Positions 1 through 64,000 of a stretch of DNA of 64,000 nt are shown here, in pieces. The stretch spans positions 229,800-293,799 of the forward strand of contig JALMQS010000915.1 of the NCBI GenBank assembly GCA_024734495.1, written 5' to 3'. The position numbers and the translations under genes are program-made. Each line of letters starts with the position of its first letter. Positions within the stretch are counted from its first letter, which is position 1. This stretch comes from Forficula auricularia (Eukaryota; Arthropoda; Insecta; Dermaptera; Forficulidae). A model generated the notes under the pieces. That model was not told the DNA's origin. It worked only from the letters and a program-made list of their open reading frames with translations, and ran no database searches.

Positions 1-1
1 T

Positions 2-378
2 AATATCTCGAGTATTCTACATGGAGCACGTTCTAATGCTAAAAAGCTTTTTTAGATATATATGATCTTTGGTTTGATAACGAAGGAAATAAAACTCAAT
101 ATTTAAAAAATTTAAATGAAAATGGAATAAATTTATCTATTATTATCAGTATTTTGTATAGAACAGGATCAAATGCTGCCAATTTATTTAAAAGTTTATA
201 TGATATTTTGTTTGATGCAAAAGGAAATAAAACACAATATTTAAAAAGTTTAGAAGTGAAAGGAATAAATCTGAACACTGTATCGAGTATTATAAAAGGA
301 GCTGGACCTAATGCTCCAAAAGCTTATAAAGATTTATATGATCGTTTGGTTGATAACAAAACTAAATTTAAAAGATAA
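2..378 (+). pseudogene. End of an ORF of ~46-residue helical repeats, TALE-like in layout, broken by a frameshift
   Basis: The reading frame enters from the left edge and shows about 2.7 repeats of roughly 46 residues (138 bp). Each unit has a GINL-type start, an SSIL/SSII helix, a short G-x-G-x-NA turn, a helix containing LYD, then F-D-x-x-GNKTQYLK. The last unit ends K-F-K-R and a TAA stop. A six-T run at 48-53 shifts the frame: positions 2-52 are read in one frame and 52-378 in the next. No start codon is visible, so the gene begins outside the window. The spacing of helix, short G/N-rich loop and helix recalls TAL-effector-like repeats, but the unit is longer than the usual 33-34 residues, so kinship is only inferred. 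The stop codon overlaps a transposon insertion point at 376-377, and across the excised site the frame would stay open for about 47 more codons (to 1962). Function unknown; origin by transfer from a bacterial symbiont is possible but not shown. Confidence 0.55.
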
Positions 379-735
379 TTGAGGAGCTCACATTCAAAAC
401 GTGCTTTGTCCGGGTGAATGTACTTTTCAGAAACTGCAAATATTGAATATAAAAAATATATATATTTATTTTTTGTTACAAAAATAACTAATAATTTATA
501 GATATTCTATTTATCACAATGAGATACGTCTATAAAAAAGTTATAAAGGATTAATATTTTAAATAATTAATATAAAATTGGACAAAGCACGTTTTGCATG
601 AAATTAATGGACAAAGCACGGTTTGAATGAATTAGACATGGACAAAGCTTATTTTGATCAAATTTTATTTATTTATAAAAGAAATATACATGTTAAAAAA
701 ACATTATGAGTCCATTAAGATGACACCTTTGCTTC

Positions 736-1440
736 TTAAATGTGTAAATCACACATTTCAAGTTCCAAACAATCACATTCTTCTTCAGGTTCCTCAAAAT
801 TTATCGTAGGCACATTAAAAATAATGTCTTTGTACCAGTTCAAACGGCCATCAGCAAGTGGCTCATCGGCCCATTTTTCATCATCAAACATTTTGATAAG
901 AAGTTTATTAACATCATTTTTCTTCTCTCTGCTAATTACATGACCAAGTGACACATTTTCAAGTTGGATGTTATTAAATTGAATGTTGCCTGCACGCCTT
1001 AAAGAAATAAAATGTTCATTTTCAAATTTGTAGTTCTTCATTCCTTTCACTATAACATGCCTCTTGATACTGATTTTCTTCATTTTAGTGGGTAACACTT
1101 CTTCAACAACAATTTTTCCTTTAACTTTTCTTTCAATTAAATCTCCTTCTTCCTTTATTGGACATGTCTTAATAAGAGTATAAATAATGCTGTCTTGAGA
1201 AGCTTTATCTGGCTTTTCAAAAAAATTATTTCTAAAGGTTTTCAAGTCCCTTGGCATGAACTTCACACAAGAAAACCTATCGTTATCATGTTTACAAGGT
1301 TCAAATTTAAGGGCTATTTTAGGAGTGCTGTAGCTGGTTGATTTTGATGCAGTTTTTTTACCACGTGTAGAATGTCTTTTTCTGCTTCCAATGTTGTAGT
1401 CACCCACACGTACACTTCCGTCGGCATCTTCATTTTCCAT
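736..1440 (-). CDS. 234-residue transposon-borne protein, function unrecognised
   Basis: The uninterrupted ORF lies wholly inside the terminal-inverted-repeat element. It starts at an ATG at 1440, where no better start is seen upstream, and stops 358 bp inside the left end. The N-terminal 40 residues are basic with RKRH and RGKK clusters, so nuclear import is plausible. A central segment (residues about 47-95) has C-K-H, SC and a basic R-D-L-K-T-F-R-N-N-F-F block, resembling the N-terminal Cys-containing segment of some uncharacterised insect repeat proteins. The C-terminus is acidic with E-E-C-D-C-L and a W-Y-K-D-I-I motif. No DDE catalytic triad is visible. It may be an N- plus C-terminal remnant of a larger transposase with the catalytic middle deleted, or an accessory DNA-binding protein. 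A palindromic GTCACGTGAC lies about 125 bp upstream of the start. Confidence 0.6.
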   Translation of the reverse strand: MENEDADGSVRVGDYNIGSRKRHSTRGKKTASKSTSYSTPKIALKFEPCKHDNDRFSCVKFMPRDLKTFRNNFFEKPDKASQDSIIYTLIKTCPIKEEGDLIERKVKGKIVVEEVLPTKMKKISIKRHVIVKGMKNYKFENEHFISLRRAGNIQFNNIQLENVSLGHVISREKKNDVNKLLIKMFDDEKWADEPLADGRLNWYKDIIFNVPTINFEEPEEECDCLELEMCDLHI

Positions 1441-1565
1441 TTTAAATGAAATTTGGGAATATATGAAAACAATTAAATCTAAAGAGTACTCACAAGAGCT
1501 TTTCCAACTGAACTAATCCTATAAAGTAAGGTTAGAGAATGAATAAGACGTGGCAGAAACAAACA

Positions 1566-1575
1566 GTCACGTGAC
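1566..1575. promoter_or_regulatory. Palindromic GTCACGTGAC (E-box core) upstream of the 234-residue ORF
   Basis: A perfect 10-bp palindrome containing CACGTG lies between the ATG at 1440 and the right terminal repeat. It is a possible regulatory site by position only. Confidence 0.25.
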
Positions 1576-1820
1576 TAGAAACAAGCAACCCTATTGGTCA
1601 GATGGACTAAGCACGAATTGGTTGAAACTTGTCTATGGACAAAGCACACTTTGTATGAAACTCAAGTTTTCAACATGATTTTTAAATGAGAAATAACATG
1701 ATTTGACTGAATTCTGATATTCCTTCATGTCCAAATTACGTAGAGGAACACAAATATGTCAATAACTCATTTTCGAAAAAAAGTGGACAAAGCACGTTTT
1801 GAATGTGAGCTCCTCAATTA

Positions 1821-2630
1821 TAAGATACCTTTGGTCTTCTGCCAAGCCCAGAAGATTAATTTGCTGAGTGCATATGCATGCATATCTGTAAAAGCCACCT
1901 TATCTAAGCCATTACTACCATATCTGATAATTGTAAATAATAATTATTTTTTCCTTTTATAAGACTTTATTTTTTATAACGCAACTTCGAATAATAAAAT
2001 GCATTTCAACATTATATGTTCCTCATTTTTATACCCTCTTTGCCCATCTTTTCTCATAATCCCTTAATTTGTAATTTCCTCCATTTACTTTTGATACTAC
2101 ATTTAACTAAACCCTTTTTATTGTACAAAATGAAACTTAAAAAAAAAGCAAAATCTGGAAAGCAGATGATATGTTTTTAGGCATTTCCTTAAACAGTCAC
2201 ATTTGTGGATTTCATCATACTCTGTCTTGGATAATCCTGAATATCTTCAAATTAAAAATTTTTAACAAAAAATCATCCGAAAAAAACTTTAAGCCAACAA
2301 AATTTCCTAGAAAATGAGACAAGAATAACGTTTCTAGAATGAACGGTTTATTTTTTACGAAGGAAAAACTGCGATTTTTTGCAAAAATTGAAATGTTTCG
2401 ATGCGATTCGTCTCGAGTTAACTCAGTCCAAATAATAAATTTTTTTCTGAGTGTTTTAAGATAAAACGAAAAAAATGAGATGTTTTGCATAAAAAAAAAA
2501 TTAAAATCGAAAAATAAGGTACACCCTGACGTACATGTAGGTATATTTATTTTCATATTATTATATATATATATATTTTTTTTTTACTTTATCCATCAAG
2601 CTTGAGTTGTTTGCCATAAAAGAATTTCGT
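1821..2630. other. AT-rich stretch with no recognisable gene
   Basis: The sequence is AT-rich with homopolymer tracts and a short TA microsatellite near 2560-2575. The open frames here are short and have no recognisable domain. The part just after 1821 would extend the repeat-protein frame if the upstream transposon were absent. Confidence 0.6.
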
Positions 2631-2631
2631 C

Positions 2632-3003
2632 TTTTTGATTTTAAGTCGATTCTTCCACGTTTTCAGTAGAGGTTGCCATTAATAGTCAAAACATCAAAAA
2701 TGGAATGCAATAAGGTTATTCCTCTAGTATTAGATAAGAATCGATCGTTATTTTTGATTTTAATTTGATTCCTCCATGTCTCCAGCAATGGTTACCAATA
2801 ATAATCGAAGCGTCAAAAATCGAATGTAGAATTATTATTCCTCAAGTATTAGATGAGAATCGATCGCTATTTTTGATTTTAAGTCGATTCCTCCACGGCT
2901 TCACCAATGGTTACCAATAATAACCGAAATGTCAAAAATCGAATGTAGAATGGATATTCCTCAACTGTTAAATGAGAATCGATCATTATTTTTGAATTAA
3001 AGT
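2632..3003. repeat. Tandem repeat, about 120-bp unit, three copies
   Basis: Units begin at about 2632, 2752 and 2872, each with a TTTTTGATTTTAA-type start, then GATTC(C/T)TCCA, a GGTTACCA(A/T)TAAT segment and GAGAATCGATC near the end. Copies are diverged at scattered sites. A fourth unit start is visible near 2990. Confidence 0.75.
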
Positions 3004-3136
3004 CAACATGAGCTGCAAATTGCAAGTGATATCTGATTAATAATAAAGGAATAAACTTATTAATATTTCAAATGAATTTGGATAAAGTTTAGCAACGATC
3101 CGTTGCAGTTTATTTTTTTTTTTAAAGAGTGATCTG

Positions 3137-3530
3137 TTTTGTTCTTAAGATAGCGGTTGAATCTGTCATCCTTCATAAAAATGGCTCTAGAACTACGGCC
3201 AAAGCTGAAATAGAAGAAACCATAAGGGACTTCTACACTAATTTATATAAAACATCACATTCTGCAGTTCAACACACTAATTCAATATCATCAGAGCCGG
3301 AGTTTTTGGTGTCCGAGATCAGAGATGTTATAGAAAATCTTCCGAATGGAAAAGCTCCTGACGACGACGGAATAACTGCAGAAATCTTTAAATCTTTTGG
3401 TCCCCCAATATATCTGGCCATAACTAGACGCTACTAGACTCAACCGCTATCTTAAGAACAAAACAATCCCTACTCCTTGGAAGACATCAAAATCTGTCAT
3501 CCTTCATAAAAAGGGGGATAGGGAACTACA
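3137..3530 (+). pseudogene. Rearranged fragment of an RTE-like LINE reverse transcriptase
   Basis: The frame from 3129 encodes a segment with G-K-A-P-D-D-D-G-I-T-A-E and S-F-G-P-P, the N-terminal finger region of RTE-type non-LTR reverse transcriptase. It then runs into stops, and a following piece (about 3437-3530) encodes a K-T-S-K-S-V-I-L-H-K-K-G-D-like continuation. Two internal repeats show a local rearrangement: a roughly 24-bp sequence at about 3137-3160 recurs inverted at 3437-3462, and the SVILHK-coding segment occurs twice. It is a dead relic. Confidence 0.65.
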
Positions 3531-3539
3531 CTATATAAA

Positions 3540-4610
3540 ATATTCACGACTTGGAAAAAGTCATCGATGAAACCAACTGGTCACTCACTGGTCACTTCGA
3601 AAGCTTGTTTTCAGTGACAATCTTGAATGCATTTTGTCCCTTTTGAAACCCGAGCAATAATTCTGCCATCATGTGCGTATCCCATCTACCTTGGTACCTT
3701 GGGGTCACCATAGTGTTAATATCCTGGTGAAATCTTTCACCTTGTTCCTCATGGAATTCACGAAGGCAGGATCCTTAAAGAGTTGTTTTATTTGTGGACC
3801 GTCAAATATTCCTCCTTTTGCCAATTTTTTCCGTACTCAACTGAGGCATAGTTGTCAATTTATATGCAAAGCATGATCCGTTCTTATCAAGAGACTTTAC
3901 AAACTGCTTCGTTAGACCCAGCTTGATATGCACTGGAAGAAAGATGATTACCTCTCGTCCAACTAAGGGCCGGTTGTATGTCGCAAAGTAAATGCTTTTT
4001 ACAACTAACAAAGGGTATACTTTCAGTGCTTGTCATCTGATTGGCCATCCCAGTCCCTCCATTTACCATCTACCCTTTGTTAGTTGTAAAAAGCATTTAC
4101 TTTGCGACATACAACCGGCCCTAAGGGGTCCAAATTGATATTCTTTTCCTCAACGACCATGTTTTCTCTCTTAGGACACTCTTTTGTAACCCAGTGGTGT
4201 GTTTTGTCTCTGCTCTCTCAGAGGTCCAAGAAGCAAGGATATTTGTTTTGGCCAGTTTGCTGTCCAGGGAGAAAGTTTTCCATTTTCAACTCCAGATAAA
4301 TCACCCATTGATCATGAAACTTTTATCTTCTCCAAAAGCAAAGCTTTCGTGAAATATTCTTCTTTCATTTTCGTTGAGTGAGCAATTGGTATTGAACAAT
4401 ATTTGTTCGCATTGTGTCGAAGGACACATTTCTAACTTCGCTTTCAGCTGAGAATAAATAGGGGCCAATCAACTCACAAACTATGCTCAAATCTTCTTTA
4501 CCGGACAGGCAATGCTTAATTCCCCATCTTGCTGATTTTCCTGCAATTGGACGGCAGACGGTTAATAAGTAGGGCAAATATACAGGAACCAATCCATAGA
4601 GGGTCACATT
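3540..4610 (-). pseudogene. Broken fragments of a dispersed insect ORF, rearranged around a perfect 52-bp inverted repeat
   Basis: Minus-strand frames encode Y-F-A-T-Y-N-R-P-L-V-G, then P-V-H-I-K-L-G-L-T-K-Q-F-V-K-S-L-D-K-N-G, and further down F-H-Q-D-I-like text with R-Y-Q-G-R-W. These motifs recur in uncharacterised multicopy insect proteins. Stops and frameshifts interrupt the frame. The segments at 3966-4017 and 4071-4122 are exact inverted copies of each other, so the part after 4071 joins differently oriented pieces. Further minus-strand coding-like text runs to about 4607. The parent element is not identified. Confidence 0.5.
3966..4122. repeat. Perfect 52-bp inverted repeat with 53-bp spacer
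   Basis: The arm 3966-4017 is the exact reverse complement of 4071-4122. The arm encodes part of the dispersed ORF, so the structure looks like an inverted partial duplication. Confidence 0.9.
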
Positions 4611-4656
4611 TAAGCATAGGCATATTAATTATTATTATTATTATATATATATGAGC

Positions 4657-4739
4657 CAAAGGAATTATTATTTAACGGGTTATAGTGGTGTTTCACAAAG
4701 TGAAACACCACTATAACCCGTTAAATAATAATTCCTTTG
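4657..4739. repeat. Perfect 40-bp hairpin with 3-nt loop
   Basis: The arm 4657-4696 pairs without mismatch with 4700-4739 around a loop of AAA. The arm ends GGTGTTTCAC next to the loop. No coding sequence overlaps. It could be the core of a foldback element or a small-RNA precursor-like palindrome. Confidence 0.9.
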
Positions 4740-6355
4740 TTTAATATGTTTCACTATAAACCAACACCGCTTTCCCTAAACTTTATATATGAGCCGTTTT
4801 CTTTAAAAGTGATGTAAGTCCATTTATTGTTATTTCAAGATATTTAAGGGTTTGCATTTGAATGGTTTGAAAAATATTGGTATACATGTTAATACGCACG
4901 TTTTATGTTTTTTAAATATTAAATTGATTTAAGTTTATAATGTGATCGTTTTTAAATTATTAGTTAAAATAAATTTATACTTTTGATGACCTCAAATGGA
5001 CTTAGACCACTTTCAAAGTCAAAAAATGTGAAAATCATTCATTTATGAAATATTAAATATGGGATTTCAAATGAATCAAACCTATTTATTCATGAAATGT
5101 TTATTAAATAAGTAAAATAACAAAATAAAGAGACTTTATTTCAATACTAGCTGCAAGGCCCCCTGGACCCCCCGCCTCCTCTGATCACTCCCCACCCCAG
5201 TAAACTTACACTCTAAGACTCCCCACCCCTGGACCCCGAATCCCCTGAACAGGTCACCTTTCCCCTGCCCCTCCGCCCGTCTCTAGTTTATTTTAGAAAA
5301 AAGAACCCCCCCCCCCCCACCACAAGGCATCAGTAGACAATATTTGGAGAGAGGTTTTAGTATTAATCAGTAGTTTTCTCATGCAAACGGGTAGACAGTT
5401 CTTAGATTGCTTGAACTGGTATAAACTGATCTGTAAACTCTATTGGATATTATTAATAATTACATATTCCTTGCATCAGAGGGTTTAGTCAAATATTAAA
5501 CCAAAGTTCTTGATCCTTTATGAGTAGGGACTCCAGAGCGTTTCCAGATAAGATAATTAGTACTTTTATAGTAGATTTAAAATATTTTTTTATTATTTCA
5601 AGCCTTGATGCCGTAACTTTGTCTGCCCTATAATATTATGTATGATTTCTTTCTTAATCTATTAGGGGGCGATCAATTATAATTTATATATATATAGGAA
5701 TATATTGATAGATAGTTATAAATCTATTTGAACCAAACTATAGGTATTATAATTAAAATTAAATTTATTTATTTTACTAAAAAAAAAAACTAAATTAAAT
5801 TAAGGAAATATTGTTTAAAAAAAAGGTTTGTTTTTTATTATCAAAGTATCAGTACATTACATAATTTTCACACAGATAACCGTTTCGGATTTATTGATGG
5901 AATAAAACAAACATGTCAATTTAAATCATTTTATTTATCCAGAAAAATACACGACATAAAATATGTCGTGTCCTATAGAGTTGACAAGTCAACTGTACAT
6001 AGGGCCGGATTAAAATCTTATCTATCTTATATATAAAATTTAATAATTATTTAATTTTACAAAGAATTACAATAAATGAAATATATATGGTGTACATGTG
6101 ATAAACATTAGTTCACATTAGAGATTTACAAACATATCACAGGGTGAAATCACAACGATCCGATCCATTTAACCAATTTTTTTCTCAATACTTCTTGTCA
6201 CACGACATATTTAATGAATAGAAAATCAAGATTTTAAAATTATAAAGGTTTTATTAGTACTTTGAATGCAGAATTAGCGCAAAGTTGCTAGAGAATGAGA
6301 GGCAGCAAAAAGACAGATTTGCGATTTAATGTTGAGTAAAATTGATTTAGGCGAA
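4740..6355. other. AT-rich intergenic DNA with a C-rich patch
   Basis: No gene is seen. A C-rich patch at about 5155-5320 contains repeated CCCC runs and resembles C-rich patches next to the Helitron ends. A small perfect hairpin (9-bp arms CACGACATA, 3-nt loop) lies at 5950-5970. Confidence 0.5.
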
Positions 6356-6359
6356 AAAA

Positions 6360-7026
6360 CAGACATTTTTTGTGTATTTTAACGAATATCTTTTTTGTTT
6401 TTCGCAATACAAGGTGATATAACAAGAAGTTGATTATTAAAATTCTTTATGAATTATGTCCATTGCGTATTATCCACAAAATCTAGTTATTTCATTAAAG
6501 CGTCAAAATTAGTAAAAATTCATCACTTGAGACCGCCATGGGGTCTATTCTATAAAAATGTATGTTTTAATTTTTAATAAAATTAAAAAATAATGAGAAG
6601 ATATAAAACCTTTCAAAGTAACTATTCAGGTCATAATTGATTGCTACGCTATCTAGGTTTTATGAAATATACGCATATGATAGAATTCATAGAGGATTCC
6701 ATAATCTTGGATTTATTACATAAAAAACGCACACGTCGACATATAGGTACGTGGAAATACAGAAAAAAGTCTTCTTGACACCTTTAATCAATTTTAGGAA
6801 ACAGAAAAGTTCACATCAATATTACGTTATTTCTTATCGATGGTGAAAGTGTTGGAAATATATTTATTATTGATTAACAGCCACCCTAATAAACATAGAA
6901 TCAGAGAGAAAAATAAAGTATTAGTGGAACAAATATTCTTACAACAGGTGACAAAACTAATATTCTATTCAGGACAACATTAATGATAAGTTGTTTGAAA
7001 TTTTGAAATACGTGTTTCATTTATTA
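6360..7026 (-). repeat. Inverted duplicate of 40270-40960
   Basis: Read on the minus strand, this segment matches the DNA downstream of zinc-finger gene D, from the ATAATAAATGAAACACG region onward through a GACCCCATGG-type landmark. It carries no gene. Its position relative to zinc-finger copy A mirrors the arrangement at gene D, so A and this segment belong to one inverted segmental duplication. Confidence 0.7.
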
Positions 7027-7518
7027 TTAGTTCCCTGCCACCGAGCGATGCTCGGTAAATTTTTGCTTCAGTTAATAGCTATATATTAATCCCCGACCCC
7101 GCCCCCCGGACCCCCATCACTTCACTCCACCTCCTGCACCCTCCCACCACACTCCTACACTCCGCTCCCGAAACCCCGTACCTCCCCCACCACTGAACCA
7201 CACCTCCTGCACCCCCACATCTACCCCCGCCCAAGCACCCACTTTTTGCATTTCTAGCCTTCAGTGGTCCACAGATTATGTGTATATAGGTATATAAATA
7301 AATACGGTATAATTATTTTTTTTAATTAAATAACAATTTTTGAGTTCATCAATTAAATTGCCAAATTCTAATACAGAAAAATACGCTTGTGGGATTTAAA
7401 ATTCGATTTTTAATCAATTAAATTTTCAAACTTTTAATATATATATAATAATAATTATAATGATCTTATTGTGGGATATAAAATAAAAAAACCAATTATT
7501 TATGAAAAGGAAATTGAA

Positions 7519-7906
7519 AAAATTTTTAAGAAAAAAATAAAAACCGACTTCAAAAAATTAAATGCAACAAATATAAAAATACACTAAAAGGTATAAAATA
7601 ATTATTATCTTATTTAGTTACAACTAAACGACGAAATATTAACACGAAATTACTTTTAAAGTCGGTGCCAAACAAACTATACCTATAAGCGAGCGTACCC
7701 GCCAAACGTACTAAGTAAGATCCGTCGAGTGCGATTCATAAAAGGTATATGTTTGGCACCAACTTCAAAAGTAATTTCGTGTTAATATTTCGTCGTTTAG
7801 TTGTAACTAAATAAGATAATAATTATTTTATACCTTTTAGTGTATTTTTATATTTGTTGCATTTAATTTTTTGAAGTCGGTTTTTATTTTTTCTTAAAAA
7901 TTTTAT
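7519..7906. repeat. Foldback MITE with ~160-bp arms
   Basis: The left arm (about 7519-7675) is repeated inverted at about 7750-7906. Arms share AAAACCGACTTC near the outer end and GACGAAATATTAACACGAAATTAC inside, written here as two adjacent conserved blocks. The centre holds a GAGCGTACCCGCC-type sequence. A diverged member lies at 41160-41497, interrupted by mariner. Confidence 0.8.
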
Positions 7907-7919
7907 TTTTCTCTTTTTA

Positions 7920-8252
7920 GTGATGTTATTAATAGTGATTATATCGTCAGAACTTGACCAAATTAATATGACACCATCCCTAAGACACCCCTTTCGGATA
8001 AAAAAAGAACCATCGAAATCGGTTCATAAACAAAGAGGTTAGGTCTAAACAAACCTAATAAAAAAGGTCTAATACCTATGAAAAAAAATCGAAAAAAAAT
8101 GGGACCAATCGGAAGCTAGACTGGACCCAATGCAAAAAAAATTTTCAAAATCGGTTGACAATTGGCGGAGATATGAGGTAACATAGGCACAAAAAAAAAA
8201 AAAAAAAAATTCAATCGAATAGAGAACCTCCTCCTTTTTTGAAGTCGGTTAA
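7920..8252 (-). repeat. Dispersed repeat ending in AACCGACTTCAAAAAAGGAGG
   Basis: The segment contains TTGACAATTGGCGGAGATATGAGG and ends at 8250 with the complement of the AACCGACTTC motif, landmarks of a repeat common in several insect orders. A plus-strand partial copy lies at 10442-10611. No ORF is present. Confidence 0.6.
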
Positions 8253-8306
8253 TAAAAATGTAAATATACATTTTTATCGAGACAACCATCTGTGAATAAT
8301 TGTTTC

Positions 8307-8799
8307 AATTAACTATTGAGATGTACCTTCTGAGAAAAACCCTTGTCGCAGTGATCACAGACGAAAGGCTTTTCGCCTGAATGAATAAGTAAATGCCTAT
8401 TGAGATGTACCTTCTGAGAAAAACCCTTGTCGCAGTGATCACAGACGAAAGTCTTTTGGCCTGTATGCTTGTTATTAGAAAGAGGTCCCAAACATTGATC
8501 AGTTTGTTTTGATTTCAATTTTTCTTGATCATTAGGACATTGTAAAGACCGTTTGGTGGCATTATATCGCTTATGTAAGGTCACTTTAGAAGCCGTCTCG
8601 CTCTGAGGAATTATGTCAATAAGGGGTTCCGATTTGGTTTCAGCACCATATTTCCGATCACTCAGATGCCTTGTGAAGAAGGCTTCTTCTGAATGACCTT
8701 CCTGTATATGGCTTTCTAAATCAGACAATGATTGGAATCCAGACACACATTCTTCACAGAAATAATCTTCAGTTTCATTCTTAGTTCGATTACTTGCAT
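8307..8799 (-). pseudogene. Zinc-finger copy A, truncated exon 3
   Basis: The exon begins after a T-rich CCAG acceptor at 8800 and encodes the family N-terminal block: D-Y-F-C-E-E-C-V-S-G-F-Q with H-I-Q-E-G-H (a C2H2 finger), then the K-S-E-P linker and two TGEK-linked fingers (helices SQKVHLNRH and SQKVHLN). It ends abruptly in the second finger at 8309, against Helitron sequence. About 250 bp of the family intron follows at higher coordinates (to about 9050) and then homology stops, so exons 1 and 2 are missing. The two fingers are nearly identical to each other. Intact relatives are at 19214-24548 and 34121-39030. Confidence 0.85.
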
Positions 8800-9049
8800 C
8801 TGGAAAAAAATAAATGTATTAACGAGATGAATTTAGAGATGAAATTTAATATAGAGAAGAAAAGTTTATTCTAGGTTTAGTATTTTTAATTGTAAAATCA
8901 TTCAATAATATCGTTAGATAAGTATTATATAGTGTGCTAAGGAATTAATTTTGAATTCATTTATCCATGAAAATTATTAGAAATAAAATCTTGAAAAACT
9001 TAATCCCTTGAATATTCTAATGGTTTGCGAAATGGAGGACTAAGGGACA

Positions 9050-9412
9050 GAGGCCTATCTTATCTTTCTTATTATATCAAACGAGAAATTCTTATATATA
9101 CCTATGGTATATATAAGGTAAATATTCCAAATTCTGACACTTTCAACTTGAAATAACATTATTAAGAAATGCAAAAATAAATATATGAATACGTAGGTCC
9201 ATTTATCTACTTTGTCGTCAACTAAAAACATATTATTCTTTACAAACTGAAATGCATGTGGCTGAATTCCTTTTCCGCCAGCTGTTACTTTCGTCTTGAC
9301 TTTGTTTGTGTTCACAGTGTAACCTTATAAAAGTGCACCACCAAAATAGCGGATAACTCATCAAAAAATAAATTTTTTGGTGAGAATATTGTTTTGCTGG
9401 TAAGATATATAT
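9050..9412. other. No gene recognised
   Basis: This AT-rich segment follows the end of homology with the zinc-finger intron. The single short minus-strand frame (9055-9315) has no recognisable domain. Confidence 0.5.
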
Positions 9413-9700
9413 ACCGGGTGAGTTTTTGATCTTGAGACAGTCTTATAACTCAAGAATATTGCATTGGATGCAGTGCATATGGAAAAAAGTTTCAAATAAA
9501 AGTTTGTTTATATCGAGGGCGAAACTAAACTACGCTATTGTTTGTCGGCATAGAACAAGCTTTCATGAGTATTTCTAGGTCAAGTTCTGTTTTTTAAATG
9601 GAACCCTATATTTTTAATTATGTCTCCTTAATCTACAAAAAAACTTAACAACTTTCATAAGAACTATTTTTTTATACGATATTAAATACAAAAAATATTT
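9413..9700. repeat. Dispersed transposon end (CCGGGTGAGTTTTT family), copy 1
   Basis: The landmarks are CCGGGTGAG, then GATCTTGAGACAGTCTTATAACTC, then TAGAACAAGCTTTCA and GGTCAAGTTCTGTTTTTTAAATGG, each given here as separate landmarks. Other copies start at 14547, 40989 and about 63700. At this copy, transposase N-terminal sequence follows at 10030-10300, which suggests the family is one end of a Tc1/mariner-superfamily element. Confidence 0.6.
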
Positions 9701-10029
9701 ATTAAATTAGATCTCAAAAAAATCCAACAATAAACAATTATTCAACCTAATTATCAAATAATAATGATTTTCATTGTTCAAATAAACAAATACATGAATA
9801 AATTAGATCTCAAAAAAAATCTTAATAATTATTTTTAACAACTATTTAACTTAATTATCAAATAATTGATTATTAAATCTAAAAGTCACAACAATGAAAA
9901 AACTTTATTATACACAGATTTTAGAGATTATTTTCTACTTAATAGAACTACGCAAAATTCTTGAGTTTAAAAAAGTTTATTTCTCGTGTCAATCCAGTAG
10001 ATAGTTATATTGTATTAAAATAAAAATGG

Positions 10030-10300
10030 AGCATTTTTTGTTGAATTGAAATGGTCTTTAATTTATGGTGAATGTGGAAGAAGTGTTATGGGACTGCCAT
10101 TGAAATGTATGCCGAGCGTTTTCCTGATAGGAATACACCCTCACAAGCTTCATTTTATCGTGTTGTAAATCTGTTAAAAAAAACAGGAAGTATAAACGCT
10201 TCGAAGAAACTGAAAAAGGCCAAAATAACGAAATTGGAACTGTAATTCATCCAGAAGACTTGCAATAGGTACACTCTGGAATGTCACAGAACAGTGTCGA
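10030..10300 (+). pseudogene. Frameshifted N-terminus of an IS630-Tc1-mariner transposase
   Basis: Two frames together read I-Y-G-E-C-G-R-S, then M-Y-A-E-R-F-P-D-R-N-T-P-S and F-Y-R-V-V-N-L-L-K-K-T-G-S. This is the N-terminal helix-turn-helix region of a transposase type common in insects. A frameshift separates the two blocks near 10095, and the frame closes before any catalytic residues. It is a dead fragment. Confidence 0.55.
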
Positions 10301-10441
10301 AAAATTATTAAATTATTAAGTATTATTAAACTATTTATTTAATAATTAAATATTTGATCATTTTTTTTGATAATTAAGTTGAATAATTGTTAAAAATAAT
10401 TATTAGAAAAAAATTTTAAGATCCAATTGATTTAATATTTT

Positions 10442-10611
10442 TTAACCGACTTCAAAAAAGGAGGAGGTTCTCTATTCGACTGAACTTTTTTTTTTTTTTA
10501 AGCCTATGTTACCTCATATCTCCGCCAATTGTCAACCGATTTTGAAATTTTTTTTTGCATATTGGTATTAGACCTTTTTTATTAGGTTTGTTTAGACCTA
10601 ACCTCTTTTGC
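10442..10611 (+). repeat. Partial copy of the AACCGACTTC repeat, cut by a hAT-like end
   Basis: The sequence matches the repeat at 7920-8252 in reverse orientation until AACCTCTTTTG. There the CAGGGTGTGTTAAC terminal sequence of another element begins. Confidence 0.6.
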
Positions 10612-10943
10612 AGGGTGTGTTAACTCACAGGATTTTTTGGTAAATTCATTGGACGCCTTAGGCCACCAGGGGCGCTATTTTGACACTCGCGCATATATGT
10701 CTTGGAATCACGTGGTGCCGTTCCATTTGACAGTTTCCTCTAGTCAACATTCACTTCATTTCTCTTTAAATAACGAATTTTTTCAAAGTTATTTTTTATT
10801 ATTTAGTTTATAATTTTATTATCTATTTTCTTTTATACTACTTTAATATATTATTTATCTTAGCTATTAATTTTATTATCAAAATCAATTATTAAAATTG
10901 TGAAATTTGTTTTTGCTGATATTCTCAATAGGTAGCTATATAA
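10612..10943. repeat. ~330-bp repeat (hAT-like left end), first copy
   Basis: It starts CAGGGTGTGTTAACTCAC and contains GGCGCTATTTTGACAC. It is nearly identical to 11827-12160. The two direct copies flank a transposon at 10944-11826. Part of it recurs inverted at 13646-13715, so it is a terminal repeat of a larger element. Confidence 0.8.
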
Positions 10944-11826
10944 TGGGTGTTTTTTTAGAGGTATAGAACTTCGAATTGAAATAAAACACAAGAAAATCGT
11001 TTTAATGTCCATCAATTTGGCTTTATTGGAAGGATAATTTTATGCCATTAATGTTTAAATTATGGATTCTGCATGGCCGCCGCGGCTGGCTCGAATAAAT
11101 CCAATTCTACAGGTCCCAATTTTCAACCACTTTTTCGAGCATATGGGCCGTATACGGCAATAACGCCACGAATGTTGGCTTCCAAGTCCCCCTAACGTTT
11201 CTGTTTGTTGGCGTAGACGAGCGACTTCACATATCCCCAAAGAAAATAATCCAATGGTGTCAAATCACACGATCTTGGTGGCCAATTGACAGGTCCATTC
11301 CGCGAAATTATGCGCTCATCGAATGTTTCAATAAATCGGATTGTGACGTGCGCTGTGTGGCATGTAGCGCCGTCTTGTTGGAACCACAACTCATCCACAT
11401 TCATGCCATCCAATTCGGGAACAAAATAGTCGGTTATCATGGCTCTATACCGGTCTCCATTAACGGTAACTGACTCTCCAGCATTATTTCTGGAAGAAGT
11501 ATGGCCCAATGACTCCACCAGCCCATAGAGCACACCAAACAGTCAGTTTTTGTGGATGTAATGGCGTCTCAAGGGTCTCATGTGGATTCTCTTCACTCCA
11601 AATGCGGCAATTTTGCTTGTAACATACGGCCCCATATGCTCGAAAAAGTGGTTGAAAATTGGACCTGTAGAATTGGATTTATTCGAGCTACGCGGCGGCC
11701 ACATGCCCGAAATCATATTTAAACATTAATGGCATAAAATTATCCTTCCAATAAAGCCAAATTGAGGACATTAAAACGATTTTCTTGTGTTTTATTTCAA
11801 TTCGAAGTTCATTCCTCTAAACACCC
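10944..11826 (-). mobile_element. Tc1/mariner-superfamily element with ~200-bp inverted ends and a broken transposase
   Basis: The ends begin TGGGTGTTTTTTTAGAGG and TGGGGTGTTTAGAGGAAT (minus) and continue as inverted copies for about 200 bp, including part of the transposase C-terminus. The minus-strand frame 11192-11533 holds the catalytic D of W-F-Q-Q-D-G-A-T and the P-R-S-C-D-L-T-P-L-D-Y-F-L-W-G box. N-terminal coding sequence is absent, so it cannot move itself. Confidence 0.75.
11192..11533 (-). pseudogene. Transposase C-terminal half (IS630-Tc1-mariner type)
   Basis: The 113-residue frame includes D-E-L-W-F-Q-Q-D-G-A-T-C-H with the second catalytic aspartate and, about 50 residues later, P-P-R-S-C-D-L-T-P-L-D-Y-F-L-W-G-Y-V-K-S with the third acidic residue region. 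The helix-turn-helix domain and the first catalytic aspartate are missing. It is a remnant of a transposase, not a host gene. Confidence 0.8.
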
Positions 11827-13728
11827 CAGGGTGTGTTAACTCACAGGATTTTTTGGTAAATTCATTGGACGCCTTAGGCCACCAGGGGCGCTATTTTGAC
11901 ACTCGCGCATATATGTCTTGGAATCACGTGGTGCCGTTCCATTTGACAGTTTCCTCTAGTCAACATTCACTTCATTTTTCTCTTAAATAACGAATTTTTT
12001 TCAAAGTTATTTTTTATTATTTAGTTTATAATTTTATTATCTATTTTCTTTTATACTACTTTAATATATTATTTATCTTAGCTATTAATTTTATTATCAA
12101 AATCAATTATTAAAATTGTGAAATTTGTTTTTGCTGATATTCTCAATAGGTAGCTATATATATATAAAATTTATATTTTTATGAAATTAACTTTATATAC
12201 TATACTTTATTCATTATTATTTTTCTTTTTATTGATACAGATTTAATAATAATCCAATTATGCCCTATTTTTTTGTTGCATCCTGTCGGTTCAAAAAAAC
12301 AAAGAGAATAATACTTCATCGATATTTATTTTTTTACTGCAACAGTTTCTGAAAAGATAAGTATTTCATTATCCTTTATATTAAATATAAAAATGTTTAT
12401 TATTTTTAAAAATTATATGATAAAAAGAATTTGTTTTTTTAATAATTCATTCATTTTTTTACCCATTTTTAATAATTAGTTTCCCTTTAAATGTAAAAGT
12501 TATATATTTTATTTTGAATTTATATATATATATATATATACTATATATATAATTAATTAATATTTAATTCTTCTAGGAACAATGTCTTAATGTCGATCTA
12601 ATACATAACGGTTACCAAAATTATAGAATTCGCGAAGCACAATACACTGGCAATTTCCTCTCCTGAAGATGAATAATGAAAATTATTTAAAATTTTAAAA
12701 TTCGATTTGTTATAAATAACTCCGAAATAGTTTTATTATATATTTTTTTTACTGCAACAGATTCTCAAAAGATAAGTATTTCATTATCCTTTTAATTAAA
12801 TATAAAAAGGTTTATTATTTTTTTACAATATATGATAAATAAGAATGTTTTCTTTTTTAATGATTAATTACACCAAAAATGTTCGATTTTTTATCTATAT
12901 ACATATATATATATATTATTAATAATAAATACTTTGTTTTTTCCAGGGATATTGTCTTAAGGTTTTTAGACTGACTTCAAATCGATTTTCTACATCATCG
13001 GTTCTCAAAGTTCTCTGACAACACGCGAAGCACAATACACTGATATTTTTATACCCGGAACATTATTTAAAATTCAAAATTTCCAATTATTATTATTATA
13101 ATTGTTAAAATATTTATTTTTTTAAACGCAAACTTATTGTGAATATTGCTGTTTTATATATTTATGTTTAGATTAATATTTATAATTGAATGTATATAAT
13201 ATTATAACATGTGATTGCTTTTCTGAGTTCTTGCCGGCTTCTCAGTAGAGCTATTTCCGAACCGGTGGTAGATTAATAAAAATGTATTAAATAAATAAGC
13301 ACTTCATTATTATTTGTATTAAATATAAAAATGTAATCAGATACCAATATATGTATATATATATATACGTAATAATAAAAATGTTGTTTTTTATTCCTTA
13401 CTTCAAATCTTTTATTTCATGTTTACTTATCTTTTCAGATTTGACGCTTTTATAGCTGATTTCCTTATAAAAATAGAAATTAAGACTGGAGCCATCTAGA
13501 TCGGGGCTTTTTTATGAGATGTTCTCATTAAAAATTCCCAATCTAGATGACTTTAGTCTTAATTTCTATTTTTATCTTGAATTATTTAGTGTGATAAAAA
13601 ATAATTTTAAATTTCCTGCCTCCATTTAAATGTGCGTGTGTGTGAGTGCCATGTGTCAAATAGCGCCCCTGGCGGCCTAAGGCACCCAGTTGTTGAATTT
13701 ACCAAAAAACCCTGAGAGTTCGCCATCT
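11827..13728. mobile_element. Non-autonomous element with hAT-like ends
   Basis: The left end CAGGGTGTGTTAAC (11828) and the inverted right end at about 13646-13720 share TTTGGTAAATTCA, GCCTTAGGC and GGCGCTATTT. The interior has no ORF. It contains two to three degenerate units of about 400 bp (12330-13440). The CAGGG start is hAT-like, but no clean 8-bp duplication was identified. Confidence 0.5.
12330..13440. repeat. Degenerate ~400-bp tandem units
   Basis: Shared landmarks are TTTTTTTACTGCAACAG, AAGATAAGTATTTCATTATCC, an acceptor-like TTCT(T/A)G segment, ATGTCTTAATG or TTGTCTTAAGG, and CGCGAAGCACAATACACTG. They occur near 12335-12660 and 12750-13045, with a partial third from about 13290. 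No coding sequence is evident. Confidence 0.55.
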
Positions 13729-13767
13729 ATATGTATCTTTTATCTATGTAGCCTTCCCTCCCTACCT

Positions 13768-13977
13768 CCCTGGACAATACCTATTTGCAACGCTAGTGGT
13801 GAACGTTCATTTTCGGTTTTGAAACGTGTAAAAAATTATTTACGAAACTCACTAAAACAGACACATTTAACTAATTTATCAATAATGTTTATAGAAAACG
13901 ATGTAGTTCAGACTTTAGAATATGACTATATTGTTGATAAATTCGCTAAACTTAAAGCAAGAAAAGTTCCACTTTAA
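13768..13977 (+). pseudogene. hAT transposase C-terminal dimerisation segment
   Basis: The frame reads N-A-S-G-E-R-S-F-S-V-L-K-R-V-K-N-Y-L-R and continues to a stop at 13977, the hATC dimerisation signature (A-S-x-E-R-x-F-S) of hAT transposases and of the ZMYM/P52rIPK-like domesticated group. Only about 65 residues remain. The matching hAT terminus lies at 14440-14494, so this is the 3' end of a hAT element whose remaining coding sequence is gone. Confidence 0.8.
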
Positions 13978-14168
13978 TTTAATTTTATTTATAGTATGTA
14001 ATGCAATAATAAATGTAATTTTGTTGTGCGATATTCAAACTATTTTTTTCCATGGTTATTGAATATGTTTTTATTTATTATTGTAATAAAAAAAATGCTC
14101 TTTTTTGAACTTATGTACTTTCTATATTAAATTGAAAGTTTTTGCCGAAAGAAGCAGAATTTTTATAT

Positions 14169-14392
14169 ATTGAAGGAGACAATAAAAGAGTGTGTCTTCT
14201 GCTGGAATTATAAATTTTATTTATTTATAACGAGACTATAGTTTCGAGGGCTTTGCCCTCTTCATCAGTCTATTACAATGGATTCACAGGAATTAATTTA
14301 TGAATGAAAGGTTAACATCTTTCATGTGGTTAGGTTAGAAATTATTATTTATAATTCCAGCAGAAGACACACTCTTTTATTGTCTCCTTCAA
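14169..14392. mobile_element. 224-bp inverted-repeat element with a central hammerhead-like core
   Basis: Inverted ends of about 45 bp start TTGAAGGAGACAATAAAAG and surround a hammerhead-like motif (minus, 14226-14276). It is inserted in the 3' part of the hAT remnant. It may be a small relative of the larger hammerhead foldbacks at 20, 50, 53 and 56 kb. Confidence 0.75.
14226..14276 (-). ncRNA. Hammerhead-ribozyme-like motif H1
   Basis: On the minus strand: CTGATGA (14262-14268), stem II GAGGGC-AAA-GCCCTC (6 bp, triloop), GAAA, a short stem III ACT-AT-AGT, and a GTC cleavage triplet (14234-14236). Core nucleotides agree with the hammerhead consensus CUGANGA/GAAA/UH. Stem I is weak beyond GA/TC. 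This is the only copy in the window with a closed stem III of its own. Confidence 0.65.
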
Positions 14393-14439
14393 TATGTACT
14401 TTCATTAAAACGTCACTATTTTACAATCAGTAATGTAGG

Positions 14440-14494
14440 GGGGCCTCAAAATGTGATTGCGCTTGGGGCTTTCAAAATGCTGGATCCGCCACTG
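14440..14494. mobile_element. hAT terminal inverted repeat (right end)
   Basis: The sequence ends CTGGATCCGCCACTG, the complement of CAGTGGCGGATCCAG, a familiar hAT-type end. It pairs with the hATC fragment upstream. The left end is not in place. Confidence 0.65.
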
Positions 14495-14546
14495 GAAAAG
14501 ACAAAAGCCGAGAGTAGTAGTTTTAAAATTTCTATAAATCAAAATA

Positions 14547-14840
14547 TACCGGGTGAATTCTTTATCTTGAGACAGTCTTATAACTCAAAAGCAGTCAGTG
14601 CATTATATGAAAAAAAGTTTCAAATAAAAGTTTATTTATATCAGGGGGGAAACTAAACTACACTATTGTTTGTCGACCTAGAACAAGCTTTCAAGGGTAT
14701 TTTAAGGTCACGTTCTGTTTTTTAAATGGAAACCTATATATTTATTTAAAGATCCTTAATTTTCAAAAAAAACTGAACAACTTTCATAAGAACTATGTTT
14801 TTATAGGACATCAAATAAATAAAATATTAAATCAATTAGA
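14547..14840. repeat. Dispersed transposon end (CCGGGTGAGTTTTT family), copy 2
   Basis: It matches 9413-9700 with substitutions and runs into the assembly gap. Confidence 0.7.
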
Positions 14841-14940
14841 NNNNNNNNNNNNNNNNNNNNNNNNNNNNNNNNNNNNNNNNNNNNNNNNNNNNNNNNNNNN
14901 NNNNNNNNNNNNNNNNNNNNNNNNNNNNNNNNNNNNNNNN
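14841..14940. other. Assembly gap (100 N)
   Basis: Exactly 100 N, a standard placeholder for a gap of unknown size. It separates zinc-finger copy B from its missing upstream exons. Confidence 1.
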
Positions 14941-14985
14941 TATCATCTCTAAATTCATCTCTTTAACACATTTATTTTTTTCCAG

Positions 14986-15769
14986 ATACAAGTAATCGAA
15001 CTAAGAATGAAACTGAAGATTATTTCTGTGAGGAATGTTTCTCTGGATTTCTATCATTGTCTGAATTCGAAAGCCATATACAGGAAGGCCATTCAGAAGA
15101 AGTACTCTTCTCAAGTCATCTGAGCGATCGGAAATACGGTGCTGAAACCAAATCGGAACCCCCTATTGCCATGATTCCTCAGAGCGAGAAGGCTTCTAAA
15201 GTGACCTTTCATAATCGATATAATGCCGCCAAACGTTCTTTACCCTCTCCTAACGATAAAAAAAAATTGAAATCAAAACAAATTAATCAATGTTTGGGAA
15301 CTCATTTCTAATAACAAGCATACAGGCCAAAAGCCTTTCGTCTGTGATCACTGCGAGAAGGGTTTTTCACGAAAAGCTATATCTCAAAAAGCATTTACTT
15401 ATTCATACAGGCGACAAGCCTTTCGTCTGTGATCACTGCGAGAAGGGTTTCTCGCAAAAAGGTGATCTCAAAAGGCATTTAATTATTCATACAGGCGACA
15501 AGCCTTTCGTCTGTAATCACTGTGATAAGGGTTTTTCGCGAAAAGATGATCTCAAAAGGCATTTACTTATTCATACAGGCGAAAAGCCTTTCGTCTGTGA
15601 TCACTGCGAGAAGGGTTTCTCAGATAAGAGTTATCTCAAAAGGCTGAACATTTCTACAACAAAACCTAAATTGAAAAATTTGATAAAATGTGAGTTATTT
15701 ATGAGATGGTCTGCGACACATGTAAAAAAGAAAATAAAGCCCATAGAAATATTGGTGGGTGAAACATGA
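14986..15769 (+). pseudogene. Zinc-finger copy B, frameshifted exon 3
   Basis: The exon follows a TTTTTTCCAG acceptor at 14985 and encodes the family N-terminal finger (Y-F-C-E-E-C ... H-I-Q-E-G-H) and linker. A one-base insertion near 15300 (GGAACTCATT against GGAACCATT in relatives) and another near 15380 move the reading frame twice. Four TGEK/TGDK-linked finger segments follow (helices include SQKGDLKRH, SRKDDLKRH and SDKSYLKR). After the last, the array is replaced by unrelated sequence, ending at 15769. Upstream exons would lie in or beyond the gap. Indel errors next to a gap are an alternative explanation for the frameshifts, but the lost C-terminal fingers still make a pseudogene likely. 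Confidence 0.8.
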
Positions 15770-15774
15770 AGACT

Positions 15775-16880
15775 CTGGAGGCAGAGAATTGGGGAACAGG
15801 TGTCATCGGTGAATGGAAATAAATTAGTTTCCGGTTTGTCCATTCATGCCATCGCTAATAAGCATGGTTTCGATTTCGAGAAGGGACAAGAATTCTGGAC
15901 TAGGAAATGAATTGGACAAAAAGGAAAATAAAAGAGTCACTAGATACATATATATTAAACAATTTTGATTTTGATGTGTGAATTTTAAAATGGACTCGGA
16001 GAATATTTCAGAGTGCTACAGTCTGATTGTGTCATTGTAGTTTATTTTTGTTTGATTGTGAGCTTGGACAGGTTTGAATTATTAATTAAAAAATTGTATT
16101 AAAGGTGTATATATAGAGATATGTACAAATGTACAAATAAATTAGGTCTTTTTAATGTGTTTTCAGAATAAATCATTATATAGATTTTCAACTTCTAATT
16201 CGGACTTTTCCATATCAAATTGAGAATTTCTATAAAACCATGCATATTTTACATATTAATCTTAGCTTTTTACCTGAAAAAGTTTCTTGAAAGTACAAAA
16301 TTCTAATCTTGAAAGGTTTTAGATAATGAGCTGAAAATTGGTACGCAAATATATTAAATTGCACCAAATTTTAGCCTTTTTCCTGAAAGCCTTTCGTGAG
16401 AGTTAAATTAAATCAAAACATTTTCTTAACTATAACTTTTTTCTATTTTTTCAACTGTTTATTAATAAATTCTGAATTTGATTTAAAAAATGACTGATTT
16501 TAATTTTTAAAATCCTGAATTTGATTTGGAAAAGTCCGAATTAGAAGTTAAAAACCCAAATATAATGATAGATTTAGTTGATTGAGATTTGATTATAAAA
16601 TGTAATAATATATAGAAGAATTTTTTTTTTTTAATAGATCATCAGTTCAAATCAGATTCTAAATTCAAAGACAAATTGCTTATAAATTATTTGTCTATTA
16701 AAAATTGTTGAAATATCCATGTTAATAAATTGAGAATGAGTTACCATATATATGCAGATTGACAAATTCCGAATCTTGAACGAAATTGTATATATGAATA
16801 TGTGAAATTTTATACTTATTATTTTGTATATAATTGTATATACATATATAAAAATGATTCAATTTTCAGTACTACTGAAG
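15775..16880. other. AT-rich DNA without a recognisable gene
   Basis: No ORF with recognisable motifs. An imperfect inverted pair is centred near 16380: AACTTCTAATTCGGACTTTTCC at 16190-16211 recurs as its complement near 16530-16552, so a diverged foldback of about 360 bp may be present. Confidence 0.45.
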
Positions 16881-16881
16881 A

Positions 16882-17124
16882 ATGGCGTAGTTAGGGAGTT
16901 TTCCTAGGGGGGCCAGCCGGCCAGCTGATTAGCCACCACAAGGTTTTAATTTCGGTAATCCGATTAGAAAAGCAACCAACTTTTTACTAGAATTCACAAA
17001 TTTTGAAGTAACGAAATAAATGAATGAGAAATACATACTTAAGTGATGACTAGTAATAATGGAGTTTCGATTTTTCTAAAGGGGGGGGGCACTGCCCCCC
17101 TTGCCCCTCCCCTAACTACACCCA
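16882..17124. mobile_element. Short MITE with GGCGTAGTTAGGG-type ends
   Basis: The left end TGGCGTAGTTAGGGAG and the right end (complement TGGGTGTAGTTAGGGGAG) are inverted copies, each followed inward by G- or C-rich runs. No coding capacity. The family is unassigned. Confidence 0.6.
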
Positions 17125-17129
17125 TATAT

Positions 17130-18420
17130 ATGAGTTTATCCTTATTTTGATAATGTATCTGATTTTATCACGAGGTACGCCGACAGCCAGGCAAAGCTTG
17201 AAGATTAAGGAACCCATGATAACTTAATTAAAGGTAAGAAACTCATAGAAAGTTTGTTCTGGTGCCAAATGCTTTGTAATTTTTATTGTGAAGAACTAAT
17301 TTGATTTCGAGCTTTCTAGCTCTAAAACTATAGGTTGATAAATAAAAAACGGTTTTTTTTCTGTTTATTTTCATTTTATTAATAGAATTTAAGGAATTTA
17401 AAATTTTTTTCTATTTCTATTTTCAAGCTCATAGTATAGTAGCTATATTACAAATTTTATTTTATTTAATTTTATGTTTTAAATTAAAATTATAGGGAAT
17501 CATTTCTTAAAATCATAATGTGTTATATTTAAATTTCCTAAAAATTAATTTAATATTCGAAACTACTTAGAGCGTACCTAGACTTAAAATTGTTTAAATT
17601 TTCATCCAATTTTTCTGCAACTTAGATAGGGAAATCGGTTCCAATTTTCGTTTCCCACAGGCGCAAGTTGCCAACATATTTTCTCCAAAAAATAAAATAG
17701 TCATATTCTAAAATATATAGTTTTCTTTTTTGTTAAGAAGAATGGTGTATTTTTGTGAAAACTACTTAGAATTTTATATTTTTTAAAAATTTTTTTTTTA
17801 TTTTTAATTTTTTGAATTTTCTTTATTTTATTATGAATTTTTCTGTTATTAAGTTGGCTAAGATCTGTCACTCTCAGTTTCTTTTCTGACGTTTTAGAAA
17901 CAATCTAAAAATCATATTAATTATTAAAAAATTGTTAATTGATAATAAATAAGATAAGAACATTCCAAAAGGTAATTTTGTCATTTCTCTCAATTGATTT
18001 CATTTTATTTTAATTAAAAATAACTTCTACTATCTTTTACTTTCAATTGTTCAACTGTTTTTATTTATTTTTTATTAATACTTCTATAACTCATTTCCAT
18101 AACTATTTCCTGCTTTATTAGACCTATTATCCTAATCCTTAATACTTGTAAAAATTTATTTTTCGGTATATAATTATTTCCACGGTGTTCCTGGCCAAAC
18201 TTCTTCAATACCTTCCCCCTGGTTTTCGCTGAGTAATGGATTGGTTAATATAAGATACTAATATTATGTAGATTTAAAACTTTTTAACAAATATTAATTT
18301 TCTTGCTTTTTTAGGCCCGTCGCCGCTGCTTTTTATTTAATGGAGACTGGCCTTATTATTGCTATTATCTTATATTATTTAATCCATTAGCCAAAGTTGA
18401 AGAATCAACTATAATTTCTT
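17130..18420. other. AT-rich DNA, no gene seen
   Basis: Long A/T tracts with no frame of interest. Confidence 0.5.
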
Positions 18421-18425
18421 GATAA

Positions 18426-18472
18426 ATAAAGAGAAACAAAGAGGTTGTCCTCTGCTTGATGCAAATAAACAT

Positions 18473-18508
<36 letters not shown>

Positions 18509-18562
18509 TATGTGTATGTTTATTTGCATTAAGCAGAGGACAACCTCTTTGTTTCTCTTTAT
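18426..18562. repeat. Foldback with 55-bp arms around an AT microsatellite
   Basis: Arms 18426-18480 and 18508-18562 are complementary with one mismatch. The spacer is an (AT)n run. Frames on both strands are reflections of the palindrome. Confidence 0.9.
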
Positions 18563-18990
18563 AATTCAACAACTCTGCTACTCTCGGCAAAATAAAAACT
18601 TTTCAATTATAGTTTCTTGTTATGTTTCTTTAATATATAGGTATATATTTTTTTCAGATATCCAGCAAGACATCATGACAAGATTTTTTTTTAATTTGTT
18701 ATAAATGTTTTTTTTCAATTTGTTAAAATTTTGTATCTGAATTTTATATTAAAATAATAAAAATAATTACATTTATTTATAGTTTTATTTCATATCTCCC
18801 TTTTCTCCTAATTTTATTTTAAGAAATAGTTATTTTTCTAATTTTTAAATTACTCAAAAAAATAATTGCATTCTGGATTGCTATTCCTAATAATAAAAAT
18901 ACTATTAATAATAATAATCGACGGCCCTGGATTCCTAATACTAATGCTATTTCCCGCCTTTTTCTTTCCCGACTAATGGCTGTCGGCTTG

Positions 18991-19009
18991 TGACGTCACC
19001 ATAAAAATT
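18991..19009 (+). promoter_or_regulatory. CRE-like TGACGTCA and ATAAAAA upstream of gene C
   Basis: A perfect palindromic TGACGTCA (18991-18998) is followed by an A/T-rich ATAAAAATT about 205 bp before the gene C start codon. Promoter function is inferred from position only. Confidence 0.25.
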
Positions 19010-19213
19010 GGAACCGCCTTTTAACATTGAGTTGCACCTCTCTATACTCTCTGATCTAAAGAAACAAACTATATTTCTCATTTTTGTTATTTATTTTCGT
19101 GTATGCTAAAATTCAAGAATATAGTTTTATTAAATTATAAAAAGACTATTCCCTTCAATACTATATCCTTTTACCATAAATATTTGTTTGAACTAGGAGA
19201 AAATATATCCATT

Positions 19214-22200
19214 ATGGCTGAAATTCCAATCATGAATCTCAAATATCCAATTTATACAGGTTAGTTTTCACATGTCATATATATAATAAAATATTTTGTT
19301 TAATTATTAAATAATTGATTGTTATCTATATTGTTCATTGTTAATTTTCTATTATTGTTTTAAATTAAACAGTTGAATAGAAAAAGTTCATTCTTGCCTC
19401 GAATTAATCAGAATCTTATGCAGATTTTAAATCTATAATATAATTATGTTGTGTTATTTTTAATAATTATTTTGGCTTTAAATAAAAGAATAAATTGGTT
19501 TAATTATAATAAACTTCCACTAGATTCAGTTTCATTATTCATTATTTATTTATATATTATTATTAGTAGCTGGCCACCGAGCGATGCTCGGTAACTTTTT
19601 GCTTCAGTTAAAAGCTATATATTAATCCTTGACCCCCCTCGGCCCCCGGACCATTGCCCCCGCCCCCTCACCCAGCTTTTGCATTTCTAGCCTTCTAGTG
19701 GCCCACATATTATGTGTATATAGTAATAGGTATATAAATAAATACGGTATAATAATTTTTTTAAATAACAATTTTTGAGTTCATCAATTAAATTGCCAAA
19801 TTCTAATATATTTGTGGGATTTAAAACTCGATTTTTAATCAATTAAATTGCCTAACTTTTAATATATCATAATATTTGTAATGATCTATTAGTGTAATTT
19901 AAAATTGAAAAACCAATTAATTATTAAAAGGAAATTGAATAAAAATGTAATTATACAATTTTATCCAGACAACAACCTGTGAATAATAGAATAGAATAGA
20001 ATTTTTATTGTTTTTTTGTACAAGGTACACAAACAAATACATGATTATTTATACAAATCTGAAACACCAATCACAATCCCATCTTCACTCTAAAATTACA
20101 TTTCCAATCGAATCAATGCCCCTGATAAAATTTAAGATCTTATATATAATAATTGAATGTAATGGAAGGCAGCCCAGAGTGTGAGGAAAGAAAAAATTAA
20201 TACATATAAAATAAGGTGTAATTTATTGGAATCCTTCCTCCTTTCCTTTCAAACCGACGTTTCGGAGGATTTTTCCTCCTTCTTCAGGGTTTCATTGACC
20301 CTTTGAAACCCTGAAGAAGGAGGGAAAATCCTCCGAAACGTCGGTTTGAAAGGAAAGGAGGAAGGATTCCAATAAATTACACCTTATTTTATATGTATTA
20401 ATTTTTTCTTTCCTCACTACTCCTGCCTGGGCTGCCTTCCATTACATTCAATTAAAATTTCTACCAGTCCGTCTCTCTCCAGAGAAAATTTCGTTGCTTA
20501 TATATAATGTTTGTATCACCGCAGTCTCCAAAATACAAAACATTTCTCCTCTTGTTACAACCCCCAGAACTCGATCTCGGTATTTACTTATTATTATATT
20601 ATTATTATTATTTACGCCACCGCAGCTACAGAGTCGGCTGTTCTTAAATTTCGCCAATCTACAGCTAAAATTTTAGAGATAAATCATAAAATAGAATAAA
20701 TCAGTTCTCTCTGTCAAAAAACAACTTAAATAGGTTCGGTTTATGATCTCAGTTCGATTAGATAAAAAAATGCGGGTACATTAACACCACCGCAAGGTTT
20801 GTTTGAGAACGCATTTTTTATCTCATCAAACTGAGATCATAAAACGAACCTATTCAAGTTGTTTTTTGACAGAGGGGGAACTGATTTATTCTAATTTATG
20901 ATTTTCTCTAAAATTTTACTTGTAGATTGGCGAAATTTAAAAACCGCCAAATCTGTAGCTGCGGTAGCGTTAATACGTAAGTACCGCGGCGTCTCTCCCT
21001 CCACCTGTGAATAATTATTTCAATTAACAAAAACCCATCAAATACAACTCACCCGAAGATGAGACCGTGACAGATCGAATCGCCAACACAAAACCCCCCT
21101 AACCCGGGAATATCATCCAAATCGTTAAAGCCATTTTCGGGAACCCGATATATAATATATATATACAAGATTTGCTCGTTTAATATAATAAAATAAGATA
21201 ATTAGTTCCGTATAGACGGGCCGTTAAAATTACGCAAAGCCGCCTCAAGAGAATTTTTGAACACGATTTTTCTTAAATCGCCAATGATACCATCTTCTCC
21301 AGATGTTTTTTGTATGTTCTTAAGTTTGCAGATGTGTCCATGATAGTGGGTTCTTGGACAGTTGAGAAGGTCATTGAATCTGGATTTTCATTGATCTAGT
21401 TCTGTATCAGGTTACGCAATTGCCTGCCTGGTTATTGAAGTAGTCCGATGGACGAAGGCGTCCGGTTTCTTTAGAACCAGGGATTGTTAGTTTTTGGAGC
21501 GAGGAAGTCGTTATTATTTTTCAAATATTAATTTTTTAATTAATGAATCAACGCCTACGCTGCGAAAAATGAACGAGGAGAGGATTTAAAAAGAAATTCC
21601 ATAATTCATATAGACAAAAGGTATTAGTTTGGGTTCGGGGATCAGTACCTTAGTGGATATAGGAGGTAAACCTCTTATGACAAAGCATTGCAGTACATAT
21701 GCAAAGATCCCGGGTTCGAGCCCCGGCTGATCCTTTTGTCTGTAATAAAAATAATCTTTTCTTCGTTCCCTAAATTTGAATTAATTTTTATATTTTTGCC
21801 TCTAGTTGGGCTGGAACCCGTAACGTCGTATTTTTGCACAATCGATTACTTTATCCACTCGGGCTACCAGCTCCCGAATCATTATAATTATATATAAATT
21901 AATTCAAATCAAGTCCGAATTTGTTCATTTATATTCACTTGGATTAGATTTTAACTCACTAGTGTCCATGGGGGCCTTAAACATTCATATCTAACTAATA
22001 ATAATTGAAATTTTATCTTTTTCAGGGCCACATTTCTTGTGCTGTGATTGTCGGACGATGTTCATTAGTGAAGATTTCCTGAACAAACATCAAAAGAAAT
22101 GTATACATAGGAAATTACATTTAATTTTAAAAATGAAATTTCAATTGCGAAGAAATACATCAGCTGAGGGTAAGTTCATTTATTTGATTCATAACCTTGG

Positions 22201-24548
22201 AAGCATTCTCCTAAAACTTTTATTCAAATTCTAATTTAGATGAAATTAAGCCTTTGTCCTCCATTTCGGAGACCATTATGATATTCAAGGGATTAAGTTT
22301 TTTACGATTTTATTTCTAATAATTTTCATTGATCAATGAATTCAAAATTAATTCCTTAGCACACTATATAGCCCAGTCCAAATAGACAAAATAAGGCTAA
22401 TCGGTGGAATAAAATCCCAGAGTTTTGGAAATAGTCTTAAACGCTTCGTTTAGACTTGAGTTAATGTCTGTCAAATGTCCCCGAAGATGGGGCTTGAGCT
22501 CGAGGAGGGGGGAGGGGTCAAAGTTTTCTTTTTCCAGTTTATCGCTTATAACTCGAAAATGGTCCATATTTTGTAAATAACCATCCTAGAGTAAATTAAA
22601 ATGGACGAAATTTCTCGTCGATTAAAAAAATTATTGTAGTAGTTCGATTTTATTTTTAAACTAGATTAAATTTCTTAGAATTCAAACAAAGTTTCATTTT
22701 AATTGGATAATGGTAATCCTGCCGCATTGAGGTTGTAGTTTTGAAAAACTACAATTTTTTTTGAAAAAAAAATCGCAGTTTTCATACATAAAATGAAAAC
22801 CACTCATCCTAGAAACATGAATCCTATTTCATTCTCTATGAAATTTTGTTTACTTGAACGTTTACTTGGACCACTTTTTTGTTAAAAGTCTTAGATTTAT
22901 AGATATTAAAAAAATCAAAAAACTGCGAGTTTTTGGGATAGGTATCCAAAAGTGATCCGGGAGAAATTTTGTCCTCTTTAATTTACTATAGGACGGTTAT
23001 TTACAAAATATTGGACGTTTACAAGTTATAAGCGAAAAACTGGAAAAAGGGAACTTTAACACCCCCCCCCCCTCCTAGAACTCAAGCCACATCCTTGGGC
23101 ACTTTTGAGACACATTAATTCAAGTCTAAGGGAAGCGTTTAAGACCATTTCCAAAATTCTGGAAGTTTTTCCTTCCGGTTTGTCTAATTTGACTGCCCAT
23201 GTTGAAATTTTGGAACGGTCGGAGATCATTCCGGCCATCATCCAATACCGGATTGATATCCGAGAACAGTCGGGTATACAAAATTATCAGATCATGCCGA
23301 CATCAGATTCTATCGATTTGTCTAATTTGACTGGGCTAATATACTACTTATCTAACGATATAATTGAATGATTTCACAACTAAAAAGAACAAAACTAAAA
23401 TAAACTTTTCTGCTCTATTTTGAATTTCATCTCTAAATTCATCTCTTTAACACATTTTTTTTCCAGATACAAGTAATCGAACTAAGAATGAAACTGAAGA
23501 TTATTTCTGTGAGGAATGTTTCTCTGGATTTCTATCATTGTCTGAATTCCAAAGCCATATACAGGAAGGCCATTCAGCAGAAGTACTCTTCTCAAGTCAT
23601 CTGATCGATCGGAAATACATTGTTGAAACCAAATCAGAACCCGCTATTGCCATGATTCCTCAAAGCGAGAAGGCTTCTAAAGTGACCTTTCATGATGAAT
23701 ATAATGCCGCCAAACGTTCTTTACACTCTCCTAACGATAAAAAAAAAATTAATCAATGTTTGGGAACCATTTCTAATAAGAAGCATACTGGCCAAAAGCC
23801 TTTCGTCTGTGATCACTGCGAGAAGAGTTTTTCACAAATGAGTAATCTCAACACCCATTTACTTATTCATACAGGCGACAAGCCTTTTGTCTGTAATCAC
23901 TGCGAGAAGGGTTTCTCACTGAAGGGGCATCTCAAAAGGCATTTACTTACTCATACAGGCGACAAGCCTTTCATCTGTGATCAATGCAATAAAGGTTTTT
24001 CACAAATGAGTAATCTCAACACCCATTTACTTATTCATACAGGCGAAAAGCCTTTCGTCTGTAATCACTGCAAGAAGGGTTTCTCACTGAAGGGACATCT
24101 CAAAAGCCATTTATTTATTCATACAGGGGACAAGCCCTTCGTTTGTGAACAATGCGAGAAGTGTTTCTCACGAAAGATTTATCTCAAAAGCCATTTACTT
24201 ATTCATACAGGGGACAAGCCCTTCGTTTGTGAACAATGCGAGAAGGGTTTCTCAGATAAGAGTAATCTCAAAAGGCATTCACTTACTCATACCCTCGAAA
24301 AGTCTTTCGTCTGTGATCACTGCGAGAAGGGTTTCTCTCGAAAAGGTGATCTCAAAACCCATTTACTTATTCATACAGGCGAAAAGCCTTTCGTCTGTGA
24401 TCACTGCGAGAAGGGTTTCTCACAGAAGATCAATCTCATAAACCATTTACATATTCATACAGGTGAAAAGCCTTTCGTGTGTGATCACTGCGAAAAGAGT
24501 TTCGCACTAAAGCGTAATTTAAACAATCATTTGAAAATCCACTCCTAG
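19214..24548 (+). CDS. Zinc-finger gene C: intact three-exon C2H2 protein, 423 residues
   Basis: Exons are 19214-19259, 22026-22169 and 23467-24548. Every junction has GT-AG signals and phase 1, and the spliced frame is open to TAG at 24546-24548. Exon 1 encodes M-A-E-I-P-I-M. Exon 2 encodes a finger C-C-D-C ... H-Q-K-K-C (CX2CX12HX3C). Exon 3 opens with Y-F-C-E-E-C ... H-I-Q-E-G-H, then a charged linker with K-S-E-P, then nine tandem fingers joined by TG-D/E-K-P-F. Contact residues at -1,2,3,6 read QSNT, LGHR, QSNT, LGHS, RIYS, DSNR, RGDT, QINN, LRNN. It is probably a nuclear DNA-binding protein; no effector domain (ZAD, KRAB, BTB) is seen. Intron 1 holds Helitron, foldback and tRNA-like insertions. 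Gene D is a close paralogue with mostly different contact residues. Target unknown. Confidence 0.9.
20251..20292 (-). ncRNA. Hammerhead-ribozyme-like motif H2
   Basis: Minus strand: CTGAAGA (20281-20287), stem II GGAGG/CCTCC, GAAAC, GTC (complement at 20256-20258). Stem I AAACC/GGTTT gives five perfect pairs. Stem III is only ACGT with no loop, so activity would need pairing between two copies, which the adjacent inverted copy H3 could supply. Confidence 0.6.
20305..20348 (+). ncRNA. Hammerhead-ribozyme-like motif H3
   Basis: Plus strand: CTGAAGA (20311-20317), stem II GGAGG-GAAAAT-CCTCC, GAAAC, GTC (20340-20342), with stem I AAACC/GGTTT. It is the inverted partner of H2. Confidence 0.6.
20608..20980. 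repeat. Foldback with ~165-bp arms
   Basis: The left arm (about 20608-20775) and right arm (about 20812-20980) pair with scattered mismatches. Landmarks are TTTTTTGACAGAG and CTGAGATCATAAA. The centre is about 35 bp. No ORF and no hammerhead core. Confidence 0.8.
21639..21733 (+). repeat. tRNA-like sequence (possible SINE head) in gene C intron 1
   Basis: A perfect 7-bp acceptor stem GGATCAG/CTGATCC and a perfect T arm CCGGG-TTCGAGC-CCCGG are present, with a B-box GGTTCGAGCCC. A D-arm-like segment and a TTGCA/TGCAA stem with a 7-nt loop also occur, but about 24 extra nt separate the D arm from the anticodon-like stem (95 nt in total). It is more likely a tRNA-derived repeat or relic than a working tRNA. 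Confidence 0.5.
21803..21880 (-). repeat. Second tRNA-like relic, opposite strand
   Basis: Minus strand: an A-box-like TAGCCCGAGTGG (21855-21866) and a B-box-like GGGTTCCAGCCC (21808-21819). The acceptor stem does not close well. It lies about 70 bp from the plus-strand tRNA-like sequence. Confidence 0.4.
22435..23165. repeat. Imperfect foldback in gene C intron 2
   Basis: 22435-22640 is repeated inverted at about 22960-23165. Shared landmarks are AGTTTATCGCTTATAACT against its complement, TTGTAAATAACC, and a G/C-rich homopolymer. The frames on both strands near 23105 are part of this repeat. Confidence 0.65.
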
Positions 24549-24591
24549 AAAATTGTCTCTCTTGCTTCTATTTTAAATAACTAAATTATAT

Positions 24592-24857
24592 ATTGTCGCC
24601 TTAGGGTGTAAGTTGGCCTTAAACCTGATAGATCCAATTTTTTCATTTATGACATATTAATACCGTTCGAAAGAAAAAGAGATGCAGCATCGTCCAAGTA
24701 AAACTGCTACTTAAAATTATGATCGTAAGTTGTAGAAAATAAATGTGAAAAATAATTTCTTTCCACAACAAAAATATTAAATTTATCTTGTTTTTATCTG
24801 CCCTGTAAAGTATCCTTGTAGTGATTTAGCAGGTTTACACTCTAAGGCGACGATATG
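24592..24857. mobile_element. ~265-bp MITE downstream of gene C, absent from gene D
   Basis: The terminal inverted repeat is TGTCGCCTTAGGGTGTAA, with the complement at the right end with few mismatches. Gene D has an uninterrupted AATTAAATAAAACTCAG at the matching position, and here TATA flanks both ends. Presence in one paralogue and absence in the other confirms insertion. Confidence 0.8.
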
Positions 24858-25210
24858 GTATAACTCAGAAATGGTAAACAGATAAATCAGGATGCCCTGC
24901 TAATTACAAGGCAATTAAATTCGAAGCAGTTGAAACTGATCTCTGACGACCTACAGTCATTTAGATTCAACCTTTGTGTCTACTGAAACTATTTTTTTAC
25001 TTCTCCCTTTGTGTATATTGTATGCTTCTTTTGCTTGAAAATTAAACAAGTCTTACTCTCTGACATGTTTGAATATTTATTTTCCCCGTATTTGTCCTGT
25101 TTAGATCTTAACTTAGTTTTTCAATTATATTCATGCTTTATAATAATCGTTAAGTAAATATGAAATCATTTAACGTTATGCTTGACAAGTGAAATTCCCT
25201 GCAAATACTC
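24858..25210. repeat. Downstream flank shared with gene D
   Basis: The segment matches 39068-39310 plus 40152-40265 downstream of gene D. The uninterrupted TTGTCCTGTTTAGATC here is the empty site for the solo LTR at gene D. Confidence 0.8.
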
Positions 25211-25424
25211 TCCAAGTCTTAACGTTTTAGAAAGATAAAATTGCACTTACTTGCCCATATCCTAGTATTATAAAATTTAACATCGAATCGTATTCAACGT
25301 TCAATGTTTAGTAGCTACACATTTTTGAATGTTTAAAATGCATTCATAAACCAAGATCTAGGAATACCGGGGTCGCAATGAATTTTTAATTATAATAATT
25401 ATTTTTTAAGTGAAAACAAAGATT

Positions 25425-26703
25425 TAAGTATCTTTTTGGGTGTCTTTTTTTGAAAAAAGATGGAAATTATTTCAAAAATCAACCCAGTATATAATATTAT
25501 TAAATGAATTTAACTTTAAAGGACATCATAGATATTAGTTGAAATATTTTTACATTGCATATCAGAGAGGTTCGTCCCCTTAGGAATCGAACCCAAGCGC
25601 TAACATAGTAAGCTAGCAATGTAAAAATATTTCAACTAATATCTGTTGTAGCTAAGTCGCCGCAAGATGGCAACATGATATATATAAAAACAAAATATTT
25701 GTAAACAGAGACGGTTGTTAAGAAAAATAAATAATAAAAGAAGTTTGTTGTAAAAAAACGAAGAGATAAATAAAAACTATTTTTGTTAGACAAGAAAATA
25801 ATCGTTTTATTTCTTCGAAGTGAGCAAGGAAGCTACATTTTGGTGACCCCGACGTGATTCATTAACCACACCCCCCATTGAAACCCGTAGTGGAAGAAAA
25901 TCGAAACCTCCAGTGCGTTTCAGTGACAGTGTGAAGTGAAATTAAAAAATAAATAATTAAACATTAAGTTTATAAAAATTATTGCTATACTATAAGAATT
26001 ATGTTAATATAGTTTTTGACTATTTAAAAATAATTTAATAGAAAATAGTGGTTAAAAAAATTGTTATTAAAAGTAAAATTTTATGTATTAATATTAAGTT
26101 ATAAGTAACAAAAGTTGTTAAGAAATAAAGTTAACTTAAATAATTAATTAAAAAATAACAATAATTAAAATATTGGATTAAAACAGCCAATTATAAATTA
26201 AAATTGTATAATATTTGAAAATTATTTGGTTTATATAGAATCACTATTAATTTTCACCAAATCATGTAAAATAAAATATTGTGAATTATTATAAATAATC
26301 TAGACATATTGCGGGACTAGCTCAACAGTACATATTTTCTCGTGGTAGTATTTTACAGCAATACAACCACTAAGGGGAGGGTAATGTTGTAGCTAAGTCG
26401 CCGCAAGATGGCAACATGATATATATAAAAACAAAATATTTGTAAACAGAGACGATTGTTAAGAAAAATAAATAATAAAAGAAGTTTGTTGTAAAAAAAC
26501 GAAGAGATAAATAAAAACTATTTTTGTTAGACAAGAAAATAATCGTTTTATTTCTTCGAAGTGAGCAAGGAAGCTACATAGCTATGATGTCCTTTAAAGT
26601 TAAATTCATTTAATAATATTATATACTGGGTTGATTTTTGAAATAATTTCCATCTTTTTTCAAAAAAAGACACCCAAAAAGATACTTAAATCTTTGTTTT
26701 CAC
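25425..26703. repeat. Foldback with a tRNA-like centre, split by a TRIM element
   Basis: The left arm (25425-25545) pairs with 26580-26703. An inner pair GATATTAGTTGAAATATT / its complement flanks a tRNA-like centre with a complement B-box GAATCGAACCC (near 25582-25595). The LTR element at 25644-26578 sits in the right arm. A related half-copy with the tRNA-like part on the plus strand lies at 26845-26975. Confidence 0.7.
25644..26578 (+). mobile_element. TRIM-type LTR element with two 194-bp LTRs
   Basis: LTRs lie at 25644-25837 and 26385-26578, both starting TGTTGTAGC and ending GCTACA, with one difference seen (GACGG against GACGA). Just inside the left LTR is TGGTGACCCCGACGTG, a gypsy-type primer binding site. 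Just before the right LTR is a purine tract AAGGGGAGGGTAA. The 547-bp interior has no ORF. The flanks TATC and TAGC suggest a 4-bp duplication with one change. Movement must have relied on proteins from another element. Near-identical LTRs point to recent insertion. Confidence 0.9.
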
Positions 26704-26844
26704 TGTAAAATCCATGGGTCCGTCACTGAAAACTTTTTTCAGTTTAGCAGGAATTTTCACTATTCCCTTTGAGTTGAAGGGAGTGAAAAATCTAGCTATA
26801 ATAATTATATATGTTGCATGTCAGAGAGAGATTTGTCTTAAGGG

Positions 26845-26975
26845 TTTGGCTACTGGCCCGGCAAGCTTAGTTAGCGCTTGGGTTCGATTCCTAAGGGGAC
26901 GAACCTCTCTGATATGCAATGTAAAAATATTTCAACTAATATCTATGATGTCCTTTAAAGTTAAATTCATTTAAT
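26845..26975 (+). repeat. tRNA-derived repeat (half copy of the foldback at 25.4 kb)
   Basis: An A-box-like TGGCTACTGGCCCGG is followed by the B-box GGGTTCGATTCC, then the shared tail ATGTCCTTTAAAGTTAAATT. The same tail ends the foldback at 26600. Confidence 0.55.
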
Positions 26976-27274
26976 TATTTTTTAAATTACAGGTGCATAT
27001 CATAATTGAGATTTCACGGTAAATGCCGCAAAACAACATTCGCTAATCTGCACAGTAGACTATCTAGAATTATTTATATCCAGATGAAGAATTAATATTC
27101 TATGATGGATGAGAACAAATATCAGAATTTATACGTGTATCTATAACTATTAATTTATTATTCCTAAATATATATATATTTTATTTTAACTCAAAGTAAT
27201 TTCATCTCTAAGGTGTCTATTTTCAAAATATTTACTTGTTTAATCTTTTGACTAATGAAAAGCTTAGGGTCTGG

Positions 27275-27500
27275 TATTTTTTTTTTTTTTAATATTTAAA
27301 CTTGCCTATCTTCAATGGTTTCGGAGATATTTTTCTAATTATATTAATACAAGAGGAAGTTGTACCAAAAAGGTGCAACCTCTGTAGTCTGCGATGTGCC
27401 CTTGTATCGTGAAAGGAGGAGGAAATTTCAGGTTTCGGAGTTGAAGGTATCAGTGGATACGCGTCTTGAAGGATTGAAGGTTATAGGTAGCCTGGAATAA
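27275..27500 (-). mobile_element. 3' end fragment of a Jockey-like LINE
   Basis: A T-run at 27281 (poly-A on the minus strand) and the GTTGTACC ... GGTGCAAC 3'-UTR landmark match the ends of the copies at 28.8 and 32.9 kb. Only the UTR and the very end of the ORF remain. Confidence 0.65.
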
Positions 27501-27839
27501 ATAATTATTAAAAGGAAAACATCCCTGATGATTACACCCCCATCCTTGTCGAAACATCCTCATGCTCATTAAAAGTAGATCTGCAATTTATTTGAATTTA
27601 ACTATACATTTAATTATTTTTTGATTATTATTTATTAATTTCATCAATAAATATTTACAAAATGGTTTTTCAATTTGTTAACACATTAATAAAAAAAATA
27701 ATGCATTTTAATGTTATATTAATTAATATTTTATTCTAATAATGTATTATAAGAATATGCATAATCTGGAGGAATACTTTCAATTTGCAACAAATCCCTT
27801 AAGCCCTTTTTTTCTCTTGACAAATATTAATTTTGTTTG

Positions 27840-28826
27840 AATATTTTGGCAAATTTTGACCTATTAAATCTGCCCTCCAATCCAATACATTGTTACGCTG
27901 ACGATAGCACCCTCCACAACGCTCAATCCTTACTAGACGATCGCGCAAACATAGCCTCCTCAATAAATTCAGACTTAAGCATGCTAAAAAAATGGGGATC
28001 TCACAACTTGGTAAACTTTAATGCTGGTAAAACACAATGCTGCCTAATTTCTAGGCGCGCAGATAGGAACCTTCCGGACATTTCCTTTGATTCGAGCTCA
28101 TTGGAATTTCGTAATAAAATATCATTGTTAGGTGTCTCCTTAGGTTCTGACCTCTCTTGGAATGACCATATTATCTCAGTAGCAAAGGCTGCAGCATGTA
28201 AGCTTGGCTTTCTTTTCCGAACCAAACGATTTTTCACCCCCACTCAACTCCTTATATTATACAAGGCTCAAATTCGCCCCTGTCTTGAATATTGCTCGCA
28301 TTTGTGGAGAGGGGCCCCCAAGTATTCTCTTGAAACCCTGGACGCAATTCAGAGACGAGCTATCAGACTGATAGGCGATCCTACATTAACTGACACTCTC
28401 GACTCCCTAGCCCATCGTAGATCTGTCTCCGCCCTTTCCCTTTTTTATAGATACTACCATGGCTTTTGTTCTGACGAAATTAAATCGATAATCCCACCAA
28501 GGGCTTCATTTGCGCGAAATACACGATTTTCTAAAACTCAACACCCCTACGCGCTTAAACTGGATACTAATCGAACAAACGCATTCGCCAATTCATTTAT
28601 CCCCATGACATCTAGAGACTGGAACTCTCTTCCCCCGACCGTCTTTCCAGCAACTTATGACCTTCAATCTTTCAAGACCAGCATCCACAGATACCTTCGA
28701 CTTCTACCCAATCACTAAATCTCCCCTTATCTTCACGTTACAAGGGTCCACCACGGACTACAGAGGTTGTACCTTCTTGGTGCAACTTCTTCTTGTATCA
28801 GTATCTTTATAAAAAAAAAAAAAAAA
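27840..28826 (+). mobile_element. 5'-truncated Jockey-like LINE with poly-A tail
   Basis: The frame 27837-28718 is open for 293 codons. It begins inside the reverse transcriptase with H-C-Y-A-D-D-S-T (catalytic Y-A-D-D), then the thumb region K-T-Q-C-C-L-I-S and the C-terminal R-D-W-N-S-L-P block, and ends N-H-stop. The 3' UTR has GGTTGTACCTTCTTGGTG and an A-run. The 5' half (endonuclease, most of the RT) is missing, the usual result of incomplete reverse transcription. It is dead on arrival, though the remaining frame is intact, suggesting a young copy. Confidence 0.85.
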
Positions 28827-28829
28827 ATA

Positions 28830-29670
28830 ACGAGATCAATCCCTAACTAAACTTTTTTGCTCGTTGCTTACTATCAATGTCAATCTCTTGGAATTCATCG
28901 TCGGATAAATTATATTTATAAAAAACTTGCCTTGGCTTTGCTTTAATAAAATCAAATCCATTTAATTTTACTATAGCTAAAAGCAGTATTTTTTTGCCCT
29001 CTAGACCAGTGGTTCGCATACTTTTTTAGTTCCCGACGTCCTTAATATATCAGAATTTTTCCGCGAATCCCGAAGTCAAAATATCTGTCTACCTAATGCA
29101 GTTTTATTTATTACTGGTGCTTCATTTTGTAATGAATAAGATAATTTGACTTTTTTTTTGTATCTTGAACTGTTACCCAGTAAAAAAATAAAGAACATAC
29201 AATTAATATCTGTACCTGAAAATAAATTATGCTTACTCTTGAAGTCCTTTTTAAACTTTTTATTGAAATAATTCTTTTTTATCAACTAGATAACTATAAT
29301 ATTCATTTCTGATTAAATTAGTAATGAGAACAAAATTAGATAACTTGTTGAAAATGCCCGTCCACCTCCAAGGATACATGCTTCAGGTCTTGTTCATTTT
29401 TTTTTTCTTAAATCTTTGTCACCCTGTATATAAAAAAGAAACTAATTAAATGATTCGCTAAATATTGAGTTAACAAGAAAAATCATCTCTACTCAATACT
29501 TAGTTAGCAAACAAAGTAAGTATTATCAGAAAATAAGTAGATATTTGGTCAGCTTGATATGTAGGTATGTGTTTGCAAAATAAATAGCTATAATACAAAA
29601 TAATAACTTGATCAGCAAGATTATATGTACAATTGGTTAGCACGAAAATAATATATCTACAAGCTATAAT
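28830..29670. other. AT-rich DNA with a hAT-like end
   Basis: CCAGTGGTTCGCATACTTTTT at about 29006 resembles a hAT-type terminal sequence. No coding sequence recognised. Confidence 0.4.
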
Positions 29671-29672
29671 GT

Positions 29673-30180
29673 TTAGTACCTGGCCACCGAGCGATGCTCG
29701 GCAAATTTTTGCTTCAATTAATAGCTATATATTAATCCCCGAAACCCCCTCGCCCCCCAAACCCCTAACACTTCACCCCACCTCCTGCACCCTCCCCCAC
29801 ACCATCACTCCTCCCCCGAAACCCAGGACCCCTCATCACTGAATCCCACGTCCTGCATCCCCACATCTACCCCCGCCCACGCACCCTACTACCTATTCTT
29901 GAGTGGCCCACCGATTATGTGTATATAGGTATATAGATAAATACGGTATAATTTTTTTTTTAATTAAATAACACTTTTTGAGTTCATCAATTAAATTGTC
30001 AAATTAATATTTGTGGGACATAAAACTCGATTTTTAATCAGTAAATTAACATACTATATTTATGGAGTATTATCATTAACAAACCAATAGTTCTATATTA
30101 TATGTTATTATTATAAATATTATATTATTATAAATAATATTGAAATAAAAAAACAAATATACGAAAAAAACTCACGAGAA
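29673..30180 (-). mobile_element. Helitron-like element copy 3
   Basis: Minus-strand 3' end: hairpin CCGAGCATCGCTCGG (29687-29701), a 10-nt spacer, CTAA (29673-29676). The C-rich block (29740-29890) and the GTGGCCCACCGATTATGTG landmark match copies 1 and 2. The far end is not defined. Confidence 0.6.
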
Positions 30181-30399
30181 ATTGAGAGAGAAATTTGTTG
30201 TTGATAATTCTAAGGGCGGAACAAAAATGAAATGGCAAGACTAGGGGCTCGACATATATATATATATATATATATATGGATTTCATAATTTTTTTATTTT
30301 ACCCCAAGTTTTTCAAGGAAGATTGTAAATTTAAAAAAAAAGGCAGATCTGAGGGTCAAAAAGGATGGAAATGTTCCAAAAAAAGAATGGGAATTATTT

Positions 30400-30661
30400 G
30401 TACTTGAAAAATTAATTTAAAATATAAAAATTGGGGTAAAAAAGTGTTACCGTCAAATTGACGGCTTTTGGGCGTTCTTGGTAAATCCATAATTTTCTCC
30501 TAAATAAAAATTCATAGGGTGCTATTTTTTTTTTTATTAGAAAGCTATTCAAAAATGATTAAAAGTCAGCGAGTTTCAAAGTTCTAACTTAAATAGTAAC
30601 GAAATGAAAGAGAAATGAAATGTGAAAACCGTCAAATTGACGGCTTCGGGCGTTCTAGTGT
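30400..30661. mobile_element. piggyBac-like element end
   Basis: Two copies of CCGTCAAATTGACGG (near 30449 and 30630) lie upstream of GGGCGTTCTAGTG followed by TTAA at 30661, matching piggyBac-type ends with TTAA target preference. No left end and no transposase are present. Confidence 0.55.
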
Positions 30662-30664
30662 TAA

Positions 30665-31480
30665 AGCTTTTTCTGAGCTTTTATTCTTTTCTATATAATT
30701 AACGACGTTTTGAACAAGGTCTTTTCTATAATAAACGTTAAGTTTATTGATAACACCTTGATCTAATGGTTGTAATTAGCTGGTAAATAAACGAGTTTGA
30801 AATGGTCGGGGAGGGTTTCACCAAATTGGCTCGTAGGGGTCAAATAACACACGTATTTATTTACAAAAAGTTTTTTTTTACATATTTTCGTCTAGGGGTT
30901 CGTCGTGGAAACATTGTCATCTTTACATCGTATCATACTGATTAATTCATCACGTACATGCAACTCGTGCAATCAAAATACAACTTAGAACTAACAACGT
31001 ACAACTGCGAAATAAACCATCAAATTAGAACTCAAATCGACAACCATGTCATCTTAAGCAACACTCGTTTTCAACTGGGCACTGACTTAAAGCAACTCCC
31101 GTTGTCGGATGATTCCCCGTTGCCACTCACATTCACACATGCATATGAGTGGTGGGGGGGGGGGGGGTGCACTGTCAGTCAACACCCCATCATAACAAGT
31201 TGTCATAGTATTATTTATGACAGAAAGCTTTTAGCCTGACTATAAAGTTCTTAGGGTCAAAAGCCGACTAAGTAGAAAGAAAGCAGCCTTCCCGCGTACA
31301 AGGGTAGAAAGCCTACACACACATTTGGCAAACATATGATCTTAATAAATAAATAATCAGCAAAAATATTAGATATCATCCATGCTTTGGTGTTATTTTT
31401 ATAAGGACATATATAATACACATTGTTGTACTCATAGGAAAGGTATGTCTCAGTTAAAGAGGTTCATTAGTATCAATTTT
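30665..31480. other. No gene recognised
   Basis: AT-rich with a long G-run near 31150. The 93-codon frame at 30958 spans the G-run and has no recognisable motif. Confidence 0.4.
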
Positions 31481-32276
31481 TTTTTTTTTTTTAATGCAAT
31501 CGAATGCAAGAAGGTGCACCAGTAAAGATGCAGCCCCTATGGATCTCGAAAGACCCTTGCATTACCGAAGAGAAGAGAAAGTTGATTAAGTGAGAGGGTG
31601 TAGACGTAGGTGTCTATGCACTCCGGTTTTGAAGGTTTGAAGATTATAGGTGCTGGGAAAGATAGAGGCTGGAAGAGAGTTCCAGTTCCTTGAAGTCATG
31701 GGGATATATGTATTCGCGAATGAAGTGGTCCGGCACTTTTCTAATTTGACCGCGAGAGAGTGTTGGGAGTCGGCAAAACGCGTGCTACGTGCAAAGCATG
31801 CTTTGGGGGAATTATTGATTTTATCTCATCAGAGCACCTGCCGTGATAGTATCTATAGAAAAGGGAAAGGGCAGAGACATTTCTTCGATGAGCCAGCGAG
31901 TCGAGGGAGTCGGTGAGGGTAGAATCGTCAATTAGCCTGACGGCTCGTTTCTGAATTGCATCCAGGGTAGTAAGAGAGTATTTTGAGGCTCCTCTCCATA
32001 GATGAGAGCCGTATTCGAGACAGGGGCGGATTTGGGCCTTGTATATGGTGAGAAGTTGTGGGGGTTTGTAAAATCGCTTGGACCTGAATAAGAAGCCAAT
32101 CTTCCTTGCTGCAGATTTCGCCACAGAGGAGATGTGTTCATTCCAAGACAGGTCAGATGCGACAGAGACGCCCAACATGGATAGGCTGTCACACATTTTT
32201 AGGGTATTCGAATCGAAGTGAATATCAGGGAAATCTTTATTTTCGCGTCTAGAAATTAGACAACATTGAGTCTTCT
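31480..32276 (-). mobile_element. 5'-truncated Jockey-like LINE, minus strand, frameshifted
   Basis: A T-run at about 31480-31495 is the poly-A tail. The frame 31741-32196 encodes M-L-G-V-S-V-A-S-D-L-S-W-N to A-H-R-R-N-V-S-A-L-S and is then shifted relative to the copy at 28 kb. It abuts another copy in opposite orientation at 32281. Confidence 0.8.
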
Positions 32277-32280
32277 AAAA

Positions 32281-32978
32281 TCAATCAATGTTAGGTGTCA
32301 CCTTAGGTTCTGACCTTTCTATGGAATGACCATATTATATCAGTAGCAAAAGCTGCAGCATGTAAGCTTGGCTTTCTTTTCCGAACCAAACGATTTTTCA
32401 CTCCCACTCAACTCCTTATATTATACAAGGTTCAAATCCGCCCCTGTCTTGAATATTTCTCTCATTTGTGGAGAGGGGCCTCCAAGTATTCTTTTAATAT
32501 CTTAGATGCAATTCAGAGGCGGGCTATCAGACTGATAGGCGATCCCGCATTAACTGACACTCTCGACTCCCTAGCCCATCGTAGATCTGTCTCCGCCCTT
32601 TCCCTTTTTTATAGATATTACCATGGCTTTTGTTCTGAAGAAATAAAATCGATAATCCCATTAAGGGCTTCATTTGCGCGAAATACACGATTTTCTAAGA
32701 TTCAACACCCCTACGCGCTTAAATTGGATACTAATCGAACAAACGCATTCGCCAATTCATTTATCCCTATGACATCTAGAGACTGGAACTCTCTTCTCCC
32801 AACCGTCTTTCCAGCAACTTATAACCTTGAATCTTTCAAGACCAGCATCCACAGATACCTTCGACTCCTACCCAATCCCTAAATCTCTTCTTATCTTCAC
32901 GATACAAGGGTCCACCGCGGACTACAGAGGTTGTACCTTCTTGGTGCAACTTCTTCTTGTTTCAATATCATTATTAAA
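32281..32978 (+). mobile_element. 5'-truncated Jockey-like LINE, plus strand
   Basis: Truncated further than the 28-kb copy and shifted near 32320. The frame 32466-32882 carries W-R-G-A-S-K-Y-S to L-R-L-L-P-N-P. The 3' UTR with GGTTGTACCTTCTTGGTG and an A-run ends at about 32978. It is close in sequence to the 28-kb copy but not to its head-to-head neighbour. Confidence 0.8.
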
Positions 32979-32979
32979 A

Positions 32980-34060
32980 AAAAAAATCTCAAGGGAGATA
33001 TTATTTATGAAGGATTTCAATTTGCCGATGGTAATAGATTCAAATTTTCTTAGAAAATCATAAGATGGTGTCATCTATTAAATCCGATGGAATGGATTAT
33101 TTTTAATTATTAAAATTAATTCAAATAATTAAAAATTAATTTATAATTAAATTAATTAATTTAAATTCGTGTACTTTTGGACTTTCATGAGTTATTAGTC
33201 GTGTATAAATTTTAATCCGATTGAAATAAAGGAAGGGGTTTTAAAATTACACTTGATAATTTTTAGAAAAATGAATAAATACAACATTAACTAGACATTT
33301 TTACTAGATAGGTAAGTAAAAAAATTATTTCTAAAAAGCTAAAACTGCATTTTAATTTTTTTCTGGCTTAAACTATATATGATATATTAAAAAACTGAAA
33401 ATTGTAACGGCTATTTGTTAAAATAAAAAAATATGGTAAATTAACAAAATGTCTCTGATAAGAGCTTTTGGAACAGTTTGGAAGACAAAGAATAAATCAT
33501 CGATTTTCATTAAATTCATTTATTTTTGTTTTTTATATAATATTAAGTTTGCATTAATTAATCGAAAGTGTTAACATTTTAAATTATATCTATAGGTATT
33601 ATTCAATATATTTTGGTTCGGTTATTTTATTAGAAAATTTATTTTAATTCATTTAATCAAAAAAGAAAAAAAAATTATCAACTGTCTGGTTATTTTTGCT
33701 GTTGAGTGTATAAGAAAAAGATAAGTAATAAATTGTAGAAGTACAAAAATTTATTTAACAGTTCTAGTGCTGGGCCCAGGGGGTAACTACCCACCTTCTC
33801 GTCGATCCTGGTCCTGAATACCATGAGAATTGAACTTTATTTGAAAACAAAACTCTTCAATTGCGAGGCGACTGAGTATTTATTTTGATGGATTCAAAAT
33901 TGGAAGGGACATTTTTAATCGACTGCCCTGACATCTGGCGGAATTATTCTATTTAGCATTATTTCTTGTAAAGAAAAAACACATTTATTTCTCTTATAAT
34001 TTTTATCTTCTTTTCGAATATACTAATATTCAAGTATATATTTTTATTAAATTAAAAAAA
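32980..34060. other. AT-rich upstream region of gene D
   Basis: No gene. The segment about 33880-33970 (landmark GACTGCCCTGACATCTGGCGG) recurs inverted at 53265-53345 next to the decayed exon 1 of copy E, so it is probably the shared 5' flank of the zinc-finger family. Confidence 0.55.
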
Positions 34061-34120
34061 CTATTCCATTCAATATTATCTATTAATTTTTTGTTTGAAC
34101 GTGAAGAAAATATATCCATT

Positions 34121-37100
34121 ATGGCTGAAATTGAAATCATGGATCAAAAATACCCAATTTATACAGGTTAGTTTTCACATGTCAACATGTCATGGAATAT
34201 AAATAAAAGATTTTGTTTATTTATTAAATAATTAATTGTTATCTATATTGAACATTGTTAATTTTCTATTATTGTTTTAAATTAAACAGTTGAATAGAAA
34301 AAGTTCATTCTTGCCTCGAATTGATCAGAATTTTATCCAGATTGTCAATATCTTGAACAGATTATACCTAAGTTAATAAATTTATTTTATCTATATTATA
34401 AATAATTATGTTGTGTTATTTTTAATAATTATTTTGGCTTTAAATAAAAGAACAAATTGGTTTAATTATAATGTCCATGGGGGCATCAAACATTTATATC
34501 TAACCAAGGCCGTACTCTGGGGGGGGGGGGGGTGTAGAGTGGTCGGAACCCCCCCCCCCCCGAAATATATCTATCTTTTTTTTTAATTTAAAATATATTA
34601 AGATGTCATTTCATCATCATCATCATTGAGTATACAGTCCTAAGACTGGTTTGATGCAACAATCCGTCTCCACTCGACTCTGTCCCCCGCCAGCAGTTTG
34701 ACCTCTCTAAATGTCTGGCATCCCATATCCCCAATTATTTGGTTGAAATATTCTAATCTGGGTCTTCCCCTTCCCCTTTTCTTTCCCACCTCCCCCTCCA
34801 AGATATCCCTATATATTCTATGTGTACTTATTATATGCTTAATACTTAATCTAGAAACACGGTCGTTGTGTCAGCCAAAACCACTTCAAGCTACTTTCGA
34901 ACCCCCCCCCCCCCATAACTCAAAAACTATTAGACTTGCATACTTTAAATTTTTCATGCATAATAAGACCCACTAGAACACCTAGCATCCTAAATTTCAT
35001 GAATAAATCTATTATAGTTCTTGAGTTATTAAGCTCTGAATAGTGCCATTTTTAATACTGACAAACTGACTGACATATCAAAAACCTAAAGTACTTCCGA
35101 TGGTCCTAGAATGCTGAAATTTGGCATACTGGTAGAGTTTGGGCTACAATTAAAAAAAAAAGAAAAAAGTGAAACTTTCTCTTCTTCAGGACCTAAAATG
35201 AAGGGGTGAAATTTATGAAAAACCGACCGGGTTTTTAACAGATATTTTATGAGAAATATTTAATAATTATTAATATAAACGTTTAAATTTAATTATAAAA
35301 ATTTAAGATTTAATTATTTAAATAAATTAAAGGATAAAACTTTTCAAAAATTAATGATATCTGACCAAAAACATAAATGTGAAAAAGGGGCCAAGTTCGG
35401 TTCAAACGGCTTCGCCGACAAAAGGGTTGAGATCTGAACGGGTACCAAGTTCCATAGCAGTTGATTAAATCATAACTATAGAAATAAACAACGTTCTTCA
35501 ATTGATTTAAATGAAAATTTGGTACGTTCTTTGATATTGAATTTATAACTTGATAAGTTAAATAGAACAACTAGCAAAGTTAAAGTTTAAGCTTGTATTA
35601 AATATCATCTGGTTAAAGCTAGCTTATTAATACTATTATAATTTGCGAATTTATAAATTTAATATCAAAGAACGTAACAAATTTTTTTTTTAAATCAATT
35701 GAAGAAGGTTGTACAATCCTATAGCTATGATTTAAGCAACATCTCTGGAACTTTGTACCCGTTTAGATCCCAACTCTTTTGTCGGCGAAGCCGTTTTAAC
35801 CGAACCTGGCCCTTTTTCACATTGATGTTTTTGGTCAGATAAATACTTTTGTTAAAACATTTTTCTCACCTTTGGGTGAAAATGGCCGTGGCACCTCAAC
35901 ATTTTTTTTTCCTAGGTGAATGCCAAAAAGGGGCTGCAGATTCTTCTTCTTCTTCTTCTTATTTTTAAACCTATAGGTTTGTTTCTTCCAGATCGTCATA
36001 CCATCTCTTCTTGGGACGCCCTCTACTTCTTATTCCGACCGGCTTGTTTGTTTGTCATCACTTTCTTTACCAGTCGGTCTTCTGGCATTCTTCTCACATG
36101 CGCATACCATTCCGCTCTTCTTCTTTTAACCAATTCGCCCACCTTTTGTATTCCACATTTTTCTCTAATATCTTCACTCTTCATCCTATCGAGCCTGGTC
36201 GCGTTAATTATCCTTCGTAATGTCTTCATTTCAGTCGTTTCCAATAACTGAGAAGTTTTTGCAGTTCCGGGTCTTGTCTCTGCTGCGTAAGTTAATATTG
36301 GACGTACTACGGTTTTGTATACTCGTAGCTTGGCCTCCGTTCTTAAATATTGATTTGACCAGATTGCAGTGTTAAGGCAACCCGATATTTTTCAGGCCTA
36401 GATGGCGTTGAGGCATTACCGCTACTTCTAGGAAGTAAAATAACATGGGATGGGAGGAGCAAAAACGAAATTAAATCAAGAATTGCCCAAGCAAAAATGG
36501 GGTTTAATTCAAAACAAAAACTACTATGCTCCTCCTCAATCAGCTTAGCAAACAGGAAGTTGCTATTGAAGACATATGTATGGAGCATAGCCATGTACGG
36601 GTGTGAAACCTGGACAATTGGAAAAGCGGAGAGAAAGAGATTGGAGGCTTTCGAAATGTGGTGCTACAGAAGAATGATGAATATCAAATGGATGGATAAA
36701 ATTACAAATGAAGAAGTTCTTGGAAGAATCGGAGAAGAAGAACCTTGTGGAAGAGTCTGAAGAAGAGAAGAGGTCAGATGATGGGGCACACACTGAGACA
36801 TGGGGGACTGCTTAGGGATATCTTGGAGGGGAGGTGGGAAAGAAAGGGGAAGGGGAAGACCCAGATTAGAATATTTCAACCAAATAATTGGGGATATGGG
36901 ATGCCAGACATTTAGAGAGGTTAAACAGCTGGCGGAGGACAGAGTCAGTGGAGACGGATTGTTGCATCAAACCAGTCTTAGGACTGTATACTCAATGGTT
37001 TTTATTCTGACGGTGTTGTTCGAGTAAATATTAGGAAAGATTCTTATCAGATATTAACCCCCCCCCCCCCAAGCCAAAAAAATTCCTAGGTACGGCTCTG

Positions 37101-39030
37101 TATCTAACTTTTTTTATGAAACTGATGAGTGGAGTTACACCAAGAAGGTGCAACTCCTAAAGGCCCGGGTTGACCCCTCCATCGTGAAAAGAAGAAGAAA
37201 GAATTTTATTGGCTGGGCGGGGGTCGAAGGTATCTGTGGATACGGGTCTTAATAACTAATAATAATTGAAATATTATCTTTTTCAGGGCCACATTTCTTG
37301 TGCTGTGATTGTCGGACGTTGTTCATTAGTGAAGAATTCTTGAACAAACATCAAAAGAAATGTATACATAAGAAATTACATTTAATTTTAAAAATGAAAT
37401 TTCAATTGCGAAGAAATACATCACCTGAGGGTAAGTTCATTTATTTTATTTATAACATTGGAAGCATTCTCCTAAAGCTTTTGTTCAAATTCTAATTTAG
37501 ATGAAATTAAGCCTTTGTACTCCATTTCGGAGACCATTGTGATATTCAAGGGATTAAGTTTTTTAAGATTTTATTTCTAATAATTTTCATTGATCAATGA
37601 ATTCAAAAATTTTTAGTAGTAGTTCGATTTTATTTTTAAACTAGATTCAATTTGGTACAATTCAAACAAAGTTTCATCTTAATTGAATAATGGTAACCCG
37701 GCCGCAATGAGGTTGTAGTTTTAAAAAACTGAAATTTTTTGCATAAAAATCGAAGTTTTTCCTTCATGAAATAAAAACCAGTCATTCTAAAAAACTTGAT
37801 TCCTATTTCATTCTCTAGGTGTTTTGTTGACTTGACGTTTACTTGAACCACTTTTTTTGTTAAAACTCCTAAATTTATAGATATCCAGCATTTTTCATGA
37901 ATTCTCTTTAACACCATTATTTTTTTCCAGATACAAGTAATCGAACTAATAATGAAAGTACTGGAGATTATTTTTGTGAGGAATGTTTGTCAGGATTTCT
38001 ATCATTGTCTGAATTCGAAAGCCATATTCAGGAAGGCCATTCAGAAGAAGTACTCTTCGCAAATCATCTAAGCCATCAGAAATACGGCGCTGAAACCAAA
38101 TCGGAACCCGCTATTGCCATAATTCCTCAGAGCGAGAAGGCTTCTAAAGTGACCTTTCATAATCGATATAATGCCGCCAAACGGTCTTTACCCTCTCCTA
38201 ACGATAAAATAAAATTGAAATCAAAACAAACTAATCAATGTTTGGAAACTATTTCTAAAAACAAGCATTCAGGCCAAAAGCCTTTCGTCTGTGATCACTG
38301 CGAAAAGAGTTTCTCTCGAAAAGGTGATTTCAAAAGGCATTTACTTATTCATACAGGCGAAAAGCCTTTCGTCTGTGATCAATGCCAGAAGGGTTTTTCA
38401 CAAATGAGTCATCTCAAAAGGCATTTATTTATTCATACTGGCCAAAAGTCTTTCGTCTGTGATCACTGCGAGAAGGGTTTTTCAGAAATAGGATCTCTCA
38501 AAAATCATTTACTTATTCATTCAGGCGACAAGCCTTTCGTCTGTGATCAATGCCAGAAGGGTTTCTCAGATAAGAGTAAACTCAAAAGGCATTTGCTTAT
38601 TCACACAGGCCAAAAGCCTTTCGACTGTGATCACTGTAAGAAGGATTTCTTACGGAAAGACGACCTCAAAAACCATTTACTTATTCATACAGGCCAAAAA
38701 CCTTTCGTCTGTGATCACTGCGAGAAGGGTTTCTCGCAAAAAGGTGATCTCAATAGGCATTTACTTATTCATACAGGCGAAAAGCCTTTCATTTGTGATC
38801 ACTGCGAGAAGGGTTTCTCGCAAAAGTCCATTCTCAAAACTCATTTACTTATTCATACAGGCGAAAAGCTTTTCGTCTGTGATCACTGCGAGAAGGGTTT
38901 CTCACAGAAGATCAATCTCATAAACCATTTACATATTCATACAGGCGAAAAGCCTTTTGTCTGTGATCATTGTGATAAGGGTTTCTCTCGAAAAGGTCGT
39001 CTCAAAACCCATTTGAAAATCCACTCTTAG
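34121..39030 (+). CDS. Zinc-finger gene D: intact three-exon C2H2 protein, 429 residues
   Basis: Exons are 34121-34166, 37287-37430 and 37931-39030, with GT-AG junctions and phase 1 at each. Exons 1 and 2 have the same lengths as in gene C. Exon 2 carries the CX2CX12HX3C finger. Exon 3 has the Y-F-C-E-E-C ... H-I-Q-E-G-H finger, the K-S-E-P linker and nine tandem fingers. Contact residues (-1,2,3,6) read RGDR, QSHR, EGSN, DSKR, RDDN, QGDR, QSIT, QINN, RGRT; only finger 8 matches gene C. It is probably a nuclear DNA-binding factor with no visible effector domain. Intron 1 contains a 2.6-kb hAT-like composite and a Jockey fragment; the 3' flank contains a solo LTR. Comparison with gene C indicates a recent segmental duplication with rapid change of finger specificity. 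Confidence 0.9.
34615..34890 (-). pseudogene. RTE-like LINE 3' end, minus strand
   Basis: The complement of the RTE tail at 36850-37010 (landmarks CCAATTATTTGGTTGAAATATT and GACTGGTTTGATGCAACAATCC). It lies in inverted orientation to that copy inside the same composite. Confidence 0.7.
35080..35235 (-). repeat. Single unit of the 45-46 kb tandem array, inverted
   Basis: It contains CCTAGAATGCTGAAATTTGGCAT and CTTCTTCAGGACCTAAAATGAAGGGG, the complement of the array unit at 44920-46560. Confidence 0.7.
35359..35842. repeat. Foldback, GGCCAAGTTCGGTT family, copy 1
   Basis: Arms of about 190 bp share CTGACCAAAAACAT, AAAAAGGGGCCAAGTTCGG and GGCTTCGCCGACAAAAG, and flank an AT-rich centre of about 100 bp. 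The same ends occur in the foldback at 44276-44866. No hammerhead core was found. Confidence 0.75.
35935..36345 (-). pseudogene. RTE-like LINE C-terminal fragment
   Basis: Minus-strand text reads T-R-L-D-R-M-K-S-E-D-I-R, then R-R-A-E-W-Y-A-H-V-R-R-M-P-E-D-R, then a frameshift before the G-R-P-K-K-like tail. This is the region after the reverse transcriptase in RTE-type LINEs. Confidence 0.65.
36375..37015 (+). pseudogene. RTE-like LINE reverse-transcriptase C-terminal fragment
   Basis: It encodes Y-L-G-S-K-type text (L-L-G-S-K-I-T-W-D-G-R-S), then L-L-L-K-T-Y-V-W-S-I-A-M-Y-G-C-E-T-W-T and a thumb region ending R-M-M-N-I-K-W. A frameshift near 36750 precedes R-P-R-L-E-Y-F and a short tail. 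5' truncated and inactive. Confidence 0.75.
37109..37253 (-). mobile_element. Jockey 3'-end fragment inserted beside the hAT-like composite
   Basis: The T-run and GGAGTTACACCAAGAAGGTGCAACTCC landmark match the Jockey 3' UTR family (a short palindromic UTR element). TAACT occurs on both sides, while gene C has one copy, so this is a separate insertion. Confidence 0.7.
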
Positions 39031-39310
39031 AAAATTGTCTTTATCACTTCTATTTTAAATAATTAAATTAAATAAAACTCAGAAATGTCAAACAGATAAG
39101 TGAGGTTGCCCTGCTAATATTACAAGGCAATTAAATTCCAAGCAGCTGAAACTGATCTCTGACAACCTACGGTCATTTAGATTCAACCTTTGTGTCAACT
39201 GAAACTATTTCTACTTCTCCCCTGTATATTGTATGCTTCTTTTGCTTGAAAATTAAACAAGTCTTTCTCTCTGACATGTTTGAATAATTATTTTCCCCAA
39301 ATTTGTCCTG

Positions 39311-40151
39311 TGTCACGAGGTGAGCTGGACAATTCATGGGAGATTTGAAATTGGAATATCATTTCATCTTACATATGGCAGGCATATGTTTGTTTGAGGA
39401 AATCAATTCTTTTGTTACGCAAAGCGAGGGGGGGTCTTAAGAATCAGTAGATGGTCAAGGGGGGGCAAGGATGGAAGACAGAAGGTTATTTCGCTTAAGA
39501 GATATAGTTTAACGATCTCTAAATGAACGACCATCAACCCATAAATTAGGGCGTTTAAGGGGACGGACATGATTTCGAATTTCAAATTACCAGATGTTGG
39601 ACCAAGGGAGAATCGTGAGAAATTCATTTAAGAAATAGACTAAAATCCCAAAAATGTCATATGTCCTTAAAGAGATATATTGTTTCTGTTTTGGAAAGGG
39701 GAGTAGAATAGTTTTTCAACCATTATAATTACATATGCAGATAAACTGCCATTATTTTAACACATGTTAACACACATACATAAACGATGTCTAGTATAAA
39801 AGGCATTAGACGGAGCTGGAGGTCACTCTCGCCCGGAACTCGAATATAACATCACATTATCTCAATTCGATGTATCAGTCAATGTAAACTTACTAATTTT
39901 GATCACTATTTGTTAAACTCAACTGTACTCGACAATATAACTTCTGTTGCAATAAACTCTCATATTTATAAAGTAATCTATACTTTTATTGAAGTTTATT
40001 ATCCTGGAACCCGAACCTTTTCTATCAGCAGACCACAGCGCCTACGGTAGTGTCACCACTAACTTCGAGCTTCGCTGACGTCTACAAAATAAATAGTGGG
40101 AAAAGCTCTGTTTTGGCTAGCTTGTAGTCAAAAGCTAACGAGCCCTCAACA
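39311..40151 (+). mobile_element. 841-bp solo LTR downstream of gene D
   Basis: It starts TGTCACGAGG, ends CCCTCAACA, and is flanked by CCTG on both sides (39307-39310, 40152-40155). Gene C has the uninterrupted site. It contains TATAAAAGGC (39795) and AATAAA (39951), as an LTR promoter and polyadenylation signal would. No internal region remains, so it arose by LTR-LTR recombination. Gypsy-like by end sequence and duplication length, not proven. Confidence 0.85.
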
Positions 40152-40269
40152 CCTGTTTAGATCTTAACTTACTTTTTTAATTATATTCATGCTTTATAAT
40201 ATTCTATAACTCATTACTCGTTAAGTAAATAATTACTCGTTACGTTTGGCGAGCTTAATCGCCTGCAAA

Positions 40270-40960
40270 TACTATAATAATAAATGAAACACGTATTTCA
40301 AAATATCAAACAACTTATCAAATTATTGCTTGAACATCTTAATGCTTAAGATGTTGTCCTGAATAGAATATTAGTTTTGTCACTTGTTATATATTTGTCC
40401 ACTAATACTTTATTTTTCTCTCTGATTCTATGCTTATTAGGGTGGCTGTTAATCAATAATATATTTACAGCACCCTCAACATCGATAAGAAATAATGTAA
40501 TATTGATGTCAACTTTTCTTTTTTCTTAAAATTGATTAAAAGTGTCAAGAAGACTTTTTGCTTTTTTTCTGTATTTCCACGTATATGTCGACGATTGCGT
40601 TTTTTATATAATAAATGCAAGATTATGGAATCCTCTTTGAATTATATTCTATGCGTACATTTCATAAAATGTAGATAGCGTAGCAAAGTGTCAAATTCAT
40701 CAATTATGACCCTAATGGATTACTTTGAAAGGTTTTTATATCTTCTCATTATTTTTTAGATTTTATTAAAAATTAAAAATTCGTTTTTTATAGAATAGAC
40801 CCCATGGCGGTCTTAAGTAATGAATTTTTGCCGATTTTGACGCTGTAAGGAAATATCTATAGATTTTATGGATAAACGCAATGGACATAATTCATAGAGA
40901 ATTTTAATAATCAACTTCATTTGCTATATAACCTTGTTTTGCGAAAAACAAAAAAGATTT
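40270..40960 (+). repeat. Inverted duplicate partner of 6360-7026
   Basis: It matches the reverse complement of 6360-7026, with small insertions and deletions. No coding sequence. Confidence 0.7.
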
Positions 40961-40988
40961 TCGTTTTCTATTTATTTAAATACCATAT

Positions 40989-41140
40989 ACCGGGTGAGTT
41001 TTTTTATCTTGAGACAGTCTTATAACTCAAAAACAGTGCATTGTATGAGAAAAAGTTTCAAATAAAAGTTTATTGATATCGAGGGGAAACTAAACTATGC
41101 TATTTTTTCTCGATCTAGAACAAGAGATTGTGCAAGGTAT
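40989..41140. repeat. Dispersed transposon end (CCGGGTGAGTTTTT family), copy 3
   Basis: It shares CCGGGTGAGTTTTTTTATCTTGAGACAGTC, read here as CCGGGTGAG followed by CTTGAGACAGTC, with copies 1, 2 and 4. Truncated after TAGAACAAG. Confidence 0.65.
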
Positions 41141-41159
41141 TATATTAAGTCACTATTAA

Positions 41160-41497
41160 TAACATCACTAAAAAGAGAAAAATAAAAATAATTTTTATAA
41201 AAAAAATAAAACCGACTTCAAAATTATTAAATACCACAAATAAAATAATAGGAACTCAAAAATCAAATAAAATCCACTAAAAGGTTTAAAATAATTATCT
41301 AATTTAGTTACATCTAAACGACGAAATATTTACATGAAATCACTTTTTGAAGTCCGTGCTAAACATATTCATTTTATGAATCAAACTCGACGGATTTTAC
41401 TTAGTACGATTGGCGGGTACGCTCGCTTATATAGTTTGTTTAGCTCCGACTTCAAAAAGGGATTTCATGTTAATATTTCGTCGTTTAGTTTTAACTA
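41160..41497. repeat. Diverged foldback MITE (7.5-kb family), cut by mariner
   Basis: It shares AAACCGACTTCAAA, GACGAAATATTTACATGAAATC and GGCGGGTACGCTCGC with the foldback at 7519-7906. Its right arm stops at 41497, where mariner begins. Confidence 0.75.
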
Positions 41498-42789
41498 TTG
41501 GATTGGCAACTAAGTAATTGCGGATTTTTTTTTTTTTAGAAAATCAAAGACAATTTTTTCATGGAACTAAATAACTTTATTCTGTAATGTATTGCCCATT
41601 TTGATCAATGACCTTTTGCCATCTTTCAGGCAGCATCATAATCCCACGTTCATAAAACTTCTGGTTTTTATTAGCAAAAAACTGAATCAGGTACGATTTG
41701 ACATCATCATCATTATTGAAATTTTTACCATTCAAGGAGTTTTGTAAAGATCGAAATAAAAAGTAATCAGATGGTGCAAGGTCAGGACTATATGGTGGAT
41801 GTGGCAAAACATCCCAACCAAGCTCCAATAATTTTTGCCGAGTGACCAAAGATGTGTGTGGCCTTGCATTGTCATGATGGAATACAACACCTTTTCGATT
41901 TGTCAATTCGGCCCGCTTTTCTTCAACTGCATTGTTTAATTTCGTTAGTTGTTCAATGTAGACAACAGAATTGATCGTTCGGTTGGGTGGTAAGAGTTCA
42001 AAGTAGACAATTCCTTTGTAATCCCACCAAACTGATAACAAAACCTTCTTTTGATGAATACCAGCTTTTGATGTTGTTTGAGCTGGTTCACCTGGCCTGC
42101 TCCACGATCTTTTCCGCTTGATATTGTTGTAAACAACCCATTTTTCATCGCCAGTTATCAGTCGTTTTAAAAATGGATCATTTTCATTACGCTTCTTTAG
42201 CAAATCGCAGCTGTTAATGCGTTGCGTTAAATGCGTTTCTTTCAGTTCGTGAGGAACCCATGTATCGAGTTTTTGAACATAGCCAAGTTGTTTTAAGTGA
42301 TTTTCAATGCATGTATGTGATACATGAAGCTTCTCTGCAATCTCACGTGTTGTACTGTGACGATCCGAATCGATTATTGCTTTGATTAGGTCGTCATCAA
42401 CTTCAACTGGACGACCAGAGCGTTTTTCATCTTTGAGTGAAAAATCACCAGAACGAAATTTGGCAAACCAATTTTGACACTGCCGTTCTTTAAAGGCTTC
42501 GTCGCCATAAACAGCACATAACTTTTTGTGAGCTTGCGATGCGTTTTTCCCTTTGCGGAAATAAAAAAGCAAAATATGACGAAAATGTTCCTTTTGATTT
42601 TCCATTTTTCAACGAACGCCAAACGAAAACTACGCAACCGATCAAAAAACTTTTTTTACTGATTGACAGCTGAATTGCCAACTATCAAATAACAAAATGT
42701 GTTTTACATTTGGACTACGCCAGCAAACCTAAAAATTCAACTGAAGCCATCTATGAGTGAAATCCGCAATTACTTAGTTGCCAACCTTA
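41498..42789 (-). mobile_element. Full-length mellifera-type mariner
   Basis: 1292 bp with terminal inverted repeats TTGGATTGGCAACTAAG and (complement) TAAGGTTGGCAACTAAG, flanked by TA on both sides. It carries one uninterrupted transposase ORF. The outermost 4-5 bp of the right end differ from the left end and from the TTGGGTTGGC start of the fragment at 54027, which might lower mobility. Confidence 0.95.
41577..42605 (-). CDS. Mariner transposase, 342 residues, intact
   Basis: A full-length DD34D transposase of the Tc1/mariner superfamily. It binds the element's inverted repeats and carries out cut-and-paste transposition at TA sites in the nucleus. Residues 1-110 form two helix-turn-helix motifs (K-S-G-R-P linker-like G-R-P at 64-66). 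The W-V-P-H-E-L linker is at 116-121. Catalytic aspartates are D153 (T-G-D-E-K-W), D245 (H-H-D-N-A-R-P-H) and D280 (S-P-D-L-A-P-S-D-Y-F), with 34 residues between the last two. Length matches the family. Sequence features place it in the mellifera subfamily. No stop or frameshift. The start at 42605 follows the 184-bp untranslated end. Whether it is active cannot be told from sequence. Confidence 0.95.
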   Translation of the reverse strand: MENQKEHFRHILLFYFRKGKNASQAHKKLCAVYGDEAFKERQCQNWFAKFRSGDFSLKDEKRSGRPVEVDDDLIKAIIDSDRHSTTREIAEKLHVSHTCIENHLKQLGYVQKLDTWVPHELKETHLTQRINSCDLLKKRNENDPFLKRLITGDEKWVVYNNIKRKRSWSRPGEPAQTTSKAGIHQKKVLLSVWWDYKGIVYFELLPPNRTINSVVYIEQLTKLNNAVEEKRAELTNRKGVVFHHDNARPHTSLVTRQKLLELGWDVLPHPPYSPDLAPSDYFLFRSLQNSLNGKNFNNDDDVKSYLIQFFANKNQKFYERGIMMLPERWQKVIDQNGQYITE

Positions 42790-42791
42790 TA

Positions 42792-43090
42792 CATATATAT
42801 ATAAAAAGAGAAGGTGATGTTTCATCATTCATTCATTCATCTATCAACGCACAGCCTAAACCGCTTGACCTAGAAAAATGAAATTTGGAGTGTATATTCT
42901 TTCAACGATTTATGGGTGGCCCTTGGAGCAAACTCAACCAAATTTTGTATACATAATCTGTGGGCCTCTAGGGAGATAGAAATGCAAAACTGGGGGCGGT
43001 GCAGGGGTGGTAGTGGGGTGGAGGGTAGGTGCTGAGGTGGAATGGGGTTGGGGTGTGGGGGCTTCTCAGCTAGTTTCATTTATACTTTTA
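42792..43090 (-). repeat. Helitron-related dispersed repeat
   Basis: CATTCATTCATTCAT and CGCACAGCCTAAACCGC precede GTATACATAATCTGTGGGCC and a G-rich block. The last two match the interior of the Helitron copies in opposite orientation. Related pieces are at 52540-52690 and 54395-54640. Confidence 0.5.
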
Positions 43091-44275
43091 TGTTACCCTA
43101 TAATTGGGAGTTAACCCTGATGAGAAAGTGAACATTTATTTATTTATTAAACAATAAAATATTTTACAAATTGAAAAATGTAGTACTTTTATTTATCCCA
43201 CCAATGAGGGGCCCGCTGGTTTGATTTTTCCCCAGGCCCCGTATTGCTTTCCACAGGACATGCGATTTTGGGGCTGTATTAGCACAAAAAATATATAAAA
43301 TGGAAAAATAGATTCAGGGCATATTTTATTTAAAAGTAAATGTTCAAAAAGTGATATTTCTAAGAAATGAGAATGGTAATAAACTTGCAAGATTTGTTCC
43401 CACTTTTGGTAGATTTCTGTGAGATGTTTAATTTCCTTTATTTAATTTAAAATTCCCTGTGTCTCGAGTCTTTGATTAAACCAACTGAGTGAACTGAGAA
43501 CAAAAAGTAGTTATTCGATTCAGCAATATTCCGAAATGTTGGGTGTTTTAAAGCCATTTCCTTTATATCAGCTTGTAGCCCTCAACGACCCTCGAAGGGC
43601 CATCAACTTGCTGCTCGTTTATTTTTTTAATAGAATCGATCACCCTAGCACGAATGCTCCAATTTACTTAGCCTTTACAGAGAAAGAATATTTGCTCAAA
43701 TAATGGTTGGGAGATGCAATTATCGTAGCGGTTTCTTTTCTAATTCTGCATAATGCAATAATAATAGTGGGAAATGAGAAAAACATTAATCGCCGAGCAA
43801 ACGTTGCTCTGATTGGGCGGATTTCACCAACCAGGATTGTTCTTGCCCAATACAATCCATTTCGTGATTTGGCAAATAAATAATTTGTTAACATTTTTGT
43901 ATATTTATTAATGAAATCAATAAATAATTGTAACTTGGGTATATATGGCATGTTCCTTTTAATTTTATATATTTGTAATTCGATTATCGGATTTTTTAGG
44001 AACCGGAGATGGATAATAAAAATTCAAAACACTATCTATATCTTTGACCATATCCATATGGACTGTTAACCACCCCTCCTTTCCCTATAGAAGCAATGTT
44101 GACACATTGAGCGTACACAAGATCTGTAGCGCCTCTATGGGCCATGGAGGAAATAAGAACTAAAAATTCATGTTTGTGAAAATTACAACCAAATAAAAAT
44201 TTATCCTTAGATGCGTTGTTGAGTATTATTTGTTGTATATAAATATGCAAGATACAAATAAACAAATTTAAAATC
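43091..44275. other. No gene recognised
   Basis: AT-rich. Short minus-strand frames (43664-43951, 44032-44277) lack recognisable motifs and were not called. Confidence 0.45.
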
Positions 44276-44866
44276 AAATCTCAACAAAAACACTTGTGTA
44301 AAAAAGGCCAAGTTCGATTAATAAAAACCGTTTGCCAAAAAAATAGTGAGATCTAATGTGTTGCCAAGTTCAATATCATCAATTTAATAAATGAATAAAG
44401 AATATATTAACTTCAATTAATACGCATGTTTCTCATTTTACTTGTCCATCTATATTCATTTATTTGACATTTTTAGTTGAAATTATTTTCCTAAAACTTG
44501 GCTTTTACGCATTATTATTATTGCTGATAGGGCCTCCACCTCTCCCTTTTAGTTCTTTCATCCTCTCTTATTATGATCTCATGATATGATATGATAACTA
44601 GTAATTCGTGACATACATAACAATTCGTAAAAGCCAAGTTCTAGGAAAATAGTTTCAACTAAAAATGTGAAATAAATGAATATAGATGAACAAGTAAAAT
44701 GAAAAACATGCGTTTTAATTGAAGTTACTAATATATTCTCGACTCATTTATTAAATTGATGATATTGAACTTGGCAACACATTAGATCTCACTACTTTTT
44801 TTGGCAAACGGTTTTTATTAATCGAACTTGGCCTTTTTTACACAAGTGTTTTTGTTGAGATTTCAC
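44276..44866. repeat. Foldback, GGCCAAGTTCGGTT family, copy 2
   Basis: Arms of about 240 bp (44276-44520 and about 44625-44866) begin CTCAACAAAAACACTTGTG and include AAAGGCCAAGTTCGATT. The loop is about 105 bp with a GATATGATATGATA microsatellite. It resembles 35359-35842 at the outer arm. Confidence 0.8.
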
Positions 44867-44919
44867 TTCTTTTTGTAAGTTGGATGGGAATTTAACCTGC
44901 AAGATTCACGCATTTATTT

Positions 44920-46560
44920 TAAAGGCTGATGAAGATATTTTTCGATTTCTCACTTTATTAGTGATTCAAGTTATTACACTATGTCAAATTTTAGCATTCT
45001 AGTGTCGTTGAATTTTCACTATTAGTTAATTTAGCTCATAAGTTTCACTCCTTCATTTTAGATGCTGAAGAAGGGAAAGTTTCAGTTTTTCGATTTCACC
45101 CTTTATTAATGCCTCGAAATCTACTAACATTGCAAATTTTAGCATTTTATTGCTGTTGAATTTTTACTTGATGAGAATTTATATTATAAACTTCACTCCT
45201 TCATTTAAGATGCTGAGGAAGGAAACGTTTTGTTTTGTGATTTTCTTCTTTATCAAGAAAAGCTCTACCAGTATGTCAAATTTCATCAATCTAGAGTCAT
45301 TAAATGTTAATTTAGCCTATAAATTTCACCCATTCATTTTATGTTCTGAGGAAGGGAAAGTTTCGGTTTTTCGATTTCACCTTTTATTAACGCCACAAAC
45401 TCTACCACCATCTCGAAAATAATGAGAATTTACCGCACAAAATTTATCCCCTTCAATTTATGACCTGAAGAAGGGAAAGTTTCGGTTTTTCGATTTCACC
45501 CTTTATTAATGCTCCAAACTCTAACACCATCTCGAAAAAGATGACAATTTATCGCACAAATTTCACATCTTCATTTTATGTCCTGAAAAAGGAAAAGTTT
45601 TGGTTTTGCTATTTCACTCTTTATTAATTTACCAAATTCTACCAATATGCCAAGTTTTAGCATTCTATAATCATTACCTATACATATTTTCATTGAATGT
45701 TAATTTAGCCTATAAATTTCACACCTTCATTTTATGTTCTGAGGAAGGGAAAGTTTCGGTTTTTCGATTTCACCTTTTATTAACTCCACAAACTCTACCA
45801 CCATCTCGAAAATAATGAGAATTTACAGCACAAAATTTATCCCCTTCATTTTATGTCCTGAAAAAGGAAAAGTTTCAGTTTTGCGATTTCACTCTTTATT
45901 AATTTACCAAATTCTACTAATATGCCAAGTTTTAGCATTCTATGATCATTATACATATTTTCACTGAATGTTAATTTAGTCTATAAATTTCACCCCTTCA
46001 TTTCGGGCCCCGAAGAAGTGAAAGTTTCGGAGTTTCAAGTTCCTCTTTAATTGATGTGCCAATCTTTAACAGTATGCCGAATTTCAGCATTCTAGGTTCA
46101 TTGAATTTTTAGTATATCTTAATAAAGTCTACATATAACTTTAACCCCTTCATTTTAGGTCCTGAAGAAGGGAAACTTTCGTATTTTAGATTTTGCACAT
46201 TAATTGTACCCCAAACTCTTTCAAAATGCCAAGTTTTAACATTCTAGGATCAATATATTTTCACTGTATGTTAATTTAGCCTCTAAAAATTTCAGCCCTT
46301 CATTTCGGGCCCCGAAGAAGTGAAAGTTTCGGTGTTTCAAGTTTTTCTTTTATTAATGTGGAAATCTTTACCAGAGTGCCAAATTTCAGCATTATAGGTT
46401 CATTGTGTTTTCACTATATGTTAATTTAGCCTATAACTTTCACCCCTTCATTTTAGGTCCTGAAGAAGGGAAAGTTTCGATTTTTGGATTTTTCCCATTA
46501 ATTGTACCCCAAACTCTACCTGCATGCCAAATTTCAGCATTCTAGGATCAGCGGAAGTAC
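44920..46560. repeat. Tandem array, ~11-12 units of 120-155 bp
   Basis: Each unit has (C/G)CTGAAGAAGGGAAAGTTTCGG, then TTTTCGATTTCACC, CCAAA(C/T)TCTA, CAGCATTCTA and TTAATTTAGC, with a CCTTCATTTTA boundary. Unit starts are near 44926, 45061, 45207, 45343, 45463, 45582, 45738, 45856, 46009, 46159, 46310 and 46459. Units vary in length by internal deletion. Although CTGAAGA is present, no GAAAC...GTC follows, so these are not hammerheads. Confidence 0.8.
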
Positions 46561-46960
46561 TCTAGAATTTTGATGAGTGAGTGACGAAAGAGCCTATCTT
46601 TGGCTTCTTGTAACTTGGACGGTATAAGCAGTAGAAATATGAAATTTTGTAATTTAGTTAATCTTATGGACCAGTATTGTGGAAAAAAATTTCAGCCATG
46701 TAGAGGTTTCCAGTACGAAGTTACAGAGGCGTCAAAATGGCCTGAGTTGTTTCCTGTAAAGGGTAGTCTGGCAGTGCACGCACCCCCGTTCGAATCGAAC
46801 TTGGAGGGGCACTGCCGTGCCTCTAGATTTGCCATTTTCGAGCAAAAAAAAACACTAGTGCGTGATCACGTGACAAGTTGGCGTGATTGCGACAGTGGCG
46901 CCAATTTTGAATTTAGACGAGAGGGATTTATAAGCTTATCTTTAAAATAAATTGGTTAAA
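46561..46960. repeat. Dispersed repeat next to the array
   Basis: GC-richer than its surroundings, with CTGGCAGTGCACGCACCC and its near-complement GGGGCACTGCCGTGCC as a short inverted pair. The 116-codon frame across it has no recognisable domain. Confidence 0.4.
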
Positions 46961-47209
46961 AAGTAATATTTTTTATTCCTATGTATTTTGAATCTCAATT
47001 TTTCAATGAATTTATTGTATAGGATGAGCATTTTTTGTTGTTGTTGTTAATATAAAACTCGGACAATTGAAATAGCTCTTCTAGCATGAGAAATGGTCCT
47101 AGTTAGTGGCCTGTTAAAATTAGAAATATATCTACAATTTAATTTCTTTAAAAAAGAACGCGATTAATTAATTCTAAATTATCAAAGTGTCCTTCATTAT
47201 TTATGTTAT

Positions 47210-47650
47210 ATACTAGCCCCGAGGTCCGACTTCGCAGGTCCTCTTGTTAACCAGAGTGCTACACCCCCTGGACTCCCACCACAAGGGCAATAATTTTCAT
47301 CTTTTGACCCCCCTCCATCCCTTTGGGTCATTTTGGGAGGAATTTCTATAAAAAAAGTTGTCAGAAATCACATCCCCAACAACTTTGCTCATAACAAAAT
47401 TTGTCGTAGAGTTAATAGTTTAACAGTTATTTGTTAATTACCATAAGTGAGCCCCCCCCCCCACCCAAATCTACTTTTGGGGTAATAATATCAAAAAGTT
47501 ATATAGCAATGAATTTAAGTTAGAAGACATCTGATCCAAATATGAAATTTCATAATAATCCCACGTTCAGCCGTTTTTACGTGAATCGTGAGCAACTATT
47601 CCGCGGAACCCACGGAAACATACAAACAGACAGGAATTTTGTTGAGGGTG
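47210..47650. repeat. Dispersed repeat with C-rich segments
   Basis: Landmarks CTAGCCCCGAGGTCCGAC, CCCCACCCAAATC and CCCACGGAAACATACAAAC fit a dispersed non-coding repeat. No ORF. Confidence 0.4.
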
Positions 47651-48129
47651 TTTTCGTTTTGTAACTTTGCTTGAAACCTGTGCAACCAAAAATCTAATTT
47701 GGACCAAGATACAGACAAAACTTTAATTTTATATACTTAAATTTATTGACATTTCTTTTATACGCTGATATAAATTCCTATATTTATAAAAAGGGAAAAT
47801 CAATATCTGAGTAAGTATACGGGTGAATCGTGAAATAAAAAAGTAAGTAAATACGAATTTGATTTATATTTATTTCTATTGTTATTTATTGTCTAAATTG
47901 GCTCCATTTATACAAAGATAAAATATTGGATATACAATCATTAATAGTAACAATGAACAATTTACATACATATATTTAACATGATTAATCCATCTGTAGC
48001 TAGAACCTGACCCCTTGAGATCGCACAGGCCTCTCCAAAATGTTTTCTTGTCGGTGCATAAACTATTAACTTATAACAAGATCCAGTATTCTTTCGTCTT
48101 TGCGACTTTTATGAGTGCAATTCTGTCCG

Positions 48130-49972
48130 AGAGTCTGGACTTGAGTAAGAATTTCTTATCCTAGTGATCACAGCTGAATAACTTCTATCCAGTGTGAGAC
48201 AATAAATGTGTTTTGAGGTTGGACTTTCGTGAGAATTTCTTCTCGCAGTGATGACAGCCGAATAACTTCTCCCCAGTATGAATCAGCATATGTCTTTTAA
48301 GCGTGGACTTTTCGTGAGAATTTCTTCTCGCAGTGATGACAGCCGAATAACTTCTCCCCAGTGTGAATCAGCAAATGTGTTGTGAGATGTCCTTTTCGTG
48401 AGAATTTCTTCTCGCAGTGATGACAGCCGAATAACTTCTCCCCAGTATGAATCAGCATATGTGTTTTAAGCGTGGACTTTTGTGAGAATTTCTTATCGCA
48501 GTGATGACAGCCGAATAACTTCTCCCCAGTATGAATCAGCATATGTGTTTTAAGCGTGGACTTTCGTGAGAATTTCTTCTCGCAGTGATGACAGCCGAAT
48601 AACTTCTCCCCAGTATGAATCAGCATATGTGTTTTAAGCGTGGACTTTTGTGAGAATTTCTTCTCGCAGTGATGACAGCCGAATAACTTCTCCCCAGTGT
48701 GAATCAGCATATGTCTTTTAAGCGTGGACTTTTCTGAGAATTTCTTCTCGCAGTGATGACAGCCGAATAACTTCTCCCAAGTGTGGGACCATAAATGTGT
48801 ATTGAGGTAAGACTTTCGTGAGAATTTCTTCTCGCAGTGATGACAGCCGAATAACTTCTCCCCAGTGTGAGATCAGTAAATGTGTTTTGAGGTTGGACTT
48901 TTGTGAGAATTTCTTCTCGCAGTGATCACAGCCGAATAACTTCTCCCCAGTATGAATCAGCATATGTGTTTTAAGCGTGGACTTTTCGTGAGAATTTCTT
49001 CTCGCAGTGATGACAGCCGAATAACTTCTCGCCAGTGTGAATCAACATATGTGTTTTGAGGTTTGACTTTCGTGAGAATTTCTTCTCGCAGTGATGACAG
49101 CCGAATAACTTCTCCCCAGTGTGGGACAATAAATGTGTTTTGAGGTTGGACTTTTGTGAGAATTTCTTATCGCAGTGATCACAGCCGAATAACTTCTCCC
49201 CAGTGTGAATCAGCATATGTCTTTTAAGCTTGGACTTTTCTGAGAATTTTTTCTCACAGTGATCGCAGACGAATAACTTCTCGCCAGTGTGAATCAACAT
49301 ATGTGTTTTGAGGTTTGACTTTAGTGAGAATTTCTTCTCGCAGTGATCACAGCCGAATAACTTCTCCCCAGTGTGAATCAGCATATGTTTTTTAAGCGTG
49401 GACTTTAGTGAGAATTTTTTATCGCAGTGATCACAGCCGAATAACTTCTCCCCAGTGTGAATCAGCAAATGTGTTTTGAGCGTGGACTTTAGTGAGAATT
49501 TTTTATCGCAGTGATCACAGCCAAATAATTTTTCACCAGTGTGAATCAGCATATGTGTTTTAAGCGTGGACTTATGTGGGAATCTCTTATCGCAGTGGTG
49601 ACAGCTGTATATCTTCTCTCTACTAGAATGAGTCACAAAATGTTTATTCAAGGAACTTTTGGTAGTATATTTGTTTGCACATTTGCTATATGTGAAAGGT
49701 CCTATCTTTGAAGAGCTCTGAATATCTATCGTACTTTCTGATATTGTCTTAAATGATACTTCATTTAAATTACAATTAACTTCGTGTTGATGCGTCATGA
49801 TTATAGGGCGTTGAATTTGCCTATTACTATTTAAGGGTAGATCGGCTGCATGCTGGTCACGTATATGACTCTCGTATTAAGATATTTCGACAAAAGCACA
49901 AACGCACTCTTCGAAGTAATAATCCTCCACACTTTTGTATTTGTCTATACTTGTAGTGGGGCAGTTCGGCGC
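48130..49972 (-). pseudogene. Zinc-finger copy E: degenerate array of ~18 fingers (84-bp repeats)
   Basis: The exon starts after a TTTTTTAG acceptor at about 49973. The N-terminal finger is decayed (D-Y-Y-F-E-E-C with a lost cysteine, and an in-frame TAA before Y-E-S-H-I-R-D-Q-H). From an internal ATG at 49798 an ORF of 275 residues runs through about eight fingers with the linker TGEKLFGC, helices such as SLKSTLKTH, SEKSKLKRH and SRKSNLKTH. Single-base insertions in T/A runs then break the frame near 48985, 48875 and 48310, and the array continues in other frames to about 48130. Seventeen linkers can be counted. Units are much more alike than in genes C and D. It could be a pseudogene or, less likely, an intact array with assembly indels. 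Confidence 0.8.
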
Positions 49973-50062
49973 CTAAAAAAAATAAATAAAATGATATTTT
50001 TAATACAAAGTGAATTTGAGTATTCTGAATTTTACTTTACCATACAGAGTATGGCCAAGTAA

Positions 50063-50520
50063 TGTAATCGTGCATGAAAAATTAGTTCTTTTGATTCGTT
50101 TTTTTTCGAAATATCAAAAAACTGCTCAAAACTATTTTTATAAAAAAATTTAAACGAAATCATGGCGTTTTACTCAACAAGAAACCCTTGGGCCGGATAT
50201 TTCAATGTCCATTTATTCAGTTTTTCTGTCTAAATAAAAAATAAATTCACCTTTAACTATTCTATTTCTCCTCAATATCAAGTTTAATTTCATGTAGAAA
50301 CATTTCGTTTGTTGTTTGTCTAGAAATTCTTCGCTAATATAGTAGGAACATCATTTTACATTAACACCGCACATAAAAAGTGGACCTGGAAAAGAAGGAC
50401 ATAAAATTATTATAGAGCTGAGTATGAATAAAAAATTTATCATAAAAAGATATCTAGATTTATTGAAATGTCTTTTATTATTAATACTATTAAATAATAT
50501 TTGAAAAATATTAATTTTAT
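50063..50520. other. No gene recognised
   Basis: AT-rich intron-like or intergenic DNA upstream (minus sense) of copy E exon 3. CATACAGAGTATGG... at 50041 has a related copy at 51412. Confidence 0.4.
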
Positions 50521-50650
50521 TTATTTTTATAATCAGGAACGAGGCTTTTTGAATAACAGTAGGAAGATCGAGTCCTTATAGAATGATGGTTATTTTTCTT
50601 TTTTCAATAAAAAATTTTCATCAGTGTTTATAATTTAATTTTATTTGAAA

Positions 50651-50696
50651 CAAGAGACGTTTCGGCACCAACTCAATGCCATCTTCAGTCTATAAA
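50651..50696 (-). ncRNA. Hammerhead-ribozyme-like motif H4
   Basis: Minus: CTGAAGA (50682-50688), stem II GGCA/TGCC, GAAAC, GTC (50656-50658), with stem I AGA/TCT. Stem III is ACGT only. Confidence 0.6.
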
Positions 50697-51064
50697 AACA
50701 TTCAACAATATATCACATTACATTTCACAACCAATAGGCATATCACAATTCACAAAGATAATATTCAACTAATGGTCCTACCTATGTTAAAAAATAAGAT
50801 ATCATTATATTTCCTTCACAGAGGCAAAATGAAAAGAAATTAAATTACTGAGGTCAACACGCATCTCAAACAGTGAGTTAATTTATTAATTTTGAGATGC
50901 GTTTTGACCTCAGTAATTTAATTTCTTTTCATTTTGCCTCTGTGAAGGAAATATAATGATATCTTATTTTTTAACATAGGTAAGACCATTAGTTAAATAT
51001 TATCTTTGTGAATTGTGATATGCCTATTAATTGTGAAATGTAATGTGATATATTGTTGAATGTT

Positions 51065-51112
51065 TTTATAGACTGAAGATGGCATTGAGTTAATGCCGAA
51101 ACGTCTCTTGTT
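51065..51112 (+). ncRNA. Hammerhead-ribozyme-like motif H5
   Basis: Plus: CTGAAGA (51073-51079), stem II GGCATT-GAGTT-AATGCC (6 bp), GAAAC, GTC (51103-51105), with stem I AGA/TCT. Inverted partner of H4, with a longer stem II. Confidence 0.6.
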
Positions 51113-51240
51113 TCAAATAAAATTAAATTATAAACACTGATGAAAATTTTTTATTGAAAAAAAGAAAAAATAACCATCATTCTATAAGGACTCGATCTTC
51201 CTACTGTTATTCAAAAAGCCTCGTTCCTGATTATAAAAAT

Positions 51241-51840
51241 ATTATAAGAATCAAATAATTACTATTCCCTAATAATTTTATTTAATTTAACAAAAATAGA
51301 AAAATATTTTATTTTTAATTTTATATTGGTAGTTGAAATGGAAAACCTCCCTTTAAAAAAATATAACTCACTTGATACATTTTTGAAACTTTTCTTTTGT
51401 TTTTTACTTTACCATACAGATTATGGTCAAGTATTGTAATCGTGCATGAAAAAAGTGGGGTTTTTTACTTCGTTTTTTTCGAAATATCTCAAAAACGGTC
51501 TATTCTTGATTAAAATAAGTTGATATTTAAAAAAAATATATATTTTTCGAGATATTAACTGTTTTGTCAAAATGTCTGTTCGTACGTTACGAAATTTTTG
51601 TGGACGAGCTAGCTCAAAAACTAGTGTGGATATCAAAACCAAATTTCACATGTAATTTTGGTGCCGTGAGTTTAAGGTAGTTGTTCCGTCAAATGGGTTT
51701 TCTTAGGATTTTTTGAAATTTAGACAGATTATTAATTGTTAAATACCTCTTCATCGATTTGGTGCCACAACGAAATTTATGAACAATACAGTTCCGGAGA
51801 TATTAAATTTCAAATGATAGAGTTTTTCAGACTCTTATAC
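51241..51840. other. No gene recognised
   Basis: A dispersed repeat containing TTTCGAAATATCTCAAAAACGG and GTGAGTTTAAGGTAGTTGTTCCG. Short frames have no motif. Confidence 0.4.
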
Positions 51841-52050
51841 ATTGCACTATACGTGATATCGGAATATTTACATTCATATTTAATTATAATTAAGAAACTC
51901 TTTTTACCATTTTTATAAAAAAACTAAACCAACATTAAACAATAACCAATAGATATTTTAAGACAATTTTGATTCATAGTTACAACACAGTTTCTAGATA
52001 AAAATGAATAAATAATGAAAAATGTATAAAAAAAAATTTATACTAAAAAC
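51840..52050. repeat. Left arm of a long-range inverted repeat (partner 54710-54905)
   Basis: ATATTTAATTATAATTAAGAAA, AACTAAACCAACATTAAACAATAAC and CAACACAGTTTCTAGA all recur as complements at 54710-54905. The arms are about 2.7 kb apart and enclose a mariner fragment, a hammerhead foldback and the decayed exon 1 of copy E. Confidence 0.75.
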
Positions 52051-52539
52051 AATTTGGCAATAGCGCATTTATTTAACAAGCGAAAGATGTATAAAGCCAG
52101 CATGCGCTAGATTTTTTCAAAATTATAATTTTCATAAGGTGTAACGTAGGCGTTGATAACATTTGTTAAAAAATAACAAAACGATTTTTATAGAAATAAA
52201 TAGACCTTTAAATTTTTTTTTATTTGTTATTTTAATATAAAAATATTCAATCTCTTGCAATGGTGCCAGATTTGTCAAACGAGCACGGGATTGGCTAGAA
52301 TCGGTACATAAACATCCAAAAGTTTTGGGCTTATGAATTATGAATCTTTATTGTCTGTACTATATATTCTAGCATTAAATTTTTTCCTAATATTGTCGCG
52401 AAACAACCACCTTAAGAGCTGATTAGAGTTTGGTGCACACTGCACATAGACCCAAAATTAAGCGTGGGAGGAGGTAAAAATTATAATTTTTTCAAAAAAC
52501 AAGTAAAATGAAATATACTGCAAAATAAACCTTTAATAA

Positions 52540-52690
52540 AGAAAATAGACAGTTTGAGCAAATTCAACAAAATTTTGTAAACATAATCAGTCGTACACCG
52601 GAAGACTAAAAATGCAAAAACTAAACATCCAAAATGGGGGTGGGGGGTTCAGCCCCCTAAATAATTATAAATAATTTTATTAAATATAAG
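52540..52690. repeat. Fragment of the Helitron-related repeat
   Basis: TTTGAGCAAATTCAACAAAATTTTG and CATAATCAGTCGTAC landmarks, followed by a G-rich stretch, match pieces at 42792-43090 and 54395-54640. Confidence 0.5.
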
Positions 52691-53064
52691 AGAGGGGTTA
52701 GGGTGGCCACATCTGTTAAATAACCTCTTAGAATATATAATAATCAATAATAGCAAAACATTTAAATATCCTCGAAATGCCTATAAAAAACTGACACTAT
52801 TTATTCATTGATCTCAAAATTAAATTAAAAAATAAAGCCATTTTCCTTATTTGAATAATCACTTCTTGATGTTTCATTAGAACATAAAAATGTCAGAAAA
52901 CAAAATACATATTTCAAAAAAACTTTACCTTTATCAGTATATAGACCAATTTCCTATTAGAAATATATTAAATAAGTAATTAAATATAATTTGAAAAGAA
53001 TGTGATGATTGAATATTATATTTATATTAATTGTATTTGATGACAAAACAATAAAATAGCTAAC

Positions 53065-53107
53065 CTATATGGATGGGATATTTGCAGTCTTTGTTCTTTA
53101 TTTCCGT
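53065..53107 (-). pseudogene. Probable decayed exon 1 of zinc-finger copy E
   Basis: Minus text T-E-I-K-N-K-D-C-K-Y-P-I-H-I followed by GTTAG aligns with exon 1 of genes C and D (M-A-E-I-x-I-M-x-x-K-Y-P-I-Y-T, then GTTAG). The exon is 43 nt, three fewer than the 46 nt of C and D, so one codon is missing and the start ATG is ACG. Adjacent upstream sequence (53265-53345) matches the 5' flank of gene D. Exon 2 was not found between here and 49972. Confidence 0.55.
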
Positions 53108-53459
53108 GAAGATATATATATATATATATCCTGTAATTTCAATTGATATAGATAAATAATTTATTAATAAAATAAATATAAAACTTTATTTGAAATTATA
53201 AAATTGTTTTCCTATAATTATTAGTTAATAATGTAAACTATAGATAAGAGATATTAGATGAAATAATGCTAAAAAGAATAAATCCGCCAGATGTCAGGGC
53301 AGTCGATGTAAAATGTCCCTCCCAATTTTGAATCCATGAAATATTAAATACTACTTAGATATGGTACTATAATGTTTTAAAATTATAAATTGTGGTGTTT
53401 TTTGAGGCTCTTGAAAACCTTGAAAACAGATGTAAATGTCTTTGTTAGGAAAAAGGAAA

Positions 53460-54025
53460 TAAAATTTCTTTATATTCTAACAAATTTATTTTCATGAAAA
53501 ACTTATGAGACGTTTCGGCGGATATTCTCTCACCATCATCAGTCTACAAGGAAAACACAATCTTAATTACAGTAAATTACTAATTACATGTCATTCTCAA
53601 GATAAAAGAAGAAAAGAACTCACCTAAGCTTTTTCATAATATAGTACATATGTCTGGGTAGAATGTCATTTTCTTTACAAATAAAGCTTGTAATAAAAAA
53701 ACAAATTATAATTAATTTTAATAAACCTAAATAAATCAGATAAAAATTTTTCATATTTGTTATTTACCTGAGGTATTTTGTTAATAATAGTATGTCGATA
53801 TCAGTTATATAAGTTATATAAGCAGCTTATAGTTATTCTTCTTTATGAAAGTGTTATAAGAAGAATAAACTATAGAAAACAACTTATATAACTGATATTG
53901 ACATACTATTATTAATAACAAAATATTTCTCCAGGTAAATAACAAATATGAAAAATTTTTATCTGATTTATTTAGGTTTATTAAAATTAATTATAAGAGT
54001 TATTTTTATTACAAGCTTTTTGATA
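53460..54025. mobile_element. Hammerhead-bearing foldback d, right side cut by mariner
   Basis: 53670-53850 pairs with about 53870-54022 (landmarks CATATTTGTTATTTACCTG and AAAATTTTTCATATTTG). The left arm continues outward to a hammerhead core at 53503-53550. The matching outer right arm is missing, replaced by the mariner fragment at 54027. Confidence 0.75.
53503..53550 (-). ncRNA. Hammerhead-ribozyme-like motif H6
   Basis: Minus: CTGATGA (53536-53542), stem II GGTG/CGCC with one G-U pair, GAAAC, GTC (53509-53511). Stem I is short. No inverted partner remains. Confidence 0.55.
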
Positions 54026-54026
54026 A

Positions 54027-54300
54027 TTGGGTTGGCAACTAAGTAATTGCGGATTTTCTTTAGAAAATCAAAGACAATTTTTTCATGGAACTAAAATAAC
54101 TTTATTCTGTAATGCATTGCCCATTTTGATCAATGACCTTTTGCCATCTTTCAGGCAGCATCATAATCCCACGTTCATAAAACTGTCTTTATTGTAGGCA
54201 AAACTGAATCAGGTACGATTTGACATCATCATCATTATTGAAATTTTACCATTCAAGGAGTTTTGTAAAGATCGAAATAAAAGTGAATTGATGGTGCAAG
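54027..54300 (-). mobile_element. Truncated mariner fragment
   Basis: Starts TTGGGTTGGCAACTAAG and is nearly identical to the left ~275 bp of the mariner at 41498, covering the transposase C-terminus with several single-base deletions. It ends inside the ORF near 54300. Confidence 0.9.
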
Positions 54301-54394
54301 AAGAAATAAGCTGACGTGTTCTGATGTGGCCATCCACTTGACTTTACCATACAACCTGGCCCCTCACTTATATATTTAATATTTAATAAAATTA

Positions 54395-54640
54395 TTTGTA
54401 ATCATGTAGGGGGGGGGGGGTTAGTTTTTACAATTTTAGACTTCTGGGGATCCACTGATTATGTATACAAAATTTTATTGAGTTTGTTACAAGGGCCAAG
54501 ATTTTCATCTTCTGACTCCCCCCCCCCCCCATTTTGGGCGGTTAGTTTTTACATTTTTAGACCTCTGGGGGTCCACTGATTATGTATACAAAATTTGGTT
54601 GAGTTTGCTCAAATGGCCTAGATTTTTAGTTTTTAATGTC
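54395..54640. repeat. Two tandem pieces of the Helitron-related repeat
   Basis: CCACTGATTATGTATACAAAATTT occurs twice (near 54453 and 54573), each preceded by GGTTAGTTTTTAC and a G/C homopolymer. Confidence 0.6.
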
Positions 54641-54709
54641 AAAAAAGTACTAAAGTTAACCCACTTTTTAGGTTAAATATATACGTTGTTGCCAGCTTGT
54701 TTTTAGTTC

Positions 54710-54905
54710 AAATTTTCATTATAAATTTTTCATTATATATTCATGATTATCTCAGAAACTGTGTTGTAATTATGAATTAAGATTATCTTAAAAAATGTAT
54801 TAGTTATTGTTTAATGCTGGTTTAGTTTTTTTTAACCATGGTAAGAAGTCTTTCTTAATTATAATTAAATATGTATGTGTAAACTTTCCGATATCCCGTA
54901 TAGAG
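54710..54905. repeat. Right arm of the long-range inverted repeat (partner 51840-52050)
   Basis: Complement of 51840-52050, ending ATATCCCGTATAGAG. Confidence 0.75.
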
Positions 54906-55474
54906 ACCATTCGTTAAACATAGAGGCAGCACTACTGCCGAAAGTAGCGCTCTCTTGTGCTTATTTATTCAAATAATTTGAAAGAATTGGGGTAAAGATT
55001 GTACTATAGTATATATCATAGGTAAACAAGTTCACAGAGCCTAGAGGGGCGTCAGTGAGTCCCTTTGTATTGGACGTTTAATAAATCATCCCCCAAAGAT
55101 TACAGTTGGCGCTAAAGTCGTGACGCATGGTCAATATAAGAAATAAACAATAATAAGATAAACATAAATCTACGCACTGAGTCCACGCTCAGCCATATAA
55201 GACGAATGAAATTCAATTAAAAACTTTAGTACTATTACCGACAATCCAGGGTAGAAAACTGGTATTGTTTTTTGAGGCCAGTACTCTTGGTAACAAATTT
55301 TGAATTTTACTTTGAGGTCATCGTTAGAGGTGAGTGAAAGTCGAATGGTATTCAGTAAACACGGCTAAAAAATTGGTAGAGAAATGTGAAAATTTAGTGA
55401 GATAGATAGGGACAGTGGTGTTATATAAGGAGGGGGGAGATAGGGAGGGGTAAATGAGGGGGGAGATAGGGACA

Positions 55475-55560
55475 GTGGTTTCCTGTTGCGAGAGCTATAT
55501 AAGGGGGAGAGAGAGACAGGGAGATGGTCAGTATGTGTCAGTCAGTGACGAGTGAAACAT
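55475..55560 (+). promoter_or_regulatory. TATA-box and initiator-like sequence ahead of the exon-like array
   Basis: GCTATATAAGGGG (about 55482) is followed some 45 bp later by GTGTCAGTCAGTGACGAG, with arthropod initiator-like TCAGT. A near copy TTATATAAGG lies at 55422. Position suggests a promoter for the units from 55740 onward, possibly of LTR type. Not proven. Confidence 0.35.
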
Positions 55561-56262
55561 CGACTGTGAGTGTTCCAATATATCCTCTCCACCCTCATCC
55601 ACCCTCTCAACTGACTCCAACCCTCACTAATAAACAACTCTTCATCCCTTATATTAATTAATTGCATAGAATCCAAGAAGTCATTAAATATAAATTAATT
55701 TATTATATTTGCGAATGTGAATTAAATATTAATATCTGGGTAACGGGTAGGTAGGTACTTCTATTGTTCTTATAGATAAAGATATACAGATCCACTTAAG
55801 GGGCTGACATCCCTGCCTAAATATTAAGAGAATCATGTCCTATCCCTAATCCTATCCAACTTCATTCCGTGCTTTCACAAATCCATATTCCTTCGAAGTC
55901 TTTCGCGAGTATATTTTTACTTGTGCGGGAGTGTACGTAAGTGTGTTCCATTCCTGTGGGGTACAGTATTCCAGGTTCAGACACGAGGCATTGGCTGTAA
56001 AGGTAACATCTTTATAATAATGTATTCTTTTAATTATATAAGTAAGAAATATAAATTTTTCATGTATTTTTTTTATAATTTTTCAAAAAATAAAAAAAAC
56101 ATTATTTCAATAATATATTAAATATAATTTTATTGCGAATATATAAAAAAAAAATACTTTCACTTCGCTATATGTTTTTACTAATGTGGATGTTGATGAA
56201 AGCAGTCCACGGTGGTTGTAAAAAATAAGACTATAGAGGTTTTATTATTTTACATTTATTTG

Positions 56263-56308
56263 TTAAAACCGACGTTTCGCAGATTATTCTCTCCTTCTTC
56301 AGGGTAAC
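56263..56308 (-). ncRNA. Hammerhead-ribozyme-like motif H7
   Basis: Minus: CTGAAGA (56296-56302), stem II GGAGA opposite CTGC (mispaired), GAAAC, GTC (56271-56273). Stem II has decayed compared with H8. Confidence 0.5.
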
Positions 56309-56540
56309 AAAAAGTCAATGAAAGTAGTTCAAAAAATAGTTACTTTCTGTCTCCTTTGACAATGCCAAAAAAACATTATAAAAATTCTTTTCATTTCGAA
56401 TAGAAAAACAGTAAAAAGCAAAAGGAATTGCTTTTTACTGTTTTCTATTCGAAATGAAAAAGAATTTTTATAATGTTTTTTTGGCATTGTCAAAGGAGAC
56501 AGAAAGTAACTATTTTTTGAACTACTTTCATTGACTTTTT

Positions 56541-56589
56541 GTTACCCTGAAGAAGGAGAGAATAAATCTCCGAAACGTCGGTTTTAACA
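56541..56589 (+). ncRNA. Hammerhead-ribozyme-like motif H8
   Basis: Plus: CTGAAGA (56547-56553), stem II GGAGA-GAATAAA-TCTCC (5 bp), GAAAC, GTC (56577-56579), with stem I ACC/GGT plus an outer GTT/AAC. Confidence 0.6.
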
Positions 56590-58620
56590 AATAAATGTAA
56601 AATAATAAAACCTCTATAGTCTTATTTTTTACAACCACCGTGGACTGCTTTCATCAACATCCAATTACATATTTATACCAGTCCGTCTCCTAAAGAAAAT
56701 CTCTATCAGTTTTTACTAATAATTTTTTTTCTTTTTTCAGGTAAGTGCTCATCCTACTAATATTAACATTTGTGACCAGAGTATTCCAGGTCCAAGCAGG
56801 AGACTTTCTCTATAAAGGTAAGATATCATTATAATTCTCTATTCATATATAAGTAAGAAATACTCAAATTTTTCAAGTAATTTTTTCGATTTTTTTAAAA
56901 AAATTTCAACTTAAATAAATAATATTATAAATATAATTTTCTTTAGAATGTTTATATAAAAAAATACTTTAAATTCTCTATATTATTTTACTAATAATAT
57001 TTTTTTCTTTTTTCAGGTAGGTGCTCGTCCTACTAATATTAACATTTAGATTAAGTATTAGGTTTTCTTAATTTATTTAAAATCAAATACTTTATCTTTG
57101 GGTAACGGGTAGATGTGTACTTCTTTATTCACATTAATAAAGATCTACAGACCTACTTCAGTGGCTGGCGTCCCTACCCACGTGAGCTTATATCCTTTCC
57201 CTATTCCTATCCAACTTCAATCCGTGTTTTCACAAATCCATATTCCTTCGAATTGTTTCGCGAGTATTTTTTTACTTGTTCGCGAGTTTAAAGTGTGTTC
57301 CTGTGTGGCTAGAGTATTCCAGGTCCAAACAGGGGACTTTCTCTCTTCTGTAAAGGTAAAATATCTTTATAATACTCTATTCATATATAAGTAACAAATA
57401 CTCAAAAAAATTTTCGATTTAAAAAAAAAATTCAAATTAAATAAATAATATATTAAATATAATTTACTTTCGAATGTTTATATAAAAAAATACTTTAAAT
57501 TATCTATATTATTTTACTAATAATATTTTTTTCTTATTTCAGGTAGGTGCTCGTCCTACTAATATTAATATTTAGAGTAAGTATTTGATTTTCTTATTTT
57601 ATGGAAAATCAAATACTTTGCCTTTGGCGTGTTTCTTATTGTATTAAATAAAGATGTACAGATCTGCTTCAGGGGCTGGCGTCCCTGCCCACGTGAGCTT
57701 ATATACTTTCCCTATTCCTATCCAACTTCAATCCCTGTTTTCACAAATCCATATTTCTTCGAATTGTTTCGCGAGTATTTTTTTACTTGTTCGCGAGTTT
57801 AAAGTGTGTTCCTGTGTGGCCAGAGTACTCCACATCTAAGCAGAAGACTTTTTCTGAAATGGTAAAATATATTTATGATACTCTATTCATATATAAGTAA
57901 CAAATACTCTAAATTTTTCAAGTTATTTTTTTTTTTTTAATTTTAATATATTAAATAAAATTAAATAAATAATTTTCTTTAAAATATTTGATTTAATAAT
58001 ACTTTAAATTTTCTATATTATTTTACTAATAAGATATTTTTTCTTTTTTCAGGTAGGTGCTCGTCATACTAATATTAACATTTAGAGTAACTTTATCTTA
58101 GGGTACCGGGTAGATGTGTACTTCTTTATTCTTAAAAATAAAGATGTACAGATCTACTTCAGGGGCTGGCGTCCCTGCCCACGTGAGCTTATATCCTTTC
58201 CCATATCCTATCCAACTTCAATCCCTGTTTACACAAATCCTTATTCCTCCGAAATCGAAATGTTTCGCGAGTATATTTTTAATTGTGCGCGAGTGTAAGA
58301 AGAGTGTTCCTGTGTGGGGTCAGAGTATTCCAGGTCCAGGCATGAGTCTTTGGTTGTTAAGGTAACATATCTTTGTAATACTCTATTCTTATATTTAAAT
58401 AATTAAGAAATACTCTAAATTTTTCAATTCTTTTTTCGAATTTTTCAAAAAAACGATCAAATAAAATAAATAATTATAATTTTATTGGAATATTTCTATA
58501 AAAAATATCATAATTTCACTATATATTTTTGCTAATATAATTTTTTTTCTTTTTCTAGGTAGGTACTCGTCCTACTAATACTAACATTAAAAAATTAAAT
58601 AATTAAGTAGAAATAAATAA

Positions 58621-60045
58621 AAAAATTAAAATTAGTACTTTTTTCTAAATTAAATATGAGATATCAGTTTGAAACAATATCGCCTTTATATTTTCAGTCT
58701 AATAAAATTATTTCACATGGATAGATAATATAATTTCAATTTCGGTTAAAAAAAATAACCTTCAAAATAATTCAGTTTTAAAAATAATCGCCTCTAAACT
58801 TCAATCTAATTATTTTTCTGTTTCTGATTTAATGCATGAGTCAATAACGAACTTTCTCTCATCATATTTAGATCTACAATTTTTTTATATTTGTGTCTTA
58901 AATACAAATACTTGGCAAAATTTTTATACAAAATTTCTTATGTTTTAAGACTTGATTCGAAACAAATTGCAGTATTGGAGACATTGTACTGGTATTTGAT
59001 TCGGAAAAGGTCTTTTAACAATTACTTCTCTCAAGTGTAGACGTATTTTGGTACAAATACAATGTCTCCTCTTTGTTCCAAAACACGTATAGGCTTTTTT
59101 AGGAAATTTTCATTATTTTCGACTTTAAAATTTCAAATTGTATTTCCAAGTGATTTATACATTTGTAAATAAAGGAAATATTTAAAATTATGACTCTATT
59201 AATATATTTTGAAATTTGTGATCAAAATTATATTAACGATCTCCGTTTAATTATTATTTATTTATCTATCCATGTGGGGGGGGGTGGCGACAGCTGCCTT
59301 CTCGTGGTGCCCCCTGTTCTCGCTAAACAGCTGTCTATGTCTCTGTATAAATTATATATCGAGACATAATCATATATAATAATTTCGTTTGCATAATTTT
59401 ACATACCCATTTTCCTATTAATAATAATAATACACATTATCGAAAACGCATATATTATAACATATAGCTACTATTGCAATTATAATTTCACTTTTTGTAT
59501 TGATTTTACAAAAATAAAATACAAAATTCTTGTTTAATTTTCATAACTAAAATTCATGCAAACAATAATATATTTTATATGAAATTTGAAGTATTTATAT
59601 TCGACTGAAAATATAAGGGAAATTTTCGGACGTCAATTGAATTGGTAGTATAACAAGTAATAAATACAATAATGGTTAACTGCTTATTTTTTTCTAAATT
59701 AAATAGTTGTTGGGATAGAAATTTGCACAAATTATTATGATAAAAAATTTAGAGATTTTAAATATGATTATATTCCTAGATTAGATGTTGCATTTTTGAA
59801 ATTAATTTGAGAACGTTGCGAGGAGGTGGGGGGGGGGTAAATGAAACTTATGTTCAAGGGGAATAGGGCTTTACTGAAATTAAATTGTTGAATTAATGTT
59901 TTTTTTTTTATAATTATTATTTTTATTTATTTATTATATCTGGTTTGACTTTTGGTTGGGTGTGGGTGGTGCTTCTCAGCGGCTGATCTGAATCTTGGCG
60001 TCCCTGGAATGAAGAATGAGATGTATATGACTTTTGAAGGAGATA
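58621..60045. other. AT-rich DNA, no gene seen
   Basis: Two G-runs (near 59277 and 59830) and TA tracts. No frame of interest. Confidence 0.5.
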
Positions 60046-60049
60046 TTAA

Positions 60050-60093
60050 CCCCTCCCCCCCACCCACCGAAAAAATCCTAGGTACGGCCCTGT
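60050..60093. mobile_element. Right end of the GGCCGTACCTAGG hAT-like family
   Basis: CCTAGGTACGGCCCTG at 60078-60093 after a C-run matches the right end of the composite at 37100. No left end is seen. Confidence 0.5.
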
Positions 60094-60119
60094 ACTGCAG
60101 CATGAAGAGGTGTCCAATT

Positions 60120-61045
60120 ATCTTTATCTAGGTAACCCCTAAAGGCCTGGGTTGGCCTCTCCATCGTGAAAAAAGAAGAAAGAATTTTATGGGTTGGGCG
60201 GGGGTCGAACGTATCTGTGGATACGTGTCTTAAAGAGCTGAAGGTTATAAGTCGCGGGAAAGATGGTGGCAGGGAGTTACAGGCGAGTTCCAGTCTCTGG
60301 AGGTCAAAGGGATAAAAGAGTTGGCGAAAGCGCTTGTTCGACTTTTATCCAATTTGACAGCTAAGGGGTGCTGAGCGTTCGAAAACCGCGTGTTTCTCGT
60401 AAAGAGGGCATTAGAGGGGATAATTGATTTCAGCTCGACTGAACAGACACCGTGATAGTATCTGTAGTACAGGGAAAGGGCAGAAACGGTTCTTCGGTGA
60501 GCCAAGGAGTCGAGTGAGTTGGTTGGAGCCGGGTCTCCTATTAGTTTAATTGCTCGCTTCTGAATCGCATCCAGTGTAGCGAGAAAATGCTTGAGGCACC
60601 CCTCCACAGATGAGAGCCATATTCGAGACAGGGACGAATTTGTGCCTTATACAATATAAGAAGTTGACTGGGAGTATAACAGCGTCTAGACCTAAATAGG
60701 AGACCAAGCTTGCGCGCTGCAGCTTTAGCAATGGTTGAGATATGGTTATTCCATGAAATGTTAGACCCTAGAGTTACGCCTAGCATTGAAATGTTATCCC
60801 TGAATTCTAGTGAGTTTGAGTCGAATGATATGTTTGGTAGTTTTCTGACGACGGGCCTAGAAATAAGACAACACTGAGTTTTCACTGCATTGAAGTTAAC
60901 CAAGTTTTGGGATCCCCATTTTTTAAGTTTGCTTAAGTCTAATTTAATTGAGGAGGCAATGTCTGCACGGCTTTTATGCGATGCAGGGCCGTTATGTAGG
61001 GTGCTGTCATCTGTGTAACAATGTACCAGTAAGTACCTGGTTATT
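60120..61045 (-). mobile_element. 5'-truncated, frameshifted Jockey-like LINE
   Basis: Minus frames encode H-C-Y-T-D-D-S-T (catalytic A changed to T), L-V-N-F-N-A-V-K-T-Q-C-C-L-I-S, then a frameshift near 60590 and A-H-R-R-T-V-S-A-L-S ... T-S-R-D-W-N-S before another break. The most diverged of the four ORF-bearing Jockey copies here, and dead. Confidence 0.8.
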
Positions 61046-61775
61046 TATAAAATCAACATCTATAAGGTATGAAACCCTCCGAATGAGAAGCTTTTCGACA
61101 TTCTGACTGAAATCCCTTCCCCGAACTAAATAACATTTACTGCATATATTTGCATATTTCAAAGTATTCTGCATATTATTTGCATATTTCAGACTTTTTT
61201 AATGCATATTTTGGCTGTTTTTACTGCATAAAAATCCTAAATAAGAAAGATCATAGCGATTTCGGCCGGCAAAGCAGAAAATGCTCAAAACTTGTTAATA
61301 ATATATTGTATATAATAATAATTTATTTAAAAAGACCATATTCCAAAACATTAATGGTATAACATGTCAAAGAAGTTCAAAATTTTCTCTAAACTTCTTC
61401 CTTCCAAGAAAACTTTTAATGAACGAGTTCTGTTCTGTGGAACCCCCTGTAGGTATATATGGTTTATACCTATATTTAATATTAAAAATAAGAGAGTGGA
61501 CAGCACAGCAGGTGTCTGGTTGGCCACATCATCTTATTTTATTTCTGCAATTAAAATATATACCCAAGTATAATCGTGTTTTAAATATTAATAATTAAAA
61601 ATAAATAAATTCAAAGGAATCCATAAAAAAATATCTAAAATACAAAGGTACACAAAATACTACAGTAAATACAATTATTTTAGATTATATAATAGAGTTT
61701 ATTTATCATAATTTGAGTACAAAAAAAAGGTCAAGTGAAATTAATTATAATGAAATTATAAATAAATTATTTAGT
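61046..61775. other. AT-rich DNA with clustered TGCATATTT motifs
   Basis: Five TGCATATT-type motifs occur at 61140-61230, followed by ACTGCATAAAAATCC, which recalls a transposon subterminal region. No gene. Confidence 0.4.
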
Positions 61776-61778
61776 ATT

Positions 61779-61937
61779 GTGACCGACCCCTAATTTGAAA
61801 TAAATAATCCTTTGGATAGGTGGGATTTTGAAGTCTGCCATCCTAACAGGTAGTTGAACTGAAATTGATGAATTTAATATAATTCGAGGATTTTAGAATT
61901 AATTTCTAATTTAATTAATTAGGGGCAGGCACAACTC
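61779..61937. mobile_element. ~160-bp MITE beside the LRR gene
   Basis: The left end GTGACCGACCCCTAATTT and right end (complement TTGTGCCTGCCCCTAATT) are imperfect inverted repeats. It lies about 50 bp beyond the LRR gene stop codon, probably in its 3' UTR. Confidence 0.5.
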
Positions 61938-61984
61938 AAGGAAAATGTTAGGGTCAATAGGTAATTATTTGTAATAACTTAATA

Positions 61985-63001
61985 TTAGTCAACAAGATCG
62001 GAATTCGAATTACTACTGCGAATCCTGGTAATGTCCAATTGAACTAATTCGGGACATAAATCAACCAAAATTTTCGAGTCAAGTTCAATCTCGTTAGGGA
62101 TCATTAATCTCAAATTTCTCATTTGTTTCCCAATTGATTGTAATAACATAATCAGTTCAAAAAGAAAATCCGGTTCCAAACTTGATATTGTTACATCACT
62201 AAGTAATGGAAATTTCCCAAGATTTTCCACGACATTTGGTTCTGGAGACATAAGATGTATCCTTGTTGTTTTTGGACAATATTTCGAAAAACTTTCTAAA
62301 GATACTAACGTTGTCTGTGCATCACCAAATTCGGTCATGTTAGATAATTTTTTGACAAGAACATCATCATTAATATAATAGGGTAACTCGTAACTAAAGA
62401 ATAGACCGATGCCTAAACCTTTCAAATTTGGTAAAAGTTTTAAAAGTCTGGCACACTCTGGTCTAGTTAAACTCGCTGCCGCGATATATTCGATTTTAAG
62501 GAGTCCATTTTTAACATCAGGCTCATGCAGGTCAAATTCTTCTTCGAGCAAAAGTTGATACAAAGCACAGGGATAATCCTCACCCTTACATTTCACCCGC
62601 AGAGATTTCAACTGTGTGGATTTTTTCAGAAATAATTTAAAGTTGTCTTTGCTCCTAGGTTCGATGGTTAACCCTCTAAAATCAACGTTTTCTATATTCG
62701 GGCACTTTTTCGAGATAATTTCCAAAATAGTTTGATTCGTTGCATATTGTTCGAAACAGATATATTTTGTATTCTTGTCAAGGAAGATAAGAAGACATTT
62801 CATACGTATTTCTTCGTTAAGATTTTGTTGCCTCGAGAGGAACCTCTGCAGCAATTTGTCTTTCTGCACAGGAAGGAGAGAATTTACAAGTTTTCTCGGC
62901 TCATCCAATTCAGTCTTTTCTTCTTCCAACATCTTCCGCAATGTTTTGAACATCTCATCCAGTTCCCTATCTACCGCTCTCATTCTTGTTTGAAGAGACA
63001 T
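61985..63001 (-). CDS. Leucine-rich-repeat protein, 338 residues
   Basis: An uninterrupted frame from ATG at 63001, eleven bases after a TTTGTTTCAG acceptor, so an upstream non-coding exon is likely. The earlier in-frame start would use intron sequence. Residues 1-60 are charged and helical (possible coiled coil). From about residue 95 irregular leucine-rich repeats follow: CPNIENVDF (100), QLKSLRVK (about 130), LPNLKGLGIG (190), CPKTTRIHL (242), FPLLSDVTI (264), MRNLRLMI (294), CPELVQLDI (316). The C-P-x-L spacing resembles F-box/LRR (AMN1-like) adaptors, but no F-box is evident. A protein-interaction role, perhaps in ubiquitin ligase recognition, is only inferred. No signal peptide or membrane segment. 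Confidence 0.8.
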   Translation of the reverse strand: MSLQTRMRAVDRELDEMFKTLRKMLEEEKTELDEPRKLVNSLLPVQKDKLLQRFLSRQQNLNEEIRMKCLLIFLDKNTKYICFEQYATNQTILEIISKKCPNIENVDFRGLTIEPRSKDNFKLFLKKSTQLKSLRVKCKGEDYPCALYQLLLEEEFDLHEPDVKNGLLKIEYIAAASLTRPECARLLKLLPNLKGLGIGLFFSYELPYYINDDVLVKKLSNMTEFGDAQTTLVSLESFSKYCPKTTRIHLMSPEPNVVENLGKFPLLSDVTISSLEPDFLFELIMLLQSIGKQMRNLRLMIPNEIELDSKILVDLCPELVQLDITRIRSSNSNSDLVD

Positions 63002-63099
63002 TATGAACGTGATCTGAAACAAAGAAGAATGTCCCCAATAATTAAATATTTTTCAATTTATATGATAAATTGTCGAATTTTTTAAGAGAATGAAATTGA

Positions 63100-63320
63100 T
63101 ATTCGAATAAATTATTTTTATAGAAAATAGAAAGATTCTTCAATTAATTAAATTCACTAATTTTAATATATAAAATTATTTGTAATGAGCTATTAGTGGG
63201 ATATAGAATTAATAATCCATTTAATAATTAAAAGAAAATTTAATTATATATTTTTACCAATAAAATACTACCTGTGAATTTATATTTCAATTAACAAAAA
63301 ACCCATCACATATGAAATAT
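63100..63320. repeat. Fragment of the Helitron body
   Basis: GAGCTATTAGTGGGATAT and CCTGTGAATTTATATTTCAATTAAC match the interior of Helitron copies 1 and 2. No terminus is present. Confidence 0.55.
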
Positions 63321-63559
63321 TATTCCAATTGCTCAAAATTGATTCTAGTCAATGATAAATGCTTTTTTTTTTTATGAATTATTGCTATAAATTAAGTGGA
63401 TATCTATGTTAAGGATGATTTCTATATACACCACAAAGTGACAGACAATTTCCGGATCTTGAACGAAATTGGTCTGTATGTAAGTATATGAATTCAAACT
63501 TCTGTAAGTAATTGTTTTAAAAATAGTTGACGAAATGTTTCTTTTTCAAATATTAGTAC

Positions 63560-63606
63560 CTACTACTGAAGATGGTCAACCAGTAGTGACCGAAACTGCT
63601 TGGTGA
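63560..63606 (+). ncRNA. Decayed hammerhead-like motif H9
   Basis: CTGAAGA (63566-63572), stem II GGTCA/TGACC (5 bp), GAAAC, but the following segment gives only AC/GT with a GTG triplet instead of GTC, which would not be cleaved. Probably a relic. Confidence 0.35.
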
Positions 63607-63699
63607 ATTAATAAAATAAATAATAATAATAATTAAATTAAATTATTTTCTTTTATTATTAGTTTGTGACCAAAAAAATAACCTTTAAAGTTTAAAGTC

Positions 63700-63890
63700 T
63701 ATTATATCAAGGAAATAAACTACGATATTGTTTATTGACGTAGAACAAGCTTTCATGGGTATTTCAAGGTCAAGTTCTGTTTTTTAAATGGCAACCTATA
63801 TTTTACTTTACGTCACCTTATTTTACAAAAAAAAAACTGAACAACTTTCATTAGAATTATTTTTTTATTAGACACCAAATAAACAAAATA
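63700..63890. repeat. Dispersed transposon end (CCGGGTGAGTTTTT family), copy 4
   Basis: TAGAACAAGCTTTCATGGG and GGTCAAGTTCTG match copies 1 and 2. The CCGGGTGAG end itself is missing. Confidence 0.6.
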
Positions 63891-64000
63891 CATGATTCAA
63901 CTTAATTGTCCTAAAATAATAATGATAAAATATTTAATTATTGAATAAATAATTTAATAATAATTATTACTATATATGTTTGTCTAGATTAATTTGTAAC

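Follow-up and report, generated by a model that had tools for sequence, protein, structure and literature searches.

Minimal hammerhead ribozyme motifs in head-to-head Penelope-like insertions of Forficula auricularia and a break excess at their predicted cleavage bond

Hammerhead-like cores in the 64,000-nucleotide stretch of Forficula auricularia DNA that was analysed (the window) are, as judged from sequence, minimal type-I hammerheads situated in the pseudo-LTRs (pLTRs) of Penelope-like elements (PLEs). As a whole, the observations are very probably best explained by such ribozymes residing in the pLTRs of several PLE families, with foldbacks arising through PLE insertion. The first-pass annotation had assigned the cores to small non-autonomous foldbacks, a description that can be refined to short head-to-head PLE insertions having coding copies in the same genome; its suggestion of several hammerhead subfamilies within one genome was borne out. 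The hammerhead motif itself is of a known kind, and what looks new is that arms break preferentially at the bond predicted to be cleaved. Elsewhere in the genome, related scars often start exactly where the predicted self-cutting motif should cut. Literature titles and abstract openings disclosed no earlier report of breaks at a hammerhead cleavage site, which is no proof of novelty.

The conserved core CUGANGA ... GAAA ... NUH is present in all eight cores noted. Among 66 distinct cores, obtained from 100 genome places listed, 40 have a stem II of at least 4 bp, and in every one of these 40 a single nucleotide lies between A9 and the longest stem II. In all 18 clusters with a stem II of at least 3 bp, stem III consists of one A-U and one C-G pair with either no loop (ACGT) or a TATA loop (ACTATAGT), both strings being self-complementary. 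In 22 of the 26 clusters a GTC or GTT lies no more than 9 nt from GAAAC. The cores depart from the canonical form in the extra nucleotide after A9 and in a stem III of 2 bp with a loop of 0 or 4 nt, and their predicted structure is that of the "minimal" hammerhead variant, not of the canonical type.

Four foldbacks with head-to-head PLE organization, none assigned to a strand, are present in the window and are, on sequence grounds, truncated or non-autonomous PLE copies. Foldback 1 (positions 14123-14392, family 1) has the core and the tail in its left arm, while the right arm (14347-14398) ends early, about 19 nt beyond the predicted cut; the 11 bp repeat TATGTACTTTC flanks the insertion (14112-14122 and 14393-14403). 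Its core (14241-14268, minus strand, model E 8e-6) has stem II GAGGGC/GCCCTC and the stem III string ACTATAGT. This seemingly single core, noted previously at 14226, also lies in a foldback, the mate arm being truncated past the core. Foldback 2 (20151-20496, family 2) has arms 99% alike with the tail on the right one, and is flanked by the 12 bp repeat CTTATATATAAT (20139-20150 and 20497-20508). The core at 20259-20287 (minus strand, E 3e-13) is built of stem II GGAGG/CCTCC, stem I AAACC/GGTTT and a zero-loop stem III (ACGT), and its mate occupies 20311-20339 (plus strand, E 1.7e-14).

Foldback 3 (50524-51273) is composed of arms of 278 and 83 nt, 97-98% complementary, with a tail of about 32 nt on the right arm. 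The flanking 11 bp repeat AATTTTATTTA (50513-50523 and 51274-51284) was spotted by eye, AATTTTATTTA having been missed by the automatic search. Its cores are at 50659-50688 (minus strand, E 2.2e-12), with stem II GGCATT partly decayed on the 3' side, and at 51073-51102 (plus strand, E 6.9e-13), with GGCATT/AATGCC. The earlier statement that differing stem II sequences still pair stands for the quoted pairs, all of which are present, but the left GGCATT copy has GGTGCC as its 3' side and only the right one reads GGCATT/AATGCC. The core at 53512-53542 (minus strand, E 3.1e-12) clusters with L020:4997, and no mate arm was detected in the searched stretch 50500-57500. In foldback 4 (56186-56708), flanked by the 12 bp repeat GTTTTTACTAAT (56174-56185 and 56709-56720), arms are 99-100% complementary and the right one bears the tail. 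The minus-strand core at 56274-56302 (E 2.4e-13) retains stem II GGAGA, the 3' side of which has decayed, and the plus-strand core at 56547-56576 (E 4.8e-17) has stem II GGAGA/TCTCC and stem I ACC/GGT. A possible ninth, decayed core on the plus strand (63566-63596) has a 5 bp stem II, GGTCA/TGACC, lacks GTH and is a weak model match (E 0.0038).

Coding copies of PLEs were recognized elsewhere in the genome. A core lies on the same strand within 1.1 kb downstream in 25 of 30 GIY-YIG loci and on the opposite strand in none of the 30, some of these loci being near-identical copies. One copy, L059, has an open frame of 858 codons (stop to stop) with RVT_1 (1.6e-16) and GIY-YIG (8e-6) domains, and is comprised of tandem copies in which identical stretches are spaced by 2,909 bp and the core sits between the frames. 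This is the arrangement of the coding family (family 0), where the core is placed between tandem open frames, 5' of the tail region, and the coding PLE has the same pLTR and tail as foldbacks. Relatives of the L059 protein number 109 at E ≤ 1e-20 among 7,994 candidates scored; those that are named all come from animals, several of them insects, and include Parnassius, Diabrotica, Bemisia, Schistosoma and Xenopus. In the search for coding partners, a GGAGG or GGAGA core was the nearest downstream core in 0 of the 30 GIY-YIG loci fetched, and tblastn with the L059 protein (E ≤ 1e-3) gave 0 matches to PLE coding sequence in the window.

Foldbacks share the PLE hallmarks of head-to-head inverted pLTRs, one tail and a short target duplication. 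Each is, in our reading of the sequence, a single insertion of two head-to-head, mostly 5'-truncated pLTR copies accompanied by a target duplication; head-to-head insertion, target duplications and a single tail have precedents in PLEs. Of 25 foldbacks, 20 have a flank repeat of 9-14 nt; in each of the 20, one repeat copy is at most 6 nt from where the arm ends, and its partner lies 27-64 nt further out. Controls of 300 mispaired flanks gave a mean of 7.26, a 95th percentile of 9 and a maximum of 12, so that the two shortest repeats (9 and 10) prove nothing alone. Pairs in L006, L018 and L049, whose arms differ, were left out of this count, and repeated copies of a pair were counted once. Arm length varies within one family, and neighbours within 300 nt are divergent in 17 of the 19 listed. 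Among 278 aligned arms, 83 begin beyond the core, although no general share can be derived from loci picked for cores or GIY-YIG. Clusters 16, 17, 19, 22, 24 and 25 (of 26) were omitted from the arm-alignment queries on account of no stem, no GTH or odd context.

To characterize arm ends at the predicted cleavage bond, break frequencies were extrapolated from exact 21-mers and the first 100 places listed for each. In family 1, C at -1 is absent in 2,394 of 15,778 copies; the first 100 listed comprise 13 core-like cases, 27 snap-backs, 17 with both arms at about +1, and 43 other joins. With the snap-back class excluded, about 1,436 of the 15,778 copies (9%, extrapolated) are joined to other sequence at +1. 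The corresponding value at -6 is about 109 (0.7%), from 340 of 16,305 copies with 32 of the first 100 listed joined, and at +14 there are 248 copies (a raw count), with 42 of the first 100 listed joined. About 85% of copies of the +1 21-mer keep C at -1, and read-through of the ribozyme is therefore the commoner outcome. In family 2, 319 copies were counted at the cut (again a raw count), 42 of the first 100 listed being joined; raw counts at other positions are 33 joined of 43 at -6, 29 of 67 at +5 and 37 of 94 at -13, where 22 of the 37 joins represent one stem II hairpin class. Inspection by eye classified 5 of the 42 cut joins as stem I snap-back-like and 9 as diverged or internally deleted cores. 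Trimming leaves 28 joins, or about 89 of 319, at the cut, and because other positions were left untrimmed the excess in family 2 is only about 2.5- to 4-fold. In some foldbacks both arms begin exactly at +1 with no loop, and in four loci (L063, L065, L067 and L068) both arms start at +1, each locus having a different flank repeat.

The break excess suggests cleavage in vivo followed by reverse transcription of the cut RNA. We consider it rather likely that the hammerhead had cut part of the template RNA, so that cDNA synthesis ended by run-off precisely at the cleavage position. A transcription start site, or stalling of reverse transcriptase at the folded ribozyme, would also end cDNAs at one fixed place; this explanation of the +1 breaks is the most serious competitor, yet improbable. 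It has to account for breaks at the same nucleotide, which nothing but the ribozyme fold specifies, in two families whose downstream sequences are unrelated, and for zero-loop joins of two arms at +1, which require two ends there. Moreover, a stall would be expected at the distal end of stem I, ahead of +1.

The insertion process could be outlined as follows. The PLE protein would cleave both target strands, and on each strand reverse transcription would begin at its own internal RNA site downstream of the ribozyme. Both first-strand cDNAs would then be linked via their 3' ends, either by direct joining or by snap-back on hairpins such as stem II or CGAGA-CTATAG-TTTCG. Hammerhead cutting would result only in short core-less scars, and uncut tandem RNA in copies with the ribozyme and an open frame. 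The fuller proposition, to which we give an even chance, is that the hammerhead cuts in vivo and that its 3' product, with a 5'-OH at +1 and reverse transcription starting further 3', templates both target strands, leaving more than 1000 core-less +1 arms in one family. If true, the ribozyme would be a brake, with short dead insertions taking the place of full-length copies. The self-complementarity of the stem III string, seen in all 18 well-formed clusters sampled, suggests that the RNAs serving both target strands may be cleaved together as a dimer and arrive as a pair.

Minimal ("small") type-I hammerheads of PLEs were reportedly described by Cervera and de la Pena in 2014 and by Lunse et al. 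in 2017, and are said to have been proposed to act as dimers. The core, the tiny stem III and the location in the pseudo-LTR are alike here, whereas the approximately 126,000 core matches in one genome and the break footprint at the cut set the present case apart. So does the extra nucleotide after A9, present in all well-formed cores sampled here, although earlier sets may share it.

A close known system is the Poseidon PLE of Anolis carolinensis, PAc (Frangieh et al. 2024, PMC11167929). PAc resembles the elements studied here in a protein with RT and GIY-YIG and in a pLTR that contains a hammerhead, and its two RT start sites within the RNA, which explain the tail, as well as cleavage and extension of both strands, match what is proposed here. 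In the anole element the ribozyme needed the protein to cut, and insertion in vitro persisted with ribozyme mutants. The strands there did not differ in start site in vitro, whereas the present foldbacks whose flank repeats are clear end short on one side and in a tail on the other; likewise, some earwig templates appear cut at the hammerhead, while none of the reads in the anole fell at the cut. Inverted head-to-head pLTRs with a tail on one of them are also described for Penelope in Adineta vaga (Arkhipova et al. 2013, PMC3846280), together with target duplications of 8-10 bp and palindromes at the junction. The copy number there is low, unlike here, the word "hammerhead" is absent from that paper, and self-priming on an antisense template is proposed; the recurrent hairpin junctions in our sample are consistent with first-strand cDNA snapping back.

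Animal retrozymes, non-autonomous tandem repeats spreading as circular RNAs cut by type-I hammerheads, are a very unlikely identity for foldbacks. Type-I architecture, small size and low GC are common to both, and PLEs are the proposed helper of these non-LTR metazoan elements (PMC7229834). However, that source depicts retrozymes with direct tandem repeats and canonical hammerheads, in contrast to the divergent pairs that make up 17 of 19 close neighbours here, the vestigial stem III of the minimal cores, and insertions ending in a PLE-type tail. Still less probable are MITE-like DNA transposons whose terminal inverted repeats carry hammerheads by chance. Target duplications, many copies and inverted repeats that are nearly perfect would fit, but the ends are not equivalent: in each of the 20 foldbacks having a flank repeat of at least 9 nt, one end exceeds the other by 27-64 nt, which is incompatible with a DNA transposon barring a transposase that makes unequal ends. 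In addition, arm lengths differ within a family, and the pLTR and tail of family 0 belong to a coding PLE.

The roughly 126,000 core matches represent a fossil record of templates in which break positions can be counted. Looking for an excess at the predicted bond is a cheap and direct test, repeatable in other PLE-rich genomes, and the one-tail pattern combined with recurrent hairpin junctions constrains how PLEs join two cDNAs.

Cores were detected with the pattern CTGANGAN{5,30}GAAAC, which puts no constraint on stem I, stem II, the stem III string or the GTH triplet. It gave 10 matches in the window, against a mean of 0.57 and a maximum of 3 in 100 dinucleotide shuffles, and all eight cores listed by the first-pass annotation are among them; the match at 27525, without stem II and GTH, was dismissed as chance. 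Throughout the genome the pattern has 126,047 matches and its reversed form 5,312, a ~24-fold excess. A covariance model trained on 14 sequences, all from outside the window, recovers 8 of 8 noted cores (E 4.8e-17 to 8e-6); the training set includes the families of three of them (20259, 20311, 53512) and is without those of the other five (14241, 50659, 51073, 56274, 56547). Rfam hammerhead models gave 0 matches in the window, even at E ≤ 5 or at the gathering threshold, which formally counts against the cores by the test that the annotation had itself proposed; the vestigial stem III and the extra nucleotide are probably the reason. The best sub-threshold Rfam matches in the window are microRNA families, several within inverted repeats.

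Sequence set A1 omits clusters 16, 17, 19, 22, 24 and 25, clusters 11 and 12, which come from the window, and cluster 20, a near-duplicate, and set A2 is A1 minus three TATA-loop rows. Stems I and II covary across 14 families: 88.4% of stem cells are paired versus 53.9% in shuffles, both sides are changed in 41 cells versus a shuffled mean of 15.7, and the covariation score is 0.908 versus 0.260, each value being reached by 0 of 500 shuffles. Counted by pairs, 7 of 8 have a both-side change, a figure that is not distinctive, being reached in 232 of 500 shuffles. Folding of five single ribozymes revealed one clearly more stable than shuffles (z -4.69), with z from -0.83 to -1.43 in the others. 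Stem I is paired at its first two positions in all 18 clusters whose stem II reaches 3 bp (swap mean 6.8). Among the 66 distinct cores, stems also pair better than exchanged halves do. The stem I pairs quoted earlier were found, and the claim that compensatory change implies a constraint at the RNA level is supported by covariation of both stems and by stem I pairing. Chance or ascertainment as the source of cores and pairing has a negligible probability and was rejected, for although conservation of the core is circular, the core being fixed by the search pattern, the stems, stem III string and GTH outside that pattern are paired or present all the same, and the excess over the reversed pattern points in the same direction.

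All eight hammerhead-like cores placed in the window by the first-pass annotation are among the 10 matches there to the pattern CTGANGAN{5,30}GAAAC, compared with a mean of 0.57 and a maximum of 3 in dinucleotide shuffles. Throughout 1.06 Gb of the source genome (845 contigs), the core pattern matched 62,851 + 63,196 times, versus 2,663 + 2,649 for the reversed pattern. The suggested check with Rfam hammerhead models gave zero matches in the window, even at E ≤ 5. Our own covariance model A2, trained on 14 sequences, all from outside the window, recovered each of the eight (14226, 20251, 20305, 50651, 51065, 53503, 56263 and 56541; E 4.8e-17 to 8e-6), five of them from clusters absent from the training set, as well as a weak ninth match at 63554.

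The covariation claimed for stems I and II was borne out. The A2 alignment has 88.4% of cells paired (shuffled mean 53.9%, a measure biased in its favour by a structure derived from the same sequences), 41 cells changed on both sides (15.7 in shuffles) and a covariation score of 0.908 (0.260), each value being reached in 0 of 500 shuffles. Two-sided changes occur in 7/8 pairs, equalled in 232/500 shuffles, and every pairing measure drops when the 3' strand is slid by 1 to 3 columns. Stem II changes likewise preserve pairing in genome-wide copies: the first four pairs are formed in 40 of 66 distinct cores (from 100 genome places listed), against a mean of 8.6 and a maximum of 17 after exchanging 3' halves. 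In each of these 40, a single nucleotide separates A9 from the longest possible stem II, a constant feature that this case may add to what is known. All 18 clusters with stem II of at least 3 bp form the first two stem I pairs, against a mean of 6.8 when halves are swapped, and 11 form the first three (2.8). Each of the 18 also has one of two self-complementary strings, ACGT or ACTATAGT, spanning A15.1 to U16.1. Palindromic stem III/loop III sequences able to pair in dimers have been noted for other hammerheads, in passages of PMC3088659.

The cores were said to reside in small foldbacks, which also applies to the seemingly single core at 14226, whose mate arm is truncated ~19 nt past the cut. 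Among 100 listed cores, 17/19 pairs of neighbours within 300 nt are divergent. A scan that began 6 nt inside the arm ends and reached 75 nt beyond them disclosed flank repeats of 9-14 nt, shared by both sides, in 20 of 25 foldbacks with similar arms; 300 mispaired controls averaged 7.26, with a 95th percentile of 9 and a maximum of 12. In each of the 20, one repeat copy is ≤6 nt from an arm end and its partner sits 27-64 nt farther out. The scan gave no clear repeat in the other five, one of which, the third foldback of the window, has an 11-bp repeat by eye; repeats of 11-12 bp flank 4/4 window foldbacks. Short-end arms stop 84-162 nt away from the core's first base in 24/25 foldbacks, the remaining one being misaligned, while arms at the other end extend 27-64 nt beyond that position. 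This extra stretch is the tail of a Penelope-like element (PLE); in the coding family it coincides with the first part of the coding frame. Passages of PMC3846280 describe, for Adineta Penelope elements, inverted pseudo-LTRs (pLTRs) with a tail on one, head-to-head order and 8-10 bp duplications.

Of 3,423 candidates for a GIY-YIG profile (PF01541), 150 were scored matches, and several of these lie in open frames of ~860 codons. Of 30 fetched loci, 25 have a same-strand core whose distance downstream from the domain start is 486-974 nt; opposite-strand cores within 1.1 kb are absent from all 30. One locus, L059, is Penelope-like in architecture, as assigned from a frame open for 858 codons between stops (about 827 when counted from the first Met) with RVT_1 and GIY-YIG, identical stretches repeated at 2,909 bp spacing, a core between consecutive frames, and the tail motif at the frame start, upstream of the first Met. 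Its protein had zero matches in the window, and the coding PLE loci examined yielded no partner for the window families GGAGG, GGAGA, GGCATT and GGTGAG.

If the RNA is cut at the hammerhead, cDNA must run off at +1, the first nucleotide 3' of the predicted cleavage bond. Breaks were counted as an exact 21-mer right of a chosen point with a wrong base immediately left of it; upstream letters within edit distance 4 were considered element-like, and all others joined to something else. At the cut of family 1 (foldback at 14226), 2,394 of 15,778 copies have a wrong base. The first 100 listed comprise 13 core-like entries, 27 of the snap-back class and 17 whose two arms both start near +1; the remaining 43 are other joins (by eye, a few of them are snap-back or core variants). 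This extrapolates to ~1,436 joins (9%) excluding the snap-back class. At -6, there are 340 breaks in 16,305 copies, with 32/100 first-listed joined (~109, 0.7%; several are diverged cores by eye), and at +14 there are 248, with 42/100 joined (~104; count without denominator). Family 2 (20251/20305) has 319 at the cut, 42/100 first-listed being joined (~134, or ~89 once 5 cases resembling stem I snap-back and 9 cores with divergence or internal deletion are dropped); joined fractions elsewhere are 33/43 at -6, 29/67 at +5 and 37/94 at -13, all family 2 counts being without denominators.

Junction types that recur are consistent with first-strand cDNA snapping back, perhaps as its own primer. 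All 27 snap-back entries of family 1 read CGAGA-CTATAG-TTTCG, which could form a hairpin of 5 bp (one of them G-T) closing a loop of 6 nt, and in 22/37 family 2 joins at -13 the stem II complement is folded on itself. Many foldbacks have nearly symmetrical arms; the unpaired centre, in 28 foldbacks, is ≤12 nt in 9, ≤30 nt in 14 and >300 nt in others.

Most telling are zero-loop palindromes with both arms starting at +1; a loopless hairpin cannot snap back, so they need two ends at +1. The 17 family 1 listings comprise 14 at +1 and 3 one base short; 10 of the 14 are exact and represent 6 places, since a palindrome appears in the list on both strands. Five of these, when fetched, are simple foldbacks: L063, L065, L067 and L068 have differing 11-13 bp repeats and a single tail each, on either side, and L064, within an AT repeat, is ambiguous. 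L066 is nested. Earlier hints of arms at +1 were L014:1814 and L020:4600. The main rival explanation is a transcription start or a reverse transcriptase stall that falls on this very position in both of two unrelated families. Judged from sequence, the break excess and zero-loop palindromes are rather more probably than not traces of hammerhead cleavage in vivo.

Under the cleavage reading, tandem PLE RNA would fold into minimal hammerheads, whose self-complementary stem III probably lets them act as dimers. Reverse transcription by the PLE protein would begin at two sites and on both target strands; for the anole element, PMC11167929 describes two internal sites where reverse transcription starts, with both target strands being extended. 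Uncut RNA would yield core-bearing arms or full copies and cut RNA short arms starting at +1, the two cDNAs then being joined head to head, and cleavage may have a brake-like effect. The ribozyme kind, PLE location, head-to-head pLTRs and tail were already known; this case adds the scale within one genome, the regularity of the single tail and the footprint at the cleavage site.

Ten of 100 listed copies of a family 1 stretch fall in a 2-kb segment of one contig (G000:C98:129752-131759), where a PLE pLTR may have given rise to a small tandem array. The window also contains a 343-codon open frame with Mos1-type HTH and mariner transposase domains by domain search (41577-42608, minus strand), whose C-terminal end is resembled, by eye, near 54081-54200. 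C2H2 zinc-finger frames occur on both strands (8309-8818, 15287-15769, 23451-24548, 37912-39030 and 48297-49876), those at 8309, 23451 and 37912 having a similar N-terminal stretch. Repeated, partly inverted frames (27831-28718, 31741-32882 and 60541-61044) resemble the terminal part of a reverse transcriptase from a non-LTR retrotransposon; a Pfam search with one of them found no match. A 355-codon open frame (61985-63052, minus strand), with zero Pfam matches, has 11 relatives of up to 53% identity. AATAAA, possibly a polyadenylation signal though the genome is AT-rich, lies ~8-30 nt 3' of the cleavage site at cores 14241, 20259, 50659, 51073, 53512, 56274 and 56547.
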